Shown here piece after piece: positions 1 through 64,000 of a stretch of DNA of 64,000 nucleotides (positions are counted from its first letter, which is position 1; each line of letters begins with the position of its first letter). A program made the translations under genes and the position numbers. This DNA is from Sinomonas susongensis (GTDB lineage Bacteria; Actinomycetota; Actinomycetes; Actinomycetales; Micrococcaceae). The notes beneath the pieces were generated by a model, which saw nothing but the letters and a program-made list of their open reading frames with translations, was not told where the DNA came from and searched no databases. Location of the stretch: contig NZ_SSNH01000006.1 of the NCBI RefSeq assembly GCF_005877005.1, positions 124,001 to 188,000 on the forward strand. The letters are read 5' to 3'.

Positions 1-506
1 GGCGTGATGCCCTGGGCCGCCAGGATCTGGCCGGCCGGTGCGTGGGAGGCGAGGACAAGAGCGAGGAAGAGGTGCTCGGGGTCGATGTAGGTCGAGCCGA
101 GCGAGCGGGCTACCTTGTAGGCGTCCAGCAGAGCGTGCTGCGCGGACTGGGTGAGCTGCGGCATCGCGCCGTCCTCGGCGTCACCGCCGGCGGGAGAGCC
201 CGCGGGCAGCCGCTGCTCGGTTGCGGCGACGATGTCGTCCGCGCCGGCGCCGGCGAAATCGATCATGCCGGCCACCGACTCCGTGGTGGCGAGCGCGTGC
301 AGGAGATGCAGCGCGTCGACTTCGCGGTGCCCGTGCTCGAGCGCATAGCGGCCGGCGGCAGTCAGGACCTGCTGGCTCCCGCGGCTCATGAGGTGCGTGA
401 TGTCGAGGGGGCGGCTCGTGCGGCGGGACCCCTGGCCCTGCAGGTAGCGGGCAAGGAAGTCATCGAACGAACCGTTGCCAGCAGTCGGTCCGAAAAAGAT
501 AGGCAA
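1..506 (-). CDS. Clp N-terminal domain protein (ClpA/B/C type), 3' part outside the window
   Basis: The visible 168 residues begin LPIFFGPTAG and carry the helical Clp N-domain, with its two characteristic repeats: REVDALHLLHALA at about residues 62-74 and a second around IDPEHLFLALVLA near the window edge. This domain recruits substrates or adaptors in Clp/Hsp100 unfoldases. Many Micrococcaceae genes of this type continue into AAA+ modules, but none is visible here, so a full unfoldase is inferred only. I chose the TTG start because GGAGGA lies 4-5 bases upstream; the overlapping ATG is out of frame. A HAIR-like inverted repeat just upstream suggests heat-shock (HspR) control. Confidence 0.85.
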   Translation of the reverse strand, partial: MPIFFGPTAGNGSFDDFLARYLQGQGSRRTSRPLDITHLMSRGSQQVLTAAGRYALEHGHREVDALHLLHALATTESVAGMIDFAGAGADDIVAATEQRLPAGSPAGGDAEDGAMPQLTQSAQHALLDAYKVARSLGSTYIDPEHLFLALVLASHAPAGQILAAQGIT

Positions 507-521
507 ACCATCCTCCAGAAA

Positions 522-542
522 GTTGAGTGACTGTCGCTCATG
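522..542 (-). promoter_or_regulatory. HAIR-like HspR operator candidate
   Basis: GTTGAGT, seven bases, then GCTCATG resembles the HspR-associated inverted repeat CTTGAGT-N7-ACTCAAG, with 6/7 and 5/7 matches. It sits 16 bases before the Clp-domain gene start, where it would overlap the promoter or early transcript. The family knowledge is that HspR represses clpB/dnaK operons in actinobacteria through this element. Binding here is inferred. Confidence 0.45.
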
Positions 543-566
543 TTCAACGCTGTGGTGAACGAGATA

Positions 567-594
567 TTCCCAAGCCCTACCCGTCCCTTGGGAA
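567..594. promoter_or_regulatory. Inverted repeat upstream of the pyruvate oxidase gene
   Basis: TTCCCAAG and CTTGGGAA are perfect 8-base arms separated by 12 bases, 20 bases before the ATG of the ThDP enzyme. The position suits a repressor operator. The regulator is not identifiable from the window. Confidence 0.35.
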
Positions 595-613
595 CCCGGG
601 CTAGCGTGGCGGA

Positions 614-2338
614 ATGACGACCATCGCGCAGAACATCGTCGATACCCTCGCCGCCAACGGAATCCGCAGGGTCTACGGACTCCCCGGAGACTCGCTCAAC
701 GGCTTCACCGACGCCCTCCGTGGGACGCCCAGCATCGAGTGGGTCCACGTCCGCCACGAGGAGGCGGGAGCGTTCGCGGCTGCTGCCGAAGCGGCGCTGA
801 CCGGGGAGGTCGCCGTGTGCGCCGGTTCCGCGGGACCCGGAAACCTCCACCTGATCAACGGACTCTACGACGCCAACCGGTCACGCGTCCCCGTCCTCGC
901 GATCGCAGCCCACATCCCCAGCGCGGAGATCGGGTCCAACTATTTCCAGGAGACGCACCCGCAGGAGGTCTTCCGCGAGTGCAGCGTGTACGCCGAGCAG
1001 GTGACCGACCCAGCGCAGATGCCGCGCATCCTCGAGATCGCCCTCAGGACCGCCGTCGAGAAGCGGGGCGTCGCCGTCGTCGTGCTGTCCGGCGACGTCG
1101 CGCTCACCCAGGTCGACTCGGAGCGGGTCACCGTTGTCCGCAGGGCCAAGCCGCGTGTCGTCCCGAGCGACGAAGAGCTGCGCGAGGCCGCGGGCCTCCT
1201 CAACTCGGCAGCCAAGGTGACCATCCTTGCCGGCGCGGGCGTCGAGGGGGCCCACGACGAGGTGATCGCGCTTGCCGACGAGCTCGGTGCTCCGATCGTG
1301 CACGCCTTCCGTGGGAAGGAGTTCATCGAGTACGACAACCCGTTCGACGTCGGCATGACCGGCCTGCTCGGCTTCAGCTCGGGCTACCGCGCGATGGAGG
1401 ACTGCGACGCGCTCCTCATGCTCGGCACGGACTTCCCGTACCAGCAGTTCTACCCCGACCACGCGAAGATCATCCAGGTCGACATCCGGGGTGACCAGCT
1501 CGGCCGGCGTGCGCGCCTCGATCTGGGACTCGTCGGCGACGTCAAGGACACCGCGACCGCGCTCCTGCCCCTCCTCGAGCGGAAGCGCCGCCGCGCCCAC
1601 CTGGAATCCTCCCTCAAGCACTACGCGAAGGCGCGCTCGAAGCTCGACGACCTCGCTGCCCCCACGAAGAAGGGCCAGCCGCTCCACCCGCAGTACATCA
1701 CGAGGGTGCTCGACGAGCTCGCCGCCGACGACGCCGTGTTCACGGCCGACGTCGGGACGCCCGTGATCTGGGCCGCGCGCTATCTCACCATGAACGGACG
1801 ACGGCGGCTGGTCGGCTCGTTCGCGCACGGCTCCATGGCGAACGCCCTGCCTCACGCGATGGGCGCGCAGGCCACGTTCCGCGGGCGCCAGGTCGTCGCG
1901 CTTGCCGGTGACGGCGGGCTGTCCATGCTCATGGGGGAGCTCATCACGCTCGTGCAGAACAAGCTGCCCGTCAAGCTTGTCGTGTTCAACAACGCGTCGC
2001 TCAACTTCATCGAGCTCGAGATGAAGTCAGCGGGGTTCGTGAACTTCGGGACGGGACTCGACAACCCGAACTTCGCCGCCGTGGCCGAGGCACTTGGCAT
2101 CAAGGGCGTACGGGTCGACGACTCGTCCGAACTCGAGCAGGGCCTCAAGGAGGCCCTCGAGCACGACGGGCCCGCGCTCGTCGACGTCGCCACGATCCGG
2201 CAGGAGCTCGCGATGCCGCCGACCATCACCGCGCAGCAGGCGAGCGGGTTCACGCTCTACGCGCTCCGTACGGTGCTCTCGGGACGCGGCGACGAGGTGC
2301 TCGACCTCGCGAAGACGAACTGGCGGAGGGTGTTCTAG
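614..2338 (+). CDS. poxB: Pyruvate oxidase/quinone-type pyruvate dehydrogenase (ThDP enzyme)
   Basis: At 574 residues this matches the size of PoxB-type enzymes. These are membrane-associated flavo-ThDP proteins that oxidise pyruvate to acetate and CO2 and pass electrons to quinone. Domain order is ThDP-Pyr (about 1-170, activating Glu in RHEE at 49-50), central FAD/Rossmann-like region (about 190-330), and ThDP-PP domain with GDG at 432-434 and the closing NN at 459-460. The ATG follows a weak ribosome site (GGCGG). It stands alone, divergent from the Clp-domain gene, with an inverted repeat in its promoter region. Acetolactate synthase-like activity cannot be excluded, but the C-terminal extension and overall similarity favour PoxB. 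Confidence 0.85.
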   Translation: MTTIAQNIVDTLAANGIRRVYGLPGDSLNGFTDALRGTPSIEWVHVRHEEAGAFAAAAEAALTGEVAVCAGSAGPGNLHLINGLYDANRSRVPVLAIAAHIPSAEIGSNYFQETHPQEVFRECSVYAEQVTDPAQMPRILEIALRTAVEKRGVAVVVLSGDVALTQVDSERVTVVRRAKPRVVPSDEELREAAGLLNSAAKVTILAGAGVEGAHDEVIALADELGAPIVHAFRGKEFIEYDNPFDVGMTGLLGFSSGYRAMEDCDALLMLGTDFPYQQFYPDHAKIIQVDIRGDQLGRRARLDLGLVGDVKDTATALLPLLERKRRRAHLESSLKHYAKARSKLDDLAAPTKKGQPLHPQYITRVLDELAADDAVFTADVGTPVIWAARYLTMNGRRRLVGSFAHGSMANALPHAMGAQATFRGRQVVALAGDGGLSMLMGELITLVQNKLPVKLVVFNNASLNFIELEMKSAGFVNFGTGLDNPNFAAVAEALGIKGVRVDDSSELEQGLKEALEHDGPALVDVATIRQELAMPPTITAQQASGFTLYALRTVLSGRGDEVLDLAKTNWRRVF

Positions 2339-2364
2339 GACCAGCAGCTCGGGACGTGCGCCCC

Positions 2365-2733
2365 TCACGCCGTCGCAGCGTCGAAGGCGTCTCGTGCTTC
2401 GAGGATCTTGCCCGCATGGCTCTCGGCCCACTCGCGGACCGCGTCGAGCGGGCCGAGCAGGCTCTCGCCGACAGCCGTGAGCCGATACTCGACGCGGACG
2501 GGCACCTCGGCGAAGACGGCCCTGCTGAGGAGACCGTCGCGTTCGAGGGTCCGGAGAGTCTGGGTCAGCACTTTGGGCGTGATGCCGCCGACGGCGACGC
2601 GCAGCCCGCTGAAGCGAAGGGGTCCGTCCTTGAGTGCCTGGACGATGAGTGGAGTCCACTTGTCGCCGATCCGCTGGAGCACGACGCGAGACGGGCAGTC
2701 CGGATCCATGACGTCGAACGGGATGCTTTCCAT
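2365..2733 (-). CDS. HxlR-family winged-helix transcriptional regulator
   Basis: This is a 122-residue one-domain regulator. The N-terminal [20 protein letters not shown], followed by [20 protein letters not shown], is the HxlR/YodB winged helix, and a conserved cysteine near the N-terminus (C13) is the usual redox or electrophile sensor of this family. A longer in-frame reading to 2805 exists. I prefer the ATG at MESIPFDV because upstream codons are not HxlR-like and would run into the divergent promoter. It is divergent from an NAD(P)-binding oxidoreductase, the classical arrangement in which HxlR controls its neighbour in response to quinones or aldehydes (inference). Confidence 0.9.
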
Positions 2734-2740
2734 AAAGTAA

Positions 2741-2765
2741 CCATAGCACTTTGAAGTACTTGATA
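2741..2765. promoter_or_regulatory. Palindromic operator candidate between HxlR gene and its divergent neighbour
   Basis: The AT-rich intergenic stretch contains the palindrome AAGTACTT (2754-2761) inside the near-repeat ACTTTGAAGTACTTGA. It lies between the two divergent starts, where an HxlR dimer could repress both. This is a position-based inference without a known consensus match. Confidence 0.35.
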
Positions 2766-2819
2766 TCTTCTGGATACTGTTGATCTGCAGGCACAGCAGG
2801 TTCAAAACAAGGAGCTTTC

Positions 2820-3434
2820 ATGAAGATCGCCGTCTACGGAGCCACCGGCATGGTGGGCAGCCAGATCGTCGCTGAAGCGGCCCGCCGAGGCCACGAGGTG
2901 ACCGCCCTGAGCCGGAAGGGAGCCCCGGTGGAGGGCGCCGCCGTCGTGCGCTCCGCCGACCTGGCCGACGTCGAGACCTACCGTTCCATTGCCGCTGCCC
3001 ACGACGCCGTCGTGCTCGCGACGTCGCCCGACCGCACCGGCGGCTCCCGCGAGCCCTACTTGGCAGCGCACCAGGCCGTGGCCGAGGTCCCCACCGACGC
3101 GCGCCTCTACTTGGTGGGCGGCTTCGGAAACCTGCAGGGCCCGGACGGGACGCAGATCAAGGACCTTCCCGGCTTCCCCGCCGAGTACAAGGCGGAATCG
3201 GACACCGTCTTCCGGGCGTACGAGGCGCTCCGCGATTCGGCGGCCGGCCTCGACGTGACTGTCCATGCTCCCGCCGCGGTCATCCAGCCGGGCGAGCGGA
3301 CCGGCAAGTACACGACCGCTGTCGGTGTCCCCGCTCCGGGTGACTCCATCTCGTCCCAGGACTTCGCGGTTGCCGCCCTCGACGAGCTCGAGAAGCCGCA
3401 GTTCCAGGGGAAGATCTTCACCGCCGCCAACTGA
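2820..3434 (+). CDS. NAD(P)H-binding protein, atypical SDR (NmrA/YwnB-like)
   Basis: The 204-residue protein opens with MKIAVYGATGMVGSQIVAEA, a Rossmann dinucleotide-binding loop of the GxxGxxG kind. It lacks the YxxxK pair of classical SDRs, which fits the atypical-SDR NAD(P)H-binding family (PF13460). Members are flavin or quinone reductases or anti-sigma-like redox sensors; no substrate can be read from the sequence. AAGGAG lies 6 bases before the ATG. Its expression is probably set by the divergent HxlR gene. Confidence 0.85.
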   Translation: MKIAVYGATGMVGSQIVAEAARRGHEVTALSRKGAPVEGAAVVRSADLADVETYRSIAAAHDAVVLATSPDRTGGSREPYLAAHQAVAEVPTDARLYLVGGFGNLQGPDGTQIKDLPGFPAEYKAESDTVFRAYEALRDSAAGLDVTVHAPAAVIQPGERTGKYTTAVGVPAPGDSISSQDFAVAALDELEKPQFQGKIFTAAN

Positions 3435-3464
3435 GGCGAGGTGCTGGACCGGACGACGGGCCAG

Positions 3465-4871
3465 CTAATACGTCGTGGCGTTCGGCAGGAGGACCGGCGG
3501 GGACGGCTTCTGATTGAAGTTGAAGTCGTTCTCGAGATTCCCAAGGAGCGGATTGTCTTCGCGCACGTCGGGGCGAGGATCGGGGCGGCCATCGGTTGCC
3601 GGGTCCAGGCGCTGGCCGTGGAGGAAGTCGTCCTCGATGAACTTCACGTAGGCGTCCTGGCTCAGCGTCTGATGGTCGATGTACCCCTTCTTTGCATAGG
3701 GGCTGATGACGATGCCGGGTACGCGGAGCCCATAGCCGTTCTGGTCGACGACGGGCGGCGTGACGTGGTCGTAGAACCCGCCCCAGTCGTCCCACGAGAG
3801 GAAGATCGCGGTGCTGCTCCAGTCCGGACCCGACATGATCGCGTTGACGAGTCCCGTGACGTAGGCCTGCCCCGTGCTCACGAGTGCGGGCGGATGCTCG
3901 CTCACCGCGCTCGTCGGATCGATCCAGCTCACGGCGGGGAGCGTCCCCTTCTTCGCCGCAGAGTAGAAGTTGGCGAGGGACTGGATGTTGCCCAGCTGCC
4001 CGTCCTGCTTGACGGTGTCGAAGTAGGGCAGGGGATTCCAGATGCCCGGCGTCTTGGCGTCCTGCTTGACGGGCGCGCAGGTCATGGCCGAGTCGCTTTC
4101 GCAGTCCGGTTCGGTTCCGTTGAACACGTAGTAGCCCCACGAGACGCTCTGCTGGTAGAGGAGGTACGTGAGGTCGGTCCACGCGTAGTCGGGTGCTGGC
4201 CTCGGTGGGGACTTCGGCTTCCCGAAGTCGGGCGGGAGCTGCGGGCCCTGCGGCGCGTTCACGCAGGACGCCGCCTGTCCCGGCACGCTGCACTTGGCCG
4301 ACCACTCCGAGACCATGTAGAGGTGGGACGGCAGGCTCCACGAGGCGTCCGACTGGAACAGGTGGTCCTGGAGGGTGAAGTCCTTCGCGTACGTCCAGTA
4401 GTTCGGGATGTCGCGGGCGTCGTGGTAGCCCATCACGTCGGTGACAGCGGCACCGGTGCAGGCAGGGTCATTCGCTGCGCAGTTCGACGACGCATGCTCG
4501 GCCTGGGCGATGAACCCGTCCATCTTTCCGCCGTTGACGGCGGCCTTCGCGTTCGACTGGCTGTGCGGGCCGCCCGCGTTGCGGTCCGCGGGATCGTAGT
4601 AGGGGCGAACGCACGCGTGCTTGGCCGGGTCCGGGACGCACACCGTGGGAACCCCGTTCTGCATCGGAATCCCGTCGGCCCCGGGGAACGTTCCGAAGTA
4701 GCTGTCGAACGAGCGGTTCTCCTGCATGATGACGACGACGTGCTGGATCTTGGAGATGCCGGCGGGCGGCAGGCTCTGAGCCGGTCGCCCGACCGTGAGG
4801 CACGCGGCGAAGATCAGGAGGGCGACGACGGCGAGGACCACCCCGACGAGGGTCCTCCGAGGTATGCCCAC
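3465..4871 (-). CDS. Secreted/membrane-anchored phosphoesterase (phospholipase C/acid phosphatase family)
   Basis: The 468-residue protein starts with a basic N-terminus and a hydrophobic segment (residues 8-27) ending FAAC, which could be a signal anchor or an atypical lipobox. The mature part has the PF04185 phosphoesterase signatures: [20 protein letters not shown] (metal-binding Asn/Glu and presumed nucleophile region), [15 protein letters not shown], and [17 protein letters not shown] near the C-terminus. The family includes phospholipases C and acid phosphatases acting outside the cytoplasm on lipid or organic phosphates. It converges with the NAD(P)-binding gene across 30 bases and is followed by the Rrf2 regulator upstream on the same strand, 17 bases away. 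Scavenging of phosphate is an inference. Confidence 0.88.
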
Positions 4872-4888
4872 TGCCCGCTCCGAAGGCC

Positions 4889-5422
4889 CTAGGCCTGGCT
4901 CTCGGCGGCCGTGGGGGCCGCGGCGGCAGCAGGCGGGGCGGCAGGCGGCGGGCCGGCAGGCGCGAATGACGCCGCTGCCGGGGCGAGGCCGAGCTGCAGG
5001 AAGACGCGGCTCATCTGGCGGGAGTTCGGGAGCGAGGTGATTCTTACCGCATCGAGTTCCCGGTAGAAGGCCTCACGGGCCCGGCGGAGTGCTGAACGCA
5101 AGCCGCATTGGGGCAGGAGGGGGCAGTCGCCGGCCGCTCCTCCCTCGCATTCCGGAAGGTCGGGTCGGGTGTCGAGTGCTCGCAGCACGGAGCCGATCGT
5201 CGCGTTCCGGCCCGCCTCGCTCAGCCGGACGCCGCCGGCGCGGCCGCGCGTCGCCTCGATGAGGCCCAGATCGCGCAGCCTGAGCACGGCCTTGCTGACA
5301 TGGTTGTACGGCGTGCCGACGCCCTCTGCTATGGCCCGCGTCGCGAGCGGCCCCGACGCGTCGACCGCGCTCAGGAGCATGAGGGCCCGGAGACTGACGT
5401 CCTCGAAAGCAGTCATGCGCAT
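4889..5422 (-). CDS. Rrf2-family Fe-S transcriptional regulator (NsrR/IscR-like)
   Basis: A 177-residue regulator with the Rrf2 winged helix at the N-terminus ([17 protein letters not shown], then [20 protein letters not shown]). Three cysteines follow at 92, 100 and 106, which is the cluster-ligand pattern of NsrR/IscR but with a wider first gap (C-x7-C-x5-C rather than x5). This suggests an Fe-S sensor of nitric oxide or oxidative stress. The last 30 residues are a Pro/Ala-rich tail not needed for the fold. No hmp or isc genes lie nearby, so the target is unknown. The start has no clear ribosome site; TAGACT 6 bases before the ATG could make the mRNA leaderless. Confidence 0.85.
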
Positions 5423-5471
5423 TCGGCCAGTCTACGCCGAAATACCCAAACATCCGTTCTGATATCGGGCG

Positions 5472-5506
5472 GTCAGAGGGGAAAACCAGCCGTCAGAGGA
5501 GAAAAC
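5472..5506. repeat. 15-base direct repeat at 20-base spacing
   Basis: GTCAGAGGGGAAAAC (5472-5486) recurs as GTCAGAGGAGAAAAC (5492-5506) with one mismatch and a 20-base period, just upstream of the Rrf2 gene and abutting the stop of the next gene. It may be a tandem regulator site on one DNA face; function unknown. Confidence 0.5.
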
Positions 5507-5979
5507 TACGTGGTGTAGACGGCAGCCTCGTGGCCATCCGCCTCGAGAGCCCCGTACACGTAACCCGTGGCGGTCATCTCGTAGGGGAGGATGGCCGCGA
5601 GGACGCCGCCATGCCGGTGCTCGGCCGAGGCGTGGATCCCGTCCGACCCGTGTTCCGGGAGATTCACGTCGCTCGCAATCGCCACGGCTCGTGTACCGTC
5701 CCGGCCCTGGCGCAGGAGCTCGACGAGATCGTGGAGCATTGCCTCCGCATCGAAGTCTGACTCGAGCCCGGCTTCCGGCTCGCCTTCCCCGTCGTCCTCG
5801 CCGGCCGCGGGCGTGACGAGCACGAGCCGCAGCTCGCCGTCGTCGTCCAGCGTGACCCCGAATGGGAGGAAGCCGCCGTTCTGCTCGAGATGCTCCTGGG
5901 CCATGCCCAGGGCTGTGCCCAGCACGTCGTGCAGCTCGCGGAGGACGGTCTCGCCGTCGGAAGCCGGGCCCGAGCTCAT
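5506..5979 (-). CDS. Conserved hypothetical acidic protein downstream of phosphomannomutase
   Basis: I do not recognise a named family for this 157-residue protein. It begins MSSGPASDGETVLREL, has an acidic low-complexity stretch (EDDGEGEPEAGLESDFDAEA) in the middle, and ends in an alternating beta-rich segment. The pattern of a helical start and a repeated beta region resembles small cytosolic accessory proteins. The ATG overlaps the phosphomannomutase stop (ATGA), so the two are translationally coupled and probably co-regulated. A longer in-frame reading upstream would lie inside the mutase gene and is unlikely. Confidence 0.75.
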   Translation of the reverse strand: MSSGPASDGETVLRELHDVLGTALGMAQEHLEQNGGFLPFGVTLDDDGELRLVLVTPAAGEDDGEGEPEAGLESDFDAEAMLHDLVELLRQGRDGTRAVAIASDVNLPEHGSDGIHASAEHRHGGVLAAILPYEMTATGYVYGALEADGHEAAVYTT

Positions 5980-7424
5980 GCGCGGACGATCGCGAGCACG
6001 TTGTCGCGCACGGACGCGAGCGTCTCGCGGTCCTTTGCCTCTCCGTTGAAGCGGAGGTAGGGCTCGGTGTTGGACGGCCGGAGGTTGAACCACCACGACC
6101 CGTCGGCGGCGGAGAACGTCGTTCCGTCGAGCTCGTCGATCGCGACGTCCGGGCCGTCGTACGCTTCGCGCACCCGCGCGACGGCCGCGGCCTTGTCCTC
6201 GATCTCCGAGTTGATCTCCCCGGACGAGACGTAGGGCTCGTATTCGGCGCCGAGCTCGGAGAGCGGCCGGTCCTGTCCGCCGAGCGCTGCGAGGACGTGC
6301 ATCGCGGCGAGCATCCCCGTGTCAGCGTTCCAGAAGTCGCGGAAGTAGTAGTGGGCAGAATGTTCGCCTCCGAACACCGCGCCCTCCTCGGCCATCACGG
6401 CCTTGATGAACGAGTGGCCGACGCGTGTGCGCACCGGACGGCCGCCGTCGTGCTCGACGAGCTCGGGCACAGCACGCGAAGTGATGAGGTTGTGGATGAT
6501 GATCGGCTCTTGCTCGCCACCCGCCTTGGCGCGCGCGATTTCCCGACGGGCGACGAGCCCCGTGATCGCGGACGGCGAGACCGGGTCGCCGTTCTCGTCG
6601 ATCACGAAGCAGCGGTCGGCGTCGCCGTCGAACGCGAGCCCGATGTCCGCGCCGTGCTCGACGACGGCCTTCTGGAGGTCGCGCAGGTTCTCGGGCTCGA
6701 GCGGATTGGCCGGATGGTTCGGGAAGGTCCCGTCGAGCTCGAAGTAGAGGGGCACGATCTCGAGCGGCAGCGCGGGCAGGAGGGTGTCGCCCAGGACAGC
6801 CGGCGTCGTCATGCCCGCCATGCCGTTGCCGGCGTCGACGACGACCTTGAGGGGCCGGATGCCCGAAAGGTCGACGAGGCCGCGGAGATGCACCGCGTAG
6901 TCTGCGAGGACGTCACGCTCGGACACCGTGCCGGGGTTCTCGACCGAGGGGATCCCGCGTCCGTTTGTCCCGCCTGCGGCGAGATACGCCTCGGCGGCCT
7001 TCTGGATCTCCTTGAGACCCGTTTCCGAGGAGACGGGCAGCGCGCCCGGCTTGGCGAGCTTGATCCCGTTGTACTGGGCGGGGTTGTGGCTCGCGGTGAA
7101 CGTCGCGCCCGCGGCCTGGAGGGCGCCGCACGCGTAGTAGAGCTCGTCGGTCGAGATGAGGCCGATCTTCTCGACGTTGCCGCCCCGGGCCGACGCTCCG
7201 CGCGCGAAGGCATCGATGAACTCGGGCGACGAGGGGCGCATGTCACCGCCCACGAGCACCGTCTTTCCCGAGAGGCCGAGGACGTCGACGAACGCAGCTC
7301 CCACCGCCTCGACGATGCGGGCGTCGATCGTCTGGCCCACGATCCCACGCACGTCGTACGCCTTGAATGACGCGGAAAGGTCGGTCTGGGGCGCCTGGCC
7401 GGCGGAGGTGCTCACGTTGCTCAC
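5976..7424 (-). CDS. manB: Phosphomannomutase/phosphoglucomutase
   Basis: The 482-residue alpha-D-phosphohexomutase interconverts hexose 6- and 1-phosphates for nucleotide-sugar and cell-wall glycan synthesis. It shows the active-site phosphoserine loop FTASHNPAQYNGIK (Ser112), the Mg-binding AFDGDADRCF loop, the sugar-binding GGEHSAHYYF loop, and the C-terminal phosphate-binding RPSNTEPYLR. Length is normal. The GTG start at VSNVSTSAGQ is chosen because the conserved core (FKAYDVRG) begins about 20 residues later; a second GTG three codons on is possible. It could supply mannose 1-phosphate to the glycosyltransferases further along, though that link is inferred. Confidence 0.92.
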   Translation of the reverse strand: MSNVSTSAGQAPQTDLSASFKAYDVRGIVGQTIDARIVEAVGAAFVDVLGLSGKTVLVGGDMRPSSPEFIDAFARGASARGGNVEKIGLISTDELYYACGALQAAGATFTASHNPAQYNGIKLAKPGALPVSSETGLKEIQKAAEAYLAAGGTNGRGIPSVENPGTVSERDVLADYAVHLRGLVDLSGIRPLKVVVDAGNGMAGMTTPAVLGDTLLPALPLEIVPLYFELDGTFPNHPANPLEPENLRDLQKAVVEHGADIGLAFDGDADRCFVIDENGDPVSPSAITGLVARREIARAKAGGEQEPIIIHNLITSRAVPELVEHDGGRPVRTRVGHSFIKAVMAEEGAVFGGEHSAHYYFRDFWNADTGMLAAMHVLAALGGQDRPLSELGAEYEPYVSSGEINSEIEDKAAAVARVREAYDGPDVAIDELDGTTFSAADGSWWFNLRPSNTEPYLRFNGEAKDRETLASVRDNVLAIVRA

Positions 7425-7501
7425 CCGCCCGATTATGCCAAACGCGGGCCAACAGAGTGCGACATCAAGGCGCCGTCGTCCGTGGGAGCAGCGAGACGGG
7501 C

Positions 7502-9205
7502 TCAGTACGCCTTGACACGCTGCTCGACGATGAGGTGGATGAGGGCGAAGGTCCCGTCCTCGTCGATCGCGCGGAGGGCCGACTGGATCGCGGCGGGGAC
7601 GTCGGCGTCGTTCTCGACCCGCACGCCGAACCCGCCGAAGGCCTGGGCCATGAGCGCGAAGTCGGGGTTCTTGAGCTGGGTGCCCGAGACCCGACGGGGG
7701 TACTGGCGCTCCTGATGGGTGCGGATGGTGCCGTACTCCTGGTTGTCCATGACGATCACGAGCGGCGTCGCCCCGTACTGGGCTGCCGTGGCGAGCTCCT
7801 GGCCGTTCATGAGGAACTCCCCGTCCCCGGCGATCGTCACCACCCGGCGCCCCGGATGGGCGAGCGACGCCGCGATCGCGGACGGCACGGAGTAGCCCAT
7901 CGAGCCGTTGCGGGCGCTGATCATCGAGGCGTAGCGCTGGGTGGGGAAGTAGCGGTGGGCCCAATTGGTGTGCTCGCCCGCGCCCAGGGTGACAATGGCG
8001 TCATCGGGCAGGGTGGGGACGAGGTTGGCCATGAGGGTGTCCATGCGCGCCGGCCCCTCGGTGGGCGTCGCGGGAGGAAGGGCAGCGAACTTCTCCTGCT
8101 CCCCGCGCATGCGCTCGGTCCAGGCCGCCCACTCCTCGCGCACCGGCAGATTGATCATGACGAGGTCCCGGACGAACACATCCGGCTTGGCCACGATCTG
8201 GTACGAGACCGGCCCCGAGCGGCCGCGCAGGGACGGGTCGATCGTGACGAGGAAGTTCTTCTTCGTCCAGTCCTGCCGCACGAGGAACCCGTCGGTGATC
8301 ACGTCCCCGGGCACGGTGCCGACGAAGATCAGCAGGTCCGTCTCCTCGAGGAGGTCGTAGGTCGGCTTCGGGCGCCCGTAGCCGATCGGGCCGACATAGG
8401 AGGGGGAATCGAACGGGATGGTGCCCTCGCAGCGCCATTCGGCGGCCGCCGGGATGCGGTGCTCCTCGAGCCAGTGGGTCAGCGCGGTGGCGCCCTCCTG
8501 GGTCCAGTCGCTGCCGCCGACGACGAAGAGCGGCTTCTCCGCCGCGAGCAGGGCGCTCTTGACCGCCTTCCAGTCGGTGACCGTCATCCCGCCCGTCGCC
8601 ACGGGGATCTTCGGGTGGATCGTGGCGTCGATCTCCTGCTGGATGATGTCCTCGGGAAGGCCGACGACGACCGGCCCGGGCCGCCCGTTGAGCGCCGCGA
8701 ACATCGCCTCGGCCACGATTTCCGAAGCCCGCTCGGCGTGGTCCAGGACCATGACGCGCTTGGCTCCGGTGTCGAACCAGGACTTGATGTCGAACTCTTG
8801 GAACGCCTCGCGGTCACGGTGCGCGAAGGGAATCAGGCCCACGAACAGGACCATCGGGGTCGAGTCCTGCCACGCCGTGTGCAGGCCCACGTGGGCGTTG
8901 GCCGCCCCCGGGCCGCGGGTGACCATCGCGACGCCGGGGAGCTGGTTCATCTTGCCGTCCGCCTCGGCCATGTACGCGGCGCCGCCCTCATGGCGGCACA
9001 CGATCGTCTCGATCGGGGACTCGTGCAGGCCGTCGAGCACGTCGAGGAAGGACTCGCCCGGCACTACGTAGCTGCGGGTCACACCGTGGGCCACGAGGGA
9101 GTCCACGATCACGTGGCCGGCGGACTTCTTCACGGGGATGGAAGCGGGATCGGAACTGCCGGCGGGCAGGCTCGGATCGGACAGGGGCGGCGCCGTTGCC
9201 GTCAT
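7502..9205 (-). CDS. ThDP-dependent enzyme, acetolactate synthase-like
   Basis: The 567-residue protein has the three-domain architecture of the POX/ALS/benzoylformate decarboxylase superfamily. Residues 27-190 form the ThDP-Pyr domain with the activating Glu in CRHEGGAAYMAEADG (E73), followed by a central domain and a PP domain with AGDGEFLMNGQEL (D461). Similar actinobacterial proteins are annotated as acetolactate synthase-like, but true IlvB proteins pair with IlvN, and no small subunit is present. A catabolic 2-oxo acid lyase or decarboxylase is equally possible. It is monocistronic and divergent from recQ, with AGAAGGA about 10 bases ahead of the ATG. Confidence 0.82.
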   Translation of the reverse strand: MTATAPPLSDPSLPAGSSDPASIPVKKSAGHVIVDSLVAHGVTRSYVVPGESFLDVLDGLHESPIETIVCRHEGGAAYMAEADGKMNQLPGVAMVTRGPGAANAHVGLHTAWQDSTPMVLFVGLIPFAHRDREAFQEFDIKSWFDTGAKRVMVLDHAERASEIVAEAMFAALNGRPGPVVVGLPEDIIQQEIDATIHPKIPVATGGMTVTDWKAVKSALLAAEKPLFVVGGSDWTQEGATALTHWLEEHRIPAAAEWRCEGTIPFDSPSYVGPIGYGRPKPTYDLLEETDLLIFVGTVPGDVITDGFLVRQDWTKKNFLVTIDPSLRGRSGPVSYQIVAKPDVFVRDLVMINLPVREEWAAWTERMRGEQEKFAALPPATPTEGPARMDTLMANLVPTLPDDAIVTLGAGEHTNWAHRYFPTQRYASMISARNGSMGYSVPSAIAASLAHPGRRVVTIAGDGEFLMNGQELATAAQYGATPLVIVMDNQEYGTIRTHQERQYPRRVSGTQLKNPDFALMAQAFGGFGVRVENDADVPAAIQSALRAIDEDGTFALIHLIVEQRVKAY

Positions 9206-9357
9206 GGAGGTACATCCTTCTTGTTGGCACTGAGAATGGGTGTGTTTCTACCGTATCGGGCGGTTGGAAGCCGCGGGAGCCAGAAGTGTCAGACGTCACG
9301 GGGATACTTGAAGGCATGGTCCGGAGTTCCAGTCACTTCTCCCCAGCCGAAGGTTCT

Positions 9358-11520
9358 ATGACGTTTTCTGACAGCGGTGCCCCCGCCTCCGGCGAGCTGC
9401 ATGCGCAGGCTCTCGAGATGCTCCGCAAGCTCGTGGGCCGTGACGACGCAGCCTTCCATCCGGGGCAGTTCGAGGCCATCGAAGCGCTCGTGGCGCATCG
9501 CCGTCGGACGCTCGTCGTCCAGCGCACGGGGTGGGGCAAGTCGGCGGTGTACTTCGTCGCGTCGCTCCTCCTCCGGGCCCGCGGCGCGGGCCCGACACTC
9601 ATCGTGTCCCCGCTCCTCGCACTCATGCGGGACCAAGTCGAGGCGGCTGCGCGAGCCGGGGTGCGCGCGGTGGCCATCAACTCGGCCAACCGGCTCGATT
9701 GGGACGAAGTGCACGCCGCGCTCGCCGCGGATGCGGCCGACGTCGTCCTCATCTCGCCCGAGCGGCTCACCAACCCGGCGTTCCGCGAACAGCAGCTGCC
9801 CGAGCTCCTGGCGCGAACCGGGCTGCTTGTGGTGGACGAGGCCCACTGCATCTCCGACTGGGGGCACGACTTCCGGCCCGACTACCGCCGCATCGCGGCG
9901 CTCATCGACGAGCTACCACCGTCGGTGCCCGTGCTTGCAACGACCGCGACAGCGAACGCGCGCGTCGTCGCGGACGTCGAGGAGCAGCTCGGGGCGGACG
10001 TGCTGACGCTGCGCGGCCCGCTCGGCCGAGACTCGCTGCGCCTCGGCGTCCTGCGGATGCCCGAGGCCGGGCATCGGCTTGCGTGGCTCCTCCAGCACCT
10101 CGGCGACCTGCCGGGAAGCGGCATCATCTACACCCTCACCGTCTCGGCTGCGGAGGACACCGCCCGGCTCCTCGCCGAGGCGGGCTATCGCGTCCTCGCG
10201 TACACGGGCAAGACCGACACCGGCGAGCGGGAAGAGGCCGAGCGCCTGCTCAAGGGCAACGCGGTCAAGGCCCTCGTCGCTACGTCCGCTCTCGGCATGG
10301 GGTTCGACAAGCCGGACCTCGGTTTCGTCGTGCACCTGGGTGCACCGTCGTCTCCGGTCGCCTACTACCAGCAGGTCGGGCGCGCGGGCCGCGGGGCCGC
10401 GCACGCCGACGTGCTCCTCCTGCCCGGATCGGAGGATCGGGAGATCTGGCGCTATTTCGCGACCACATCGATGCCCGATCGGTCCAAGGCCCACGCGGTC
10501 CTCGACGCGCTCGCGGCCGCCAGCGGCCCACTCTCGACGGTTGCGCTCGAGGCGCAGGTCGAACTGCGGCGCACGCAGCTGGACCTCCTGCTCAAGGTGC
10601 TCGCGGTGGACGGCGCTGTCGAGCGGGTTGGCGGCGGATGGCGATCGACGGGCGCGCCCTGGGAGTACGACGGCGAGCGGTACCGGCGCATCGCCGCGGC
10701 GCGGGAGGCGGAGCAGGCCGCGATGGTCGCGTACGAGGAGACGACCGCGTGCCGCATGGAGTTCGTCACGACCCAGCTCGACGACGAGACCGCTGCTCCC
10801 TGCGGCCGGTGCGACAACTGCGCGGGCCGCTGGTTTCCCGCCGACGTCGACCCGGGGGTGCTCGAGCGGGCAGGGGAGCAGCTCCGTCACGCCGGTGTTC
10901 CCATTGAGCCGCGCGCGCAGTGGCCGAGTGGCATGGACAAGCTCGGCGTTCCAGCCAAGGGCCGCATTCCCGCGGGCGAGCAGCTTTCGGAGGGTCGTGT
11001 CCTCGCCCGCCTCACCGACCTCGGCTATGGGGGAGCGCTGCGTGAGCTGTTCGCGCCGTCGGCGTCCGACGGCGAGGTGCATGCCGGGCTGCGGCCCGCC
11101 GTCGTCGAGCTCCTCGCGGGATGGGCTCGGGGGGACGGCTCGGCGGGGCCGTGGAGCGGCGTCGGGAGGCCCGCAGGCGTGGTCGCGATGCCATCTGCCA
11201 CGCGCCCTCTGCTCGTTGAGTCGCTCGCCCGCGGTATCGCCGAGGCGGGGCGGCTGCAATACCTCGGGGCACTGTCCCGGACGGCTTCGGCGAGGCCGGG
11301 CCAGGCGGGGGGGAACTCCGCGTTCCGGCTCGCCGGGGTGTGGTTCGCGTTCGACGTCGGCCCCGAGCTTGAGGCTGCTGTCGCAGGGATCGGGGGCGCT
11401 TCCGTGTTGCTTGTCGACGATCTCGTGGACAGCAGATGGTCGCTCACCGTGGCTGGTCGGCTGTTGCGCCTGACCGGTGCCGGGCCCGTGCTGCCGCTCG
11501 CACTCGGGCAGGCCGGGTAA
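9358..11520 (+). CDS. recQ: RecQ-family DNA helicase with C-terminal phosphoribosyltransferase-like domain
   Basis: The 720-residue protein unwinds DNA 3' to 5' in recombination and repair. It shows RecQ motif 0 (FHPGQFEAIEAL), Walker A RTGWGKS at 56-62, DEAH at 160-163 followed by CISDWGHDFRPDY, motifs IV-VI to QVGRAGRG, and the RecQ zinc site (C465, C482, C485, C488). The HRDC domain is missing. Instead the last ~150 residues end in ASVLLVDDLVDSRWSLT, a PRPP-binding loop like that of type I phosphoribosyltransferases. I took the ATG with GAAGG just upstream; an ATG 42 bases earlier is possible. tRNA-Ser(GCU) follows. Whether the tail binds PRPP is unknown. Confidence 0.92.
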   Translation: MTFSDSGAPASGELHAQALEMLRKLVGRDDAAFHPGQFEAIEALVAHRRRTLVVQRTGWGKSAVYFVASLLLRARGAGPTLIVSPLLALMRDQVEAAARAGVRAVAINSANRLDWDEVHAALAADAADVVLISPERLTNPAFREQQLPELLARTGLLVVDEAHCISDWGHDFRPDYRRIAALIDELPPSVPVLATTATANARVVADVEEQLGADVLTLRGPLGRDSLRLGVLRMPEAGHRLAWLLQHLGDLPGSGIIYTLTVSAAEDTARLLAEAGYRVLAYTGKTDTGEREEAERLLKGNAVKALVATSALGMGFDKPDLGFVVHLGAPSSPVAYYQQVGRAGRGAAHADVLLLPGSEDREIWRYFATTSMPDRSKAHAVLDALAAASGPLSTVALEAQVELRRTQLDLLLKVLAVDGAVERVGGGWRSTGAPWEYDGERYRRIAAAREAEQAAMVAYEETTACRMEFVTTQLDDETAAPCGRCDNCAGRWFPADVDPGVLERAGEQLRHAGVPIEPRAQWPSGMDKLGVPAKGRIPAGEQLSEGRVLARLTDLGYGGALRELFAPSASDGEVHAGLRPAVVELLAGWARGDGSAGPWSGVGRPAGVVAMPSATRPLLVESLARGIAEAGRLQYLGALSRTASARPGQAGGNSAFRLAGVWFAFDVGPELEAAVAGIGGASVLLVDDLVDSRWSLTVAGRLLRLTGAGPVLPLALGQAG

Positions 11521-11595
11521 GCCGGCGCCGGCTCGCGGTTCCGCTTTGCGTCCGTCCGCCGGTTCTGGGTACCCTTGGGGAGCTAGCGATAGCAA

Positions 11596-11684
11596 GGAGA
11601 CGTGCCAGAGCGGCCGAATGGACTTCACTGCTAATGAAGGGTCCGGGGAAACTTGGACCGGGGGTTCAAATCCCCCCGTCTCCG
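11596..11684 (+). tRNA. tRNA-Ser (anticodon GCU)
   Basis: The 89-base cloverleaf has acceptor arms GGAGACG/CGTCTCC, discriminator G, anticodon stem CTTCA/TGAAG around CTGCTAA (anticodon GCT), a long serine-type variable arm, and a GGGGGTTCAAATCCCCC T arm. CCA is not encoded. Confidence 0.97.
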
Positions 11685-11690
11685 CCGTGT

Positions 11691-11732
11691 GAACGCCCCC
11701 GGTCTTTGAGCCGGGGGCGTTCTACTTTTCCT
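11691..11732 (+). terminator. Rho-independent terminator after tRNA-Ser(GCU)
   Basis: GAACGCCCCCGG pairs perfectly with CCGGGGGCGTTC over 12 bases around an 8-base loop, followed by TACTTTTCC. It ends the tRNA transcript and could also serve the convergent S9 peptidase gene in reverse. Confidence 0.9.
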
Positions 11733-11825
11733 CGATTGCGCTCTCGTTGGGCAGGGCCTCGGAGGGAAGCCTCAGAGTACGGAAGTCTCGATTCATTCCG
11801 ACTCAGTGGTTCTTCCGCGATCCGC

Positions 11826-13922
11826 CTACGCGCCCAGCGACCTCCACAGGAATGCTTGGCTCCTCGCTTGGAGGGCCGCCGCCTGGCGGTTGTCTGAGGC
11901 GCCGGCGTGGCCGCCCTCTAGCGCCTCGTGGTACCAGACGTTCGGAATTCCCATCGCCAGCATCCGCGCCGCCATCTTGCGTGCCTGCACGGGCCCCACG
12001 CGATCGTCGGACGTCGCGGTCCAGATGAACGTGTCGGGGTAGTCGACCCCGTCGCGCAGCAGGTGGTACGGCGAGAACGTCTTGATGAACTCCCACTGCT
12101 CGGGCACGTCTGGGTCGCCGTACTCCGCGATCCATGACGTACCCGCCGAGAGCTTCGTGTAGCGCCGCATGTCCAGCAGCGGCACGCCACACGAGATCGC
12201 GCCGAAGAGCTCGGGATAGCTCACGAGCATGTTCCCCACGAGCAGGCCGCCGTTCGACCCACCCGTACAGCCGAGGTGCGCGGGGGAGGTCACGTCGCGG
12301 CGGACCAGGTCGCGTGCCACCGCGGCGAAGTCCTCGTACGCCCGGTGGCGGTTCTCCTTGAGCGCGGCCTGATGCCAGGCCGGACCGTATTCCCCGCCGC
12401 CCCGGATGTTCGCCACGACGTACACGCCGCCCCGCTCGAGCCACGCCCGACCGATTATCCCGCTGTAGGCGGGGGTGCGTGAGATCTCGAAGCCGCCGTA
12501 CCCGCTCAGCTGTGTCGGGTGGGATCCATCGAGCTCGAGGTCCTTCGGCCCGACCTGGAAGTACGGGACCTGCGTGCCGTCCTCCGAAGTGGCGAAGTGC
12601 TGCTCGACGGTTAAGCGGCTCTCGTCGAAGAACGACGGCGCCCTCTTGACTTGGTCGTTGCCCCCGCCGATGGTGCCGCGGAGGAGCGTCGTCGGCGTGA
12701 GGAATCCCGTCGCGATGAGCCAGTAGTCGTCGCCGGCCTCGGGGTCCTCGTCGTCGACCGCGTAGCTCTCCACGAGGTGGAGCGGTGGGCACGCGTCGAG
12801 CTCGGCGGCGGACCATTCAGCCGATCCCGAGGCGGGCGGGGTCAGGACGCGGATCTCCGAGGACACGTCGCGGAGCAGGTTCACGAGGAGATGGTTGCGC
12901 GTCCAGCTCCAGGACTGAAGGGACGTGTGCGCGTCGGGGGAGAAGAGCAGCGTGAGCTCTTTGGAGCCGCCCATGAAGGCCTCGAAGCCGGCGGCGAGCA
13001 GCGACCCGGCACGGTGGACGGCGCCGTCGAGCTCCCAGTCGCGCTGCGGTCGGAACAGGATCCATTCACGATGCACGTCGATGTCGACGTCGGTGGGGAC
13101 GGGAATCTGCTGCCACCCGCCGTCGCGCCACACCGAATGCTGGACGTCGAAGAAGCTGATCCGATCGCTCGCGAGCAGCCGCTCGAATCCGGGAGTGTCG
13201 TCGAATCCGCCGCTCGCCATGAGATGGTCGGCGGGCACCTCGAAGATCACCTCGGCATCGTCGAGCGCCACGCCGCGCGGGAGCTTGCGTACGATCCGTG
13301 GGTACGAGGACGTCGTGACCGCGTCGGGGCCCAGCGTCGACGAGACAATGAGGGTCTCGGCATCGAGCCAGTCCGCCCCGCCCTTGGCGGCCGGCAACGA
13401 GAAGCCGCCGTCCTCCGGGGACACGAAGGCCCGCTCGTCGACGTCGTACTCGCGCAGCGCTGACGCGTCGCCGCCATCGGGGGAGAGCCGCACCATGCAG
13501 CGCCGCCAGGACTTCCCGTCGGCCGGGCGGAGGAAGCTTGCACCGCCCCACACCCACTCCGTGCCCTCGCGCTCCGCGAGCGCGTCGACGTCGAGCAGGA
13601 TCTCCCACTCCGGTGAGTCCGTCACATAGCTCTCCCAGCGGGTGCGCCGCCAGAGCCCCTTGGGATTCTGAGCGTCCCGCCAGAAGTTGTAGTACCAGTC
13701 ACCTCGCTTGGTGACCATCGGGATGCGGTCCTGGGAGTCCATCACCTCGAGGATCTCGGCCTCGAGTTCGGGGTAGTCGCCGGTCTCCAGGAGGTCCTCG
13801 GTCCGCGCGTTCTGCTCGCGCACCCAGTCGAGCTGCTCGGTCCCGTGAATGTCCTCGAGCCAGAGGTTCTCGTCCACGGGTTCCCTGGGGACAGGAGTGA
13901 GGGTCTGCGCCGGATCCGTCAT
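11826..13922 (-). CDS. Prolyl oligopeptidase (S9 family) serine peptidase
   Basis: This 698-residue S9A-like peptidase would cleave short peptides after proline. The N-terminal half (about 50-430) is the beta-propeller that gates substrate entry. The C-terminal half is the alpha/beta hydrolase domain with nucleophile Ser556 in GCTGGSNGGLLVGNML, an Asp in SDDRVGPVQARKM, and a His in EGGHAGASD near the end. There is no signal peptide, so it is cytoplasmic. I chose the ATG at MTDPAQTL because GAGG lies 9 bases upstream; earlier in-frame starts at 13931 and 13964 lack spacing or conservation. It is monocistronic and divergent from the FAD protein gene. Confidence 0.92.
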   Translation of the reverse strand: MTDPAQTLTPVPREPVDENLWLEDIHGTEQLDWVREQNARTEDLLETGDYPELEAEILEVMDSQDRIPMVTKRGDWYYNFWRDAQNPKGLWRRTRWESYVTDSPEWEILLDVDALAEREGTEWVWGGASFLRPADGKSWRRCMVRLSPDGGDASALREYDVDERAFVSPEDGGFSLPAAKGGADWLDAETLIVSSTLGPDAVTTSSYPRIVRKLPRGVALDDAEVIFEVPADHLMASGGFDDTPGFERLLASDRISFFDVQHSVWRDGGWQQIPVPTDVDIDVHREWILFRPQRDWELDGAVHRAGSLLAAGFEAFMGGSKELTLLFSPDAHTSLQSWSWTRNHLLVNLLRDVSSEIRVLTPPASGSAEWSAAELDACPPLHLVESYAVDDEDPEAGDDYWLIATGFLTPTTLLRGTIGGGNDQVKRAPSFFDESRLTVEQHFATSEDGTQVPYFQVGPKDLELDGSHPTQLSGYGGFEISRTPAYSGIIGRAWLERGGVYVVANIRGGGEYGPAWHQAALKENRHRAYEDFAAVARDLVRRDVTSPAHLGCTGGSNGGLLVGNMLVSYPELFGAISCGVPLLDMRRYTKLSAGTSWIAEYGDPDVPEQWEFIKTFSPYHLLRDGVDYPDTFIWTATSDDRVGPVQARKMAARMLAMGIPNVWYHEALEGGHAGASDNRQAAALQARSQAFLWRSLGA

Positions 13923-14023
13923 GCTGCTCATCCTCGCACGGGGCGCCGACAGCGCAAGGGGCATGCGCTATGCGTCACCTGTGACGCGGAGGGCGCTGTG
14001 GGCCGCCGGGTTAAGCTCGGAGG

Positions 14024-16003
14024 ATGATTCCGGGAGGTGCACGAGCGCGGCTGCGCGTCGCCGTCGTCGGCGGCGGCCCGCGCGGTGCCTCCGCCGTCGA
14101 GCGCCTCCTCGCGAACTGGTCGGCTGCGGAGCCGCGTGTGGGGGCCGGCGCGGACCGGCCCCGGGAGCTCGAGGTCACCGTTTACGAGCCGTTCGTAGCC
14201 GGGCCGGGACGGGTCTGGCGGACGGAGCAGCCCCGCGAGTTCCTCATGAACACGCCGTGCTTCTTCCCGACGCTCATCCCTTCGGAGCCGGGGCTGGCCA
14301 AGCCACTCGCCGGCGGCAGCTTCGACGACTGGCGAGAGGCGCGCAAGACCGGACTCGCAGAGGAGAACGCGACCGGCCTCAGCCCCGAGGAGGCCGCGGA
14401 GCTCGCCGTCCTCGGGCACTCCGACTTCCCCCCGCGCGCACTGTACGGCCGCTACCTGGCCGACACGTTCGCTGCGGTCGTCGAGGCGGCCCCGCTCGGC
14501 GCGCGGGTCGACCACCTCCGCGAAGAGGTGACCCGCCTCGGCCGCACCCCCCACGGATGGGCCCTCACGACCCGCGACGGCCGCGCCCGCGAGGCGGACG
14601 CGGTTGTCCTGGCACTCGGCCACGTGCCCTCGAAGCTGAACCAGACGCAGCGCGCGCTCGCCGAGGCGGCAGCCCGGCTCGGCCTGACCTACCTCCCGCC
14701 CGCCGCCCCGGCCGACGTCGACTGGGACGCGCTCCCGAGCGGAAGCACGGTCCTCGTGCGCGGGATGGGCCTCAACTTCTTCGACGTCATGGTCCGCCTG
14801 ACCGAGGGACGCGGCGGGCGATTCAAGGAGCGGCCGAACGGCCAGTTGGAGTACGTGGCATCGGGCCGCGAACCGCGCCTCGTTGCCGCTTCCCGACGGG
14901 GCGTGCCGTACCGGGGCAAGGTCGAACTCGGCGCCTACTACGCGCCCAGCGTCCGCCTGCGCTGGCTCACCCGGGCCGCCGCGCTCGCCCCTCGGGAGGC
15001 GGGGCTCACGCCGTCGTTCGACGCGGACCTCTGGCCGCTCCTCCACCGCGACACGCTCTGGGCTTACTACTCGACGCTCGCGCGCACCACGCCCGACGAG
15101 GTCGCGCCGGGGTTTCTCGATGCGCTCGACGCCGCGCTCGCCGTCCCGGGGCCGACGTGGGAGGAACGGGCCGAGGCTGTCGTCGAAGGCGCCATCCGTG
15201 ACGGGCTCCGCCTCGACCTGCGCGGCCTCGGTGCCCCGCTCGCGGGCCACCACTTCGCCCGGCGCGAAGACCTCGACGCCCGCGTCCTCACCTATCTCGA
15301 CGACGACGCGGCAGGGTCGGCGCGTGGAGAGGACGACCCCGTCAAGATGGCGATCGCCGCCCTGCACCGCGGGCGGGCCGTGCTCAAGGAGGCGGTCGCC
15401 GATGGGGGCATCACGGAGGAATCGTGGGTCTCGGGCCTGCGCGGCTGGTTCGAGGGGCTCGTCGAGGGGCTCGCGAGCGGGCCCCCGCCCTTGCGCATCC
15501 GCCAGCTCGCCGCACTCATCCGTGCGGGCGTGCTGAGCACGGTCGGACCCGAGCCCCGTTTTCGCGTGGACCGGGGGGCGGGCTGCTTCGTCGCGGAATC
15601 GCCCTGGGTCGGAGGGCCGCCCGTCTACGCGGCCGCAATGGTCGAGGCCCTCGCCCCGGCGAATGTCGTGGGCGCCGCCGATTCGCCCCTGCTGGAGGGG
15701 CTCCTCGCGGACGGGCTGGCGCGCCCCAGATACGTCGCCGGCGCGGACGGCGTGCCCAGGCCGGCCAGCGGTCTCGACGTGACCATGCCGCCCTACCGGC
15801 CCCTCGACGTGAACGGCCAGCCTGTCCGCGGCCTTTACGTCCTCGGGCTGCAGCTCTCCGCCGTCCAGTGGGGCACCGCGATCGCGGCCGAGGCGCATCC
15901 TTTCGGGGCGCCTGGGGAAGCGAACGACGGTGCCCCCTACCCGAGTGCCCAGCGGACGCTGCGCGACGCGGACGCGGCGGCGAAGGACATTCTGGGGATC
16001 TAG
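14024..16003 (+). CDS. FAD/NAD(P)-binding protein (PF13454 type)
   Basis: The 659-residue protein starts with a dinucleotide-binding Rossmann loop, LRVAVVGGGPRGASAVERLL (11-30), and continues with the conserved TYxPFVAGPGRVW/EFLMNTPCF-like segment typical of the FAD-NAD(P)-binding family. A second nucleotide-binding element (GSTVLVRGMGLNFFDVMVRL) appears near 240-260, as in N-hydroxylating or lysine monooxygenase-like flavoproteins. Members are widespread in actinobacteria, but their substrates are mostly unknown. It stands alone between the peptidase and the VOC gene. A monooxygenase role is only a fold-based guess. Confidence 0.85.
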   Translation: MIPGGARARLRVAVVGGGPRGASAVERLLANWSAAEPRVGAGADRPRELEVTVYEPFVAGPGRVWRTEQPREFLMNTPCFFPTLIPSEPGLAKPLAGGSFDDWREARKTGLAEENATGLSPEEAAELAVLGHSDFPPRALYGRYLADTFAAVVEAAPLGARVDHLREEVTRLGRTPHGWALTTRDGRAREADAVVLALGHVPSKLNQTQRALAEAAARLGLTYLPPAAPADVDWDALPSGSTVLVRGMGLNFFDVMVRLTEGRGGRFKERPNGQLEYVASGREPRLVAASRRGVPYRGKVELGAYYAPSVRLRWLTRAAALAPREAGLTPSFDADLWPLLHRDTLWAYYSTLARTTPDEVAPGFLDALDAALAVPGPTWEERAEAVVEGAIRDGLRLDLRGLGAPLAGHHFARREDLDARVLTYLDDDAAGSARGEDDPVKMAIAALHRGRAVLKEAVADGGITEESWVSGLRGWFEGLVEGLASGPPPLRIRQLAALIRAGVLSTVGPEPRFRVDRGAGCFVAESPWVGGPPVYAAAMVEALAPANVVGAADSPLLEGLLADGLARPRYVAGADGVPRPASGLDVTMPPYRPLDVNGQPVRGLYVLGLQLSAVQWGTAIAAEAHPFGAPGEANDGAPYPSAQRTLRDADAAAKDILGI

Positions 16004-16039
16004 GCGGCGGCCATCCTCGGAAGGTCCGTTCGCTTCGGG

Positions 16040-16840
16040 CTAGGCCTGACCCTCCGCTGAGGCCTGCGAGAGGTCCTGGTGAATGAGGAAGACGGCGCCG
16101 AGCGGATCGGTGAGCGTGGCGATGCGGCCGAACGGGGTGTCCTCCGCGTTCCGGACGATCTGGCCCCCGAGCCGCTGGGCGGCCTCGACGGCCGCATCCG
16201 TGTTCTCGACTCCCCAGTAGATCTGCCAGTTCGACGGAACGCCCTCGGGGAGGATGCCGTCCGCGTCCATGACACCGGCCTTCGCCTCACGTCCGGCGCC
16301 GAGGGTCGTGTACCGGAACTCCGGGGTGTCGCTCATCGTCTCGGTCTCCCATCCGAGCACGTCCTGGTAGAACTTCACCGTCTGCGGGTAAGCGCGGGAG
16401 AGCACCTCGAACCAGACGGGCGAGCCCGGCTCCGCGAGCTTCCCGAAGCCCGTGTGGCCGCCGGGCTGCCAGCCGCCGAAAGCCGCCCCGCCGGCGTCGC
16501 CGAACATCGCCATGTGCCCCTGCTCGGGGACTTCCATCGGCGGCATGAAGACCTGCCCGCCGTTCTCCTGGACCTTGCCCGCGGTCTTCGTGATGTCCTC
16601 GGTGAGCAGGTAGACGGTCCAGACGTCGGGCATCGTGTCCTGGTCGGGCATCTTCGGCATGATGCCGGCGACCTGCTCTCCGTCCTTGAACGCGGTCGTG
16701 TAGCCGCCGTACTTGTCGGGGTCGCTGCCCTCGAAAGTCCAGCCGAAGAGTTCGCCGTAGAAGGACTTGGCCTTCTCGAGGTCACTCGTCATGAGGTCGG
16801 CCCAGCAGGGGGCTCCCGGGGTGAGATCGGGCTTGGGCAT
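16040..16840 (-). CDS. VOC-family protein with two glyoxalase-like domains
   Basis: The 266-residue protein carries tandem vicinal-oxygen-chelate units at about 9-125 and 140-258: CWADLMTSDLEKAKSFYGEL and then WFEVLSRAYPQTVKFYQDVL start the two beta-alpha-beta repeats. The duplicated arrangement matches actinobacterial glyoxalase/bleomycin-resistance-like proteins. Metal-ligand positions are not obvious, so it may bind small molecules or detoxify without being a true glyoxalase I. AGGAG lies 5 bases before the chosen ATG; an upstream in-frame extension is rejected because it reads through the promoter region. Confidence 0.85.
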   Translation of the reverse strand: MPKPDLTPGAPCWADLMTSDLEKAKSFYGELFGWTFEGSDPDKYGGYTTAFKDGEQVAGIMPKMPDQDTMPDVWTVYLLTEDITKTAGKVQENGGQVFMPPMEVPEQGHMAMFGDAGGAAFGGWQPGGHTGFGKLAEPGSPVWFEVLSRAYPQTVKFYQDVLGWETETMSDTPEFRYTTLGAGREAKAGVMDADGILPEGVPSNWQIYWGVENTDAAVEAAQRLGGQIVRNAEDTPFGRIATLTDPLGAVFLIHQDLSQASAEGQA

Positions 16841-16970
16841 GGATGCTCCTTGCGATTGGTTCTGCGTGGGTGGATTCGTCGCGCTCCTGACTCTGCCGAC
16901 GCTATAAGCGGCCACCGACACTTTCAAGGCCACGATCGAACGCTCGTCCGCGCCACGCCAATGAGCAGGC

Positions 16971-17013
16971 AAAACGAACGGCACCCCCGGTCGGAAGACC
17001 AGGGGTGCCGTTC
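16971..17013 (-). terminator. Rho-independent terminator after tRNA-Ser(UGA)
   Basis: Read on the minus strand, GAACGGCACCCC pairs with GGGGTGCCGTTC over 12 bases, followed by GTTTTGCC. It lies 22 bases downstream of the tRNA 3' end. Confidence 0.88.
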
Positions 17014-17034
17014 ACGTCCCGGGAGACGATGCTG

Positions 17035-17122
17035 CGGAAGGTAAGGGATTTGAACCCTTGGTACGGGGTGACCGCACACTGGTTTTCAAGACCAGCTCCA
17101 TAGGCCGCTCGGACAACCTTCC
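17035..17122 (-). tRNA. tRNA-Ser (anticodon UGA)
   Basis: The 88-base minus-strand cloverleaf has acceptor arms GGAAGGT/ACCTTCC, anticodon stem CTGGT/ACCAG around CTTGAAA (anticodon TGA), a long variable arm, and T arm AAGGGTTCAAATCCCTT. CCA is not encoded. It is the second serine tRNA in the window. Confidence 0.97.
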
Positions 17123-17206
17123 TCGTGCCTAGTAGTGTTTCATAGGCACCAGACTTGACGAAACCGACGGCATCCGGAACCGATGCCGGATGCCCCGGGA
17201 GGAAGC

Positions 17207-18190
17207 ATGAAGGCCGTGTACATCGCCGAGCCCGGCGGCCCTGAAGCCCTGCAGGTCCGCGAGGTCGAGGACCCTCTGCCGGGACCGGGCGAGGTGCTCA
17301 TCGACGTCGTGGCCGCCGGCATCAACCGGGCTGACGTCCAGCAGCGCCGCGGCTTCTACCCGCCGCCTCCGGGTGCCTCCGAGGTGCCGGGCCTCGAAGT
17401 CTCCGGCCGCATCTCGGCGTTCGGCCCCGACGTCGTCCGTCCCTTCTCTGCGGGGGACAAGGTCGTCGCGCTCCTGTCGGGCGGGGGGTACGCGCAGAAG
17501 GTCGCGGTGCCCGCCGAGCAGGTGCTGCGCATCCCCGAGGGAGTGGACCTCGTCACCGCGGCGAGCCTTCCCGAGACCGCGGCGACCGTTTACTCGAACC
17601 TCATGATGACGGCGCAGCTCCAGCCCGGCGAGCTCGTCCTGATCCACGGGGCGACGGGCGGGATCGGCACCATGGGCGTCCAGATGGCGAAGGCCTTCGG
17701 GGCGCGCGTCGCCGCGACCGCGGGAAGCGACGAGAAGGTCAGCACTGCGCGGGCCTTCCTCGGCGTCGACGTCGCGATCAACTACCGGGAGCAGGACTTC
17801 GTCGAGGCGGTCCGCGATGCGACGGACGGCCGCGGCGCGGACGTGATCCTCGACGTCGTCGGCGCGAAGTACCTCGAACGGAACGTCGAGGCGCTCGCCC
17901 CGTATGGGCGGCTCGTGGTGATCGGCCTCCAAGGGGGTGCGAAGGCCGAGCTCAACCTCGGTCTCCTCGTCAACAAGCGCGCGGCGATCATCGGAACCGC
18001 GCTGCGGCCGCGGCCCGTCAAGGAGAAGGGCGTCATCATGTCCGCGGTGCGCGAGCAGGTCTGGCCGCTCATCGCAGACGGACGCATCAAACCCCTCGTG
18101 GACCGGACCTTTCCCCTCGAAGACGTCCAGAAGGCGCACGAGTACTTCGACTCCGGCGAGCACGTGGGCAAGGTCCTCCTCACGATGTAG
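17207..18190 (+). CDS. NAD(P)H:quinone oxidoreductase (MDR superfamily, PIG3-like)
   Basis: The 327-residue medium-chain reductase starts MKAVYIAEPGGPEALQV and has a GroES-like N-domain with NRADVQQRRGFYPPPPGAS, the quinone oxidoreductase signature. The NADPH-binding loop HGATGGIGTMGVQ is at about 147-159. It lacks the catalytic and structural zinc cysteines of alcohol dehydrogenases. It would reduce quinones by one or two electrons, contributing to redox protection. GGAGG lies 6 bases before the ATG. The gap to the Bpa gene is 64 bases, so co-transcription is possible. Confidence 0.92.
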   Translation: MKAVYIAEPGGPEALQVREVEDPLPGPGEVLIDVVAAGINRADVQQRRGFYPPPPGASEVPGLEVSGRISAFGPDVVRPFSAGDKVVALLSGGGYAQKVAVPAEQVLRIPEGVDLVTAASLPETAATVYSNLMMTAQLQPGELVLIHGATGGIGTMGVQMAKAFGARVAATAGSDEKVSTARAFLGVDVAINYREQDFVEAVRDATDGRGADVILDVVGAKYLERNVEALAPYGRLVVIGLQGGAKAELNLGLLVNKRAAIIGTALRPRPVKEKGVIMSAVREQVWPLIADGRIKPLVDRTFPLEDVQKAHEYFDSGEHVGKVLLTM

Positions 18191-18254
18191 CCGTTCGCTT
18201 CCCGCGAAGGACAGGCCACCCAGCGGCGCGGAGCCACATGAGAGGATGGGCGAC

Positions 18255-18902
18255 ATGAGTGAAGCGCACGGGAGCTCGGCGCCGAACGGCGGGCCGCACG
18301 ACGACGACGCATTCGTCGGGACCACCATCGACGGCGGGCGGTCCAACGGTCGCGCGGGCGAGGGCGCGGGTCACCATGACGAACAACCCGAGCGCCCCCG
18401 GCGTGCGAGCGTCCAGGAACTCGTCGACGAGCCCGCGAAGGTCATGCGGATCGGGACGATGATCCGGCAGCTGCTCGAAGAGGTGAAGGGGGCCCCGCTC
18501 GACGAAGCCGCCCGAACGCGCCTCGCCGAGATCCACGATCGCTCCATCCAGGAGCTCGAAAACGGCCTTGCCCCCGAGCTCGTCGATGAACTACACCGCA
18601 TCTCCCTGCCGTTCTCGGACGAGGCCGTGCCCTCGGAGTCCGAGCTCCGGGTCGCGCAGGCCCAGCTCGTCGGCTGGCTCGAGGGGCTCTTCCACGGGAT
18701 CCAGACGGCCATCGCCGCCCAGCAGGCAGCCCACCAGCTCGCCGCGGCGCAGGTCCAGCTCCGGCAGCTCCCGCCCGGCACCATGATCGCGCCCGGCGTC
18801 GTGATCGGAGAGAACGGCGAGCCGCAGCGCACCCCCGGCCCCATCGAGCCTGAGCGCCCGCGCACCGACCGCCCGGAACACGGCCCGGGCCAATACCTCT
18901 GA
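18255..18902 (+). CDS. bpa: Bacterial proteasome activator (Bpa/PafE)
   Basis: The 215-residue protein has a disordered acidic N-terminus (to about 55), a four-helix core beginning RASVQELVDEPAKVMRIGTMI, and the C-terminal GPGQYL. GQYL is the docking motif by which Bpa rings bind the 20S proteasome alpha-pockets and open the gate without ATP. Length and architecture fit actinobacterial Bpa. GAGAGG is 9 bases before the chosen ATG; an ATG three codons earlier is too close to it. The next gene follows after 8 bases, implying an operon. Core proteasome genes are not in the window. Confidence 0.93.
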   Translation: MSEAHGSSAPNGGPHDDDAFVGTTIDGGRSNGRAGEGAGHHDEQPERPRRASVQELVDEPAKVMRIGTMIRQLLEEVKGAPLDEAARTRLAEIHDRSIQELENGLAPELVDELHRISLPFSDEAVPSESELRVAQAQLVGWLEGLFHGIQTAIAAQQAAHQLAAAQVQLRQLPPGTMIAPGVVIGENGEPQRTPGPIEPERPRTDRPEHGPGQYL

Positions 18903-18910
18903 GCCCCCTG

Positions 18911-19351
18911 GTGGGAGTTCTCGGCAACGTTCTTCGCGGACGCCGCGACGATGCGGAGCTCGGCAAGGGCCTGTGGCGGCGCGCGCACGACCGCTTCCAG
19001 CGTGGGCTCGACCGGTACCACCAGGTTCTCGAGGGAGTCGAGGACGATGGGCTCTACGCGGAGCTCGTGGTCATCGCCGACGCGCTTTCCGACCTCCTCC
19101 CGCGCGTGCGCGCCGTGTGCGTGGCGTGCCAGCAGCGTTCACCGAGCGACGGTTTCGACGTGCCGGGCGACCTTGCTCCGGTCCACCGTGCTCTCTCCAA
19201 GGCCGGGAATGCCCTCGCGACGACCGCGGAAGCGGCCGCGATGCTGAGCCTCGCAGTAGGACCTGTGCCCGTCGGGGCCCTCTCCGTGCAGCGACGCGCG
19301 GCATCCGTGCTCGAGCAGGTAGAGCTCGCAGAGCAGTACGTCGCTGCCTGA
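18911..19351 (+). CDS. Conserved hypothetical helical protein downstream of bpa
   Basis: I do not recognise a named family for this 146-residue protein. It is predominantly helical, with the long amphipathic stretches ELGKGLWRRAHDRFQRGLDR and AELVVIADALSDLLPRVRAV, and it contains two near-adjacent cysteines (CVACQQ). No membrane segment or signal is present. The GTG start is only 8 bases after the Bpa stop, and the pairing suggests a role connected to proteasome-related quality control (inference). Confidence 0.75.
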   Translation: MGVLGNVLRGRRDDAELGKGLWRRAHDRFQRGLDRYHQVLEGVEDDGLYAELVVIADALSDLLPRVRAVCVACQQRSPSDGFDVPGDLAPVHRALSKAGNALATTAEAAAMLSLAVGPVPVGALSVQRRAASVLEQVELAEQYVAA

Positions 19352-19439
19352 AATATTCCCCCGTTCGCGATTCGCGAAGTCGCGTGGCAACTTCGGAAAC
19401 TCCACCCGCTACCGGTTGCGCCGATGGCAGGATGAGGAC

Positions 19440-20294
19440 ATGGCTTCTACCGATTCCCTGACATCCCCTGTGCTCACTTTCCACGACGGGAACCAGATCC
19501 CCCAGCTCGGCTACGGCGTCTGGCAGGTCGAGGACGCTGTCGCGGAGCGCGTGGTCGGCGAGGCGTTCGAGGCCGGCTACCGCCACATCGACACCGCCGC
19601 GATCTACGGCAACGAAGCGGGCGTGGGCCGCGCGATCGCCTCTTCCGGCCTGGCACGCGAAGACCTCTTCATCACCACCAAGCTCTGGAACGCGGACCAG
19701 GGCGCCGGCAAGGTCGGGCCGGCATTCGAGGCGTCGCTCGACAAGCTCGGCCTCGAGTACATCGACCTCTACCTCATCCACTGGCTCCAGCCGAAGCAGG
19801 GCAAGTACGTCGAGACGTGGCAGGAGCTCGTCAAGCTCCATGCGGAGGGCCGCGTCCGCTCGATCGGCGTCTCCAACTTCACGGTCGAGGCGATGCAGGA
19901 GATCGAGCGCGAGACGGGCGTCCTCCCGGTCATCAACCAGGTCGAGACCCACCCGTACTTCCCCCAGTCCGAGCTTCGTGCGTTCGAGTCCTCGAGCGGC
20001 ATCCTCCACGAGTCGTGGTCGCCGCTCGGCCAGGGCAAGGACCTCCTCGAGGATCCCGCCCTCAAGGCGATCGCCGACAAGCACGGCGCGACCGTCCCGC
20101 AGGTCGTCATCGCCTGGCACCTCGCACTCGGCAACGTCGTGATCCCGAAGTCGGTCACGAAGGAGCGCATCGCGCAGAACTGGGCCTCGCTCGGCGTGAG
20201 CCTCGACTCCGAGGACCTCGCAGCCATCGCGCAGCTCGACAAGGGCGCCGAGGGCCGCATCGGCCCCGACCCCGCAGTGAGCGACTTCGCCTGA
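19440..20294 (+). CDS. Aldo/keto reductase (2,5-diketo-D-gluconate reductase type)
   Basis: The 284-residue TIM-barrel oxidoreductase shows the AKR tetrad: Asp51 and Tyr56 in YRHIDTAAIYGNEAGVG, Lys81 in ITTKLW, and His114 in YLIHW. The AKR signature IGVSNF and the NADPH-binding IPKSVTKERI near the C-terminus are intact. It reduces aldehydes or ketones with NADPH; the AKR5 class often handles ketogluconates or methylglyoxal. I used MASTDSLT, 24 bases inside the longest reading, because GAGGAC precedes it. It is likely the last gene before a strong inverted repeat. Confidence 0.93.
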   Translation: MASTDSLTSPVLTFHDGNQIPQLGYGVWQVEDAVAERVVGEAFEAGYRHIDTAAIYGNEAGVGRAIASSGLAREDLFITTKLWNADQGAGKVGPAFEASLDKLGLEYIDLYLIHWLQPKQGKYVETWQELVKLHAEGRVRSIGVSNFTVEAMQEIERETGVLPVINQVETHPYFPQSELRAFESSSGILHESWSPLGQGKDLLEDPALKAIADKHGATVPQVVIAWHLALGNVVIPKSVTKERIAQNWASLGVSLDSEDLAAIAQLDKGAEGRIGPDPAVSDFA

Positions 20295-20324
20295 TCACAG
20301 GTCGGCTCTGATCCAGAACGTCCT

Positions 20325-20378
20325 CGTCCAGCCGTCGCCTCCCCCAAGTCTCATTCCTCGGGCGGCGGCGGCTGGACG
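20325..20378 (+). terminator. Terminator-like hairpin after the aldo/keto reductase gene
   Basis: CGTCCAGCCGTCGCC (20325-20339) pairs with GGCGGCGGCTGGACG (20364-20378) over 15 bases with one mismatch and a 24-base loop. No clear U-tract follows, so it may be an intrinsic terminator only in part. Confidence 0.5.
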
Positions 20379-20426
20379 CGCTTGGAGCGGAGTGTCCCGA
20401 GGCAGCTCGGGGCGTAGGCTGCTCGC

Positions 20427-20888
20427 ATGAGCGAGGAGCCCGACGTCGTCCTCTCGTGGGCCTCGACGCCCGCCATCCGGAAGACGATGCTCGGCAACCG
20501 CTCCCGCGATACCGCACCCGAGCTCCTCGTCCGTCGCGCCGTCCATGCAATGGGCCTCCGGTACCGCGTCGCGGCCCGCCCCGTGCGCGAACTTCGGCGC
20601 ACCGCCGACCTCGTCTTCACGCGAGCACGGGTCGCCGTGTTCATCGACGGCTGCTACTGGCACGGCTGCCCTGAGCACTACATCGAGCCCAAGCGGAACG
20701 TCGACTACTGGCGTCCCAAGATCGCACGCAACCGCGAACGAGACGCGGAGACGACGGCGGAGCTCACCGCGCGCGGGTGGCGAGTGCTCCGCTTCTGGAG
20801 CCACGAGGACCCTCTCGGTGTCGCTCTCGAGATCCGTCGTGCGGTGACGGAGACAGCGGAGGGGGAGCCGTCGGCGTCGTCCCCCTGA
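20427..20888 (+). CDS. vsr: Very short patch repair (Vsr) DNA mismatch endonuclease
   Basis: The 153-residue nuclease nicks 5' of T in T:G mismatches created by deamination of 5-methylcytosine. It matches the Vsr fold: SRDTAPELLVRRAVHAMGLRYR, catalytic Asp61 in RTADLVFTRARVAVFIDGC, and WHGCPEHY (His79, His84, Zn and catalytic residues). Length is usual. Vsr normally accompanies a Dcm-like cytosine methylase, but no methyltransferase is in the window. Orphan vsr genes are common in actinobacteria. It starts after an intergenic hairpin and has its own promoter region. Confidence 0.92.
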   Translation: MSEEPDVVLSWASTPAIRKTMLGNRSRDTAPELLVRRAVHAMGLRYRVAARPVRELRRTADLVFTRARVAVFIDGCYWHGCPEHYIEPKRNVDYWRPKIARNRERDAETTAELTARGWRVLRFWSHEDPLGVALEIRRAVTETAEGEPSASSP

Positions 20889-20953
20889 CGGGAGGCGCTG
20901 GTTAGAGGCGCCTAGGCCGGGTAGTGGGCTGGTACCTGACCGAGGAGGGTTCC

Positions 20954-21547
20954 GTGGACACCACTCAGATCGTGTGGCTCATCGTGGCGATCGTCGTGTT
21001 CATCGCGGTGATCGTCGTGGTGCTGACGATGACTCGTCGGCGCACCGCGCGCCGCAACGAGCAGATGAGGGATCGCGCGAGAAGCATGCGGGACGAGGCG
21101 GCTCAGCACGAGCTCGACGTCCGCGAGCGCGAGGCCCAAGGGCTGGAGGCGCGTGCCCGGGCCGAGAAGGCCCAGGTCGAGGCCGAACGCCTCCGCCGCG
21201 AGGCCGAAGAGAAGGCCGGCGCCGCGCGCGAGGGGCGTGAACACGTCGAAGAGCAGCGCCGGCGCGCCGACGAGCTCGACCCCGACGTCGAGGACCACGG
21301 CAGGAGGCGGAACCGGGACGACGGCACCGACGCCGACCGCTCGGAGCTCCGACGGGACCGCTCGGACCGGCGAGGGGCGGACGTCGCCGACGCCGGTGGG
21401 CAGGATCCGAACCTCGAGCCGACGTCGGACACCCGTCGGGCCGAGGGGAGCACCGGCTCCCACGTGCAGACCGAAGAGGACCAGAACCTGCAGGACGCGC
21501 AGCACCGAGAAGCGCAGTATCGAAACCGGAGCGAAGGAAGGTCATGA
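20954..21547 (+). CDS. Single-pass membrane protein with charged coiled coil
   Basis: The 197-residue protein has a short N-terminus, a strong transmembrane helix (IVWLIVAIVVFIAVIVVVL, residues about 6-24), then a long Arg/Glu-rich coiled coil (about 30-110) and a polar acidic tail. I know no enzymatic domain for this; such proteins anchor cytosolic coiled coils to the membrane in stress-associated actinobacterial loci. The GTG start is chosen because AGGAGGG is 5-7 bases upstream. Its stop overlaps the ATG of the DUF2795 gene, so the two are translated together. Confidence 0.82.
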   Translation: MDTTQIVWLIVAIVVFIAVIVVVLTMTRRRTARRNEQMRDRARSMRDEAAQHELDVREREAQGLEARARAEKAQVEAERLRREAEEKAGAAREGREHVEEQRRRADELDPDVEDHGRRRNRDDGTDADRSELRRDRSDRRGADVADAGGQDPNLEPTSDTRRAEGSTGSHVQTEEDQNLQDAQHREAQYRNRSEGRS

Positions 21548-21825
21548 CCGACACCGTCAACCCGATCCAGATCCAGAAGTTCCTCCAAGGGGTCGACTAC
21601 CCCGCGGACAAGCAGGCACTCGTCTCCGCCGCGAAGGACAACGGCGCCGACAGCAACGTCGTCCGCGCCGTCGAGGGCATCCCAGAGCGCACGTACGAAA
21701 GGCCCACTGAGGTGAGCGAGGCCATCGTGGAGGCCGGGCGCCACCCCGAGGGCGGCAGCATGGGCCACGGCGGGGCGCCCGCTGGTGATTCCGACGACGA
21801 CGCCGAGCGTTTCGACGCGGGGTGA
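21544..21825 (+). CDS. DUF2795 domain protein
   Basis: The 93-residue protein contains the DUF2795 core (IQIQKFLQGVDYPADKQALV, then NGADSNVVRAVEGIPERTYE), a small helix-turn-helix-like unit of unknown function common in actinobacteria and cyanobacteria. The C-terminus is Gly/Asp-rich and disordered. It is coupled by ATGA overlap to the preceding membrane coiled-coil gene. A DNA- or protein-binding role is only suggested by fold size. Confidence 0.88.
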   Translation: MTDTVNPIQIQKFLQGVDYPADKQALVSAAKDNGADSNVVRAVEGIPERTYERPTEVSEAIVEAGRHPEGGSMGHGGAPAGDSDDDAERFDAG

Positions 21826-21862
21826 GCCGTTGGGCTTGTCGCGAGCAAGTTGAGTAGTTGAG

Positions 21863-22987
21863 TCAGGCGACCCGGTAGCGCTCGGCGTCCGCAGTGCGGA
21901 GCTCGAGGCCGTTGCCGGGTCGTTCTGTGTCCGGGGTGATCGTCCCGCCCTTGGGGTCGAGCGTCCCCTCGAAGAGCATCTTCTCGAGCCGGACGTGGTC
22001 GTGGAACCACTCGAGGTGTCGCAGCCGCGGCGCCGCGGCTGCGACCGAGGCCGTGATCGCGGGTGCGCAGTGACCGGAGAAGCCGATTCCGTGGGCGTCC
22101 GCGACAGCCGCTGCACGCAGCCACCCCGTGATGCCCCCGCAACGGGTCACGTCGGCCTGAAGGCAGTCGACGGCGCCCGACGCGCACATGCGCTCGACGT
22201 CGGCGGGACGCGTGAGATACTCGCCGGCTGCGACATCCGCGGCAACGGACTCGCGCACGAACCGGAGCCCCGCGAGGTCCTCGCTCGAAACCGGCTCCTC
22301 GAACCAGGTGAACGCTGCCTCGCGCGCCGCCTGGGCAACGCGGACGGCCTGTTTCGCCGAATACGCGCCGTTAGCGTCGACGAACAGCTCGGCGTCCGGT
22401 CCAACGGCCTCGCGCGCGATGAGCATGCGTTCGATGTCGCGCGTCTCGTCCTCGCCACGGTCCTGGCCGATCTTGATCTTCGCGCGCGGGATGCCCTGCC
22501 CGAGGACCCAGCCCACGAGCTGTTCCGTGAGCCGTTCGTACGAATACGTTGTGAACCCGCCGCTCCCGTAGACGGGAACTTCGGAGCGGGCAGCCCCGAG
22601 GAACTGGTGAAGCGGCAGGCCCGCGAGCCGCGCTGCGAGGTCCCAGAGCGCGCAGTCGACGGCGGACGCCGCGTAGGAGCCCGCACCCGACTGCCCTGCA
22701 TTTCGGAGCGCGCGCGCCATCGCCTCGGCGCTCGCCCGGACGGAGAAGGCATCGGTCCCGCGGACGGCCGGTTCGAGCAGTTCGGACACCATGCCGACGA
22801 GGGCCTTTGGCCCATAGGTGTATCCGATTCCCGTCTCACCGGCCGCCTCGGCATGAACGACGACGATCGTGGTGGAGTCCCACGCGAACGTCCCGTCCCC
22901 TTCCGGCCCATCGGTGGGGACGGTGTAGGCGGACGCGCGGACCGCGGTGACCGGCGAGACCTCCCCGGGAGAGGCCGGCTCGCTCAC
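21863..22987 (-). CDS. Enolase-superfamily protein (mandelate racemase/muconate lactonizing type)
   Basis: The 374-residue protein has the N-terminal capping domain (to about 110) and the modified TIM barrel of the MR/MLE family. Candidate acid-base and metal ligands appear as IPRAKIKIGQD (KxK motif), LFVDANGAY (Asp), FEEPV (Glu), and AGEYLTRPAD (Glu). This arrangement favours acid sugar dehydration or racemisation. It is the last gene of a six-gene minus-strand run; its GTG overlaps the stop of the ThDP enzyme (GTGA). Given the neighbouring GMC and ThDP enzymes, a sugar-acid dehydratase is a reasonable inference. Confidence 0.85.
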   Translation of the reverse strand: MSEPASPGEVSPVTAVRASAYTVPTDGPEGDGTFAWDSTTIVVVHAEAAGETGIGYTYGPKALVGMVSELLEPAVRGTDAFSVRASAEAMARALRNAGQSGAGSYAASAVDCALWDLAARLAGLPLHQFLGAARSEVPVYGSGGFTTYSYERLTEQLVGWVLGQGIPRAKIKIGQDRGEDETRDIERMLIAREAVGPDAELFVDANGAYSAKQAVRVAQAAREAAFTWFEEPVSSEDLAGLRFVRESVAADVAAGEYLTRPADVERMCASGAVDCLQADVTRCGGITGWLRAAAVADAHGIGFSGHCAPAITASVAAAAPRLRHLEWFHDHVRLEKMLFEGTLDPKGGTITPDTERPGNGLELRTADAERYRVA

Positions 22988-24774
22988 TTCCGGTGCCCCG
23001 GGAGAAGTTCCTGCGCCTTGGTCTTGAGGCCTTCCTTGATGTAGCCCCACCGGTTCGGGTCGCCATGGATGACGCTCTTGGCGGCATTGACCGCCTGCTC
23101 GAAGGTCGCGTGCGGCGGGATGGGCGGGACGTTCGGATCGGTGCGGACGTCGAGCACCGTGGGCCGTGACGCCGTGAGGGCCTCGTCCCACGCGGGGCCG
23201 AGAGCATCGGGATTATCGACCGAGACGGCGCCGAGGCCCAGGCTCGCGGCGAAGCCTGCATAGTCGACCTCCGGGATCGACTGGGTCATGGAGACCGTCG
23301 GCGAGCCGCTGAAGGCACGCAGCTCCCACGTCACTTGGTTGAGGTCGTTGTTGTGGAGCACGACGACGACGAGCCGCGGATCTTCCCACTCCTCCCAGTA
23401 GCGCGAGATGGTGATGAGCTCGGCGAGGCCGTTCATCTGCATTGCGCCGTCCCCCTCGAAGGCGATGACGGGACGGCCCGGGTTCCCGAACTTGGCGCCG
23501 ATGGCGTAGGGGACGGCCGGTCCCATGGTCGCGAGGTTGCCGGAGAGGCTCCCACGGACGCCGGAGGGGAACCGGAGCTGCCGCGCGTACCAGTTGGCGG
23601 CGCTGCCGGAATCCGCGGCGACGATCGCGCTCGCGGGCAGGCGCTCGGAGAACTCCGAGAACACGCGGAGGGGGTTGACCGGGTCGGCCTCGACGAGGGC
23701 CTCGTCGTGCATGGTCTCCCACCACCTCGACACCTTCTCCTCGATGTCGTTCCGCCAGCCCCTGTCCTCCTTGCGCACGAGGAGCGGGATGAGGGCCCGA
23801 AGTGCGGCCCCGGCGTCGGCCACAATGTTGACCTCGTACGGGTACCGGAGGCCGACCATGGTCGGGTCGACGTCGATCTGCACGCCGCGCGCCTGGCCGG
23901 GCTCCGGGAAGTAGTTCGCGTACGGGAAGCTCGAACCGACTGTGAGGAGGGTGTCGCAGTCCCGCATGAGCTCGTAGCTCGGCCTCGTGCCGAGGAGCCC
24001 GATCGAGCCCGTCACGTAGGGGAGCGTGTCGGGCAGGGCGTCCTTGCCGAGGAGCGCCTTCGCGACCCCGGCGCCGAGGAGCTCGGCGACCTGCTGGACT
24101 TCGGCGGCCGCATGCCGTGCGCCCTGGCCGATGAGCATCGCGACCTTCTTGCCCTCGTTGAGCACGTCCGCGGCCCGCCGGATCGCGTCCATATTGGGCT
24201 GGACGTCGGGCCACTCGATGCCGAGGCTCGAGGGCACCATCTTCATGGCATGGGTTGGGGCCGAGTACTCGAGCTCCTGGACATCGGCCGGGATGATGAC
24301 GGCGGTCGGAGCTCGGCGTGCGCACGCCACCCGGATCGCCCGGTCGATGACGTTGGGAAGCTGCTCGGGGACGCTGGCGAGCTGGACGTAGTCGGACGCG
24401 ACGTCCTTGAAGAGCGTCGGCAGATCGACTTCCTGCTGGAATGATCCGCCGATGGACGTCCTAGCGGCCTGCCCGACGATCGCGACGACGGGCACGTGGT
24501 CGAGCTTGGCGTCGTAGAGGCCGTTGAGCAGATGGATCGCGCCGGGGCCGGAGGTCGCCATGCACACGCCCACTCTGCCGGTGAACTTCGCATAGCCGAC
24601 GGCTTCGAAGGCAGCCATCTCCTCGTGCCGCGCCTGGATCAATCGCGGGCCCTCGCCCTTGCCGAGCGCGGTCACGATGCCGTTGATGCCATCCCCGGGG
24701 TAGCCGAACACCGTCTCGACGTCCCACGCCCTCAGCCGCTCGAGCAGGAACTCGGCAACATTCTGTGCGGCCAT
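22984..24774 (-). CDS. ThDP-requiring enzyme, pyruvate oxidase-like
   Basis: The 596-residue protein is a third member of the POX/ALS superfamily in this window. It has a ThDP-Pyr domain with RHEEMAAFEAVGYAKFTG (Glu51/52), a nucleotide-fold central domain, and a PP domain with FEGDGAMQMNGLAELITISR. Closest by layout are actinobacterial pyruvate-oxidase-like proteins sometimes named thiamine pyrophosphate-requiring protein. It overlaps the enolase-superfamily gene by four bases and follows the GMC gene after 56 bases. Its substrate is probably a 2-oxo acid produced by the same operon (inference). Confidence 0.85.
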   Translation of the reverse strand: MAAQNVAEFLLERLRAWDVETVFGYPGDGINGIVTALGKGEGPRLIQARHEEMAAFEAVGYAKFTGRVGVCMATSGPGAIHLLNGLYDAKLDHVPVVAIVGQAARTSIGGSFQQEVDLPTLFKDVASDYVQLASVPEQLPNVIDRAIRVACARRAPTAVIIPADVQELEYSAPTHAMKMVPSSLGIEWPDVQPNMDAIRRAADVLNEGKKVAMLIGQGARHAAAEVQQVAELLGAGVAKALLGKDALPDTLPYVTGSIGLLGTRPSYELMRDCDTLLTVGSSFPYANYFPEPGQARGVQIDVDPTMVGLRYPYEVNIVADAGAALRALIPLLVRKEDRGWRNDIEEKVSRWWETMHDEALVEADPVNPLRVFSEFSERLPASAIVAADSGSAANWYARQLRFPSGVRGSLSGNLATMGPAVPYAIGAKFGNPGRPVIAFEGDGAMQMNGLAELITISRYWEEWEDPRLVVVVLHNNDLNQVTWELRAFSGSPTVSMTQSIPEVDYAGFAASLGLGAVSVDNPDALGPAWDEALTASRPTVLDVRTDPNVPPIPPHATFEQAVNAAKSVIHGDPNRWGYIKEGLKTKAQELLPGHRK

Positions 24775-24830
24775 CTCAGCCTTCCTTCGGATAGATGCGC
24801 GTCTTCACTCGTTCGGATGCGTCGGCGTTT

Positions 24831-26528
24831 TCACTCGCTCTGCTGCACGGACGCTTCAGTCGGGCGGCGGACGCCCTGCCGGGCCCCCGCGGCAAGCCTC
24901 GCCGCCGTCCTCGCGGCGAGGGCCATGATCGTCAGGGCCGGATTCGCACTGCCCTGAGTCGGCAGGACGCTCCCGTCGGTGAGGAACAGGTTCGGCACAG
25001 CGAAGGTGCGGCAGTCGGCGTCGACCACGCCATGCTCCTGGTCCGCGGCCATGCGGGCGCCGCCCACGAGGTGGGCGTAGCGCTCGATGGTCATGACCTC
25101 GGCAGCGCCCGCCGCGCGGAGGATCTGCTCCATGGTCTCCTGGGCGGCCTTCATGAGGCGCTTGTCGTTGCCACCACGGCTGTACGTCACGTGGGCGACG
25201 GGCATGCCTCGCCGGTCCTTCTCGGCGTCGAGCGTGACCCGATTTCCCGGCAGTGGCAGGAACTCGCACAGCGCGCCGAGGCACGCCCAGTGCACGTAAT
25301 CGGTCATGCGGCGGCGGAGCTCCCTGCCCCAATGCCCCTGCGCGGCGACGTGCTCGGCCCACGTTATGGGCAGCGGCGAGACGGTCTGGATCGAGAAGCC
25401 GCGCTTGTACGGCTTGGACGGATCCGTCTCGTAGAACTGCTCGCTGCTGACCTCGGGCGGAGGCGCCTTGTACATGCGGACCTCGTCCTCGAACCTCCCG
25501 CCCGTCTGGGGCGCCCCCTGAACCATGAGGTACCGGCCCACGAGGTCGAAGTCGTTGCACAGCCCCTCGGGAAAGCGGGGGGACGACGAGTTCAGCAGGA
25601 GCCGAGGCGTTTCGATCGAGTACGCGGCGACGGCGACGATCCGGGCCCGCTGGAAGCGTTCGACGCCGCCCTGAACGAAGTGCACCCCCCTCGCCAGCCC
25701 GGTGCGCGCGTCGACGTCGACGCGGATCGCGGTCGAATTGGCTCGGATCTCAGCGCCGTGCGCGATCGCGTCGGGGACGTGGGTGATGAGCGGTGACGCC
25801 TTCGCGTCGACCTTGCACCCCTGCAGGCAGAAGCCGCGGTAGATGCAGTGCCGACGGTGCCCGAACCGGCCGTTCGAGATGGCCACAGGCCCAACCCGGG
25901 CCTCGATCCCACAGTTCTCGGCGCCTCGGAGGAACACCTCGCCGTTGCCGCCCACGGGATGCGGGCTGTGCGGATAGCTGTGCGGCTCGCCCCACGGCCA
26001 GTCCTGGCCCGCGACAGGGAGCTCCTCCTCCATGTCCTCGTAGTAGGGCCGGAGGTCCTCGTAGTCCAGCGGCCAGTCGGCGCCCACGCCGTCGAGCGTC
26101 TCGGTCTGGAAATCGCTCGGGTGGAAACGCGGAGCGTAGCCGGCGAAGTGGACCATCGATCCGCCCACGCCCCGGCCCGAGTTGTTCGAGCCGAGGGGGA
26201 CCGGGTCCTCGCCGTCGATGACGCGGGGTTCGGTCCAGTAGAGGTGGTGCGATCCGGCCTCGTCGCTCACCCAGTCCCGCTCAGGCTCCCAGAACGGGCC
26301 GGCCTCGAGGACGACGATGGACCATCCTTGGCGCGCAAGGCGCTGCGCGAGGGTAGACCCGCCCGCCCCGCAGCCGACGATCACGAGGTCCACCTCGTCG
26401 TCGTCCGCGTAGCTCCGCATGCGCTCGGCAACGTCCGGGCTCGAGACAGGAAGCAGCCAAGCCGACTCATTGCGTGCCCTGACCGACCTGAGGGCATTGA
26501 CGGTCCCGAGTGGATTCTGCGACCTCAT
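24831..26528 (-). CDS. GMC-family FAD oxidoreductase (gluconate dehydrogenase-like large subunit)
   Basis: The 565-residue flavoprotein has the GMC ADP-binding loop DLVIVGCGAGGSTLAQRLARQ and FAD motif GVGGSMVHFAGYAPR. The C-terminal GMC domain ends HLVGGARMAADQ...QGSANPALTIMALAAR, with the active-site Asn. The partner upstream is a gluconate 2-dehydrogenase subunit 3-type protein overlapping by ATGA. Together they resemble periplasm-facing sugar or sugar-acid dehydrogenases, but no cytochrome subunit is adjacent, and no Tat signal is visible on the large subunit. Electron acceptor unknown. Confidence 0.88.
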   Translation of the reverse strand: MRSQNPLGTVNALRSVRARNESAWLLPVSSPDVAERMRSYADDDEVDLVIVGCGAGGSTLAQRLARQGWSIVVLEAGPFWEPERDWVSDEAGSHHLYWTEPRVIDGEDPVPLGSNNSGRGVGGSMVHFAGYAPRFHPSDFQTETLDGVGADWPLDYEDLRPYYEDMEEELPVAGQDWPWGEPHSYPHSPHPVGGNGEVFLRGAENCGIEARVGPVAISNGRFGHRRHCIYRGFCLQGCKVDAKASPLITHVPDAIAHGAEIRANSTAIRVDVDARTGLARGVHFVQGGVERFQRARIVAVAAYSIETPRLLLNSSSPRFPEGLCNDFDLVGRYLMVQGAPQTGGRFEDEVRMYKAPPPEVSSEQFYETDPSKPYKRGFSIQTVSPLPITWAEHVAAQGHWGRELRRRMTDYVHWACLGALCEFLPLPGNRVTLDAEKDRRGMPVAHVTYSRGGNDKRLMKAAQETMEQILRAAGAAEVMTIERYAHLVGGARMAADQEHGVVDADCRTFAVPNLFLTDGSVLPTQGSANPALTIMALAARTAARLAAGARQGVRRPTEASVQQSE

Positions 26529-27142
26529 GCCTGCTCACCGGGACGTGCGTCCCGCACCTCGAAGTGCTCGCGGCGGCCGACGCCTAGGTTGGAGTACCCG
26601 CGGGGATATGCGGGCCCGGGGAAGCCGATCTCGTCCCAGGCCCAGGGGTGGGCGTAGAACGCCGTGCACGCGTAGCGGAGCCAGAGGTTCCAGACGTGGC
26701 CCGCCGGCATGCCGTGCCATTGCCCCTCGAGGCCATGGACCGCCTCGAGCACGGCCTCCTGCTGAGCCGGCGTCGCTTTCGCGAACCCGACCCCGTAGCG
26801 TTCACGTGAGTCCTCGTCGATGTATCGGACGGAGCGTCGCCACACCTCGCCGTCCTCAGGCAGGTCCGCGTACCGCCAGCCGTCCGTCTCCCCGGCGGCC
26901 AAGCGCGCGTCGACGACGTTCACGAGCGGAACCCGCGGCTCGCCCTCCTGCCCCACGAGCTGGTCCAGCATCGCCGAGGCGATTCCCTCCTCTTCCGCGT
27001 TGAAGAAGCACACGTCCGGCGGCCGCCCCACGCGCGAGAGGATGAGGGACGACGTCGCCTCGTCCCAATGGTCCCTCTGCTCAAGCGAACGCTGCCCCGG
27101 GAAGCGGCCGCCGCCGTCGTGCTCCGGTAGTGGGAGGGTCAC
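26525..27142 (-). CDS. Gluconate 2-dehydrogenase subunit 3 family protein
   Basis: The 205-residue protein shows the subunit-3 pattern: FNAEEEGIASAMLDQLVGQE near residue 50 and a C-terminal YACTAFYAHPWAWDEIGFPG...RGY. In known complexes this small subunit binds and stabilises the GMC flavoprotein and may carry the export signal; none is apparent here. A longer in-frame reading upstream lies inside the previous gene. I chose GTG at VTLPLPEHDGG because GGAGGGA sits 4-5 bases before it and the codon overlaps the upstream stop (GTGA). Confidence 0.88.
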   Translation of the reverse strand: MTLPLPEHDGGGRFPGQRSLEQRDHWDEATSSLILSRVGRPPDVCFFNAEEEGIASAMLDQLVGQEGEPRVPLVNVVDARLAAGETDGWRYADLPEDGEVWRRSVRYIDEDSRERYGVGFAKATPAQQEAVLEAVHGLEGQWHGMPAGHVWNLWLRYACTAFYAHPWAWDEIGFPGPAYPRGYSNLGVGRREHFEVRDARPGEQA

Positions 27143-27624
27143 GACTCCCTCCTCAGCACCGACGCCAGAAGTCCCATCCCCCCGACGAGGGTCACGAGGA
27201 GCGGCGCGAGCAGCGGCGGCCCCATCTCCGAGTTGTAGCGGAACTCCTTGAAGCCCCCCGGCCGCTGCGCGATCCCGCGCAGGTGGAGGTAGGTCCCCTG
27301 AAGCCCGTTCGCGACAATCGCCGCGCTCGCGAGCGGAAGCGCGGTGTGCGCCATGCGCGTGCTCACGACGCCGGCCACCCCCGCTGCCGCCCCGATGGGG
27401 CCGAGCACCACGGGCGCCCACATCCACGGGTCCCCAAAACTCGCTCTGTCGTGCTCGAGGTAGATCTCCGCCGCCGTCACGAGCGCGCCTGCTGCTGTCA
27501 GGCCCGAGAGCGTTCGCTCGAAGCGCCCCGTCTCGACGTTGCGGACGAGACGTTGGATCCCTCTGGGCGCGGGTGTCTGTGCCACCAATCGGCTTGCTGG
27601 GCCCTTGGAGGGGATGAGCTTCAT
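27139..27624 (-). CDS. Four-helix membrane protein of the GMC operon
   Basis: The 161-residue protein has about four hydrophobic segments (roughly 40-58, 68-88, 95-112 and 134-154) after a basic N-terminus. I do not recognise a family. Its overlap with the subunit-3 gene and its place directly upstream of the flavoprotein genes suggest a membrane anchor or electron-transfer platform for the dehydrogenase, although no heme-ligand His pair is evident. It follows the SDR gene after 13 bases, with AAAGGAA before the ATG. Confidence 0.8.
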   Translation of the reverse strand: MKLIPSKGPASRLVAQTPAPRGIQRLVRNVETGRFERTLSGLTAAGALVTAAEIYLEHDRASFGDPWMWAPVVLGPIGAAAGVAGVVSTRMAHTALPLASAAIVANGLQGTYLHLRGIAQRPGGFKEFRYNSEMGPPLLAPLLVTLVGGMGLLASVLRRES

Positions 27625-27637
27625 GGGGTTCCTTTCT

Positions 27638-28528
27638 CTAGAAGGGCTTTCCTCCTGTCACGGGTACGACAGCGCCCGATATATAGGAGCCCTCGTCGGA
27701 CGCGAGCAGGACATAAGCGGGGGCGAGCTCCGCCGGCTGCGCGGGGCGGCCGAAGGGGCTGTCCTTGCCGAACTCCGGCACGTTGTCCGGCCACCCTGTG
27801 GAGGGAATGAGTGGTGTCCACACCGGCCCGGGTGCGACGGCGTTGATGCGGATCCCCTTCTGGCCGAGCTCCGGGGCGAGTGCCTTGACGAGCGCGACCT
27901 GTGCGGCCTTCGTCATCGCGTAGTCGAACAGGCCCGACGAAGGCTGAGCAGCCTGGATTGAGCTCGTGATGATGATCGAGGCCCCCGGCTTGAGGTGCGG
28001 AAGGGCCGCCCGGAGGATCCAGAACTGGCTGTAGAGGTTGGTCTTGAGCACACGGTCGAATTCCGCGGTCTCCACAGAGTCGATGCCGTCGCGTGCCTGC
28101 TGGTACGCCGCATTGAGCACGAGGACATCCAAGCGGCCGAACTCGTCGAGCACGCGGCGGGGGAGCGAGCCTGCGTACTCCTCGTCGCGGAGGTCGCCGT
28201 CGAGGGTCAGGGCTGCGCGGCCGGCTTCACGTACGACGGACGCCGTGGAGTCGGCATCTTCCCGCTCGTCGGGCAGGTACGTGAGCGCGACGTCGGCCCC
28301 CTCGCGCGCGAACGCGATGGCGACCGCCCGGCCGATGCCGGAATCGCCGCCGGTGATGAGGGCCGCGCGTCCCTCGAGACGCCCGTGACCTTCGTAGGTC
28401 TCCTCCCCGTGATCCGGGGTCGGCTCGGTGGCCGTGGTGGTTCCCGGCGCCTTCAGGTCCTGCGGGGGCTTCTCCCCGTCCTGGTGCACTTCCTGCGGGT
28501 TGTCGGGTTCGTTGGTGCGCTCAGACAT
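27638..28528 (-). CDS. SDR-family oxidoreductase, long N-terminal extension (YghA/stress type)
   Basis: The 296-residue classical SDR has a polar ~50-residue N-terminal extension followed by the NAD(P) loop ALITGGDSGIGRAVAIAFAR (57-76). The catalytic Ser189/Ser190, Tyr203 and Lys207 (DYAMTKAAQVAL) are intact. Proteins with this extension (E. coli YghA, B. subtilis GS39) belong to general stress regulons and reduce aldehydes or sugars. It is the first gene of the six-gene minus-strand set. A GGGTTC-N15-GGGCGTAT sequence about 75 bases upstream may be an alternative-sigma promoter. Confidence 0.92.
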   Translation of the reverse strand: MSERTNEPDNPQEVHQDGEKPPQDLKAPGTTTATEPTPDHGEETYEGHGRLEGRAALITGGDSGIGRAVAIAFAREGADVALTYLPDEREDADSTASVVREAGRAALTLDGDLRDEEYAGSLPRRVLDEFGRLDVLVLNAAYQQARDGIDSVETAEFDRVLKTNLYSQFWILRAALPHLKPGASIIITSSIQAAQPSSGLFDYAMTKAAQVALVKALAPELGQKGIRINAVAPGPVWTPLIPSTGWPDNVPEFGKDSPFGRPAQPAELAPAYVLLASDEGSYISGAVVPVTGGKPF

Positions 28529-28600
28529 ACGTAAAGGCCTCCAAGAAGTCCAAGAAGGTGGAAGGCGGACAGGGACCTACGGCTTGATCCTGGGCTCACC

Positions 28601-28629
28601 ATACGCCCGGCTCAGGGGCGGCGGAACCC
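28601..28629 (-). promoter_or_regulatory. Possible stress-sigma promoter of the SDR/GMC operon
   Basis: On the minus strand GGGTTC is followed, after about 15 bases, by GGGCGTAT. This is similar to the SigB-type pattern GTTT-N14-16-GGGTAT of actinobacteria but imperfect in both boxes. Confidence 0.25.
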
Positions 28630-28687
28630 GTCGTGCGACGTATGTGGAAAGTGGTTGGACCGCGGAAAACTGGGGTAAGTCGAGCCA

Positions 28688-29659
28688 GTGGCTCGCATTC
28701 ACCGTTCCCTCCGCACCGCATGGACGCGGCGCCGCGCGGGCCGCGGCTTCACCTATCTAGACCAGAACGGCGAGAAGCTCCCTCCGGACCAGCTCGAGCG
28801 GGTCCGGTCGCTCGCCATCCCGCCAGCGTGGCGGAACGTCAAGATCGCGGCCTCGCCCAAGGCGAAGCTGCAGGCAGTGGGCGTCGACGCGGCCGGGCGC
28901 ACCCAGTACCTCTACAATCCTGCGTGGCGTGCCCGCCAAGAGGCCCGGAAGTTCGACCGTGCGCTGGCGCTCGCGCACCGGCTCCCGCACATTCGCCGGG
29001 CGGTGACTCGCGATCTGCGGGGGGACCGCGGGCCGCGCATCCAGGCGCTCGCCGCCGCGATCCGCCTCATCGACCGCGCAGCGGTGCGCGTGGGCAGCCG
29101 ACGCTATGCGCGCGAGAACGGCACGTTCGGGGTCACGACGATCCAGCGTCGCCACGTCAAGGTCGACGACGGGCGCATCTCCTTCGACTTCCCCGGCAAG
29201 TCGGGCAGCCGGTGGCGCTTCGAGCTCCGCGACCCGGACCTCGCGCGCTATCTCGAGGGCCTCCCGGGCGGGCGCGCCAGCAGGCCGGCTCTGGGGTACG
29301 ACGACGGCGGGTCCTTCCAGCGGATCGGCGCCTCTTCCGTGAACGGATACCTGCGCGACATCGCGGGGATCGAGGCGAGCGCGAAGGACCTCCGCACGTG
29401 GCGCGGAACAGCCGTCGCGGCGGCATCCCTCGACTCGAGCCTCGCCGCTGGGCGGAGCGCCGACGCCGCGTGGAAGCAGGCGATCGACGACGCAGCGAGC
29501 TGGCTCAACAACACCCCGGCCGTCGCGCGGGGATCCTACGTGGACCCGCTGCTGCTCGAGGCCTACCGTCTGGGGCGGACGGCGACGACGGACGCCGAGG
29601 TCGCGCGGCTGCTCACAGAGATGCGGGAACGCAGCGCCACCTTGGCCCCGCGCGCCTGA
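28688..29659 (+). CDS. DNA topoisomerase IB (poxvirus-like)
   Basis: The 323-residue enzyme relaxes supercoils through a 3'-phosphotyrosyl intermediate. The small N-terminal beta domain (GFTYLDQNGEKLPPDQLERV) is followed by the catalytic domain. Catalytic elements are Arg in RVGSRRYARENGTFGVTT, Lys in the beta-hairpin FDFPGKSG, Arg in KDLRTWRGT, the Asn that replaces His in bacterial forms, and the nucleophile Tyr in NTPAVARGSYVDP. Length is typical of bacterial TopIB. The GTG start has only weak upstream complementarity. It is divergent from the SDR operon and probably monocistronic. Confidence 0.93.
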   Translation: MARIHRSLRTAWTRRRAGRGFTYLDQNGEKLPPDQLERVRSLAIPPAWRNVKIAASPKAKLQAVGVDAAGRTQYLYNPAWRARQEARKFDRALALAHRLPHIRRAVTRDLRGDRGPRIQALAAAIRLIDRAAVRVGSRRYARENGTFGVTTIQRRHVKVDDGRISFDFPGKSGSRWRFELRDPDLARYLEGLPGGRASRPALGYDDGGSFQRIGASSVNGYLRDIAGIEASAKDLRTWRGTAVAAASLDSSLAAGRSADAAWKQAIDDAASWLNNTPAVARGSYVDPLLLEAYRLGRTATTDAEVARLLTEMRERSATLAPRA

Positions 29660-29763
29660 GTGCCGGGCCGTGCTGGGCACTGGGCTGTCCCGGGCCCCTA
29701 GACACGGGTGACGGCGAGGGGAGCCCCAGCCTCCGCCTCGCCGCCGTCTATGGAACGGGTTCT

Positions 29764-30105
29764 CTACCCGTGGTCGGGGAAGTCGTCCGTCGTGCCCTGG
29801 TCCGCCTCGCCGTCCTTCGGCGTGAGGTACCGTTCCCCGTCGTCGGTGCTGACGACGTCGTACTCCTCGGCGACCGCTTCCATGGCCGCCTGATCCGTCT
29901 CGTTGGGTTCACGCACCGGGCCCGGGTGAGGGGTCCGTTCTGCATCGCCCCAGATCGCTCCGACCCCTTGGGAAGTCGGAGTCACTTCATCGCGGCCTGG
30001 GACGTCGTCCGCTTCGGGTTCCCGGGAAATCGGGCTGCCGGGCTCTTCCGGGGACTCGTCGGAGCTGCCGTCCGAGTTCATGCGGTCCTCATCGCGTTCC
30101 GTCAT
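29764..30105 (-). CDS. Small acidic hypothetical protein
   Basis: The 113-residue protein is rich in Asp, Glu, Pro and Ser and appears disordered over most of its length. Its only ordered-looking part is near the C-terminus (DQAAMEAVAEEYDVVSTDDG). No family is recognised. It lies 39 bases downstream of the GlsB gene on the same strand and could share its stress promoter. Confidence 0.65.
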   Translation of the reverse strand: MTERDEDRMNSDGSSDESPEEPGSPISREPEADDVPGRDEVTPTSQGVGAIWGDAERTPHPGPVREPNETDQAAMEAVAEEYDVVSTDDGERYLTPKDGEADQGTTDDFPDHG

Positions 30106-30144
30106 TTCAGACCTCTCATGTCAGGGCTCTCCGACCCACTCCGC

Positions 30145-30408
30145 TCAGGTGCGCGAGCGGCGGGTCACAGCGCCGTAGATCAGGAGCACGATCACCGAGC
30201 CGACGATCGCGACGATCCAAGTCTGGATGCTCCAGAAGTTCTGGAGGCCGACGCCGAACAGCGCGCTGCCGATCCAGCCGCCGAGGAGTGCTCCGACCAC
30301 GCCGAGCACGAGCGTCATGAACCATCCGCCGCCCTGACGTCCGGGGATAAGAGCCTTTGCGATCGCACCGGCGATCAGACCGAGTATGAGAAAAGCCAGG
30401 ATGCCCAC
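30145..30408 (-). CDS. GlsB/YeaQ/YmgE-family membrane stress protein
   Basis: The 87-residue protein has the family layout of three hydrophobic segments: VGILAFLILGLIAGAIAKAL with PGRQGGG, then WFMTLVLGVVGALLGGWIGS, then WIVAIVGSVIVLLIYGAVTRR. Family members (transglycosylase-associated protein, PF04226) are induced by envelope or acid stress; their mechanism is unknown. I chose the GTG after AAAGGTGAG. A SigB-like promoter lies about 60 bases upstream. Confidence 0.9.
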   Translation of the reverse strand: MGILAFLILGLIAGAIAKALIPGRQGGGWFMTLVLGVVGALLGGWIGSALFGVGLQNFWSIQTWIVAIVGSVIVLLIYGAVTRRSRT

Positions 30409-30467
30409 AGTTCTCACCTTTCGTTCGTTTCGGACCGGACTGCATTCCGGCCCTGCTGAACGGGCTC

Positions 30468-30492
30468 TTACCCCACGCCCCTGCCCCAAAAC
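30468..30492 (-). promoter_or_regulatory. SigB-like promoter of the GlsB gene
   Basis: On the minus strand GTTT, then 15 bases, then GGGTAA fits the actinobacterial general-stress consensus GTTT-N14-16-GGGTAT with one mismatch. The predicted transcript would have a leader of about 50 bases ending in the AAAGGTGAG ribosome site. Confidence 0.45.
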
Positions 30493-30689
30493 TGCGGTGC
30501 ACATTCCCTCAGAGCGTTATTTTCCGCGGCAGGAGGGTAAGGGCCAGATGACGCGGGGAGGATGGAGTCTCTCTAATCTTGGTGCACGAAATGCTAACTT
30601 ATCCCTTTGACCCTGCTTGCGGTGGAAAGCCGAGAGCGGACATCCCTGACCGTACAGCCGCTGAGGCTGTTGACCGACGGAGTGGATCG

Positions 30690-31364
30690 ATGCTTGCTAA
30701 TGCCCGGCTCAGTGGCCGGCGCGTCCTGATCACCGGAGAGGACGAGGTCCTGGCGCAGCGGCTCGGCCGCGTGCTGACCTTCTCGGAGGCCGTGGTCGCG
30801 ATCAACTCCGCTGTCGGTCCCGACAGCACCCGAATCGTGCGGGAAGCGATCAGAGAGCTCGGCGGCGTGGACGTGCTGGTCAACACGGGCCCCCCATCGA
30901 TTCCCGAAGAGGGATCCAATCCCTGGGCGGTCCAGCACGGGGTCGAAAGGGCGCTCCAGCGCTCCATGTCAGTCCTCGTCACGGCGACCGAGGCGGCACT
31001 CCCCTCATTGAACGAGAGGGCCAGCATCATCAACACCGTGGCGTTCTCGACTCCGGGCCTTCTCCTCACGCGCGGCCAAGAGGCCCTCGCGACGGCGGTC
31101 CTGGAGACGACACAGGGTTGGGCTCAGACCCTTGGCCCCCGCGGTATCCGGGTCAACGCAGTCGTGGGAGGGCCCAGATGGGATCCCGACCTCGAGCCGC
31201 TCCTCGACCACGGACACCACAACGAACCGGCCATGACGGACTTCGAGGAGCTCGACGCCTTCGTGTATCTCGCGTCCGAGGAGTCCTGCCATGTGTCCGG
31301 GTCGGTGCTCGCCGTCGCCCGGCCTCTGGCTCCCGAGGAGGTCGGGCCCGGCTCGCGAAGCTGA
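30690..31364 (+). CDS. Degenerate SDR-family protein, probably not a classical enzyme
   Basis: The 224-residue protein keeps the SDR scaffold (VLITGEDEVLAQRLG, VDVLVNTGPP, IRVNAVVGGPR, VYLASEESCHVSG) but loses hallmark residues. The glycine-rich loop TGxxxGxG is changed to TGEDEVLA (15-22), and the YxxxK catalytic pair is absent: the corresponding site reads LTRGQEALA (126-134). It may bind a nucleotide or partner without oxidoreductase activity. I chose the ATG with GGAG seven bases upstream; a GTG 111 bases earlier would add a poorly conserved extension. It is read toward the 21-bp repeat arrays. Confidence 0.78.
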   Translation: MLANARLSGRRVLITGEDEVLAQRLGRVLTFSEAVVAINSAVGPDSTRIVREAIRELGGVDVLVNTGPPSIPEEGSNPWAVQHGVERALQRSMSVLVTATEAALPSLNERASIINTVAFSTPGLLLTRGQEALATAVLETTQGWAQTLGPRGIRVNAVVGGPRWDPDLEPLLDHGHHNEPAMTDFEELDAFVYLASEESCHVSGSVLAVARPLAPEEVGPGSRS

Positions 31365-31389
31365 GTCAGGCGCGACACCTCCCTCGGCT

Positions 31390-31596
31390 CCCGGCCCCCC
31401 AGTTTCTGGGCCGGTTTCCCCAGCTGCCAAACCGGATTCCCCAAGTTCCGGACCGCCTTCCGCAGCTCTACGTCCGGTTTCCCCAGCTTCCGCCTCAGGT
31501 TCCGCAGCTGCCAAACCGGTTTCCCCAGCTTCTACACCGGGTTCCCCAGCTTCTGCGCCGGGTTCCCCAGCTTCCAAACCCGTTTCCCCCGCTATC
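31390..31596. repeat. Array 1 of strict 21-bp tandem repeats (10 units)
   Basis: Anchored on CCCCAG (or CCGCAG), units begin at 31397, 31418, 31439, 31460, 31481, 31502, 31523, 31544, 31565 and 31586, all exactly 21 bases apart. The plus-strand unit is GGTTCCCCAGCTTC followed by a variable NNNNCC. Units near the centre of the region are best conserved. The period equals two helical turns. It is the inverse complement of array 2 and lies between convergent gene ends. No spacers, so it is not CRISPR. Both strands happen to stay open because 21 is a multiple of three. Confidence 0.92.
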
Positions 31597-31685
31597 GCCC
31601 CCGTACGGCTAGCTCTTTCGGCGTGTCGCCTGAAAAGCTCGGCGAGCCGCGCCGTCGTCTGTTAGCTGCGGGGCGGAAGGCACCA

Positions 31686-31855
31686 ATGCGTGGGGAGGAC
31701 GGCGCAAATGTTGGGGAAACTGGCGCAGAAGGTGGGGAGTACGACGCAGAAAGTGGGGAGGACGGCGCAAATGTTGGGGAAGCCGGCGCAGAAAGTGGGG
31801 AGGACGGCGCGAAGGTTGGGGAGACTGGCGCAGAAAGTGGGCGAGCCGGCGCCCG
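31686..31855. repeat. Array 2 of the same 21-bp repeat in opposite orientation (8 units)
   Basis: Anchored on GGGG, units begin at 31692, 31713, 31734, 31755, 31776, 31797, 31818 and 31839, again exactly 21 bases apart. The unit TTGGGGAAACTGGCGCAGAA is the reverse complement of the array 1 unit with two or three changes. About 90 unrelated bases separate the two arrays. The stretch would encode heptads such as GETGAEG, but codon choice and the mirror arrangement suggest a DNA or RNA element rather than a protein gene. The final units touch the end of the GT4 gene. Confidence 0.92.
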
Positions 31856-31886
31856 CCGCTGGGCTGCCCCCACCTCAGCGCCCACG

Positions 31887-33023
31887 TCAGCCCAAGCGGC
31901 CGTCGCCCTCGCTGGCCTCGGCGGGGGCGCCGTCGGCCGCACCCCACTCAACCCCGACCGCCTCAGCCACTGTGGCGGCTGTGTCGGCCCACGTCGGCAG
32001 GGTGGGGCGGGCCGCGCGGGCGGCTGCGGCGAACGCTGACCTCTGCCCCGCGTCGGTGAGCCACGTCCGCAGCAGCTCGCGGAGAACGGCCGCATCCCGC
32101 AATTCGCCGATGCCGCCAGCCAGCCCGACGCCGCCGGCGAGGGAGAGCGCGAGCGCCTCCTCCGCGCCCGTCCCGGCCGGAACGAGCGCGGGCACCCCGT
32201 GGGCGAGGGACTCGACGACGGACATCCCGAAGGTCTCGTGGGCGCTCGGGAGGACACTGAGATCCGCCGCGTCCCACGCTGCCTCGAGGGCTGGGCCGCG
32301 CAGCTCGCCCGTCAGGCGGACCCTCCCGGCCAGGCGTGGAGAGGCTGCAGCCCGACGAACCTCGCGCGCGTAGGCCCGGTCCGCCTGGTCCGAGCCGACG
32401 AGCGTGGCTCCCCAGGGGACGTCCAGGAGCCCCTCAAGCGCTTCGAGGAAGACGAGCTGCCCCTTGGCCGGGAGGAGCGCTGCGACGCACACGAGCTGCG
32501 CCGGCCTCGAGCCCCGCGCCTGCGGAGCTGGGTCCACGCCGGGATGGGCGACGACGGCCTCCACCCCGCAGCGCTGGACGAGGGTCGCCGCCGCGAATCG
32601 GCTCGGCGCAATCGCGCCGGAGCACGCCCCGAGGGCCGCTCGCTCAAGGCCCGCGAGCCGGGCAGCCTCGGACGCCGCGACGGAATGGGTGCCCACCGCG
32701 AGGTCGGCGAGCGAAACGTGGACGAGCAGCCAGACCTCGATCCCGGCCCGTTCCGCCTGCGCGATCTCGTCGGGGCAGCCCAGGCCCACGAGCCCGTCGA
32801 CGACGACGACGCGGCCGCCGTCGCCCGCCAGGCCCAGCAGGAGGCTCGCGAGGCGCTCGCGGTCCGCGGCGCTGCCTTCGGGCCAGTCGCCCGTGAGGCT
32901 GTATGCGTGCACCGCGATCCCTGCGTCACGGAGCGCGGCGACGAGCTTGTCGTTGTAGACGCTCCCGCCCGAATTCCAGCCGAGCGGCGCCGCGGCGACG
33001 AGGTCTATGCGATGGGGTGACAT
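31887..33023 (-). CDS. Glycosyltransferase family 4 protein
   Basis: The 378-residue protein has the GT-B fold of GT4 enzymes, which transfer a sugar from an NDP donor with retention. The N-terminal Rossmann half begins IDLVAAAPLGWNSGGSVYND, with the acceptor-side GG motif. The C-terminal half contains LVCVAALLPAKGQLVFLEAL, LVGSDQADRAYAREV and the donor-site SAHETFGMSVVESLAHGVPAL (EX7E). It is the last gene of the minus-strand arm, 13 bases after the PTPS-like gene. No strong ribosome site precedes the ATG. The neighbouring PTPS and dehydrogenase suggest a small-molecule acceptor as an alternative to a polysaccharide. Confidence 0.87.
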   Translation of the reverse strand: MSPHRIDLVAAAPLGWNSGGSVYNDKLVAALRDAGIAVHAYSLTGDWPEGSAADRERLASLLLGLAGDGGRVVVVDGLVGLGCPDEIAQAERAGIEVWLLVHVSLADLAVGTHSVAASEAARLAGLERAALGACSGAIAPSRFAAATLVQRCGVEAVVAHPGVDPAPQARGSRPAQLVCVAALLPAKGQLVFLEALEGLLDVPWGATLVGSDQADRAYAREVRRAAASPRLAGRVRLTGELRGPALEAAWDAADLSVLPSAHETFGMSVVESLAHGVPALVPAGTGAEEALALSLAGGVGLAGGIGELRDAAVLRELLRTWLTDAGQRSAFAAAARAARPTLPTWADTAATVAEAVGVEWGAADGAPAEASEGDGRLG

Positions 33024-33036
33024 GGGCCGCCCGGGC

Positions 33037-33444
33037 TCAGGGAAGGTCCAGGCTGTAGCCTGCCCACGCGTCCGGGTGTTCCCGCAGCACGACGGAGAGC
33101 CCGACGAGGCGATCGCCCTCGGCGCCCGCGGCGGCCGTGGCCTCGCCCAGCCGCCCGGCGACGTCCTCCGCGAGGTGTCGGGCCACGGCCTCCGTGGTCG
33201 AGAGCCTGCCCTCGAACGCGGGGTGCTCGTCGAGGTTCCGGTAGCGCAGGCCCTCGAGCGCCTCGCCGAGCACGCCGGAGAGCGCCCCGATGTCCATGAC
33301 CGTCGCGTTCTCGTCGAGCTCGCGCGCCCGGACGGTGAGTTCGACGACGAACGTCGCCCCATGCAGGCCCTGGGCCGGCCCGAAGGCGGGCCGCGGCAGG
33401 CTGTGGGCAATCATGACGTGGTCACGGACGGTCAGCGAATACAT
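33037..33444 (-). CDS. 6-pyruvoyltetrahydropterin synthase/QueD-fold protein, divergent active site
   Basis: The 135-residue T-fold protein keeps the PTPS layout: VMIAHSLPRPAFGPAQGLHGATFVVEL, then VMDIGAL, NLDEHPAF, and STTEAVARHLAEDV. In canonical enzymes LHGHNY supplies two zinc histidines and a Cys a few residues earlier is catalytic. Here the motif is LHGATF, so one zinc His is lost, and no Cys is present. It may catalyse a different pterin or sugar reaction, or bind a pterin only. Its start lies inside the end of the dehydrogenase gene (23-base overlap), so the two are coupled. The GT4 gene follows. Confidence 0.85.
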   Translation of the reverse strand: MYSLTVRDHVMIAHSLPRPAFGPAQGLHGATFVVELTVRARELDENATVMDIGALSGVLGEALEGLRYRNLDEHPAFEGRLSTTEAVARHLAEDVAGRLGEATAAAGAEGDRLVGLSVVLREHPDAWAGYSLDLP

Positions 33445-34480
33445 GCTCTCCCTTTGCTCCTGGGTACCGGATGACGTGGCACAGGCCGGTGCCGGCTCCC
33501 GCTTCTCCTGATGTCTCCGAGGCTAGCCCGTCCATCGCCTCCGGGAGGTCCTCGAAGTCGGTGGGGCCGCCCAGAAACGTGTCGAAGACCGGGTCTTCGA
33601 GGAGTTCGAGGGCGAGGGCCAGGCGCTGCGCCGTCGTGCGCCGATGCCTGCGGGGGAGTGCGACCTGGCCGACCTGGCTCGCCCGGATGGAGAGCCGCCG
33701 CGCGTGGAAGTCCGCACCCAGCGGAACGCTCACGGGCTGCTCGCCGTACCAGGAGAGCTCGATGATCTCCCCGTCGTCCCCCACAAGCTCGAGGCAGCGG
33801 GCGAGGCCGGGGGCGCTCGCGGAGCAGTGGACGACGACGTCGCAGTCGTCGTGCGCTTCTTCAGGGGCGGCGAAGTCGACGCCGAGTGCCTCCGCGAACC
33901 GGGCCTTGGCCGGGTCCGCGTCGACGGCCTCGAGACGGGAGAGCGGGAAGCGGCGCAGGAGTGCGAGCACAGCGCCGCCCACGAGTCCGCAGCCGACGAC
34001 GGCGACCCGGTCGCCGATGCGGGGGCTCGCGTCCCAGAGGGCGTTGACGGCGGTCTCGACGGCGCCGGCGAGCACGGCCCGGTGCGCGGGGACACCGTCG
34101 GGGACGACGGCGAGCTCGGCTGCCGGGACGACGTACCGGTCCTGATGCGGGTAGAGACAGAAGACGGTCCGGCCCACGAGCTCCGTGGGCCCCTCCTCGA
34201 CGACGCCGACCGAGAGGTACCCGTACTTCACGGGGCACGGGAAGCTGCCCTCCTGATGGGGTGCCACCATGAGGTCGGCCACGCGTTCGGGCACCTCGTT
34301 GGCATGGACCAGCCGCTCGGTGCCCCGGCTCAGGCCTGAGTACAGCGTCCGGACCAGGGCCTCGCCCTCCCGGGGCGCGGACAGGGTCTCGCGCCGGAGC
34401 TCGCCCTTCCGCGGGCCGACGGTCCAGTATGCGGTTGCAGAATAGTCGGGAGCTTTGCGTTCCTCCACGGCCTCGCTCAT
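33422..34480 (-). CDS. Zinc-type medium-chain dehydrogenase family protein
   Basis: The 352-residue MDR protein has a GroES-like N-domain (LVRTLYSGLSRGTERLVHAN) and a Rossmann domain with IGDRVAVVGCGLVGGAVLALL. The usual zinc-liganding Cys/His set of alcohol dehydrogenases is not present: FCLYPHQDRYVV replaces the expected motif. It resembles the dehydrogenase-like proteins found beside PTPS homologues in actinobacteria. A reductase acting on a pterin side chain or a sugar is plausible, but the substrate is unknown. Its ATG overlaps the stop of the upstream small helical protein gene (ATGA). Confidence 0.85.
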   Translation of the reverse strand: MSEAVEERKAPDYSATAYWTVGPRKGELRRETLSAPREGEALVRTLYSGLSRGTERLVHANEVPERVADLMVAPHQEGSFPCPVKYGYLSVGVVEEGPTELVGRTVFCLYPHQDRYVVPAAELAVVPDGVPAHRAVLAGAVETAVNALWDASPRIGDRVAVVGCGLVGGAVLALLRRFPLSRLEAVDADPAKARFAEALGVDFAAPEEAHDDCDVVVHCSASAPGLARCLELVGDDGEIIELSWYGEQPVSVPLGADFHARRLSIRASQVGQVALPRRHRRTTAQRLALALELLEDPVFDTFLGGPTDFEDLPEAMDGLASETSGEAGAGTGLCHVIRYPGAKGEHVFADRP

Positions 34481-34938
34481 CCCTTGATCGCGAGGGCTTG
34501 GGGCGCGGCCTGCTTCATGCGCGTCTGAAGCCAGCGCAGCTGGCCTTCGAGCTGCTGGCTGCATTGTTGAACGGTCTCATTGAGCTCCTTGTCCCGTAGG
34601 GCCTGCGCGGCTTGGCCGACCATGGTCCACGATGAATGTGCGAGTGTCGTCAAGAGGTACAGGTCCTGGAGGTCGCGGATGAGCCCCACGGGACCGCTGC
34701 GCGTCTCCGACAGCGTGTCGGCGTGGAGGCGTTCGGGCTCGTCGTCCACGTTGGACTCGCCGTAGCGCTCGAGGAATGGCGCGAGGGCGCGCACATGGGC
34801 GTCGCACTGCTGGGCCAGCAGCCGCGTGAGCTCCCGGACGTCGGGCTCCTCACCGTGCCCTTCGGCCACTTGGCGGTAGCTCTCCGCGAGGCTCTGCTCC
34901 GAACGGTGGAGCAGCCCGAGGTAGATGGCGATCCTCAT
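34477..34938 (-). CDS. Small helical-bundle protein coupled to the molybdo-oxidoreductase gene
   Basis: I do not recognise a family for this 153-residue protein. It is almost entirely helical with four segments, as in ferritin-like or DUF892-like bundles: MRIAIYLGLLHRSEQSLAES, VRELTRLLAQQCDAHVRALA, LIRDLQDLYLLTTLAHSSWT, and NETVQQCSQQLEGQLRWLQT. Its ATG overlaps the stop of the molybdo-oxidoreductase, with GGAGGGA upstream, and its stop overlaps the dehydrogenase start. A dedicated chaperone or electron-transfer partner for the molybdoenzyme is inferred from coupling. Confidence 0.75.
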   Translation of the reverse strand: MRIAIYLGLLHRSEQSLAESYRQVAEGHGEEPDVRELTRLLAQQCDAHVRALAPFLERYGESNVDDEPERLHADTLSETRSGPVGLIRDLQDLYLLTTLAHSSWTMVGQAAQALRDKELNETVQQCSQQLEGQLRWLQTRMKQAAPQALAIKG

Positions 34939-37388
34939 GCCTGTCCCTCCTCGGGCCCGGCGTGGGCCTCGGGCCCGGCGTGGGCCTCGGTTCCGGCGCG
35001 GGCGGGAACAGGACGGGGTGAGGCGCCGGCGGGGTCGGCGAGCTCGACGCGGACGGTCGCCGTCTTGAAGACCGGCTGCTTCGACACGGGGTCCCACTCG
35101 GTGACGGTGAGCTCGTTGGCGGCACGTGGTTTCCCGTCGGGGGCCCCGCCGACGTCCCAGTAGCCGTAGTGGAATGGCTCGAACACGGTGCCCCGCGCCA
35201 TCTTCCGGACGCGGAGCCTCGCGACCACCGCGCCGCGCCGCGACGTGACGCGGAGGAAGTCGCCGTCGTCCGCTCCAAGCTCGGCGGCGTCCTCGGCGCA
35301 CATCTCGATCCACGCCTCGGGCGCCGCCCGTCGGAGCTCCGGCGAGCGGGCGGTCTTGGTCCGGGTGTGGAAGTGGTACACGGTGCGGCCCGTCGTGAAC
35401 TGGAAGGGGTACTCGCTGTCGGGCGCCTCGGCGGGTGGAACGACGTCGGCCGTCTTGAACCTGGCCCTCCCGTCGTAGCGGGCCGCGCGAACGGCCTGGG
35501 GGCCGACCGTGGCGCCCGTGAGGAGGTCGTGGCCGTACGTCTCGCAGTAGTCCGGCGCCGTGGGAAACACCCCGTCAGTGTAGAGGCGGACGGTTCCCTT
35601 CTCGGTGCCCTCGGGGAACGGCCATTGAAGACCCGTGTTGCCCCTCAGCCGTTCGTAGCTGAGACCGGTGTAGTCGCAGGGGCGCCCCCGCGTGCACTCG
35701 CGCCATGCGTCGAAGACCTCCTCGGGGGAGCTCCACGGGAGGAGCGGGCTGCCGTCGAGGCGGCGGAAGTCCATGCGCCGGGCGTAGTCGAGGAAGATGT
35801 CGAGGTCGCTGTGGGCTTCTCCGGGCGGCTCGACCGCCTTGTCGGAAAGGTGCACGGTGCGGTTGACGTTGGTGAACGTCCCCGCCTTCTCGCCCCAGCC
35901 TGCGGCCGGCAGGACGACGTCCGCCTCCTGCGCCGTCTCATTGAGGTAGAGGTCCTGGACCACGAGGAAGAGCTCGGGCTTGCGCAGGATCCGGCGGATG
36001 CGCGCCAGGTCCGGCATGGAGACGGCGGGGTTCGTCGCGGAGATCCACAGGAAGTTGATCGAGCCCTGCTCGGCGTACCGGAAGATCTGCAGGGCGTGGG
36101 TGGGCGGGGCCCAGTCGGGAATGATCGCCGGGTCCACGCCCCAGAGCTCCGCGAGCTCCTCGACGTGCTCGGGGTTCTCCCAGTTGCGGAAGCCCGGCAG
36201 GTCGCCGTCGGCCCCGCACTCCCGGTTGTTCTGCGCCGTCGGCTGCCCGTTCATCTGCAGGACGCCGCAGCCCGGCCGCCCGAGGAGACCCCGGAGCAGG
36301 TGGAGATTGTTGACCTGGCACGAAGACGCCGTCGCCTGGGTGGACTGGTAGAAGCCCTGCAGGACGGTCGAGAGCACACGCTGCGACGTACCGAAGATCT
36401 CGGCGGCACGGCGGATGTCCGCGGCGTCCACCCCGCAGAGTTCGGCGGCGGCCTCGGGCGTCCACGGCTCGGCGGCGGCGGCGAGCTCGGAGAAGCCGGT
36501 TGTGTGCGCGGCGACGTAGTCGTCGTCGGTCCAGCCGTTCCGGATCACCTCCCGGATGAGCGCCTACATGAGGGGAAGGTTCGTGCCCGGCCTCACGGCG
36601 AGGTGGACGTCGGCCGCCTTGGCAACGGGGGTCAGTCGCGGGTCGACGCAGACGACGAGCGGCGGCTGGGGGCCAGCGAGCCGGTCGAGGACCCGGGCCC
36701 ACAGCACTGTGTTCGTCTCGGCCATGTTGTGCCCGAACAGGAAGATCGCGTCGCAGTGCTCGATGTCCTCGTACGAGCCGGGCTGCCCGTCGGCGCCGAA
36801 GCTCTCCTTCATCGCCTGGGCGGCGGTGGCCGTGCACAGCCGGGTGTTGCCGTCCATGTGCGGGGTCCCGATGCCGGCCTTGCCGATCATCGCGAGTGCG
36901 TAGTACTCCTCGAGGAACAGCTGGCCGCTCGTGTAGAACCCGTGGCTCAGCGGGCCGCGCTCCTCGAGCAGCGCCTTGCTCCGCTCGACGATCCGCCCCA
37001 TGGCCTCGTCCCAGCTCGCCTCGACGAGCTTGCCCCCCTCGCGAACGAGGGGACGGGTCAGCCGATCGGGGTTGGAGACGCCCTGCCAGCTTGCGTAGAG
37101 GCCCTTCGGGCCGAGCCGGCCGTGGTTGACCGCGTCGATCTCCCGGCCGCGGACCCCGACCATACGGCCGTCCTTGACTGCGATGTCGCAGCCGCAGCCG
37201 TTGCTGCACAGGACGCAGGCCGACTGGACCCACCGGTCGACGTCGGACTCGGTGAGGCCTTCGGCCAGCTGCACGTCCACGCGGACAGGCCATTCTCCAC
37301 CCCGCGCGACGGGCGTTCGTGGGCCCCAGACATCCTTGATGCGGTCAGGGATTTCTTCGACGCGAGCGCGTTCACCACTGTCGGACAC
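34935..37388 (-). pseudogene. Molybdopterin oxidoreductase interrupted by an in-frame amber codon
   Basis: An 817-codon frame encodes a molybdopterin-bis-MGD enzyme (formate dehydrogenase/assimilatory nitrate reductase class) but contains TAG at codon 275 (36564-36566). Before it lie the Fe4S4 motif CVLCSNGCGC (C58-C67), and DGNTRLCTATAAQAMKESFG with the likely Mo-ligand Cys. After it the domain continues without shift: ALIREVIRNGWTDDDYVAAH, then DLYLNETAQEADVVLPAAGWGEKAGTF and a C-terminal MopB binding domain. The reading frame is intact on both sides, so this is a nonsense mutation or a sequencing error, probably from CAG. A GTG restart at 36548 would lack the Fe-S domain. The start GTG has GGAAGGA upstream. 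Confidence 0.85.
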
Positions 37389-37469
37389 GGTCGTTCCTTC
37401 CCTCGACAGGCCTCCCTGCGGCCCTACCCCGGTCGGACTGGAACAAAACCGCGCTGGCACGGACCCCGA

Positions 37470-38444
37470 CTACGGCGCCGCGAGGTGCCTCGGCTCATGG
37501 GCCGTGCCGCGTTCCTCGAGGCGGGCGACGGCGTCGAGGACGTGCCCGGGCCACACCGCGAGCATCGCGGGGTCGGGGAGGTCCGCGAACGGGTCGCCGT
37601 GACGCACCGCCGGGTCGGTCAGCACGACGTGCGGCCCGTCCTCGGGAGGCCCCCACTGCTCGGGGGTAGCTGGGCCGAAGATGATGACGGAGGGGGTCCC
37701 GTAGGCCGTCGCGATGTGCCCGGCCGACGTGTCGGCGGTGACGACGAGGCGGGCGGCCGCGACCGCGGCGAAGAACGACGGGAGGTCCCAGCGGCCGGCG
37801 ACCACGGCAGTCTCCGGGAGGCCGGCGCCGTGGGCGACGGCGGCGGCGCGCGTGCGGTCCTCCTCGCCACCCGTCACGAGCACGTCGTGCCCCCGATAGT
37901 GGAGCTCGCGGGCGACGCCGGCGAACCGCTCCACGGGCCAGCGCCGGCTCCCGTGGGCGGCACCGACGTGGATGAGGGTCGCGCCGTCGGCCGGCGCCGG
38001 AGCCTCCGGTGGGAGCAGCCGGTAGTCGTCAGCACTTCCTGGCAGCCCGTGCCAGCTGAGCAGGCGCACCCAGCGCTCGCGCTCGTGCAGAGTGTCGTCC
38101 CATTCCGGGCCGGCCCAGCCGGGCGCCCGGTGTCCGATGCGGTGCTCAGGCAAGAGCTCCTCGAGGCGCGTCCGGCTCTCGATCCCTTTGCCGTGGAAAT
38201 TGACGGCGACGTCGACCCGGCCGGCGTACGGAATCGGGTCGTCGAGTCCCGGCGTCGGAAGGTGCCGGTTGATGCCGCCCACGAGCGGGACGACCGGCTC
38301 GAGCCACTTCGGCGCGGCGAGCACGAGTTCGTGGTCTGGGAATCCCGCGCGGAGACCCCGGAGGCCCGGCACGGAGACGAGCAGGTCGCCGAGCTTGAGT
38401 GCTCGGAGTACCAGCAGGACAGGTCGTTCCGAACCCGCTGTCAC
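37470..38444 (-). CDS. Glycosyltransferase family 9 (heptosyltransferase-like) protein 1
   Basis: The 324-residue protein is of the ADP-heptose:LPS heptosyltransferase family. It begins with LLVLRALKLGDLLVSVPGLR, the N-terminal GT9 motif, and has the C-domain IHVGAAHGSRRWPVERFAGVAREL and VVTADTSAGHIATAYGTPSV, where the nucleotide sugar binds. The GTG start at VTAGSERP is preferred because GGAGG lies 5 bases upstream; ATG codons at 38459 and 38456 overlap that ribosome site. It is the first gene of the minus-strand arm, divergent from gmhB. In LPS-free organisms GT9 proteins act on other glycans or metabolites. Confidence 0.88.
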   Translation of the reverse strand: MTAGSERPVLLVLRALKLGDLLVSVPGLRGLRAGFPDHELVLAAPKWLEPVVPLVGGINRHLPTPGLDDPIPYAGRVDVAVNFHGKGIESRTRLEELLPEHRIGHRAPGWAGPEWDDTLHERERWVRLLSWHGLPGSADDYRLLPPEAPAPADGATLIHVGAAHGSRRWPVERFAGVARELHYRGHDVLVTGGEEDRTRAAAVAHGAGLPETAVVAGRWDLPSFFAAVAAARLVVTADTSAGHIATAYGTPSVIIFGPATPEQWGPPEDGPHVVLTDPAVRHGDPFADLPDPAMLAVWPGHVLDAVARLEERGTAHEPRHLAAP

Positions 38445-38584
38445 GGCAGCCTCCATCATCGAAAGCGACAATGCCCTTGGCTTGAGCGAATCGAGTTCTC
38501 CACGCGGGCTTGGGAACCGCCCCGAGGAGAAGTTGCAGGAGAAAAGAAAGTTTATTGTAGCTTCTCCCGGGGCAGATTCCCGTC

Positions 38585-39166
38585 ATGGAGAAAGCCCGTC
38601 TGGACCAGTCATGGGCGACCACCCCGGCCGCCGTGCTCTTCGACCGCGACGGTACCCTCGTGCACGACGTCCCCTACAACCGAGACCCGCAAATGGTCAG
38701 CCCGGTGCCCGGCGCTTCCGAGGCGCTCGGGCGCTTGCGCGCGGCAGGCGTGCGGACGGGCGTCGTCACCAACCAGTCCGGCATCGGGCGCGGCCTCATG
38801 GGCTCTGTCGATGTCTACCGCGTGAATCGGCGCGTCGACGAGCTGCTCGGGCCGTTCGACGTATGGCGCGTCTGCCCGCACCACCCCGAGCAGGGCTGCC
38901 GCTGCCGCAAGCCCAGGCCAGGCCTCGTCCTCTCCGCGTGCCGGGCGCTCAGGGTCGCGCCCGAGGATGTGGTCGTCGTGGGGGACATCGGCACCGACAT
39001 GGAGGCCGCCGGCCGGGCCGGGGCCCGAGGCATCCTCGTTCCGACTCCCGTGACCCTCCCAGAGGAAGTCGAGGCAGCGCCCGCCGTCGCGCCTGACCTG
39101 CTCTCCGCCGTCATGCTCGCCCTTGGCGAGTCCGTGGAGTCTGCCCCTGCGGGGAACGGGCCGTGA
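38585..39166 (+). CDS. gmhB: D-glycero-D-manno-heptose 1,7-bisphosphate phosphatase (HAD IIIA)
   Basis: The 193-residue phosphatase has the HAD nucleophile motif VLFDRDGTLV (Asp20, Asp22), VTNQSGIGRGL, and the zinc loop CPHHPEQGCRCRKPRPG (Cys97, His99, Cys105, Cys107) that defines the GmhB group. DVVVVGDIGTDMEAAGRAGAR holds the final acidic pair. It removes the C7 phosphate of heptose bisphosphate in ADP-heptose synthesis; a histidinol-phosphatase role is less likely because of the neighbours. It begins the plus-strand arm and overlaps the next GT9 gene by four bases. Confidence 0.9.
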   Translation: MEKARLDQSWATTPAAVLFDRDGTLVHDVPYNRDPQMVSPVPGASEALGRLRAAGVRTGVVTNQSGIGRGLMGSVDVYRVNRRVDELLGPFDVWRVCPHHPEQGCRCRKPRPGLVLSACRALRVAPEDVVVVGDIGTDMEAAGRAGARGILVPTPVTLPEEVEAAPAVAPDLLSAVMLALGESVESAPAGNGP

Positions 39167-40191
39167 AGCGTGTCCTCGTCGCGCGTCTCGACAGCCTCGG
39201 CGATGTCGTCCTCTCGGGGCCGGCGGTCCGTGCCGTCGCGGCGAAGGCCGAGGCCGTCCTGCTGACCGGACCCCGGGGCGCGGCGGTCGCCACGATGCTC
39301 CCCGGAGTGGCCGAGCACCTCGTGTGGGACTCACCGTGGATCGCCAACCCGGCTCCCGAGGCCACCCCACGGCATGTGCGCCGGCTCGAGCGGCTCCTCG
39401 ACCACGCTCGCGTCGACGAGGCCGTCATCCTCACCTCGTTCCACCAGTCGGCGCTCCCGCTCGCGCTCGAGCTTCGCCTGTGCGGAGTCCCGCGCATCAC
39501 CGCGCTCTCCGAGGACTACCCGGGCAGCCTCCTGGACGTGCGGGTCACGAGCGGCGACCTCCCCTGGGATCTGCACGAGGTCGACCGCGCCCTCGGCATC
39601 GCTGCGGCGGCGGGCTTCCCGCGCCCCGCGGACGACGACGGCCTTCCCGCCCTCCTGCCGCAGCCCCGGTCGTCGCTGCGCCCCTCGGGCGAATACGTCG
39701 TGGTGCACCCGGGCGCCGACGCCCCCGCCCGGACGTGGCCAGCGGAGCACGCGGCGCGGCTCGTCTCGCTGCTCGCCGCGGAGGGCTTCCGCGTCGTCGT
39801 CACCGGGAACGACGCCGAGCGCGGCCTGACCGCGGCCGTTGCCGGTTCGCGGGGGATCGACGCGGGCGGTGCGACCGACCTCCGGGGGCTCGTCGACCTC
39901 CTCGCCGGGGCGAGCGTCGTCGTCGCCGGCAACACGGGGCCCGCGCATCTGGCCGCGGCCGTGCGGACCCCCGTCGTGAGCCTCTTCTCTCCCGTGGTCT
40001 CTGCGCGAACCTGGGCCCCGAGGGGGTCCGAGGTCGTGGTCCTCGGCGACCAGTCGGCGGCGTGCGCTGGCTCGCGGGCCCGCACCTGCCCCCTGCCGGG
40101 GCATCCGTGCCTCGCGGGCGTCACCCCGGGCGAGGTGCTGCGCGCCGTCGAACGACTCGTCTCCCACAACACGAAGGCGGTGCCCGTCTGA
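39163..40191 (+). CDS. Glycosyltransferase family 9 (heptosyltransferase-like) protein 2
   Basis: The 342-residue protein starts at a GTG overlapping the gmhB stop. It has the GT9 N-motif VLVARLDSLGDVVLSGPAVR and C-domain motifs VVVHPGADAPARTWPAEHAA and VVVAGNTGPAHLAAAVRTPVVSLF. The conserved Cys-rich tail CAGSRARTCPLPGHPCLAGVTPGEV is typical of the family. Translational coupling to GmhB supports use of the heptose nucleotide made here. The acceptor cannot be read from sequence. Confidence 0.92.
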   Translation: MKRVLVARLDSLGDVVLSGPAVRAVAAKAEAVLLTGPRGAAVATMLPGVAEHLVWDSPWIANPAPEATPRHVRRLERLLDHARVDEAVILTSFHQSALPLALELRLCGVPRITALSEDYPGSLLDVRVTSGDLPWDLHEVDRALGIAAAAGFPRPADDDGLPALLPQPRSSLRPSGEYVVVHPGADAPARTWPAEHAARLVSLLAAEGFRVVVTGNDAERGLTAAVAGSRGIDAGGATDLRGLVDLLAGASVVVAGNTGPAHLAAAVRTPVVSLFSPVVSARTWAPRGSEVVVLGDQSAACAGSRARTCPLPGHPCLAGVTPGEVLRAVERLVSHNTKAVPV

Positions 40192-41258
40192 TGCGGATCC
40201 TTCTCTGGCACGTCCACGGCGGATGGACCGACGGCTTCGTCCGCGGCGAGCACGAATACGTGCTCCCAGTCGACGCCGAGCGGTCGGCATGGGGGTTGGG
40301 CCGCGGGGGCCGCGACTGGCCCAACGCCGCCGAGGTTCCGCTCGAGGAGCTTGCCGCCATGGCGGATACGGTCGACGCCGTCGTGCTCCAGAGGCCCGAC
40401 GAGGCGAAGCGAGTGCGGGAACTCACGGGGCTCCGCCCCGGGACTGATCTGCCGGCCGTCTACGTCGAGCACAACACCCCGAAGGGCGGCGTCCCCGAGA
40501 CCCGCCACCCGCTCGCCGAGCAGGGCGAGATCCCGATCGTCCACGTGACGCACTTCAACGCCCTCATGTGGGACAGCGGCAGGGCGCCCGTCCACGTGGT
40601 CGAGCACGGCGTCGTGGACCCGGGGCTCTGCTACACGGGCGAACTCGAACGGCTCGGCGTGGCGGTCAACGAGCCGGTGCGTCGCTGGCGCGTCGCAGGC
40701 ACGGACCTGCTGGGCCGCTTCGCCGAGGTTGCGCCGCTCGACGTCTATGGCATGGGCGGCGACGGCCTGGTCGAAGCTACCGGGATCGACCCCTCCCGTA
40801 TCCACTGGGCGGGCGATGTCCCGACGGCCCGCCTCCACGCCGAGCTCGCCCACCGCCGAGCCTACGTGCACCCGTTCCGCTGGACGTCGCTCGGGCTAGC
40901 GCTCATCGAGGCCATGATGGCCGGGCTGCCCGTGCTAGCGGTCGGCTCCACCGAGGCGTGGCGCGCCGTCCCGGCCGCGGCGGGCTGCGTGAGCTCGGAC
41001 ATCGGGGAGCTCGTGGCCGCAGCGCGCCGGTTCGTCGCCGACCCGGATGCGGCCCGGGAGGCCGGGCTCGCCGCACGGGAAGCGGCCCTGGCCCGCTACA
41101 GCCTGCACCGGTTCCTCGCCGATTGGGACGACGTCCTCGCCGACGTGAGCGGCGAGCCCACGGCTCCGAGACGCACGGCAGCCGTGGGGGCGGCCTCCGG
41201 CTCGGCTTCCCCCCTGCAGGCTTCTTCGGTCCGACCTGAGGCTCCGACAGTTCCGTGA
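40191..41258 (+). CDS. Glycosyltransferase (GT-B, family 4/1-like)
   Basis: The 355-residue protein starts ILLWHVHGGWTDGFVRGEHE and has a long N-half with HVTHFNALMWDSGRAPVHVVEHGVVDPG and a C-half with GDVPTARLHAELAHRRAYVHPFRWTSLGLALIEAMMAGLPVLA, where the EX7E motif appears as SLGLALIEA. The ending is Ala/Pro/Ser-rich. It starts at an ATG that overlaps the previous stop (TGATG). The protein probably transfers a sugar in the same surface or secreted glycan as its neighbours. Confidence 0.85.
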   Translation: MRILLWHVHGGWTDGFVRGEHEYVLPVDAERSAWGLGRGGRDWPNAAEVPLEELAAMADTVDAVVLQRPDEAKRVRELTGLRPGTDLPAVYVEHNTPKGGVPETRHPLAEQGEIPIVHVTHFNALMWDSGRAPVHVVEHGVVDPGLCYTGELERLGVAVNEPVRRWRVAGTDLLGRFAEVAPLDVYGMGGDGLVEATGIDPSRIHWAGDVPTARLHAELAHRRAYVHPFRWTSLGLALIEAMMAGLPVLAVGSTEAWRAVPAAAGCVSSDIGELVAAARRFVADPDAAREAGLAAREAALARYSLHRFLADWDDVLADVSGEPTAPRRTAAVGAASGSASPLQASSVRPEAPTVP

Positions 41259-41287
41259 GGGACCGGTCAGTGAGGAGAGAAAGCACA

Positions 41288-42577
41288 ATGAGAATCTCGA
41301 TGGTGTCCGAACACGCAAGTCCGCTCGCCACCGTGGGCGGAGTCGATGCAGGCGGGCAGAACGTGCACGTCGCGGAGCTCTCCGCTGCCCTCGTGCGCCG
41401 GGGCCACGACGTCACGGTCTTCACGCGCCGCGACAGCGAGCGGCTCCACTGGGAGCAGACGCTGCCCAACGGCGTGCGGCTCGTGAACGTGGACGCCGGG
41501 CCTGCCCGCACCGTGCCCAAGGACAAGCTCCTGCCGTACATCCCCGCGTTCGCGGAGCAGCTCGCGAACTACTGGACGGACAACCCGCCGCACATCGTCC
41601 ACGGGCACTTCTGGATGTCGGGGATCGCGAGCATCGAGGCCGTCGGGAAGCTCCAGAAGCAGCTCCTCCCACCGCCCGTCGTCGCCCAGACCTTCCACGC
41701 GCTCGGCGTCGTCAAGCGGCGGCACCAGGGAACGGACGACACGAGCCCGGCGGAGCGGGAGTTCCTCGAGCCCTGGGTCGCGCGGAGCGTGGACCGCGTC
41801 ATCGCGACGTGTCCCGACGAGGCGTTCGAGCTCCGGCAGCTCGGCGTGAACCGGCGCCGGATCTCCATCGCGCCGTGCGGGGTCGACGTCGAGAAGTTCA
41901 CCCCGGACGGGCCCGCGCGTGCCCGTGGAAAGCGGCTCCGCCTCGCCGTCGTGGGGCGGCTCGTGCCGCGCAAGGGCGTTGACATCGTCGTCTCCGCGCT
42001 CGCGCTGCTCGCCGCGGCCGGGCGCCGCGACATCGAGCTCCTCGTGGTCGGCGGCACGAGCGGCAAGGACCGCATCGCCTCGGATCCCGAGGTCCGCAGG
42101 CTCCGGGAGCTCGCGGAGTCGCTCGGCGTGGGAGGCCAGGTCATCTTCGCCGGGCAGGTCCCGCGGGACGAGATGCCCGAGCTCTTCCGCAGCCTCGACG
42201 CCGTCGTGTGCACCCCGTGGTACGAGCCGTTCGGCATCGTCCCGCTCGAGGCCATGGCATGCGGTGTCCCGGTCATCGTCTCCGCGGTCGGCGGTCTCCA
42301 GGAGTCCGTGGTCGACGGCGTCACAGGCATCCACGTCCCCCCGAAGCACCCGGCGGCGCTCGCGGACGCGATCGCGATCCTCGCCGACGATCCGGAGCTG
42401 CGCGCCCGCTTCGGCGCCGCGGGAGTCGAACGGACCCGGACCCGGTACACGTGGGACCGGGTCGCATCCGACACGGAGAGGATCTACCGCGCCATGCTGG
42501 ACCACTGGGACCAGCCGGAAGCCGACGTCGCCGCATCCAGGAGCCGTCTTCGGCACGTCGGAGAGGGGGCCCGATGA
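41288..42577 (+). CDS. Glycosyltransferase family 4 (MshA/sucrose-phosphate synthase-like)
   Basis: The 429-residue retaining glycosyltransferase begins MRISMVSEHASPLATVGGVDAGGQ, with the N-terminal GGxxxGGQ loop of the MshA/SPS group. The C-domain holds LAVVGRLVPRKGVDIVVSAL and VCTPWYEPFGIVPLEAMACGVPVIVSAVGG (EX7E). GAGGAGA is 8 bases upstream; a longer reading is rejected. It overlaps gmhA by four bases. The true MshA that makes mycothiol elsewhere would be a paralogue; this copy fits the local glycan because of its position. Confidence 0.9.
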   Translation: MRISMVSEHASPLATVGGVDAGGQNVHVAELSAALVRRGHDVTVFTRRDSERLHWEQTLPNGVRLVNVDAGPARTVPKDKLLPYIPAFAEQLANYWTDNPPHIVHGHFWMSGIASIEAVGKLQKQLLPPPVVAQTFHALGVVKRRHQGTDDTSPAEREFLEPWVARSVDRVIATCPDEAFELRQLGVNRRRISIAPCGVDVEKFTPDGPARARGKRLRLAVVGRLVPRKGVDIVVSALALLAAAGRRDIELLVVGGTSGKDRIASDPEVRRLRELAESLGVGGQVIFAGQVPRDEMPELFRSLDAVVCTPWYEPFGIVPLEAMACGVPVIVSAVGGLQESVVDGVTGIHVPPKHPAALADAIAILADDPELRARFGAAGVERTRTRYTWDRVASDTERIYRAMLDHWDQPEADVAASRSRLRHVGEGAR

Positions 42578-43269
42578 AGATGAGCCGCGCGCTCCGTGGA
42601 CAGTCCCTCACGGCCACACCCGCCGCAGGACTCACCGCTATCCGGTCCGGCGGCCCCCTCGGCCCCGCCGGATTCCGTGTGCTCCCTCCCGAGCAGCTCT
42701 CGGACGGCGTCCTCGAGCACATCTTCGAGGCGAGCCAAGCGCTCGACTCGCTGCGGCGGCAGTCGGCCGTCCTCGCGCGATGGGGGCAGACCCTTGCGCA
42801 TCGGCTCGCGTCGGGCGGTCGGCTGCTCGCGGCGGGCAACGGGGGTTCCGCGGCCGAGGCTCAGCACCTCACCGCCGAGCTCGTCGGGCGGTACGACGGC
42901 GAGCGGCGGCCGTTCTCGGCGATCGCACTCCACGGTGACACCTCGGCCATGACGGCCATCGGGAACGACTACGGCTACGACGAGGTGTTCGCACGGCAGG
43001 TCCGGGCGCACGCCCGGCCCGGCGACGTCGTCATCCTGCTTTCGACGAGCGGCAAGAGCCCGAACCTGGTCGCGGCCGCGCAGGCCTCCCACGAGGTCGG
43101 CGCGCTGAGCTGGGCACTCACGGGGCCGGGGCCCAACCCCCTCTCGGCCGCCGTCGACGAGGCCGTCGCGCTCGAGGGCCGCAACTGCCACGTCCAGGAG
43201 GCCCAGCTGATCGCGATCCACGCCCTGTGCGAATGCTTCGACGCCTGTGTAGCGGAAGAGGAGGACTGA
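42574..43269 (+). CDS. gmhA: Sedoheptulose 7-phosphate isomerase (SIS domain)
   Basis: The 231-residue protein has an N-terminal extension of ~55 residues and a SIS domain with LLAAGNGGSAAEAQHLTAEL, VILLSTSGKSPNLVAAAQA, and NCHVQEAQLIAIHALCE, the last matching GmhA active-site Glu and His positions. GmhA converts sedoheptulose 7-phosphate to D-glycero-D-manno-heptose 7-phosphate, the first step of heptose synthesis. The ATG overlaps the GT4 stop; hldE begins after 1 base. An ATG two codons downstream is also possible. Confidence 0.9.
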   Translation: MKMSRALRGQSLTATPAAGLTAIRSGGPLGPAGFRVLPPEQLSDGVLEHIFEASQALDSLRRQSAVLARWGQTLAHRLASGGRLLAAGNGGSAAEAQHLTAELVGRYDGERRPFSAIALHGDTSAMTAIGNDYGYDEVFARQVRAHARPGDVVILLSTSGKSPNLVAAAQASHEVGALSWALTGPGPNPLSAAVDEAVALEGRNCHVQEAQLIAIHALCECFDACVAEEED

Positions 43270-43270
43270 C

Positions 43271-44653
43271 ATGAAGATCGCTGTCGTCGGTGACACCCTG
43301 CTCGACATCGACCTCGTCGGCCACGCCGACCGGCTGTGCCCCGACGCGCCCGTGCCCGTCCTCGACGTGGACGACCGCCTCGAGCGGGCAGGCGGCGCCG
43401 GGCTCGTCGCGACGCTCCTTGCGGACGACGGCCACGAGGTCGATTCGGTCACCGCGCTGGGGGAGGACGACGCCGCATCCCGCCTCCGCGCGCTCCTCGG
43501 CCCCGTGCGCATCCACGCGGCACCGCTCGGAGCGCCCACTCCGGTCAAGATGCGGCTCACGGCGAGCGGCCAGCGGATCGCCCGGGTGGACGAAGGCTGC
43601 GCGACCCCTCCCTACCCGGTGGTGGACGCAGGGCTCCTGTCCGTGCTCGAGGAGGCCGACGCGGTCGTCGTCGCGGACTACGGGCGCCGTTTCACGAGCG
43701 TGCCCACGGTGCGCGCGGCCCTCGAGACGGTCGCACGCCGCGTCCCCGTCGTGTGGGACCCGCATCCCCGCGGAGCGCGGCCGATCTCGGGGGCGGCCGC
43801 CGTCACGCCGAACCTGTCCGAGCTCCTCACGTTCTCCGGCCGAGAGGTCGACGAGCCGGGCGCCGTCGCGGTCGCAGCCGGTCGCATGCGGCAACGGTGG
43901 GGGGCCCGCGCCGTCGTCGTCACGCTCGGCGAACGGGGAGCGCTCGTGTGCACGCCCGACGGCGATACCCACGTCGCGGTGCCCTCTGCGGGCCTGCGGA
44001 TCGAGGACCCGTGCGGTGCGGGGGACCGTTTCGCGTCGTCGCTCACGATCGCGCTCGCCCACGGAGAGCCGCTCGGCGCGGCCACCGAGGCCGCCGTCGC
44101 GACCGCCGCTGCGTTCCTCGCCGCGGGGGGCGTGGCCTCTCTGCGCCGCGGCGCGCAGCCCGGCTTCCCGGAAGCCGAGGGGACCGGCGCTTCCGCCGAT
44201 TCGCCCGCCGTCGCCCTTGCCCGGCGAGTCCGCGCGGCAGGCGGAACGGTTGTCGCGGCGGGCGGCTGCTTCGACCTCCTCCACGCGGGGCACCTCCACC
44301 TCCTGCAGGCGGCGCGCGCGCTCGGCGACTGCCTCATCGTGTGCCTCAACTCGGACGACTCCATCCGGCGCCTCAAGGGGCCCGGACGGCCCGTCATGAA
44401 CGAGCACGACCGCGCGGAGCTGCTCCTCGCCCTGAGCTGCGTGGATGCCGTGGAGATCTTCACGGAAGACACCCCCGAGGCCGTGCTCGAGACCCTGCGC
44501 CCCCACGTGTGGGTCAAGGGCGCGGACTACAACCCCGATGAACTCCCCGAGTCGAAGCAGCTCCGTTCGTGGGGCGGCGAGGTCGTGACCGTGCCGCTTG
44601 CGCCCGGGCGTTCGACGACGGGCCTCGCCGCGGCGATCGCAAGCCTCGGCTAG
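43271..44653 (+). CDS. hldE: Bifunctional heptose 7-phosphate kinase/heptose 1-phosphate adenylyltransferase
   Basis: The 460-residue fusion combines a PfkB/ribokinase domain (1-295) with a nucleotidyltransferase domain (about 325-460). The first shows VVGDTLLDIDLVGHADRLCP and DPCGAGDRFASS, the phosphotransfer loop with catalytic Asp. The second shows AGGCFDLLHAGHLHLLQAAR (HxGH motif) and VWVKGADYNPDELPES. It performs two steps of ADP-heptose synthesis, kinase C1 phosphorylation and AMP transfer, with GmhB acting between them. It follows gmhA directly. A second fusion lies downstream at 48.3 kb. The C-terminal codons are the origin of a tandem 16-base repeat. Confidence 0.93.
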   Translation: MKIAVVGDTLLDIDLVGHADRLCPDAPVPVLDVDDRLERAGGAGLVATLLADDGHEVDSVTALGEDDAASRLRALLGPVRIHAAPLGAPTPVKMRLTASGQRIARVDEGCATPPYPVVDAGLLSVLEEADAVVVADYGRRFTSVPTVRAALETVARRVPVVWDPHPRGARPISGAAAVTPNLSELLTFSGREVDEPGAVAVAAGRMRQRWGARAVVVTLGERGALVCTPDGDTHVAVPSAGLRIEDPCGAGDRFASSLTIALAHGEPLGAATEAAVATAAAFLAAGGVASLRRGAQPGFPEAEGTGASADSPAVALARRVRAAGGTVVAAGGCFDLLHAGHLHLLQAARALGDCLIVCLNSDDSIRRLKGPGRPVMNEHDRAELLLALSCVDAVEIFTEDTPEAVLETLRPHVWVKGADYNPDELPESKQLRSWGGEVVTVPLAPGRSTTGLAAAIASLG

Positions 44654-44746
44654 TACAGGCCTCGGCTCGTACGGGCCTCGGCTCGTACGGGCCTCGGCTA
44701 GTACGGGCCTCGGCTGGCGAAGGCCTCGGCTGTTTGAAGCTCGGCT
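44643..44746 (+). repeat. Tandem 16-bp repeats beginning inside the hldE stop region
   Basis: GCCTCGGCT recurs at 44643, 44659, 44675, 44691, 44707 and 44723, with a degenerate copy at 44739. Spacing is 16 bases throughout; the unit is GCCTCGGCTMGTACGG. The first copy is the last coding part of hldE plus its TAG, so the array looks like slippage amplification of the gene end. It lies in the gap before the SDR gene. Confidence 0.92.
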
Positions 44747-44774
44747 ACTGGATGACAGAGAGAGGAACGAATTG

Positions 44775-45512
44775 ATGACGCAAGGAATGGACACCATCCC
44801 GGAGACGATGACCGACCCAAGCCACCCCCTCAAGGGCGCACGCGTCCTCGTGACCGGCGGCGCCTCGGGGCTCGGCGCCGCGGTGGTCGAGGCGCTCACG
44901 GCCGAGGGCGCGCTCCCGCTCGTCCTCGACCGCCAGCCGGTCGAAGCGCCGGCCCGCGGCTGGGTCGTCGACCTCTCGGGGCGTGAGGCCGCGGAAGCCG
45001 CGGTCGCCCAGGCGGCCGAGGACGCCGGCGGCATCGATGCGATCGTGTGCGCGGCCGGCATCGACCGCTGCGGGGAGCTCAACGAGGTTCCTGCGGAGGA
45101 ATGGGAAAAAGTGATCTCGGTGAATCTGCTCGGCACGGCGGCCGTGGTCCGCGCGGCGCTGCCGCACCTCCTGCGCAGCCACGGCCGAGTCGTCACGGTC
45201 GCCTCGACGCTCGGCCTGCGCGGAGCGGGCGGGGCGACGGCCTACTGCGCCTCGAAGTTCGGCGTGATCGGGTTCAGCCGGGCCCTCGCGGCCGAGCTCA
45301 AGGGCAGGGTCGGCGTGACTACCCTCATCCCCGGCGGCATGGACACCGCGTTCTTCGACGACCGCCCGGAGCAGTACAAGCCGCACGACCGGACCAACCT
45401 CAACCGCCCCTCCGACACGGCGCGCTCAGTGATCTTCGCGCTCTCCCAGCCCCGCGGCTGCGAGGTCCGCGAGCTCCTCGTGATGGGCTCGATGGAAGAT
45501 TCCTGGCCGTAA
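44775..45512 (+). CDS. Classical SDR-family oxidoreductase of the heptose locus
   Basis: The 245-residue SDR has the loop VLVTGGASGLGAAVVEA (25-41) and the catalytic triad Ser144, Tyr157 and Lys161 (STLGLRG..AYCASKFGVIG). It probably oxidises or reduces a sugar intermediate. It is not an HldD epimerase: HldD is an extended SDR of ~310 residues. The ATG follows GAGAGGAACGAATTG; an in-frame reading further upstream runs through the 16-base repeats and is rejected. A strong hairpin ends this plus-strand run. Confidence 0.88.
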   Translation: MTQGMDTIPETMTDPSHPLKGARVLVTGGASGLGAAVVEALTAEGALPLVLDRQPVEAPARGWVVDLSGREAAEAAVAQAAEDAGGIDAIVCAAGIDRCGELNEVPAEEWEKVISVNLLGTAAVVRAALPHLLRSHGRVVTVASTLGLRGAGGATAYCASKFGVIGFSRALAAELKGRVGVTTLIPGGMDTAFFDDRPEQYKPHDRTNLNRPSDTARSVIFALSQPRGCEVRELLVMGSMEDSWP

Positions 45513-45541
45513 CCTCAGTGGCTTGATCGACGAGACCCGAG

Positions 45542-45587
45542 CTGACGGACGAGGCCGCAGGTGAATCCCTGCGGTCTCGTCCGTCAG
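45542..45587. terminator. Bidirectional hairpin between convergent genes
   Basis: CTGACGGACGAGGCCGCAGG pairs with CCTGCGGTCTCGTCCGTCAG over 20 bases with one mismatch around a short loop. It separates the plus-strand SDR gene and the convergent minus-strand GT9 gene, and could terminate both. Confidence 0.8.
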
Positions 45588-45627
45588 GTGCGGTCTCGCT
45601 GAGACGCATCCCAGCTGAGAGGGCGGT

Positions 45628-46725
45628 TCAGTGGCCCGCGAGGAGATCCTTCGCGTCCTGCAGGACTGCCTCGGCGGGCACGGCGTCCACCCACGTCACG
45701 GCGTGGTCGCAGCGCCGCCCGAACGGGTCTGTGCCGTCCGCGCCGCACACGGGGCAGTCGCCCCGCCATGCGATCTGCACCCGGTGGAGGCGCCGCCCCT
45801 CCGGCCCGGCGTTGATGACGTTCCCCACCCAGTAGACCGACGCCGTCGGGGTCCCGAGCGCCTGCGCGAGGTGCCGCGGGCCGCTGTCGTTCGCGACGAC
45901 GAGGCGCGCGTGCGCCAGCAGCCCCACGAGTGCCCTCACGCTCGTGCGTCCGGCCGCCGAGGAGATGAGCACGTCGCGCCCTGCGAGGTCCAGGGCCTTC
46001 TCCGCGATCCCATCCGCGAGCTCCTTCTCGCTCGGGTCGCCCACCACGATGACCTGCCAGCCGTCCAGTGCCAGCTCGGCGGCTACGGCGGCAAAGCGCT
46101 CTGCCGGCCAGCGGCGCCGGGGATCGGTCGCGCCCGCATGCACGACGACGAGTCCCGGCGCCCCTGGCACGAGCCACGGTCGCGCTGCTTCGGCATCCGC
46201 GGGCGTGGCGACGAAGCGCGGTTCGTGGTCGAGGGGCGCCGCGCCCGCGAGGGCGACGACCTCGAGCCAGCGGGCAGCCTCGCGCTGGTAGTACAGGTGG
46301 GGGAGCATCCGCTCGAGCGGCTCTGCGTCCGGCGTCGCGCAGCCGACCGTGTGCCGGGCCTCGAGCGCGTTGACGAAGGGGTTGGAGTTCCGCCCGCCGC
46401 CGTGGAGCTGGAGGGCGAGGTCCACGCCGTCGGCCCGCAGCTTCTCGATGACCTCCATGGTCTCGCGGTGCTCGCGCCAGCCGCGGCCGTCGGGCGTCAC
46501 GGCGTCCGGGAAGACAGGCACGACGACGGCCCGGTCCACGGGGCTCGGGCGGTCCTCGAGGAGGCTGGCCAGGAGGGGGGTCGTGAGCATGACCTGCTCC
46601 GCCGTCGGGTAGACGGCGCGGATCGCCTCGAGTGCGGGCAGCGTCGAGAGCAGGTCGCCGATCCCGCCTCCGCGCAGGATCGCGATGCGCTCGACGTCGT
46701 CGAAGAGCTCAGGGGTGTCTGTCAT
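45628..46725 (-). CDS. Glycosyltransferase family 9 (heptosyltransferase-like) protein 3
   Basis: The 365-residue protein has the GT9 start IAILRGGGIGDLLSTLPAL and later VVVHAGATDPRRRWPAERFA and VVANDSGPRHLAQALGTPTASVYW. The Cys-rich tail IAWRGDCPVCGADGTDPFGRRC is retained. It is the only minus-strand gene within this part of the locus, between convergent and divergent partners, so it has its own promoter. It raises the number of heptosyltransferase-like proteins in the locus to three. Confidence 0.92.
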   Translation of the reverse strand: MTDTPELFDDVERIAILRGGGIGDLLSTLPALEAIRAVYPTAEQVMLTTPLLASLLEDRPSPVDRAVVVPVFPDAVTPDGRGWREHRETMEVIEKLRADGVDLALQLHGGGRNSNPFVNALEARHTVGCATPDAEPLERMLPHLYYQREAARWLEVVALAGAAPLDHEPRFVATPADAEAARPWLVPGAPGLVVVHAGATDPRRRWPAERFAAVAAELALDGWQVIVVGDPSEKELADGIAEKALDLAGRDVLISSAAGRTSVRALVGLLAHARLVVANDSGPRHLAQALGTPTASVYWVGNVINAGPEGRRLHRVQIAWRGDCPVCGADGTDPFGRRCDHAVTWVDAVPAEAVLQDAKDLLAGH

Positions 46726-46826
46726 GGTGGAGGGCTACCCTCCCCGCGGATCTCGGAAACCCTGACCCGCTGCTTGGGGAGACCGCCCGCGGGTAACCCC
46801 TCGATGCACTCAATCAGGAGGATTTG

Positions 46827-48290
46827 ATGAGCCCCGCTTTGCCCGATCGGGCAGCACAGCCACAGCCTCTCACCGCGCCCCTTCCCGTCGTGGAAGGTGC
46901 GGCGCCCGAGGCTCAGACCACGAACGAGGGAGGCCATCGCCGGGACCCGCGTACCGGTGGGCTGCTTGCCTCCGTAGAGTTCAGCGATCCGGACCGCGCC
47001 GAAGTGGTCCTCCGCACTGCCCGCCAGGCCTGGGTCGAGTGGCGGCGCTCGCCCCAAGCCGACCGGGCGGCAGCACTGCGCGAACTGGCCACCGCCGTCG
47101 ACGACGCGGCGGAGGACCTTGCCGACCTCAACCTCCGCGAGACGGGGCGCATCTTCGCGGATTCGCTCGCGGGCATCCGTGCAGGGGCGGAAGCCCTGCG
47201 CCGCTACGCCGAGCTGAGCCTCCTGCGCTCCGGCCCCAGCCTCGCGGGAGTGGTCTCCGGCCTCGACTTCACCGTTTTCGAACCCTACGGAGTCGTCCTC
47301 GGACTCACCTCGTGGGACGACCCCGTCGCGACCGCGTGTGCGGTCGCCGGGGCGAGCCTCGCGGCCGGCAACGTGGCCGTGCTCAAGCCGAGCGAGCGGT
47401 GCCTGCTTGTCGCACGACGGCTGGGCGAGGTCTTCGAATCGGTGACCCCGCCGGGCGTCCTGAGCACGGTCCTCGGGGACGCCGAGCTCGGGGAGGCCCT
47501 CGTGCGGGACCGCCACGTCGACGCCGTCGTGCACGTCGGGGGAGCGGACATCGCGGAGAACCTCGCCGAGGCCGCGTATCGCGCCGGCGCCCGCCTCGTC
47601 CGCATCCCCTCGGGCAACGGGGCCGTGATCGTGGACCGCGGCGTGGACGTCGAGTGGGCCGCCTCGTGCGTGGCGGAGTCCGCCTTCCAGCACGCGGGTC
47701 AGCTCCGGTGGTCGGCTGGCCGGGTGTTCGTCATGGACGAGATCGAGGAGCCCTTCCTCGGTGCGCTCGCGGGTGAGGCCGCGGCGTGGGCCGACCACCA
47801 GCGCGTGGGACCGCTCGTCGACGACGAGGCGCGCCGGGCCGTCCACGATTCCGTCACAGCTTCCATCCACAGCGGAGCCGTCGCGGTCGTCGGCGCGAGC
47901 ATCCCGCCCGGACCAGGCTCCTACTACCCCCCGACCGTCCTCGGCGCGTGCACTCCGCTCATGCCCGTCATGCGCGAGGACGTGCACGGGCCGATCGCGG
48001 CCCTGATGGGGGTGCGCAGCTTTGAGGAGGCGCTCGCGGAGGCCGCCGAACCGCCGTCCGGCCCGGCGGCGACCGTCCTGACTCGGGACATCGGGCACGC
48101 CCAGCTGGCCGCGGCCGAGCTGCCCGTGGCTTCCCTCACGATCAACGGCATCCCCGGCGGCTCCGACGCCCCCAGCGTCCCGCAGAGCGGGATGCCTGCA
48201 GGTTTCGGTCCGGCTCTCCTCGACGAGCTGAGCCGGCCCAAGGCTGTCCACCTCGAACCCCCCGTCACTGCGCGAGCAAGGAGACCCTGA
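46827..48290 (+). CDS. Aldehyde dehydrogenase-like protein lacking all catalytic residues
   Basis: The 487-residue protein has the ALDH fold along its whole length, with LTSWDDPVATACAVAGASLA, ASLAAGNVAVLKPSE and PMREDVHGPIAALMGVRSFE-like segments. Three key sites are replaced. The oxyanion Asn in WNFP is Asp164 in WDDP, the general-base Glu of the LELGG motif is missing (VRIPSGNGAV at 258-267), and the nucleophile Cys of GQxC is Arg294 (GQLRWSAGR). It should not oxidise aldehydes and may be structural or bind a nucleotide. GGAGG is 5 bases before the ATG. It overlaps no gene but is followed after 2 bases by hldE2. Confidence 0.9.
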   Translation: MSPALPDRAAQPQPLTAPLPVVEGAAPEAQTTNEGGHRRDPRTGGLLASVEFSDPDRAEVVLRTARQAWVEWRRSPQADRAAALRELATAVDDAAEDLADLNLRETGRIFADSLAGIRAGAEALRRYAELSLLRSGPSLAGVVSGLDFTVFEPYGVVLGLTSWDDPVATACAVAGASLAAGNVAVLKPSERCLLVARRLGEVFESVTPPGVLSTVLGDAELGEALVRDRHVDAVVHVGGADIAENLAEAAYRAGARLVRIPSGNGAVIVDRGVDVEWAASCVAESAFQHAGQLRWSAGRVFVMDEIEEPFLGALAGEAAAWADHQRVGPLVDDEARRAVHDSVTASIHSGAVAVVGASIPPGPGSYYPPTVLGACTPLMPVMREDVHGPIAALMGVRSFEEALAEAAEPPSGPAATVLTRDIGHAQLAAAELPVASLTINGIPGGSDAPSVPQSGMPAGFGPALLDELSRPKAVHLEPPVTARARRP

Positions 48291-48292
48291 GT

Positions 48293-49924
48293 ATGGGAGC
48301 CGAGCACCTGATCGAGATCCTGCACGACAAGCGCCCGAGCGTCCTCGTCGTCGGTGACGTCCTGCTCGACCGGCGCTGGGAGGGGACGGCCGAGCGGCTG
48401 TGCCGTGAAGGCCCTGTTCCCGTGCTCGACGTGAAACGCACTCTCGACGCGCCAGGAGGCGCGGCCAACACGGCGATGAACCTCGCGGCCCTCGGCGCCC
48501 GGGTCCGGCTCGTCGGCGTCGTGGGCGACGACGAACCCGGCGCAGCGCTCGTCGCGAGGCTTGCGGAGGCTGGGGTCGACACGGACTCGATCGTGCGGCT
48601 TCCAGGGCGCAGTACCTCGGTCAAGGCCAGGCTCGTCGCAGAGGGCCACCTGCTCCTGCGCTCCGACTTCTGCCGGACCGCGGACGACGACGAGTCACGC
48701 GAGGCGTGCGAACGGGCCCTCGCGGCGTTCGGCGAGGCGGACGCCGTCGTGCTCTGCGACTACGGCCTTGGCACGCTCGCTGCCCTCGACCGCTCTGCCG
48801 CCCGGGCCCGCGCCCGTGCGCTCGTGGTCGACGCACGCCATCCGGCGGGCTGGGCGAGCCTGCACGCGGACGTCGTGACACCCAACGCAAGCGAGGCCGC
48901 CGAGCTCCTTGGCTCGGCCGCCCCGCGCGAGGACCGGGTCGCGTGGGCCGCCGCGCACGCCGCGGAACTGAGCCGCGCCACGGGCGCCCGGCACACCCTC
49001 GTGACCCTCGACCGCGACGGCACGATCCTCCTCGGCCCGGACCAGGCCGACCAGTCCGGCCAGTCCGACCCCGTGCGGCACAGGACCCGGGCCCGCCCGG
49101 CACCTGAGCAGAATGCCGTCGGCGCGGGCGACACCTTCGTCGCCGGGCTCGCGCTCGGCCTCGCCGCAGGCCTCCCGATCGACGACGCGGCCGACGTCGG
49201 GCAGGCCGCCGCGGACGTCGTCGTCGAGTCTCCCGGCACGTCGACGTGCACGGCGGAGCGGCTCCTCGCGGAGCTCGGCGGGGCCGCGGGGGCCGAAGGC
49301 GCGAACAACACCGGCGTGAACAACACCGGCACAACCAGCACCGGTACGGGCACGACGGCGGTCGAGGAGCGGGCGCTCAAGCGGCCGAGCGCCGTGCGGA
49401 CTTGGGCGGAGACGCGGCGTGCGGTCGAGGAGGCGCGCGAGGCGGGGTTCGCCGTCGTCCTCACGAACGGGGTCTTCGACGAGCTGCACCGCGGGCACAC
49501 CGCCTTCCTCGACGAGGCCGCCCGGCACGGCGGCCTGCTCGTCGTCGGCATCAATTCGGACGACTCCGTGCGCCGGCTCCGGGGCGCGCCGCCCGTGGTG
49601 GGCGAGGAGGACCGCGCGGCCGTCGTCGCGGCCCTCGGCTCGGTGGACTGCGCCGTGGTCTTCGACTCCGAGACGGCCGTGCCGCTCATCCGCGAGCTTC
49701 GCCCGGACGTGTACGTCAAGGGTGGCGACTACCTTCCCGGCATGCTCGCCGAGCAGTCCGCCGTGCGCGAGGTCGGGGGCCGGCTCGAGCTGCTCGGCTA
49801 CGTCGAGCGGAAGGCCCCCGGCGTGTCCCGGGGACGCCCCGTCGGCGCCGACGCGAGCGTCGATGCAGGGTCAGACGCGAGCGGACTCGAGGATGCCGCC
49901 TCGGACTGGGGAGAACTCTCGTGA
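48293..49924 (+). CDS. Second bifunctional HldE-type kinase/adenylyltransferase
   Basis: The 543-residue fusion again has a PfkB domain (VLVVGDVLLDRRWEGTAERL; QNAVGAGDTFVAGLALGL) and a C-terminal nucleotidyltransferase domain (VVLTNGVFDELHRGHTAFLD with HxGH; VYVKGGDYLPGMLAEQSAV). The two are joined by a low-complexity linker NNTGVNNTGTTSTGTGTT near residue 345. It is longer than the first copy and diverges across the kinase domain, so the paralogues may prefer different heptose phosphates or act at different times. The GT2 gene begins within its stop (GTGA). Confidence 0.9.
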   Translation: MGAEHLIEILHDKRPSVLVVGDVLLDRRWEGTAERLCREGPVPVLDVKRTLDAPGGAANTAMNLAALGARVRLVGVVGDDEPGAALVARLAEAGVDTDSIVRLPGRSTSVKARLVAEGHLLLRSDFCRTADDDESREACERALAAFGEADAVVLCDYGLGTLAALDRSAARARARALVVDARHPAGWASLHADVVTPNASEAAELLGSAAPREDRVAWAAAHAAELSRATGARHTLVTLDRDGTILLGPDQADQSGQSDPVRHRTRARPAPEQNAVGAGDTFVAGLALGLAAGLPIDDAADVGQAAADVVVESPGTSTCTAERLLAELGGAAGAEGANNTGVNNTGTTSTGTGTTAVEERALKRPSAVRTWAETRRAVEEAREAGFAVVLTNGVFDELHRGHTAFLDEAARHGGLLVVGINSDDSVRRLRGAPPVVGEEDRAAVVAALGSVDCAVVFDSETAVPLIRELRPDVYVKGGDYLPGMLAEQSAVREVGGRLELLGYVERKAPGVSRGRPVGADASVDAGSDASGLEDAASDWGELS

Positions 49925-50814
49925 CCGCGCGCGGCCCAGAGCTGTGGGGCGAGCAGTCTGGTCTCCCGGAGGCTGGGAAGCCCCCGGTCGAGGTCCTCAT
50001 CCCGACGCGCAATCGGCCGGCCGAGCTCGCGACGACGCTCGCGGGGCTCGCAGCGCAGACCGACGTCGACTTCGGCGTCGTCGTGAGCGACCAGAGCGAC
50101 GGCGAACCGGGCTGGAAGCATCCGGCCGCGCAGGCCATGATCCGCGTCCTCGAGGCACAGGGCCGGCCCGTCGCAGTGCATCGCCACGGGCCGCGCCAAG
50201 GCCTTGCCGAGCACCGCCAGTTCCTCCTCGAGCAGTCCGCCGCGCCGAGGATCCTCTTCCTGGATGACGACGTCTGGCTCGCGCCTGGCGGACTGCGCAC
50301 GCTCCGCGAGGCCCTCGACGTGACGGGGGCGGGTTTCGTCGGCATGGCCGTCCAAGGCCTTTCCTATCTCGGCGACGAGCGCGACCGTGAGCTCGAGCCC
50401 TTCGAACCCTGGGAGGGCCCCGTCGAGCCCGAGCGGCTCGGACCCGACGAGCCGGGGTTCGAGCGCTGGACTCTGCACAACGCGGCCAACCCGGCGCATC
50501 TGGCCGCCCGCGCCCTCACTGCCGGGCGACTGCGCACCGGTGAGTGGACCGCGTACCGCGTCGCGTGGGTCGGCGGCTGCGTGCTGTTCCGCCGGGACGC
50601 GCTCGTCGAATGCGGCGGCTTCGAATTCTGGCGCGACCTTCCTCCCGTCCACGCGGGCGAGGACGTCGTCGCCCAGTGGCGCGTCATGGAACGCTACGGG
50701 GGCGCGGGCGTCCTGCCATCCCACGCTGTCCACCTCGAGAGCCCGACTACGGTTCCGGACCGCGACGCCGAGGCGACCGAGGTGCTGGGGAGCGCGGGCC
50801 AGGCGGCGCGCTGA
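49921..50814 (+). CDS. Glycosyltransferase family 2 protein
   Basis: The 297-residue GT-A enzyme has VEVLIPTRNRPAELATTLAG at the N-terminus, the metal-binding ILFLDDDVWLAPGG near 115, and GGCVLFRRDALVECGGFEFW followed by AGEDVVAQWRVMERYGG, the catalytic-base region of family 2. It is an inverting transferase probably adding one residue of the glycan made by the locus. It starts at a GTG overlapping the HldE2 stop, and is the last gene of the plus-strand arm. Confidence 0.9.
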   Translation: MTARGPELWGEQSGLPEAGKPPVEVLIPTRNRPAELATTLAGLAAQTDVDFGVVVSDQSDGEPGWKHPAAQAMIRVLEAQGRPVAVHRHGPRQGLAEHRQFLLEQSAAPRILFLDDDVWLAPGGLRTLREALDVTGAGFVGMAVQGLSYLGDERDRELEPFEPWEGPVEPERLGPDEPGFERWTLHNAANPAHLAARALTAGRLRTGEWTAYRVAWVGGCVLFRRDALVECGGFEFWRDLPPVHAGEDVVAQWRVMERYGGAGVLPSHAVHLESPTTVPDRDAEATEVLGSAGQAAR

Positions 50815-51010
50815 CTCGGGACGATGGCCACCGCGGCCGGACAGATCGGGGAACGATGCCCAAGGTGAGAGACCTCGTATCGCGTAGGGGACCTCATCGC
50901 CTTCCTCTCGCAGTGAGATAGGTCCGGCGAAACTCCTACTGCAGGTGTAACGGCTCTCGAATCGGGAAACGATCCAGTGTCCGAGTAACCGAGACGTCGT
51001 GAGGAGGACC

Positions 51011-51223
51011 ATGTCTGCAGCGATGACTGTGACGTCCGAGACCACGCTTCCACCGGAGGAACGCCCCGAACCATCGCCCGACCCGGTTCCGGGACTGCCT
51101 CCACAGCAGCCGGAACCCGGCCGCGGCCCAGACGGACCGCCGGATCCCAACCAGCCGTTCCCCGGACCCGGGGGACCCCCGGATCCATTCGGGCCGGGCG
51201 GTCCGGCCATACCGGACGACTGA
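51011..51223 (+). CDS. Small proline-rich protein
   Basis: The 70-residue protein is almost entirely Pro, Gly, Asp and Glu after residue 14 (PEERPEPSPDPVPGLPPQ; PNQPFPGPGGPPDP). No signal peptide or membrane segment is seen. GAGGAGG is 4 bases before the ATG and codon use matches neighbours, so it is probably expressed. It may be an unstructured spacer or envelope-interacting peptide; no family is recognised. Confidence 0.6.
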   Translation: MSAAMTVTSETTLPPEERPEPSPDPVPGLPPQQPEPGRGPDGPPDPNQPFPGPGGPPDPFGPGGPAIPDD

Positions 51224-51316
51224 AAGGAAACGAAGCGGACCGCTGGCGGCACAGCCGCTGGCGGTCAATCGAATCCAGCAGGGAAGGGGCTGTCATGCCC
51301 GGCGAGAAGCGGATCG

Positions 51317-51997
51317 ATGTCATCCGACACTGATCTGGAAGGACGAGGCCAGGACGCGCGGGGGAACGACGCGAAGAGTGACGGCGCGCGCGACGGTGTG
51401 AGCCATGCCCTGTACCGCCGGAATGAGACGTATGCAGAGAAGCTCGACCGCAACTGGGGCGAGATCCTGCAGGAGCTCCGCATCCTCCAGACCGGCCTCC
51501 AGCTCATTGCGGGCTTCCTCTTGACCCTCCCGTTCCAGAATCGCTTCTCGGTGCTGGACTCCTACGAGAAGACCCTGTACCTGGCCCTCGTCATCGTCGC
51601 CGCGACCGCGCTCTCGGTCGTGCTCATGCCCCTCGCAGTCCACCGCAGGCTGTTCCGCCACCAGGTGAAGAACCGGCTCGTGGCGAACGGGGCCTGGGCG
51701 GCGAAAGTGGGCCTCGCCCTCGCTGCCCTCCTCATCGTCGGCACGGCCGCACTCATCTTCGACGTCGTCCTCGGCCGCTGGCCGTCGTGGATCGTCGCGG
51801 GAGCCCTCGCCGCCCTGTGCGCCGTGATGTTCCTCGCCGTGCCCGTCGTCGTCGGCCGCACTCCGGAACCGGCGCTCATGACGGAGCCGGAGGAGGGGCG
51901 CGACCGGGTCTCAGACGAGCCCCACGGCGAAGTGACCGTGGAGCAGAAGAGCGCCAGCAAGACGACTGACCTGCCGAGGCAGGATCCCCAGACCTGA
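51317..51997 (+). CDS. DUF6328-family membrane protein
   Basis: The 226-residue protein has a polar N-terminus with a conserved amphipathic block (AEKLDRNWGEILQELRILQT) and about four transmembrane helices: LQLIAGFLLTLPF, LYLALVIVAATALSVVLMPL, AAKVGLALAALLIVGTAALIF and WIVAGALAALCAVMFLAVPV. This is the layout of DUF6328, a family of unknown function. The acidic C-terminal tail is disordered. It is separated from the decarboxylase gene by 37 bases and may be co-transcribed. Confidence 0.85.
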   Translation: MSSDTDLEGRGQDARGNDAKSDGARDGVSHALYRRNETYAEKLDRNWGEILQELRILQTGLQLIAGFLLTLPFQNRFSVLDSYEKTLYLALVIVAATALSVVLMPLAVHRRLFRHQVKNRLVANGAWAAKVGLALAALLIVGTAALIFDVVLGRWPSWIVAGALAALCAVMFLAVPVVVGRTPEPALMTEPEEGRDRVSDEPHGEVTVEQKSASKTTDLPRQDPQT

Positions 51998-52034
51998 CCC
52001 CGCCCAACCTGACCCCCTCCGGAAAGGGAGCCGA

Positions 52035-53534
52035 ATGGACCAGAGCGAAGCACCGATTCTCGCCGCACTCGAGGACTACAAGAAGTCCGATCACTACGGC
52101 TTCACGCCCCCGGGCCATCGGGAGGGGCGCGGCGTGGACGCGAGGACGCTCCATGCGATCGGGGCGGACGCGTTCCGCTCCGATGTCCTCATGACGGGAG
52201 GGCTCGACGACCGCAAGGCGTCCCGGGGCATCCTGAAGCAGGCCGAGGAGCTCATGGCCGATGCGGTCGGCGCCGACCAGGCGTTCTTCTCGACGTGCGG
52301 CAGCTCGCTCTCGGTCAAGGCTGCGATGCTCGCGGTCGCGGGAGGCAAGGGCCAGCTCCTCGTGGCGAGGGATGTGCACAAGTCGGTCGTGGCCGGTCTC
52401 GTGTTCGCAGGCCTCATGCCCCGGTGGGTCTCGCCGTCATGGGACCCGGAGCGCCATATCGCGCACCCGCCGTCTCCCGAAGCCGTCGACGAGGGCTTCA
52501 AGCGGTACCCGCGGGCGGCGGGGTGCCTCATCGTGAGTCCGACGCCGTATGGCACCTGCGCCGATATCGCGGGCATCGCGGAGGTCTGCCACCGCCACGG
52601 CAAGCCACTCATCGTCGACGAGGCGTGGGGGGCGCACCTGCCGTTCCACGAGGACCTTCCTCCGTGGGCCATGTCGGCCGGCGCGGACGTGTGCGTCGTG
52701 AGCGTGCACAAGATGGGCGCGGGCTTCGAGCAGGGCTCGGTCTTCCACCTGCAGGGCGACCTTGTGGACAGCTATCGCCTCTCGACGTGCGCCGACCTCC
52801 TCAGCACCACGAGCACGAACGTGCTCATCCTCTCGGCGATCGACGGATGGCGGCGCCACATGGTCGAGGAAGGGCACCGGGTGCTGGGGGACGCGCTCGA
52901 CGTCGCGCGCAAGCTCCGCCGCGAGATCGACGGGATGCCGGGCTTCCACGTGCTCGAGGACGAGCTCCTCGGCGCCGAGTCCTCCCACGACCTCGACAGG
53001 CTCCAGGTCCTCATGGACGTCTCGGCCCTCGGCGTGAGCGGCTATGACGCGGGGGACTGGCTGCGCGAGCACGAGGGCCTCGATCTGAGCCTCTTCGACC
53101 ACGACCACATCCAGGCGGCGCTCTCGCTCGCGGACACCGAGGAGACGGCCGACCGGCTCCTCGGGTCGCTCCGCCGCCTCGCTGAGGAGGCGCCGACTCT
53201 CCCGCGCCCCCGGCCGGTTGACTTCCCCACGCCGGAGGAGCTCGAGCTCGAGCCCGCGATGCCGCCACGCGAGGCGTTCTTCGCCGAGGCCGAGCTCGTC
53301 GACGCGAAGGACGCTGTGGGGCGGATCGCCGCCGAACAGCTCACGCCCTACCCACCGGGGATCCCCGTCGTCGTCCCGGGGGAGAACATCAACGAGGCCG
53401 TTGTCGACTACCTGCGCAGCGGCGTCGCGGCGGGAATGGTCGTTCCGGGCGCCCAGGATCCGTCGGTGGAGAAGATCCGGGTCGTGGCCCACACCCGTCT
53501 GCCGTGGTCCGAGCAGCGGGCACCGCGCGCCTGA
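52035..53534 (+). CDS. Orn/Lys/Arg decarboxylase family PLP enzyme
   Basis: The 499-residue fold-type I PLP enzyme has the family N-terminus (HYGFTPPGHREGRGVD), the stacking His116 in ARDVHKSVV, Asp195 in LIVDEAWGAH, and the Schiff-base Lys226 in VSVHKMGAGFEQ. The C-terminal domain contains PYPPGIPVVVPGENINEAVV. It lacks the N-terminal wing domain of inducible decarboxylases and so resembles the constitutive/biosynthetic short type. It would decarboxylate arginine, lysine or ornithine to polyamines. AAGGGAG lies 6 bases before the ATG. Confidence 0.9.
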   Translation: MDQSEAPILAALEDYKKSDHYGFTPPGHREGRGVDARTLHAIGADAFRSDVLMTGGLDDRKASRGILKQAEELMADAVGADQAFFSTCGSSLSVKAAMLAVAGGKGQLLVARDVHKSVVAGLVFAGLMPRWVSPSWDPERHIAHPPSPEAVDEGFKRYPRAAGCLIVSPTPYGTCADIAGIAEVCHRHGKPLIVDEAWGAHLPFHEDLPPWAMSAGADVCVVSVHKMGAGFEQGSVFHLQGDLVDSYRLSTCADLLSTTSTNVLILSAIDGWRRHMVEEGHRVLGDALDVARKLRREIDGMPGFHVLEDELLGAESSHDLDRLQVLMDVSALGVSGYDAGDWLREHEGLDLSLFDHDHIQAALSLADTEETADRLLGSLRRLAEEAPTLPRPRPVDFPTPEELELEPAMPPREAFFAEAELVDAKDAVGRIAAEQLTPYPPGIPVVVPGENINEAVVDYLRSGVAAGMVVPGAQDPSVEKIRVVAHTRLPWSEQRAPRA

Positions 53535-53564
53535 AAACGCAGGCCATTCCACAGATTTAAACCC

Positions 53565-53592
53565 GTGCTTAGGATGCGCTTTTTTGGGGTAC
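53565..53592 (+). promoter_or_regulatory. SigB-like promoter placing transcription start at the ANTAR gene ATG
   Basis: GTGCTT, 16 bases, then GGGTAC resembles the actinobacterial stress consensus. The -10-like box ends 9 bases before the ATG at 53602, and no ribosome site intervenes, so the transcript could be leaderless. The region is AT-richer than its surroundings. Confidence 0.45.
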
Positions 53593-53601
53593 AGCCTAAA
53601 C

Positions 53602-54399
53602 ATGGAGTCAACGAGCCCTACGAACCGCCGGCAGTCCGGGGCGGAGGCTCGGAACGACGATCTGGAACTGGAGTACTCGGAACTGCACCGGCTGCTGCTC
53701 GAGCACCGCGCCTTGGAGGATGTTGCCGAGGGCCTCGCCCGCTGGGCTTCCGAGGCGCTCGCCGAGCACTCGGTCGCGTGCGGCATCGCCGTGCAGCGGC
53801 CTCGTCGTCCGATCCTCGTCACCGCGAGCGACAAGGCGACCGAACGAACCATGAATGCATGGCTGGCGCGTGAGACGAGCCCGCTCCGATCCGTGCTCGC
53901 GGACTCGGTCTCCGTGATCGTGCCCGAGAACGGCGATGGCCGGCGCGGCCCCGCGGGCCATGCCACGGAGATCGCAAATCCCGCCGAGGTGCACGGCAAG
54001 CCTGCCGCCGCCGAGCTCCTGATGGCACTCCCGGTTCCCCTCGAGGACGAGGCGCGCGCCGCCCTCGTCATCCTCGGCTCAGAGGCCGAGGTCGACTCCC
54101 ATGCGCTGCTCGCCGCCGTCGGCCACTGTCGGCGAGCAGTCTCGTGGGTGCTCCGGCTCGCTGCACGCTATGCGCACCAGCAGGAACTCGCCGAACACCG
54201 GGCGGCGGCCATGAAGAGCCGGACGGTCATCGACATCGCCATCGGGGTCGTCATCGGACAGAACCGGTGCTCGCCCGAGGAAGGGTTCGAGATCCTCAAG
54301 CGGGCCAGCAACGCACGGAACGAGAAGCTTGCGGACGTGGCCCGCACTGTCGTCTCGAGCGTGACGGGCTCGGAGGTCGAGACCAAGTTCGACGCGTGA
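53602..54399 (+). CDS. GAF-ANTAR transcription antitermination regulator
   Basis: The 265-residue protein has an N-terminal helix, a GAF sensor domain (about 45-185), and a C-terminal ANTAR domain with RTVIDIAIGVVIGQNRCSPEEGFEILKRASNAR. ANTAR domains bind paired RNA hexaloops and allow transcription past terminators; the GAF domain is thought to receive a ligand or redox signal. Starts closer to the N-terminus are absent because the frame joins the previous gene's shadow. The ATG lies 10 bases after a GGGTAC box and has no Shine-Dalgarno sequence. Confidence 0.85.
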   Translation: MESTSPTNRRQSGAEARNDDLELEYSELHRLLLEHRALEDVAEGLARWASEALAEHSVACGIAVQRPRRPILVTASDKATERTMNAWLARETSPLRSVLADSVSVIVPENGDGRRGPAGHATEIANPAEVHGKPAAAELLMALPVPLEDEARAALVILGSEAEVDSHALLAAVGHCRRAVSWVLRLAARYAHQQELAEHRAAAMKSRTVIDIAIGVVIGQNRCSPEEGFEILKRASNARNEKLADVARTVVSSVTGSEVETKFDA

Positions 54400-54510
54400 T
54401 CCGCCGACGGCCGGCCGGTCCCCTTCAACGACACCCTCGACGGCGCCGTCCCCTCTAGAGCACCACCCTCCTACCACCGAGTAACTTTTACAGTGGTCTG
54501 TCACGGTTCC

Positions 54511-54546
54511 GGTGCTGTGCGATCAAGAGGTGCTGTGCGATCAAGA
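54511..54546 (+). repeat. Perfect 18-bp tandem duplication
   Basis: GGTGCTGTGCGATCAAGA occurs twice in direct tandem (54511-54528 and 54529-54546), immediately upstream of the ribosome site of the histidine kinase gene. It changes leader length and could be a recent slippage event. Confidence 0.9.
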
Positions 54547-54564
54547 ACAGGGGAAGGGACCACC

Positions 54565-56256
54565 ATGGAGCGGCTGATCGACGTCCTGCTGTTGGGCCGG
54601 TATGGGTTCCACGAACTGAGCCTGAGGCGTCGGGTCATCCTCAGCCAGCTGCCACTCAATCTGACGATGGTCCTCACAGTGGTGCTCTTCGGCGTCTCGA
54701 ACCCCGCTGAGCTCGTCGACCCGGTCTTCGTCCAGGGGCAGGCCGTAGTCCTTGTGCTCCTGGGCCTGTGCGTGGCTGTGCCTTGGGACCGGCTGCCCTA
54801 CCCGTCATTCCTGGCCATTCCCCTCCTGGACTTCATCCCGGTGGCGCTCCTGCGCGACTCGTCGTCGGCAGTGCTGGCGGGTGCCGGGCTGCTGGCCGTC
54901 TTCCCCGTCATGTGGCTCGCAGGTTCGGGCTACCGCCCGAAGCTCACGGTCCCGGCCGCGGGAATCGGTGCCCTCCTGGTGGTCTGGGTTCCTCTCCTGG
55001 CTTCGGGGAGCGCGACTCCGCAGGCTCTGGCGGCGCCGCTGATCTACCCGTTCGTGATGCTCGCCATCGGGGTCGCGACGTCGGTCATGACGGCGAGCAG
55101 CCAAGCCCAGCAGGCGCGGACCGAGGAGCTGCTGGAACGGAGTGAGACGCGGTACCGGCTCCTCGAGACGATCGTGGATACAGTCGACGTCGGGGTAGTG
55201 GTGATTGGGGCCGACGGCCATGACATGCTCATGAACGCCCGTCAGCGGCACCTCCATCGCGCGGCGCTCCCTTCCGGCGTCGAGGATGCCCCGGAGGCTG
55301 AGCTCCTGGTCTATCGCGAGGGCTCCGAGGTGCCGGCGCCGCTTGAGGAGCGGCCTGCCGCCCGCGCCGTCGCGGGGGAGGAGTTCGCTCACACCGTCTA
55401 CCGCCTCGGCAACGGGGGCGCCGCACGGGCCGTGTCCGTGTCCGCCCGCCAGTTCAGGGACGCGGCCGGCCGTCGCGCCGGGACGGTCCTGGCCTTCGCC
55501 GACATCACCGACGTCCTCGCCGCAGTGCGGGCCAAGGACAGCTTCCTGGCCGCGATGTCGCACGAATTCCGCACGCCGCTCACCAGCATCATCGGCTACA
55601 CCGAGCTCCTCGACGCCGAACCGGCCCTCACTCCCGCGGGGCGCGGGGACCTCCACGTCATTGCGCGCAACGCGGGCCACCTGAAGAAGATGGTCGACGA
55701 CATCCTCGCCGCCGCCACGACCGGCGCGGCCGGAGCCTTGGCCTGGACCAGAGTCGACCTCGCCGAGATCCTCCGGGAAGCCGCGGCCACGGCGCTTCCG
55801 GAGGCCGACCACGCCGGAATCCGCCTCGCTGTCCAAGCCGGGGCTCGCCTGCCGGCCTTGGCTGATCTGACGGGGCTCAGGCGCGTCCTGGACAACCTCG
55901 TCTCCAACGCCATCAAGTACTCGCCCGACGGCACGGAGGTCACGCTCGCCGCTGCAAGAGAGGGCGAGTGGGCGGTGGTCACCGTCGAGGACCAGGGGAT
56001 GGGGATGTCCCCGGACGACGTCAAACGGGCCTTCACCCGCTTTCACCGAAGCGACGACGCGAAGCGCTCCGGCACTCCCGGCACCGGGCTCGGCCTCGCC
56101 TTGGCGTACGAGGTCGCCGTCCAGCACGGCGGGCGCCTCGACTGCGCGAGCGAGCTCGGGAAGGGGAGCACTTTCACCCTGCGGATCCCTGCCCTGGGAG
56201 AAGCCGCCGAGGGCTTGAATGCCGGGCCCTTCCAGCCCGACCACGGCCGAAAATGA
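54565..56256 (+). CDS. Membrane sensor histidine kinase with PAS domain
   Basis: The 563-residue kinase has five or six N-terminal transmembrane helices (about 28-180, of the MASE type), a PAS-like domain (190-320), a HisKA domain with the phospho-acceptor His333 in SHEFRTPLTS, and a HATPase domain with NLVSNAIKYSP, GMGMSPDDV and TGLGLALAY. It signals from the membrane to an unknown response regulator; none is adjacent. AAGGGA is 6-7 bases before the ATG; the frame continues upstream but without conservation. The tandem 18-base duplication lies in the leader. Confidence 0.92.
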   Translation: MERLIDVLLLGRYGFHELSLRRRVILSQLPLNLTMVLTVVLFGVSNPAELVDPVFVQGQAVVLVLLGLCVAVPWDRLPYPSFLAIPLLDFIPVALLRDSSSAVLAGAGLLAVFPVMWLAGSGYRPKLTVPAAGIGALLVVWVPLLASGSATPQALAAPLIYPFVMLAIGVATSVMTASSQAQQARTEELLERSETRYRLLETIVDTVDVGVVVIGADGHDMLMNARQRHLHRAALPSGVEDAPEAELLVYREGSEVPAPLEERPAARAVAGEEFAHTVYRLGNGGAARAVSVSARQFRDAAGRRAGTVLAFADITDVLAAVRAKDSFLAAMSHEFRTPLTSIIGYTELLDAEPALTPAGRGDLHVIARNAGHLKKMVDDILAAATTGAAGALAWTRVDLAEILREAAATALPEADHAGIRLAVQAGARLPALADLTGLRRVLDNLVSNAIKYSPDGTEVTLAAAREGEWAVVTVEDQGMGMSPDDVKRAFTRFHRSDDAKRSGTPGTGLGLALAYEVAVQHGGRLDCASELGKGSTFTLRIPALGEAAEGLNAGPFQPDHGRK

Positions 56257-56419
56257 TGCCCAGTCCGTTACCATGCGTGCCCTTTACAGCATGGGTCGGA
56301 GCGTCGTGTACTGATAGAGGCCAGCGGCTCCGGCGCGCCGGCGCGGAAGCACCGACCACCAACCACTGACCGGCTCCCTCGGGAGGCCGGGGGAGCGGAA
56401 TGTTGGGAGGAGTAACCAA

Positions 56420-56776
56420 ATGAAGAAGTGGACGCGTTGGGAGGACTACGTCGCAGGTATATGCGGCCTGTACGCCGCGCTGTCGGTCTTCTGGACCAAT
56501 CAGACCGGTTCGTCGATGTCTCTCATGCTCATTTTCGGCATCCTGCTGATCGTTTCGGCAGTGTGCAACCTGGCGCTCCCGGGCACGCCGTGGCTCGAGT
56601 ACGCGCAGTGCGCTTTCGGAGTCCTGCTGTTCATCTCCCCGTGGATTGGTGCGTACTACGACCACACGGGCGCGGCGTGGACTTCTTGGATCACGGGGAT
56701 CATCGCGGCGGGTGTCACCGCAGCGGCGATCAAGCCCGCCATCGACACGCATCACAGGATGATGCCTTCGCACTAG
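56420..56776 (+). CDS. SPW-repeat membrane protein
   Basis: The 118-residue protein has four transmembrane helices with WTRWEDYVAGICGLYAALSV, NLALPGTPWLEYAQCAFGVL and LFISPWIGAYYDHTGAAWTS, matching the SPW family (PF03779), where Ser-Pro-Trp (here SPWIG) occurs in the second repeat. Function is unknown; members are common in stress-induced actinobacterial loci. GGAGGAGT lies 7 bases before the ATG. Confidence 0.9.
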   Translation: MKKWTRWEDYVAGICGLYAALSVFWTNQTGSSMSLMLIFGILLIVSAVCNLALPGTPWLEYAQCAFGVLLFISPWIGAYYDHTGAAWTSWITGIIAAGVTAAAIKPAIDTHHRMMPSH

Positions 56777-56826
56777 GAGACCAGGTCCACCCGATCCGGC
56801 CGCGACGCCCAGGCGCCGCGGCCGTT

Positions 56827-58833
56827 TCATGCCCGGGGCCCGCTCCGCCTGTCCTGCTGGCCCGCCGACCGGTCGGCGAGCCAGACGAACTCGTGGGGAG
56901 CGAGGGTGAGCCCGCCGCCGAGCGGCCTGCTGTGCCCAGTCAGGAGGTCGACGGCGTCCGGTGCCAGACCGGAGAGCGTCGCCGCAGCGACGTGCTGAGG
57001 CGAGTCGTCGAAGTTGGCGAGGATGACGACGGCGGCCGCCTCCCGCGGACCGGCACCCTCGGTTCCGTCGTCGCCGGGTCGCTCGTCGCGTGGCTGCCCA
57101 TCGCCTGGCCGCTGATATCCGAGGACGTGCGGATTGTGGGTGTGGAAGCCGATGAGGCGGTTGCCCGCGAACTGGGGCGTCCGTGCCCGCACCGCGAGCA
57201 TCTGCCGGATTCCGGCATAGACCGCGCCTTCCGGTGTCGATGGGTCGCCACGGTGCCCGTAGCTCCCAGCGGGAAAGTGCGGGCGGTGGACCCACCGGCT
57301 GTCCGCCTCGTGGCCGGCCTCCTCGCCGTAGGAGTAGTCGTTGAGCTGCCCGACCTCGTCGCCGAGATACACGAGAGGGATCCCGCCCGTGCTCATGGCG
57401 ATCGAGTGGACGAGCAGGATGCGACGAACCGCCTCGGGAGAGCCGTCCTCGAGGCCGCACAGTGAGGCGGTCGTGCCGGAGATGCGGCAGTCTCCGGTTC
57501 GGGGGTTGTCCTGGAACGCGACTCCGCGGGCGAAGCTGCCGGGGAAGCGGTTTACGTAGAAGGCGTTGAGGAAGCGGCGGTGGTCGAAGGCGTTGATGCC
57601 GAGTTCGGCCGCGTCCTCGTCCGCGAACGTCCAGCCGATGTCGTCGTGGCTGCGCACGTAGTTGACCCAGGCCGTACCCGGCGGGAGGTTGTGGCGCCGT
57701 TCGAGGGCCTGGGAGAGGAGCCGAGTGTCGCGGGTCGCGAGCGCCTCCCATGTGAGGGCCATCTCGAGCGGGTTGTAGGAGAGCTGGCATTCGGCGGGGT
57801 CGACGTACTTGACCACCTCGTCCGGGTGCACGATCGCCTCCGACTTGAACAGGAGCGACGGCGCGGCGAGGCGGCAGACGGCGTTGAAGGCCCGGAGGAG
57901 GTCGTGGGCCTGGGGCAGGCTCTCGCAGGCGGTTCCCAGTTGCTTCCAGATGAAGGCGACGGCATCCATGCGCAGGATCTCGACGCCCTGATTCGCGAGG
58001 AAGAGCATCTCCGACGCCATCGCCCGGAAGACCGCAGGGTTCGAGTAGTTGAGGTCCCACTGGAAGCTGTGGAACGTGGCCCACACCCACCTCCCGTCGG
58101 GAAGCTGCACGAATGATCCCGGGTGGTCGTCTGGGAAGATCTCCCGGACAGTCTGCTCGTAGGCGTCGGGCTCCGTCCGGTCCGGGAAGATCCAGTAGTA
58201 GTCCTCGAACTCCGGGTCGCCCGCGGCGGCGCGCTTGGCCCACTCGTGTTCGTTCGAGGTGTGGTTGAAGATGAAGTCCAGAACAAGGCTTATCCCGTGT
58301 CGGCGGAGCTCAGCCGCGACGTCCCGGAGCTCGCCCATCGTGCCCACCCGGGGGTTCACCTCCCGGTAGCTCGAGACGGCGTAGCCACCGTCCGAGTTGG
58401 GTTCGGGCGCGAGGAACAGGGGCATGAGGTGCAGGTACTTGAGGCCGAGTTCGTCGAAGTAGGGGATGCGTTCGCGGAGTCCCTCGAGGTTCTTGGCGTA
58501 TCGGTCCACGTAGCAGACGGCGCCGACCATCTCCCGCGATTGGAACCATCCGGGCTCAGCCTCGCGCCGGGCGTCGAGCGCCTTCAGTTCGGCCGGGCGG
58601 CGCTCCCACGACTTCGCGCAGTCGACGACGAGCGCGGCGAGCTGATCGAGCCAATCGTCGCGTGAGCCGTAGAGGGAGCGGAAGAGCCGCTCGAGATCCG
58701 GGAAGTGCCGCTCGAACCGGCGCCCGAATTCCTCCAGGTCGGTGCCGGCCGTCCGGTCGAGCCCGGGGTCCCGGTCGAGAACAGAGAGGACGTGCCTCTG
58801 GCTCTCCAGGCCGACGTTCGCGATGTCTCCCAC
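56827..58833 (-). CDS. Amylosucrase (GH13)
   Basis: The 668-residue protein makes alpha-1,4-glucan from sucrose and releases fructose. Spacing matches N. polysaccharea amylosucrase shifted by four: nucleophile Asp290 in EILRMDAVAF, acid-base Glu332 in LFKSEAIVHP, and transition-state Asp397 in RSHDDIGW. Also present are the N-terminal helical domain (1-90) and FIFNHTSNEHEWA. No signal peptide is seen. The GTG start has GGGAGGAG before it. The C-terminal tail is polar and disordered. It is monocistronic with the SPW gene convergent. Trehalose synthase is less likely given the motif context. Confidence 0.92.
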   Translation of the reverse strand: MGDIANVGLESQRHVLSVLDRDPGLDRTAGTDLEEFGRRFERHFPDLERLFRSLYGSRDDWLDQLAALVVDCAKSWERRPAELKALDARREAEPGWFQSREMVGAVCYVDRYAKNLEGLRERIPYFDELGLKYLHLMPLFLAPEPNSDGGYAVSSYREVNPRVGTMGELRDVAAELRRHGISLVLDFIFNHTSNEHEWAKRAAAGDPEFEDYYWIFPDRTEPDAYEQTVREIFPDDHPGSFVQLPDGRWVWATFHSFQWDLNYSNPAVFRAMASEMLFLANQGVEILRMDAVAFIWKQLGTACESLPQAHDLLRAFNAVCRLAAPSLLFKSEAIVHPDEVVKYVDPAECQLSYNPLEMALTWEALATRDTRLLSQALERRHNLPPGTAWVNYVRSHDDIGWTFADEDAAELGINAFDHRRFLNAFYVNRFPGSFARGVAFQDNPRTGDCRISGTTASLCGLEDGSPEAVRRILLVHSIAMSTGGIPLVYLGDEVGQLNDYSYGEEAGHEADSRWVHRPHFPAGSYGHRGDPSTPEGAVYAGIRQMLAVRARTPQFAGNRLIGFHTHNPHVLGYQRPGDGQPRDERPGDDGTEGAGPREAAAVVILANFDDSPQHVAAATLSGLAPDAVDLLTGHSRPLGGGLTLAPHEFVWLADRSAGQQDRRSGPRA

Positions 58834-58988
58834 TCGGCTCCTCCCGCGGCGTGGCGATCCCGGCCCGAAGCGGCCGTGGCACCTACGTTAGTGCTGGGCG
58901 CCGCCGCGAGGGAGTGGTTGACGCGCTTAGTCTCGGAGGATGACCCCCTGGAGAAGGGGTTTCTCTGGCCTGTCATATATCAGTAATA

Positions 58989-59007
58989 TTGGCGCGGAAT
59001 GCGCCAA
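58989..59007 (+). promoter_or_regulatory. Inverted repeat in the leader of the LGFP protease gene
   Basis: TTGGCGC and GCGCCAA are perfect 7-base arms around GGAAT, 21 bases before the ATG and just after an AT-rich CATATATCAGTAATAT stretch that could hold the -10 region. It may be a repressor operator or an mRNA hairpin. Confidence 0.5.
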
Positions 59008-59027
59008 AGGCGAGAGGACTGACCGAC

Positions 59028-61343
59028 ATGGCCAAGCCGGAACACACAGCACATCGAGGTCGCCTCGGGCTTGCCTCGACCGTCGCCGCCGTCCTCCTCG
59101 CCGCCGCCCCGGCGACCTCGGCCCTCGCCTCGCCGGGTGGGGCTGCTCCGGCCGCCGTGCCCGCGGGCATCCAGAGGCCCGCCGCCGTCCAGCCCGAGCT
59201 CTCCTATCCGCAGCGCACGGCCCAGATCGCGGTCACGATCGTCACGGTCAAGACGACCGACCAGCCCAATGCGACGTACGACTCGACCGCGCTCAACAAC
59301 TCCTTCCAGTCCGCCCACGACTACTGGCAGACCGTGTCGGCAGGCCACATCACGCTCAACCTCGCCCGAACCGTGCAGGGCATGTCGATCAATCTGTCGT
59401 CGACCGCGGACTTCTCCAGCATCACGAACGCCGTCGCTGCCAACCTCGGCTGGTCCGACGCGCCCGACAAGGTGCTCATGGTGATGATCCCGAATGCGAA
59501 CGTCTCGGTGAGCGGGGTCTCCGGCGCGCTCGGTGTGACGTGGCAGATGGGCAACGCGCTCGGCGACGAGTACGGCCGCATCGTCCTGGCGCAGCAGTCG
59601 AGCTTCACCGGGCCAGTCATGACGCACGAACTCGGCCACATCCAAGGCCTCGGGCATTCCAACATCCTGCAGTGCACCGACGGTGCGATGGATTCCCAGA
59701 TTGTGGGCAGTGCCTTCTCTGACCCAGCATGCTCCTCCCGCGAGTACGGCAACAACAACAGCATCATGGGCATCTCGCAGTACAGCTGGCCGTATCTCGA
59801 TTCGGTGCTCTTCCAGTACGGCGGCTTCGGCAACGGCAATGAAATCCAGGATGTGGGCACGGCGGGAACCGCCCGGACGTACACGCTCACCCCGTGGGCG
59901 GGGACCGGGGCAAGTCGCGGGGTCAAGTTCACCGACCCGGCGACGGGCGAGGTGTACTCCCTCCAGTACAAGGCTCCCGTCGGCTATGACGCCCCGACTG
60001 CCACCAGCGGCAACCAGGGAATCCAGATCCTCAAGACTGACATCGACCCGGCGGAGTCGCTGCTCATCCCGCCGAGCACCAAGCCCTACAGCGGCTACTA
60101 CTCGTACAGCCTTTCCTGGCAGCCCGGCCAGACCTTCACGACCGACGGCGGCACCCAGGTCACCGTCAACTCGGTCTCGTCGTCCTCGGCAACCGTCACG
60201 ATCACGGCGATGGCCGCGGTCGTGAGCCCCCAGATGGACGCTAAGGCTTCGCAGTGGGGTCTGGGCTCGGCGACCGGCGCGGTCACCGCCATCCGCAACG
60301 GCGGCTACTACCGCAACTATCAGGGCGGCGCCGTCATCTGGACGCCGGCAAACGGCGCCATGGTCTCGCACGGTGCGATCCGGTCACGCTGGTCTGCCCT
60401 TGGATTCGAGAACGGGCCACTCGGCTATCCGACCACCGACGAGGTCGGTGGCCTCCGCAATGGCGGCGCGTACCAGAACTACGAAGGCGGGGCGATCATC
60501 TGGTCCCCGACCACGGGCGCACACTCCTCCATGGGGGCCATCCGCCAGCGCTGGGGGCAGCTCAACTTCGAGATGGGCGCGCTCGGCTACCCGATGACGG
60601 AGACCATCACCGGCCTCCGGAACGGCGGCTCGTACCAGAACTACGAGAACGGCGCGATCATCTCGTCGCCGACGGCGGGCACGCACGAGTCCGTGGGGCC
60701 GATGCGGACCCGCTGGTCGCAGCTTGGCTTCGAGACCGGAATCCTCGGCTACCCGACGACCAACGTCGTCACGGGGATGGTCAACGGCGGCTCCTACCAG
60801 AACTACGAGGGCGGGGCGATCATCTCCTCCCCGACGGCGGGAACCCACGAGTCATACGGGTCGATCCGGCAGGAATGGCAGCAGCTGGGCTTCGAGACGG
60901 GGACCCTCGGCTATCCGACGAGCAACGTCGTCACGGGGATCAAGAACGGCGGCTCGTACCAGAACTACGAGAACGGCGCCATCGTCTCCTCGCCCACCAC
61001 GGGAACCCACGAGTCGTACGGGCCCATCCGGCAGGAGTGGTCGACGACCGGCTTTGAGACCGGAGTGCTCGGGTACCCGACGACCGAGGTCGTCTCGGGC
61101 ATCAAGAATGGCGGGACCTACCAGAACTACGAGGGCGGCGCGATCATCTGGTCGTCGGCCACGGGAGCGCACGGGTCGTACGGCCCCATCCGTCAGGCCT
61201 GGCAGTCGACCGGGTTCGAGACCGGGAAGCTCGGCTACCCGACGAGCGAGGTCTACGCGGTCACGAACGGTACGGCCCAGGACTTCCAGGGCGGGCGCAT
61301 CGTCTCCAGCAACGGCAGCACGACGATTAGCTATAACTCCTGA
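59028..61343 (+). CDS. Secreted zinc metalloprotease with LGFP-type cell-wall repeats
   Basis: The 771-residue protein has a signal peptide (LASTVAAVLLAAAPATSALA, cleavage near 35) and a metzincin-like zinc motif HELGHIQGLGH (His200, His204, His210; catalytic Glu201). The C-terminal ~360 residues are six full LGFP-type repeats plus one degenerate unit, each with NGG-Y-QNYEGGAI and LGYPT and spaced about 52-53 residues. LGFP repeats anchor proteins to mycolate-type or other actinobacterial walls. I rejected an in-frame start 39 bases earlier. GAGG is about 10 bases upstream of the ATG. It could process wall proteins or act extracellularly. Confidence 0.92.
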   Translation: MAKPEHTAHRGRLGLASTVAAVLLAAAPATSALASPGGAAPAAVPAGIQRPAAVQPELSYPQRTAQIAVTIVTVKTTDQPNATYDSTALNNSFQSAHDYWQTVSAGHITLNLARTVQGMSINLSSTADFSSITNAVAANLGWSDAPDKVLMVMIPNANVSVSGVSGALGVTWQMGNALGDEYGRIVLAQQSSFTGPVMTHELGHIQGLGHSNILQCTDGAMDSQIVGSAFSDPACSSREYGNNNSIMGISQYSWPYLDSVLFQYGGFGNGNEIQDVGTAGTARTYTLTPWAGTGASRGVKFTDPATGEVYSLQYKAPVGYDAPTATSGNQGIQILKTDIDPAESLLIPPSTKPYSGYYSYSLSWQPGQTFTTDGGTQVTVNSVSSSSATVTITAMAAVVSPQMDAKASQWGLGSATGAVTAIRNGGYYRNYQGGAVIWTPANGAMVSHGAIRSRWSALGFENGPLGYPTTDEVGGLRNGGAYQNYEGGAIIWSPTTGAHSSMGAIRQRWGQLNFEMGALGYPMTETITGLRNGGSYQNYENGAIISSPTAGTHESVGPMRTRWSQLGFETGILGYPTTNVVTGMVNGGSYQNYEGGAIISSPTAGTHESYGSIRQEWQQLGFETGTLGYPTSNVVTGIKNGGSYQNYENGAIVSSPTTGTHESYGPIRQEWSTTGFETGVLGYPTTEVVSGIKNGGTYQNYEGGAIIWSSATGAHGSYGPIRQAWQSTGFETGKLGYPTSEVYAVTNGTAQDFQGGRIVSSNGSTTISYNS

Positions 61344-61434
61344 TCGTCTGTAGACTGATCAGAATGCCCTTACCGGCATACCATGGCCGCTGGCAGTTCC
61401 TGCGGCCGAATCAAACAGAAAGTTAAGACTGACT

Positions 61435-61638
61435 ATGGCCACTGGCACCGTCAAATGGTTCAACTCTGAAAAGGGCTTCGGCTTCATCGCGCCGGACGGC
61501 GGCGCCCCCGACGTCTTCGCGCACTACAGCGCGATCGTCTCGCAGGGCTTCCGCTCCCTCGAAGAGGGCCAGCAGGTCGAGTTCGACACTGAGCGTGGCC
61601 CGAAGGGCCCCCAGGCGACGAACATTCGCCCGCTCTGA
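61435..61638 (+). CDS. cspA: Cold-shock protein (CspA type)
   Basis: The 67-residue OB-fold RNA chaperone has RNP1 KGFGFI (13-19) and RNP2 VFAHYS (27-32, with the usual VFVHFS slightly changed) plus the N-terminal GTVKWFN. It melts mRNA secondary structure after temperature downshift or in growth transitions. No strong ribosome site is seen, as for other actinobacterial csp genes. Strong hairpins follow the stop. Confidence 0.95.
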
Positions 61639-61658
61639 GCCAAGCAATCGACTTGAGG

Positions 61659-61730
61659 GATCAATCGCGTTGAGCGATTGATCGACGGATCCGGCGGGCG
61701 GATCGCCCCAGGGGCCCCGCCGCCGGATCC
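61659..61730 (+). terminator. Hairpins after the cold-shock gene
   Basis: GATCAATCGC/GCGATTGATC (61659-61683) is a perfect 10-base hairpin with a 5-base loop; GGATCCGGCGG (61687-61697) pairs with CCGCCGGATCC (61720-61730). Together they separate the csp transcript from the desaturase. There is no clear T-run. Confidence 0.55.
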
Positions 61731-61743
61731 CACCCCAACGAGG

Positions 61744-62886
61744 GTGACCGCACAATTACATCCACTGAACAGGTGCCTGATCGCCGTAGTCTCTAGCCCC
61801 GCACTTCCTTCCTCTTCCGGTCGTCGAACCTATGCGGGCACGGAGACTTTCCCTCCGCTGACCAAGGCCTACCTGGGTCTCTCCCAGACGATCCGCGAGT
61901 CGGGCCTCCTACGCCGTGCCCGATGGTTCTACGCGCTCGTAGGCGGAATCCTCCTGGTCGGCCTCGCGGCATGCACCGCCGGTTCGGTTCTTCTGGGTGA
62001 GAGCTGGTTCCAGCTCCTCATTGCTGCCGCTCTCGGCATCCTCTTCACGCAGGTGGCGTTCCTCGCGCACGAGGCTGGCCACCGCCAGATCCTCGCGGGC
62101 GGACCGGCCAACGATGTGCTGGCCCGAGCCCTCGCCGTTGTAGCCGGGGTGAGCTTCTCGTGGTGGGATTCAAAGCACACACGTCATCATGCGAACCCGA
62201 ACCGGGTGGGCCGCGATCCAGACATCGAGGTCGACACGGTCTCCTTCCTCGAGGAAGACGCGGCGAAGGCGAGGGGATGGCGGGCCTTCATCACTCGCCG
62301 CCAGGGGTGGCTGTTCTTCCCTCTCCTGACGCTCGAGGGCATCAACCTGCACTATCTGAGCTTCCGGCACCTCTTCTCCAGACGCCCGGTCAAGGCACGC
62401 TGGACCGAACTGGGCCTGCTCGCACTCCGCTTCGGCCTGGTCCTGGTACCGCTCTTCTGGGGGCTGCCGCTGGGCATGGGATTCGCATTCCTCGGTGTCC
62501 AGGTCGCGGTGTTCGGGCTCTACATGGGGGCGACCTTCGCGCCGAACCACAAGGGGATGCCCATCGTGGCAGCTGACGCGAAGCTCGACTTCTTCAGCAA
62601 GCAGGTCCGGACCTCGCGGAACATCTCCGGCGGCTGGTGGGCCACGTGGCTCATGGGCGGCCTGAACTACCAGGTGGAGCACCACCTGTTCCCGAGCATG
62701 CCGCGGCCGCACCTCGCCAAGGCCCGCAGGCTGGTGCGGGAGCAGTGCGCCCAGCTCGCCGTCCCGTACGCGGAGACGACCATCTGGCGCTCCTACGGGA
62801 TCGTGATCTCCTACCTCAACAGGGTCGGGCTCGCGGCCCGGGACCCCTTCGAGTGCCCCGTCAGCGCCCGCTTCCGGCGCATCTGA
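61744..62886 (+). CDS. Membrane fatty-acid desaturase
   Basis: The 380-residue di-iron desaturase introduces a double bond into acyl chains, adjusting membrane fluidity. The three histidine boxes are HEAGH (109-113), HTRHH (145-149) and QVEHHLFP (310-317), with hydrophobic stretches between them. Start choice is uncertain: an ATG at 61678 falls inside the csp terminator hairpin, so I chose the GTG at 61744, although its ribosome site is weak. It is adjacent to csp, which fits cold adaptation (inference). Confidence 0.88.
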   Translation: MTAQLHPLNRCLIAVVSSPALPSSSGRRTYAGTETFPPLTKAYLGLSQTIRESGLLRRARWFYALVGGILLVGLAACTAGSVLLGESWFQLLIAAALGILFTQVAFLAHEAGHRQILAGGPANDVLARALAVVAGVSFSWWDSKHTRHHANPNRVGRDPDIEVDTVSFLEEDAAKARGWRAFITRRQGWLFFPLLTLEGINLHYLSFRHLFSRRPVKARWTELGLLALRFGLVLVPLFWGLPLGMGFAFLGVQVAVFGLYMGATFAPNHKGMPIVAADAKLDFFSKQVRTSRNISGGWWATWLMGGLNYQVEHHLFPSMPRPHLAKARRLVREQCAQLAVPYAETTIWRSYGIVISYLNRVGLAARDPFECPVSARFRRI

Positions 62887-62917
62887 GAGCATCATCGAGT
62901 CGACCGCATACAGCGCG

Positions 62918-63235
62918 GTGCCGATGCTGTCCTCAGGTGCCGAAGGGGTTGCGCCGGATCACGAGAACGACTTCACCCTGCTCTCCGACATCTTCCCGAC
63001 GGGGTACCACGGCGCCGAACTCGCAGAGGTGAGCCCCGGGCACACCGTCGTCGTGTTCGGTGGGCAGTGCCCGGGGAAGAAGTACAACCGGTACCTGCGC
63101 GATCTCATCATCGCGGGCCGCGCCGAGCCCTCCCTCATCGTGTCGCATGAGGTCGGGCTCGACGAGGCTCCGGATGCCTATGAGAAGTTCGACAAGCGCG
63201 TAGACGGCTACACGAAGGTGCTACCGCACCCGTGA
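62918..63235 (+). pseudogene. Remnant of a zinc alcohol/formaldehyde dehydrogenase with internal deletion
   Basis: The 105-codon frame matches two separated parts of glutathione-independent formaldehyde dehydrogenase-like enzymes. TLLSDIFPTGYHGAELAEVS and TVVVFG belong to the region before the coenzyme loop, and directly after them comes GQCPGKKYNRYLRDLIIAGR and the normal C-terminus ending GYTKVLPHP. The N-terminal domain and about 130 residues of the Rossmann domain are missing. It is unlikely to be functional. Confidence 0.82.
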
Positions 63236-63253
63236 GCTAGGCGACGCTTCGAG

Positions 63254-64000
63254 TCACAGCGTGGACGTGTCGATCACGAACCGGTAGCGGACGTCGCTTG
63301 CAACGACGCGGTCCCAGGCCTCGTTGATCTTCTCGGCTGGGATGACCTCGATTTCTGCGCCGAGCCCATGCTCGGCGCAGAAGTCGAGCATCTCCTGCGT
63401 CTGGCGGATGCCGCCGTTCTTCGTTCCGGCGAGGCGGCGGCGGAAGCCGACGAGGGAGCCGGGGCCGAAGCTCATCGGGTTCTCCGGGAGTCCGGCCGCG
63501 ACGAACGTTCCGTCGAGGGCCAGGAGGGACAGGTAGGCGTCGAGGTCCAGGTCGGAGGAGACCGTGCTGACAATCAGGTCGAAGCGACCCTGAAGGTCCT
63601 CGAACGTGCTCTCGTCCGAGCTGGCGTAGTAGTGGTCCGCACCGAGCCGGAACGCGTCGTCCTGCTTCTTGAGCGACTGGCTGATGACCGAGACCTCGGC
63701 ACCGAGCGCGTGGGCGATCTTGACGCCCATGTGCCCGAGGCCGCCCATCCCGACAATTGCGACCTGCTTGCCGGGGCCGGCCTGCCAGGTCTTCAGCGGT
63801 GAGTACAGCGTGATTCCGGCGCACAGCAGAGGCGCGGCGACGTCGAGGTCGAGCCCGTCAGGGATCCGCAGGACATAGTCCTCCTCGACGGTGATGTAGG
63901 TGCTGTACCCGCCTGCGGTCGGTTTGCCGTCGCGGCCGATGGCGTTGTAGGTGCCGATCTCGCCCTCGAGGCAGTACTGCTCCTCACCGGCGAGGCAGTT
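63254..64000 (-). CDS. NAD(P)-dependent zinc alcohol dehydrogenase (CAD/YahK-like), 5' part outside the window
   Basis: The visible 248 residues are the C-terminal two thirds of a cinnamyl-alcohol-dehydrogenase-type MDR enzyme. At the window edge [13 protein letters not shown] carries the last two structural-zinc cysteines. [20 protein letters not shown] holds the conserved Cys of the catalytic-zinc site, and [20 protein letters not shown] is the NADP-binding loop. It reduces aldehydes with NADPH. The start lies beyond 64000. The converging remnant of another alcohol dehydrogenase is 18 bases away. Confidence 0.92.

Follow-up and report, generated by a model that had tools for sequence, protein, structure and literature searches.

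The window analysed here, a 64,000-nucleotide stretch of the Sinomonas susongensis genome, carries a cluster of 12 genes at positions 37470-50814, which was described using gene calls, Pfam and NCBIfam. The cluster contains GmhB, GmhA, two HldE fusions, three GT9 proteins, three other glycosyltransferases, an SDR and an ALDH, and it looks built for making and attaching heptose sugars (Table 1). Seven of the genes, g35-g41, form a core resembling the Streptomyces cwg operon, and the five further genes, g42-g46, are a lineage-specific extension.

Table 1. Genes of the heptose cluster with their positions in the window, supporting matches, occurrence among the 80 named loci and cwg counterparts (identity).
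Gene	Assignment	Position	Strand	Matches and motifs	Named loci	cwg counterpart
g35	GT9 heptosyltransferase-like	37470..38459	-	PF01075 E 1e-21; matches WaaF 1psw, GT9 3tov		cwgJ, 45%; in L184
g36	GmhB-like HAD-IIIA phosphatase	38585..39166	+	best solved relative 4pnh		cwgD, 68% over shared part
g37	GT9 heptosyltransferase-like	39163..40191	+	PF01075 E 9.5e-22; 1psw WaaF		cwgE, 55%
g38	GT4-like glycosyltransferase accompanying the core	40191..41258	+	Glyco_trans_1_4 E 8.9e-9		cwgF, 54%
g39	MshA-like GT4	41288..42577	+	MshA profile 248.8 bits		cwgG, 52%
g40	GmhA-type sedoheptulose-7-phosphate isomerase	42574..43269	+	SIS_2 E 4.7e-23; PRK13936 E 3.5e-48; 5i01 phosphoheptose isomerase		cwgH, 58%
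g41	HldE1 kinase/nucleotidyltransferase fusion	43271..44653	+	PfkB and CTP_transf_like domains; motif LAPGRSTT		cwgI, 48%
g42	SDR dehydrogenase, HldE1 neighbour as a rule	44775..45512	+	adh_short E 1.2e-41	72/80	
g43	third GT9, second module	45628..46725	-	PF01075 E 9.6e-23; best solved relative GT9 3tov	45/80	
g44	aldehyde dehydrogenase, second module	47004..48290	+	Aldedh E 3e-74	40/80	
g45	HldE2 fusion	48293..49924	+	PfkB and CTP_transf_like domains; kinase GAGD and transferase HxGH kept, STT motif missing		
g46	GT2 glycosyltransferase, second module	49921..50814	+	Glycos_transf_2 E 4e-12	27/80	

The isomerase, kinase, phosphatase and nucleotidyltransferase of ADP-heptose biosynthesis were all predicted in the cluster. 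The best family matches of the GmhA, GmhB, HldE and GT9 genes had E values of 1e-21 to 5e-93, with scores above the Pfam and below the NCBI equivalog cut-offs, so these assignments hold at the family level. The nearest solved relatives by sequence included the heptose 7-phosphate kinase 4e84, the cytidylyltransferase-type enzyme 5x9q, and the D,D-heptose 1,7-bisphosphate phosphatase 4pnh. GT9 domains similar to WaaC/WaaF were found in g35, g37 and g43, and heptose would be their donor. The cluster showed no sign of a multi-pass membrane protein, flippase, polymerase or ligase, and among its proteins only g38 and g39 had hydrophobic stretches, a single one each.

The g41 motif corresponds to STTR5, published as a hallmark of heptose nucleotidyltransferases. 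The loss of STT from HldE2 (g45) is Sinomonas-specific and new here. The MshA-like g39 scored below the MshA profile cut-off of 462.5 bits and was the second-best match of the genome after the gene at C1:273891 (504 bits). Mycothiol MshA was rejected as its identity in view of this better match, and g39 is unlikely to serve that role.

Upstream of the cluster, positions 31887-37280 hold the GT4 gene g29 (at 31887), PTPS, ADH, a DUF2383-like gene and a molybdopterin oxidoreductase that carries an in-frame stop in the window. The sequence-only reading had treated 31887..50814 as one locus; every gene it named lies in that interval, while g29, PTPS, ADH and the oxidoreductase fall outside the heptose unit. 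In detail, g29-g33 were found in one and g34 in two of the 80 named loci, where the flank of about 10 kb would, in a window-like arrangement, fall just short of g29 and of part of g30 and cover g31-g34. PTPS occurred in each of the 15 Sinomonas genomes, the four lacking HldE among them, and was near heptose genes only in G000, G006, G009 and G010. Locus linkage and the Sinomonas genomes thus remove PTPS and the oxidoreductase from the proposed membership, and the interval as a single unit was rejected; the genes at 31887-37280 adjoin the cluster and are no part of it.

The relation to LPS was then evaluated. LpxC had no match in the genome of the cluster and was found in 4 of 14 control genomes, and no HldD match in the former exceeded the cut-off (nine sub-threshold matches, the best at 131 bits vs. 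274.6). An LPS remnant was rejected on these two absences. GT9 gave four matches in the genome, three of them in the cluster; it was found in 5 of the 14 control genomes, and Corynebacterium glutamicum and Bacillus subtilis were without it. With the gene families present and LpxC absent, the earlier description of a heptose-nucleotide and glycosyltransferase locus in an LPS-free lineage was upheld.

All seven core genes lay no further than about 10 kb from HldE in 58 of the 80 named loci. A second set of 60 stretches, sharing three strains with the first and including four stretches centred on an HldE2-type gene without g41, had all seven near HldE in 42. Loci had been picked by similarity to g41, and some were cut by contig ends. 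The core linkage is not due to chance, and it was found in families from Micrococcaceae to Streptomycetaceae. Scattered or unlinked genes in relatives had been named as what would refute the proposal; for the core the genes proved linked. Within Sinomonas, the locus was present, absent or decayed at one and the same site, and this loss and decay in place is new here. Variation of this sort at one site is often met with in surface glycans.

The S. coelicolor cwg operon (SCO6179-6190, cwgA-L) is a sigma-E target with a predicted role in cell wall glycan synthesis, is induced by vancomycin in a partly sigma-E-dependent manner, and has a salt-induced cwgA; the name ‘cell wall glycan’ operon dates from 2002 (Hong et al., 2002, as given in citing papers). 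Of 392 genomes of the Streptomyces-type genus, one contains an exact match to the published 29-nt cwg sigma-E promoter, and 147 bases downstream of this match a 12-gene operon starts, as published, whose genes 4 to 10 are the counterparts of g36, g37, g38, g39, g40, g41 and g35, respectively. The full published promoter sequence matched 9 of 392 genomes (the genus of G225), and a degenerate pattern matched none of 296 class genomes. As the core corresponds to cwgD-J (45-68% identity), the locus is, judged by sequence, a cwg-type variant and not the yet undescribed kind that had been suggested. Sigma-E control of the Sinomonas type found no support, since a sigma-E-like site occurred in 3 of 53 divergent loci (5.7%) vs. 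3.0% of shuffles, and none was present in the g35/g36 intergenic stretch upstream of g36 in the window.

Among 132 loci, several of them incomplete at the ends, 47 combined the core with a carbamoyltransferase and 70 combined it with GT9/HldE2, and the two extensions never occurred in one locus; without three second copies of a strain the numbers were 47, 67 and 15 of 129. These two never-coinciding locus types are new here. The HldE tree required 3 switches between the types, or 12 if loci with neither were taken as a third state, and in some genomes the HldE2 locus was apart from the core (G072, L080/L081; G133, L086/L087; G084, L089/L088). As strong functional evidence the exclusion was set aside, being weakened by the few tree switches, the second copies, the short loci and the separate HldE2 loci.

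Taken together, the locus is of cwg type and probably makes a short heptose-containing oligosaccharide for the cell envelope. In the proposed route, g40 would convert sedoheptulose 7-phosphate to heptose 7-phosphate, an HldE kinase domain would form the 1,7-bisphosphate, and g36 would remove the 7-phosphate; the absence of an HldD over the cut-off points to use of the D,D form as such. The GT9 and GT4/GT2 enzymes would then build the oligosaccharide on the cytoplasmic side, and it may become part of the envelope through export and anchoring functions encoded elsewhere in the genome. Counted for this reading were the gene content, the nearest solved relatives, the promoter-matched operon, the class-wide linkage, the induction of cwg by vancomycin and of cwgA by salt, the presence, absence or decay at one site within Sinomonas, and three LCP-family genes outside the cluster. 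Counted against it were the missing export and ligase genes in the cluster, the absence of cwgA, B, C, K, L and the sigma-E site, the predicted status of the term ‘cell wall glycan’ for cwg itself, and 3 of 7 promoter-matched Streptomyces-type loci without the full operon (fragments in L186, none in L187 and L189). Also counted against an envelope glycan was the sugar list of Sinomonas gamaensis NEAU-HV1, which carries the cluster (L095) and has galactose, mannose and rhamnose reported as whole-cell sugars, with heptose not listed. A literature search, which left subscription papers mostly out of reach and is no proof of absence, recognised no chemical characterisation of heptose in the walls of these genera, no chemical product of cwg and no other ADP-heptose use in Actinobacteria.

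The missing export and wall ligase genes, the heptose-free S. gamaensis sugar list and the patchy presence and decay within Sinomonas would also fit a diffusible, antibiotic-like heptosylated metabolite, as ADP-heptose is documented in Streptomyces for septacidin and hygromycin B, according to a review. We regard such a product as unlikely, however: no PKS, NRPS, aminotransferase, nucleoside or aminocyclitol enzyme was found among the 20 proteins scanned at 31887-53534, cwg acts as an envelope-stress operon, and the core recurs from Micrococcaceae to Streptomycetaceae. Most metabolite clusters have no such spread across families.

A membrane glycolipid or soluble pseudo-oligosaccharide, for which g39 would act first on an inositol-type acceptor and the GT9 enzymes would extend its product, would agree with the rank of g39 among the MshA matches, with the lack of a multi-pass membrane protein in the cluster, and with the published phosphatidylinositol and four unidentified glycolipids of S. 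gamaensis. In its favour also counts that known GT9 heptosyltransferases use a membrane lipid as acceptor. This seems rather improbable, because the MshA likeness reflects a broad GT4 fold that says little on the acceptor, and g39 is far under the MshA cut-off. That the GmhA, HldE and GT9 homologues act on sugars other than manno-heptose, ‘heptose’ being annotation carry-over, would accord with scores below the equivalog cut-offs and with the STT-less g45; it is nevertheless very improbable, given the STTR5 hallmark in g41 and the class-wide linkage of an isomerase, phosphatase, kinase and transferase of one pathway with GT9.

That cwg is now connected with a core found across the class, and with its two alternative extensions, points to the strains and mutants worth comparing. 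Were manno-heptose part of the product, NDP-heptose would be made by many Gram-positive bacteria of soil and plants; this molecule is sensed by vertebrate ALPK1. A wider proposal, improbable as a whole, is that a heptose-oligosaccharide core common to the Actinomycetia would be finished in two mutually exclusive ways, i.e., a carbamoylated form, the cwg type, that has NDP-sugar-epimerase and GT2 genes, and a second-heptose form of the GT9-ALDH-HldE2-GT2 type. In the latter, oxidation of a heptose may fall to the SDR and ALDH, and HldE2 may act for another, different activated heptose; in Sinomonas, HldE2 would have become a kinase only and would feed HldE1. The glycan would then be to actinobacteria what the heptose core is to LPS, and selection would keep or remove it as it does phage receptors.

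Compared with known systems, the LPS inner-core heptose pathway (GmhA-HldE-GmhB-HldD, WaaC/WaaF) draws on the same enzyme families for making the donor and likewise on GT9 transferases, whereas the genome of the cluster lacks LpxC and an HldD over the cut-off, and the partner glycosyltransferases differ. The septacidin and hygromycin B pathways of Streptomyces likewise have an ADP-heptose-type precursor in an actinomycete, but are set apart by the lack of scaffold genes beside the heptose genes here. The NDP-heptose enzymes across kingdoms (Tang et al., 2024, as presented in two commentaries), namely isomerase, kinase, phosphatase and a didomain nucleotidyltransferase with STTR5, are of the same kinds as those of the cluster; these commentaries do not mention the locus, and they treat as open what NDP-heptose does apart from its part in envelope components, protein glycosylation and natural products. 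The cwgD-J order is kept in the window, except that g35 is upstream and inverted. Missing from the window are cwgA (NDP-sugar epimerase), cwgB (carbamoyltransferase) and the GT2 genes cwgC, K and L, for all five of which tblastn gave no match at 1e-10 within the 64 kb. Features that separate the window from cwg in the other direction are its SDR, third GT9, ALDH, second HldE and additional GT2.

Gene calling and hmmscan searches against Pfam and NCBIfam confirmed the gene set that a sequence-only reading had listed for 31887-50814, namely GmhA, a GmhB-like phosphatase, two HldE fusions, three GT9 proteins and four other glycosyltransferases. The family matches of the heptose-locus genes were strong, yet under NCBI's equivalog cut-offs. 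By sequence, the closest solved relatives were a phosphoheptose isomerase for g40 (GmhA), a D,D-heptose 1,7-bisphosphate phosphatase for g36 (GmhB-like), WaaF or the GT9 protein 3tov for g35, g37 and g43 (GT9), and, for both g41 (HldE1) and g45 (HldE2), the heptose 7-phosphate kinase 4e84 and the putative cytidylyltransferase 5x9q, which we take to be of HldC type. The genome carries no LpxC match, in agreement with the claimed LPS-free lineage, and a profile search of it found no HldD over the cut-off. Its fourth GT9 match lies outside the cluster and adjoins an MshA-like GT4 gene.

The locus probably encodes a pathway in which GmhA, an HldE kinase, GmhB and the HldE1 transferase would act in turn to produce ADP-D,D-heptose, after which the GT9 and GT4/GT2 enzymes would assemble an oligosaccharide. 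A simple hydropathy scan found no multi-pass membrane protein in the cluster; g38 and g39 (both GT4) each showed a single hydrophobic stretch. Three LCP-type genes are located elsewhere in the genome. Heptose may escape routine sugar analysis. For the cluster-bearing S. gamaensis NEAU-HV1, the published description gives galactose, mannose and rhamnose as whole-cell sugars, along with phosphatidylinositol and four glycolipids (PMC6617354); these sugars speak against heptose as an abundant polymer.

The two HldE proteins were compared by motif. HldE2 (g45) keeps both the kinase GAGD and the transferase HxGH motifs. When HldE2 sequences were screened automatically for S-[ST]-[TSVQ] after KGGDY, the motif was present in 54 of the 57 loci outside Sinomonas, and the remaining three showed STA at that place. 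The motif was missing in nine of the ten Sinomonas loci, which include the window and count one strain twice (L037 and L095); the tenth, L040, was seen by eye to match solely through a later GSTV. The missing motif suggests that in the Sinomonas HldE2 the transferase half may be impaired, leaving the protein a kinase. HldE1 carries LAPGRSTT, corresponding to STTR5, which excerpts of two commentaries give as the hallmark of NTP-promiscuous heptose nucleotidyltransferases (PMC11573728, PMC11461863), and RST[TS] was present in 113/136 g41-type proteins.

HldE1 was matched in 43 of 58 relatives (own genome counted) at E 1e-3, a threshold at which many weak matches resemble other kinases or nucleotidyltransferases, and in 69 of 296 class genomes at E 1e-40. 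The latter included, by hand count, 8 of the 27 genomes (5.8-11 Mb) of a genus labelled g65, presumably Streptomyces given, among other grounds, that its HldE proteins sit among named Streptomyces in the HldE tree. The best 80 of at least 340 confirmed loci, referred to as the named loci, represent Sinomonas, Arthrobacter, Pseudarthrobacter, Curtobacterium, Microbacterium, Rathayibacter, Brevibacterium, Amycolatopsis, Lentzea, Parafrankia, Actinomadura, Streptomyces and others. When the window proteins were mapped onto 140 loci, chosen by g41 similarity, with three strains represented twice and some loci cut by contig ends, the gene neighbourhoods upheld the proposed linkage: the core was the same and its order mostly kept, g35-g41 being complete in 58 of the 80 named loci and 42 of 60 unnamed stretches. 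The locus is real, well linked and functionally coherent.

The single locus proposed for 31887-50814 held for g35-g46, the predicted heptose unit, and failed for g29-g34, which occurred in only one or two of the 80 named loci.

Features of the heptose unit and its surroundings
Feature	Position	Strand	Remark
GT4 (g29), PTPS-like (g30) and ADH (g31) trio	window 31887-34480	-	beside the unit
DUF2383-like (g32)			beside the unit
Molybdopterin oxidoreductase, formate dehydrogenase/nitrate reductase-like (g33/g34)	window 34935-37280	-	beside the unit; reads as one gene, in-frame TAG at codon 239
Predicted heptose unit (g35-g46)	window 37470-50814		
DUF6328 (g47)	window 51398-51997	+	in 14/15 Sinomonas genomes
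Fourth GT9 match (L004)	G000:C6:48611-49090		own genome
MshA-like GT4	G000:C6:49441-50196		own genome

The PTPS gene was found in 15/15 Sinomonas genomes, even in the four where HldE had no match. It lies near heptose genes in the own genome (G000), G006, G009 and G010; elsewhere it sits on a different contig or at a distance of hundreds of kilobases. The trio also keeps together in four Sinomonas genomes that lack a heptose locus (L207-L210); as a guess, it may form a pterin-related glycoside pathway. The site of the oxidoreductase TAG is open in four relatives (L035, L046, L064 and L150), and the TAG marks a disrupted gene or a sequence error.

Within Sinomonas, no HldE match was found in 4 of 15 genomes (G001, G003, G007 and G014), G011 has HldE fragments alone, the locus of G002 is incomplete, and the HldE1 match of G013 is in two pieces. 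The loci of G002 (L045) and G011 (L229) are decaying copies, with HldE1 matches in pieces and g39 still nearly full-length. At the empty site, g31 is followed by g47 about 2 kb further in G001, and g28 by g47 about 1.3 kb further in G003 and G014; G007 is without g47 too. In the Sinomonas stretches compared, g47 adjoins the cluster or its empty site. The heptose locus is dispensable and seems to have been lost in place.

Two locus types were distinguished by cwgB, a gene of the Streptomyces coelicolor 'cell wall glycan' operon cwgA-L. Of 132 core loci, 47 carry cwgB without g43 and g45, 70 carry g43 or g45 without cwgB, and 15 carry none (47, 67 and 15 of 129 with one locus per strain); the latter two groups had no cwgB match, even unselected, at 1e-10. 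A tree of HldE1 built on 130 distinct rows requires three changes between the two types (12 if the third group is its own state), and three changes indicate that independent events were few. The cwgB type also occurs within the window's own family (G028, L052). The mutual exclusion is true per locus, not per genome: in three genomes of other families HldE2 has a locus of its own, while the core is of cwgB type in G072 (HldE2 in L081) and plain in G133 (HldE2 in L087) and G084 (HldE2 in L088). GT9 genes adjoin all three of these HldE2-type loci, and GT2 genes adjoin L087 and L088.

Passages on S. coelicolor describe cwg as a 12-gene sigma-E target, SCO6179-6190, whose predicted product is a cell wall glycan; SCO6186 is given there as a putative phosphoheptose isomerase, and SCO6187 as bifunctional (PMC6767563, PMC5839063, PMC3902916). 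On the divergent SCO6178 two papers differ, one naming a deacetylase and the other a glycoside hydrolase (PMC6767563, PMC13011467). In excerpts, cwg responds to vancomycin (PMC6767563), cwgA to salt (PMC13011467) and cwg genes when ArgR is lost (PMC5839063), and a Frankia 'ADP-heptose:LPS heptosyltransferase' is up under salt (PMC5563000). Sigma-E-like control upstream of g36 found no support: the window has no such site there, and 3 of 53 divergent loci have one (5.7%) vs. 3.0% of shuffles.

The published 29-nt cwg promoter, searched with up to 3 mismatches in 392 genomes of the genus of G225, matched nine, one exactly (G574), and 20 kb was fetched around seven matches. In G574 (L184), a 12-gene operon follows the promoter at the published spacing of 147 bases, and a polysaccharide deacetylase lies on its other side. 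The exact promoter match, this spacing and the number of genes lead us to infer that G574 is S. coelicolor or a near relative. Operon genes 4-10 are counterparts of g36 (68% identity), g37 (55%), g38 (54%), g39 (52%), g40 (58%), g41 (48%) and g35 (45%), preceded by an NDP-sugar epimerase, a carbamoyltransferase and a GT2; the last two operon genes are GT2. The operon is also present in L185 (complete only by tblastn, with gaps in the gene calls), L188 and L190. Fragments alone were seen in L186 and no cwg operon in L187 and L189, three Streptomyces-type loci that have a near-match promoter and the adjoining deacetylase.

Excerpts of commentaries on Tang et al. 2024 call NDP-heptose enzymes widespread and their wider roles open (PMC11573728, PMC11461863), and part of a review names septacidin and hygromycin B for heptose without LPS (PMC10221265). 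In the literature searched, which took in a minority of subscription papers, neither a heptose glycan of these genera nor a chemical product of cwg was recognised. The sequence-only reading had suggested that the locus could make a surface glycan or glycosylated metabolite not yet described; its core belongs to the known cwg type, and what is new lies in the extension module, the pattern of two types and the loss within the genus. Since the flanking cwg genes and the cwg promoter are missing, a strict membership test makes the window locus a variant resembling cwg and not a cwg operon proper.
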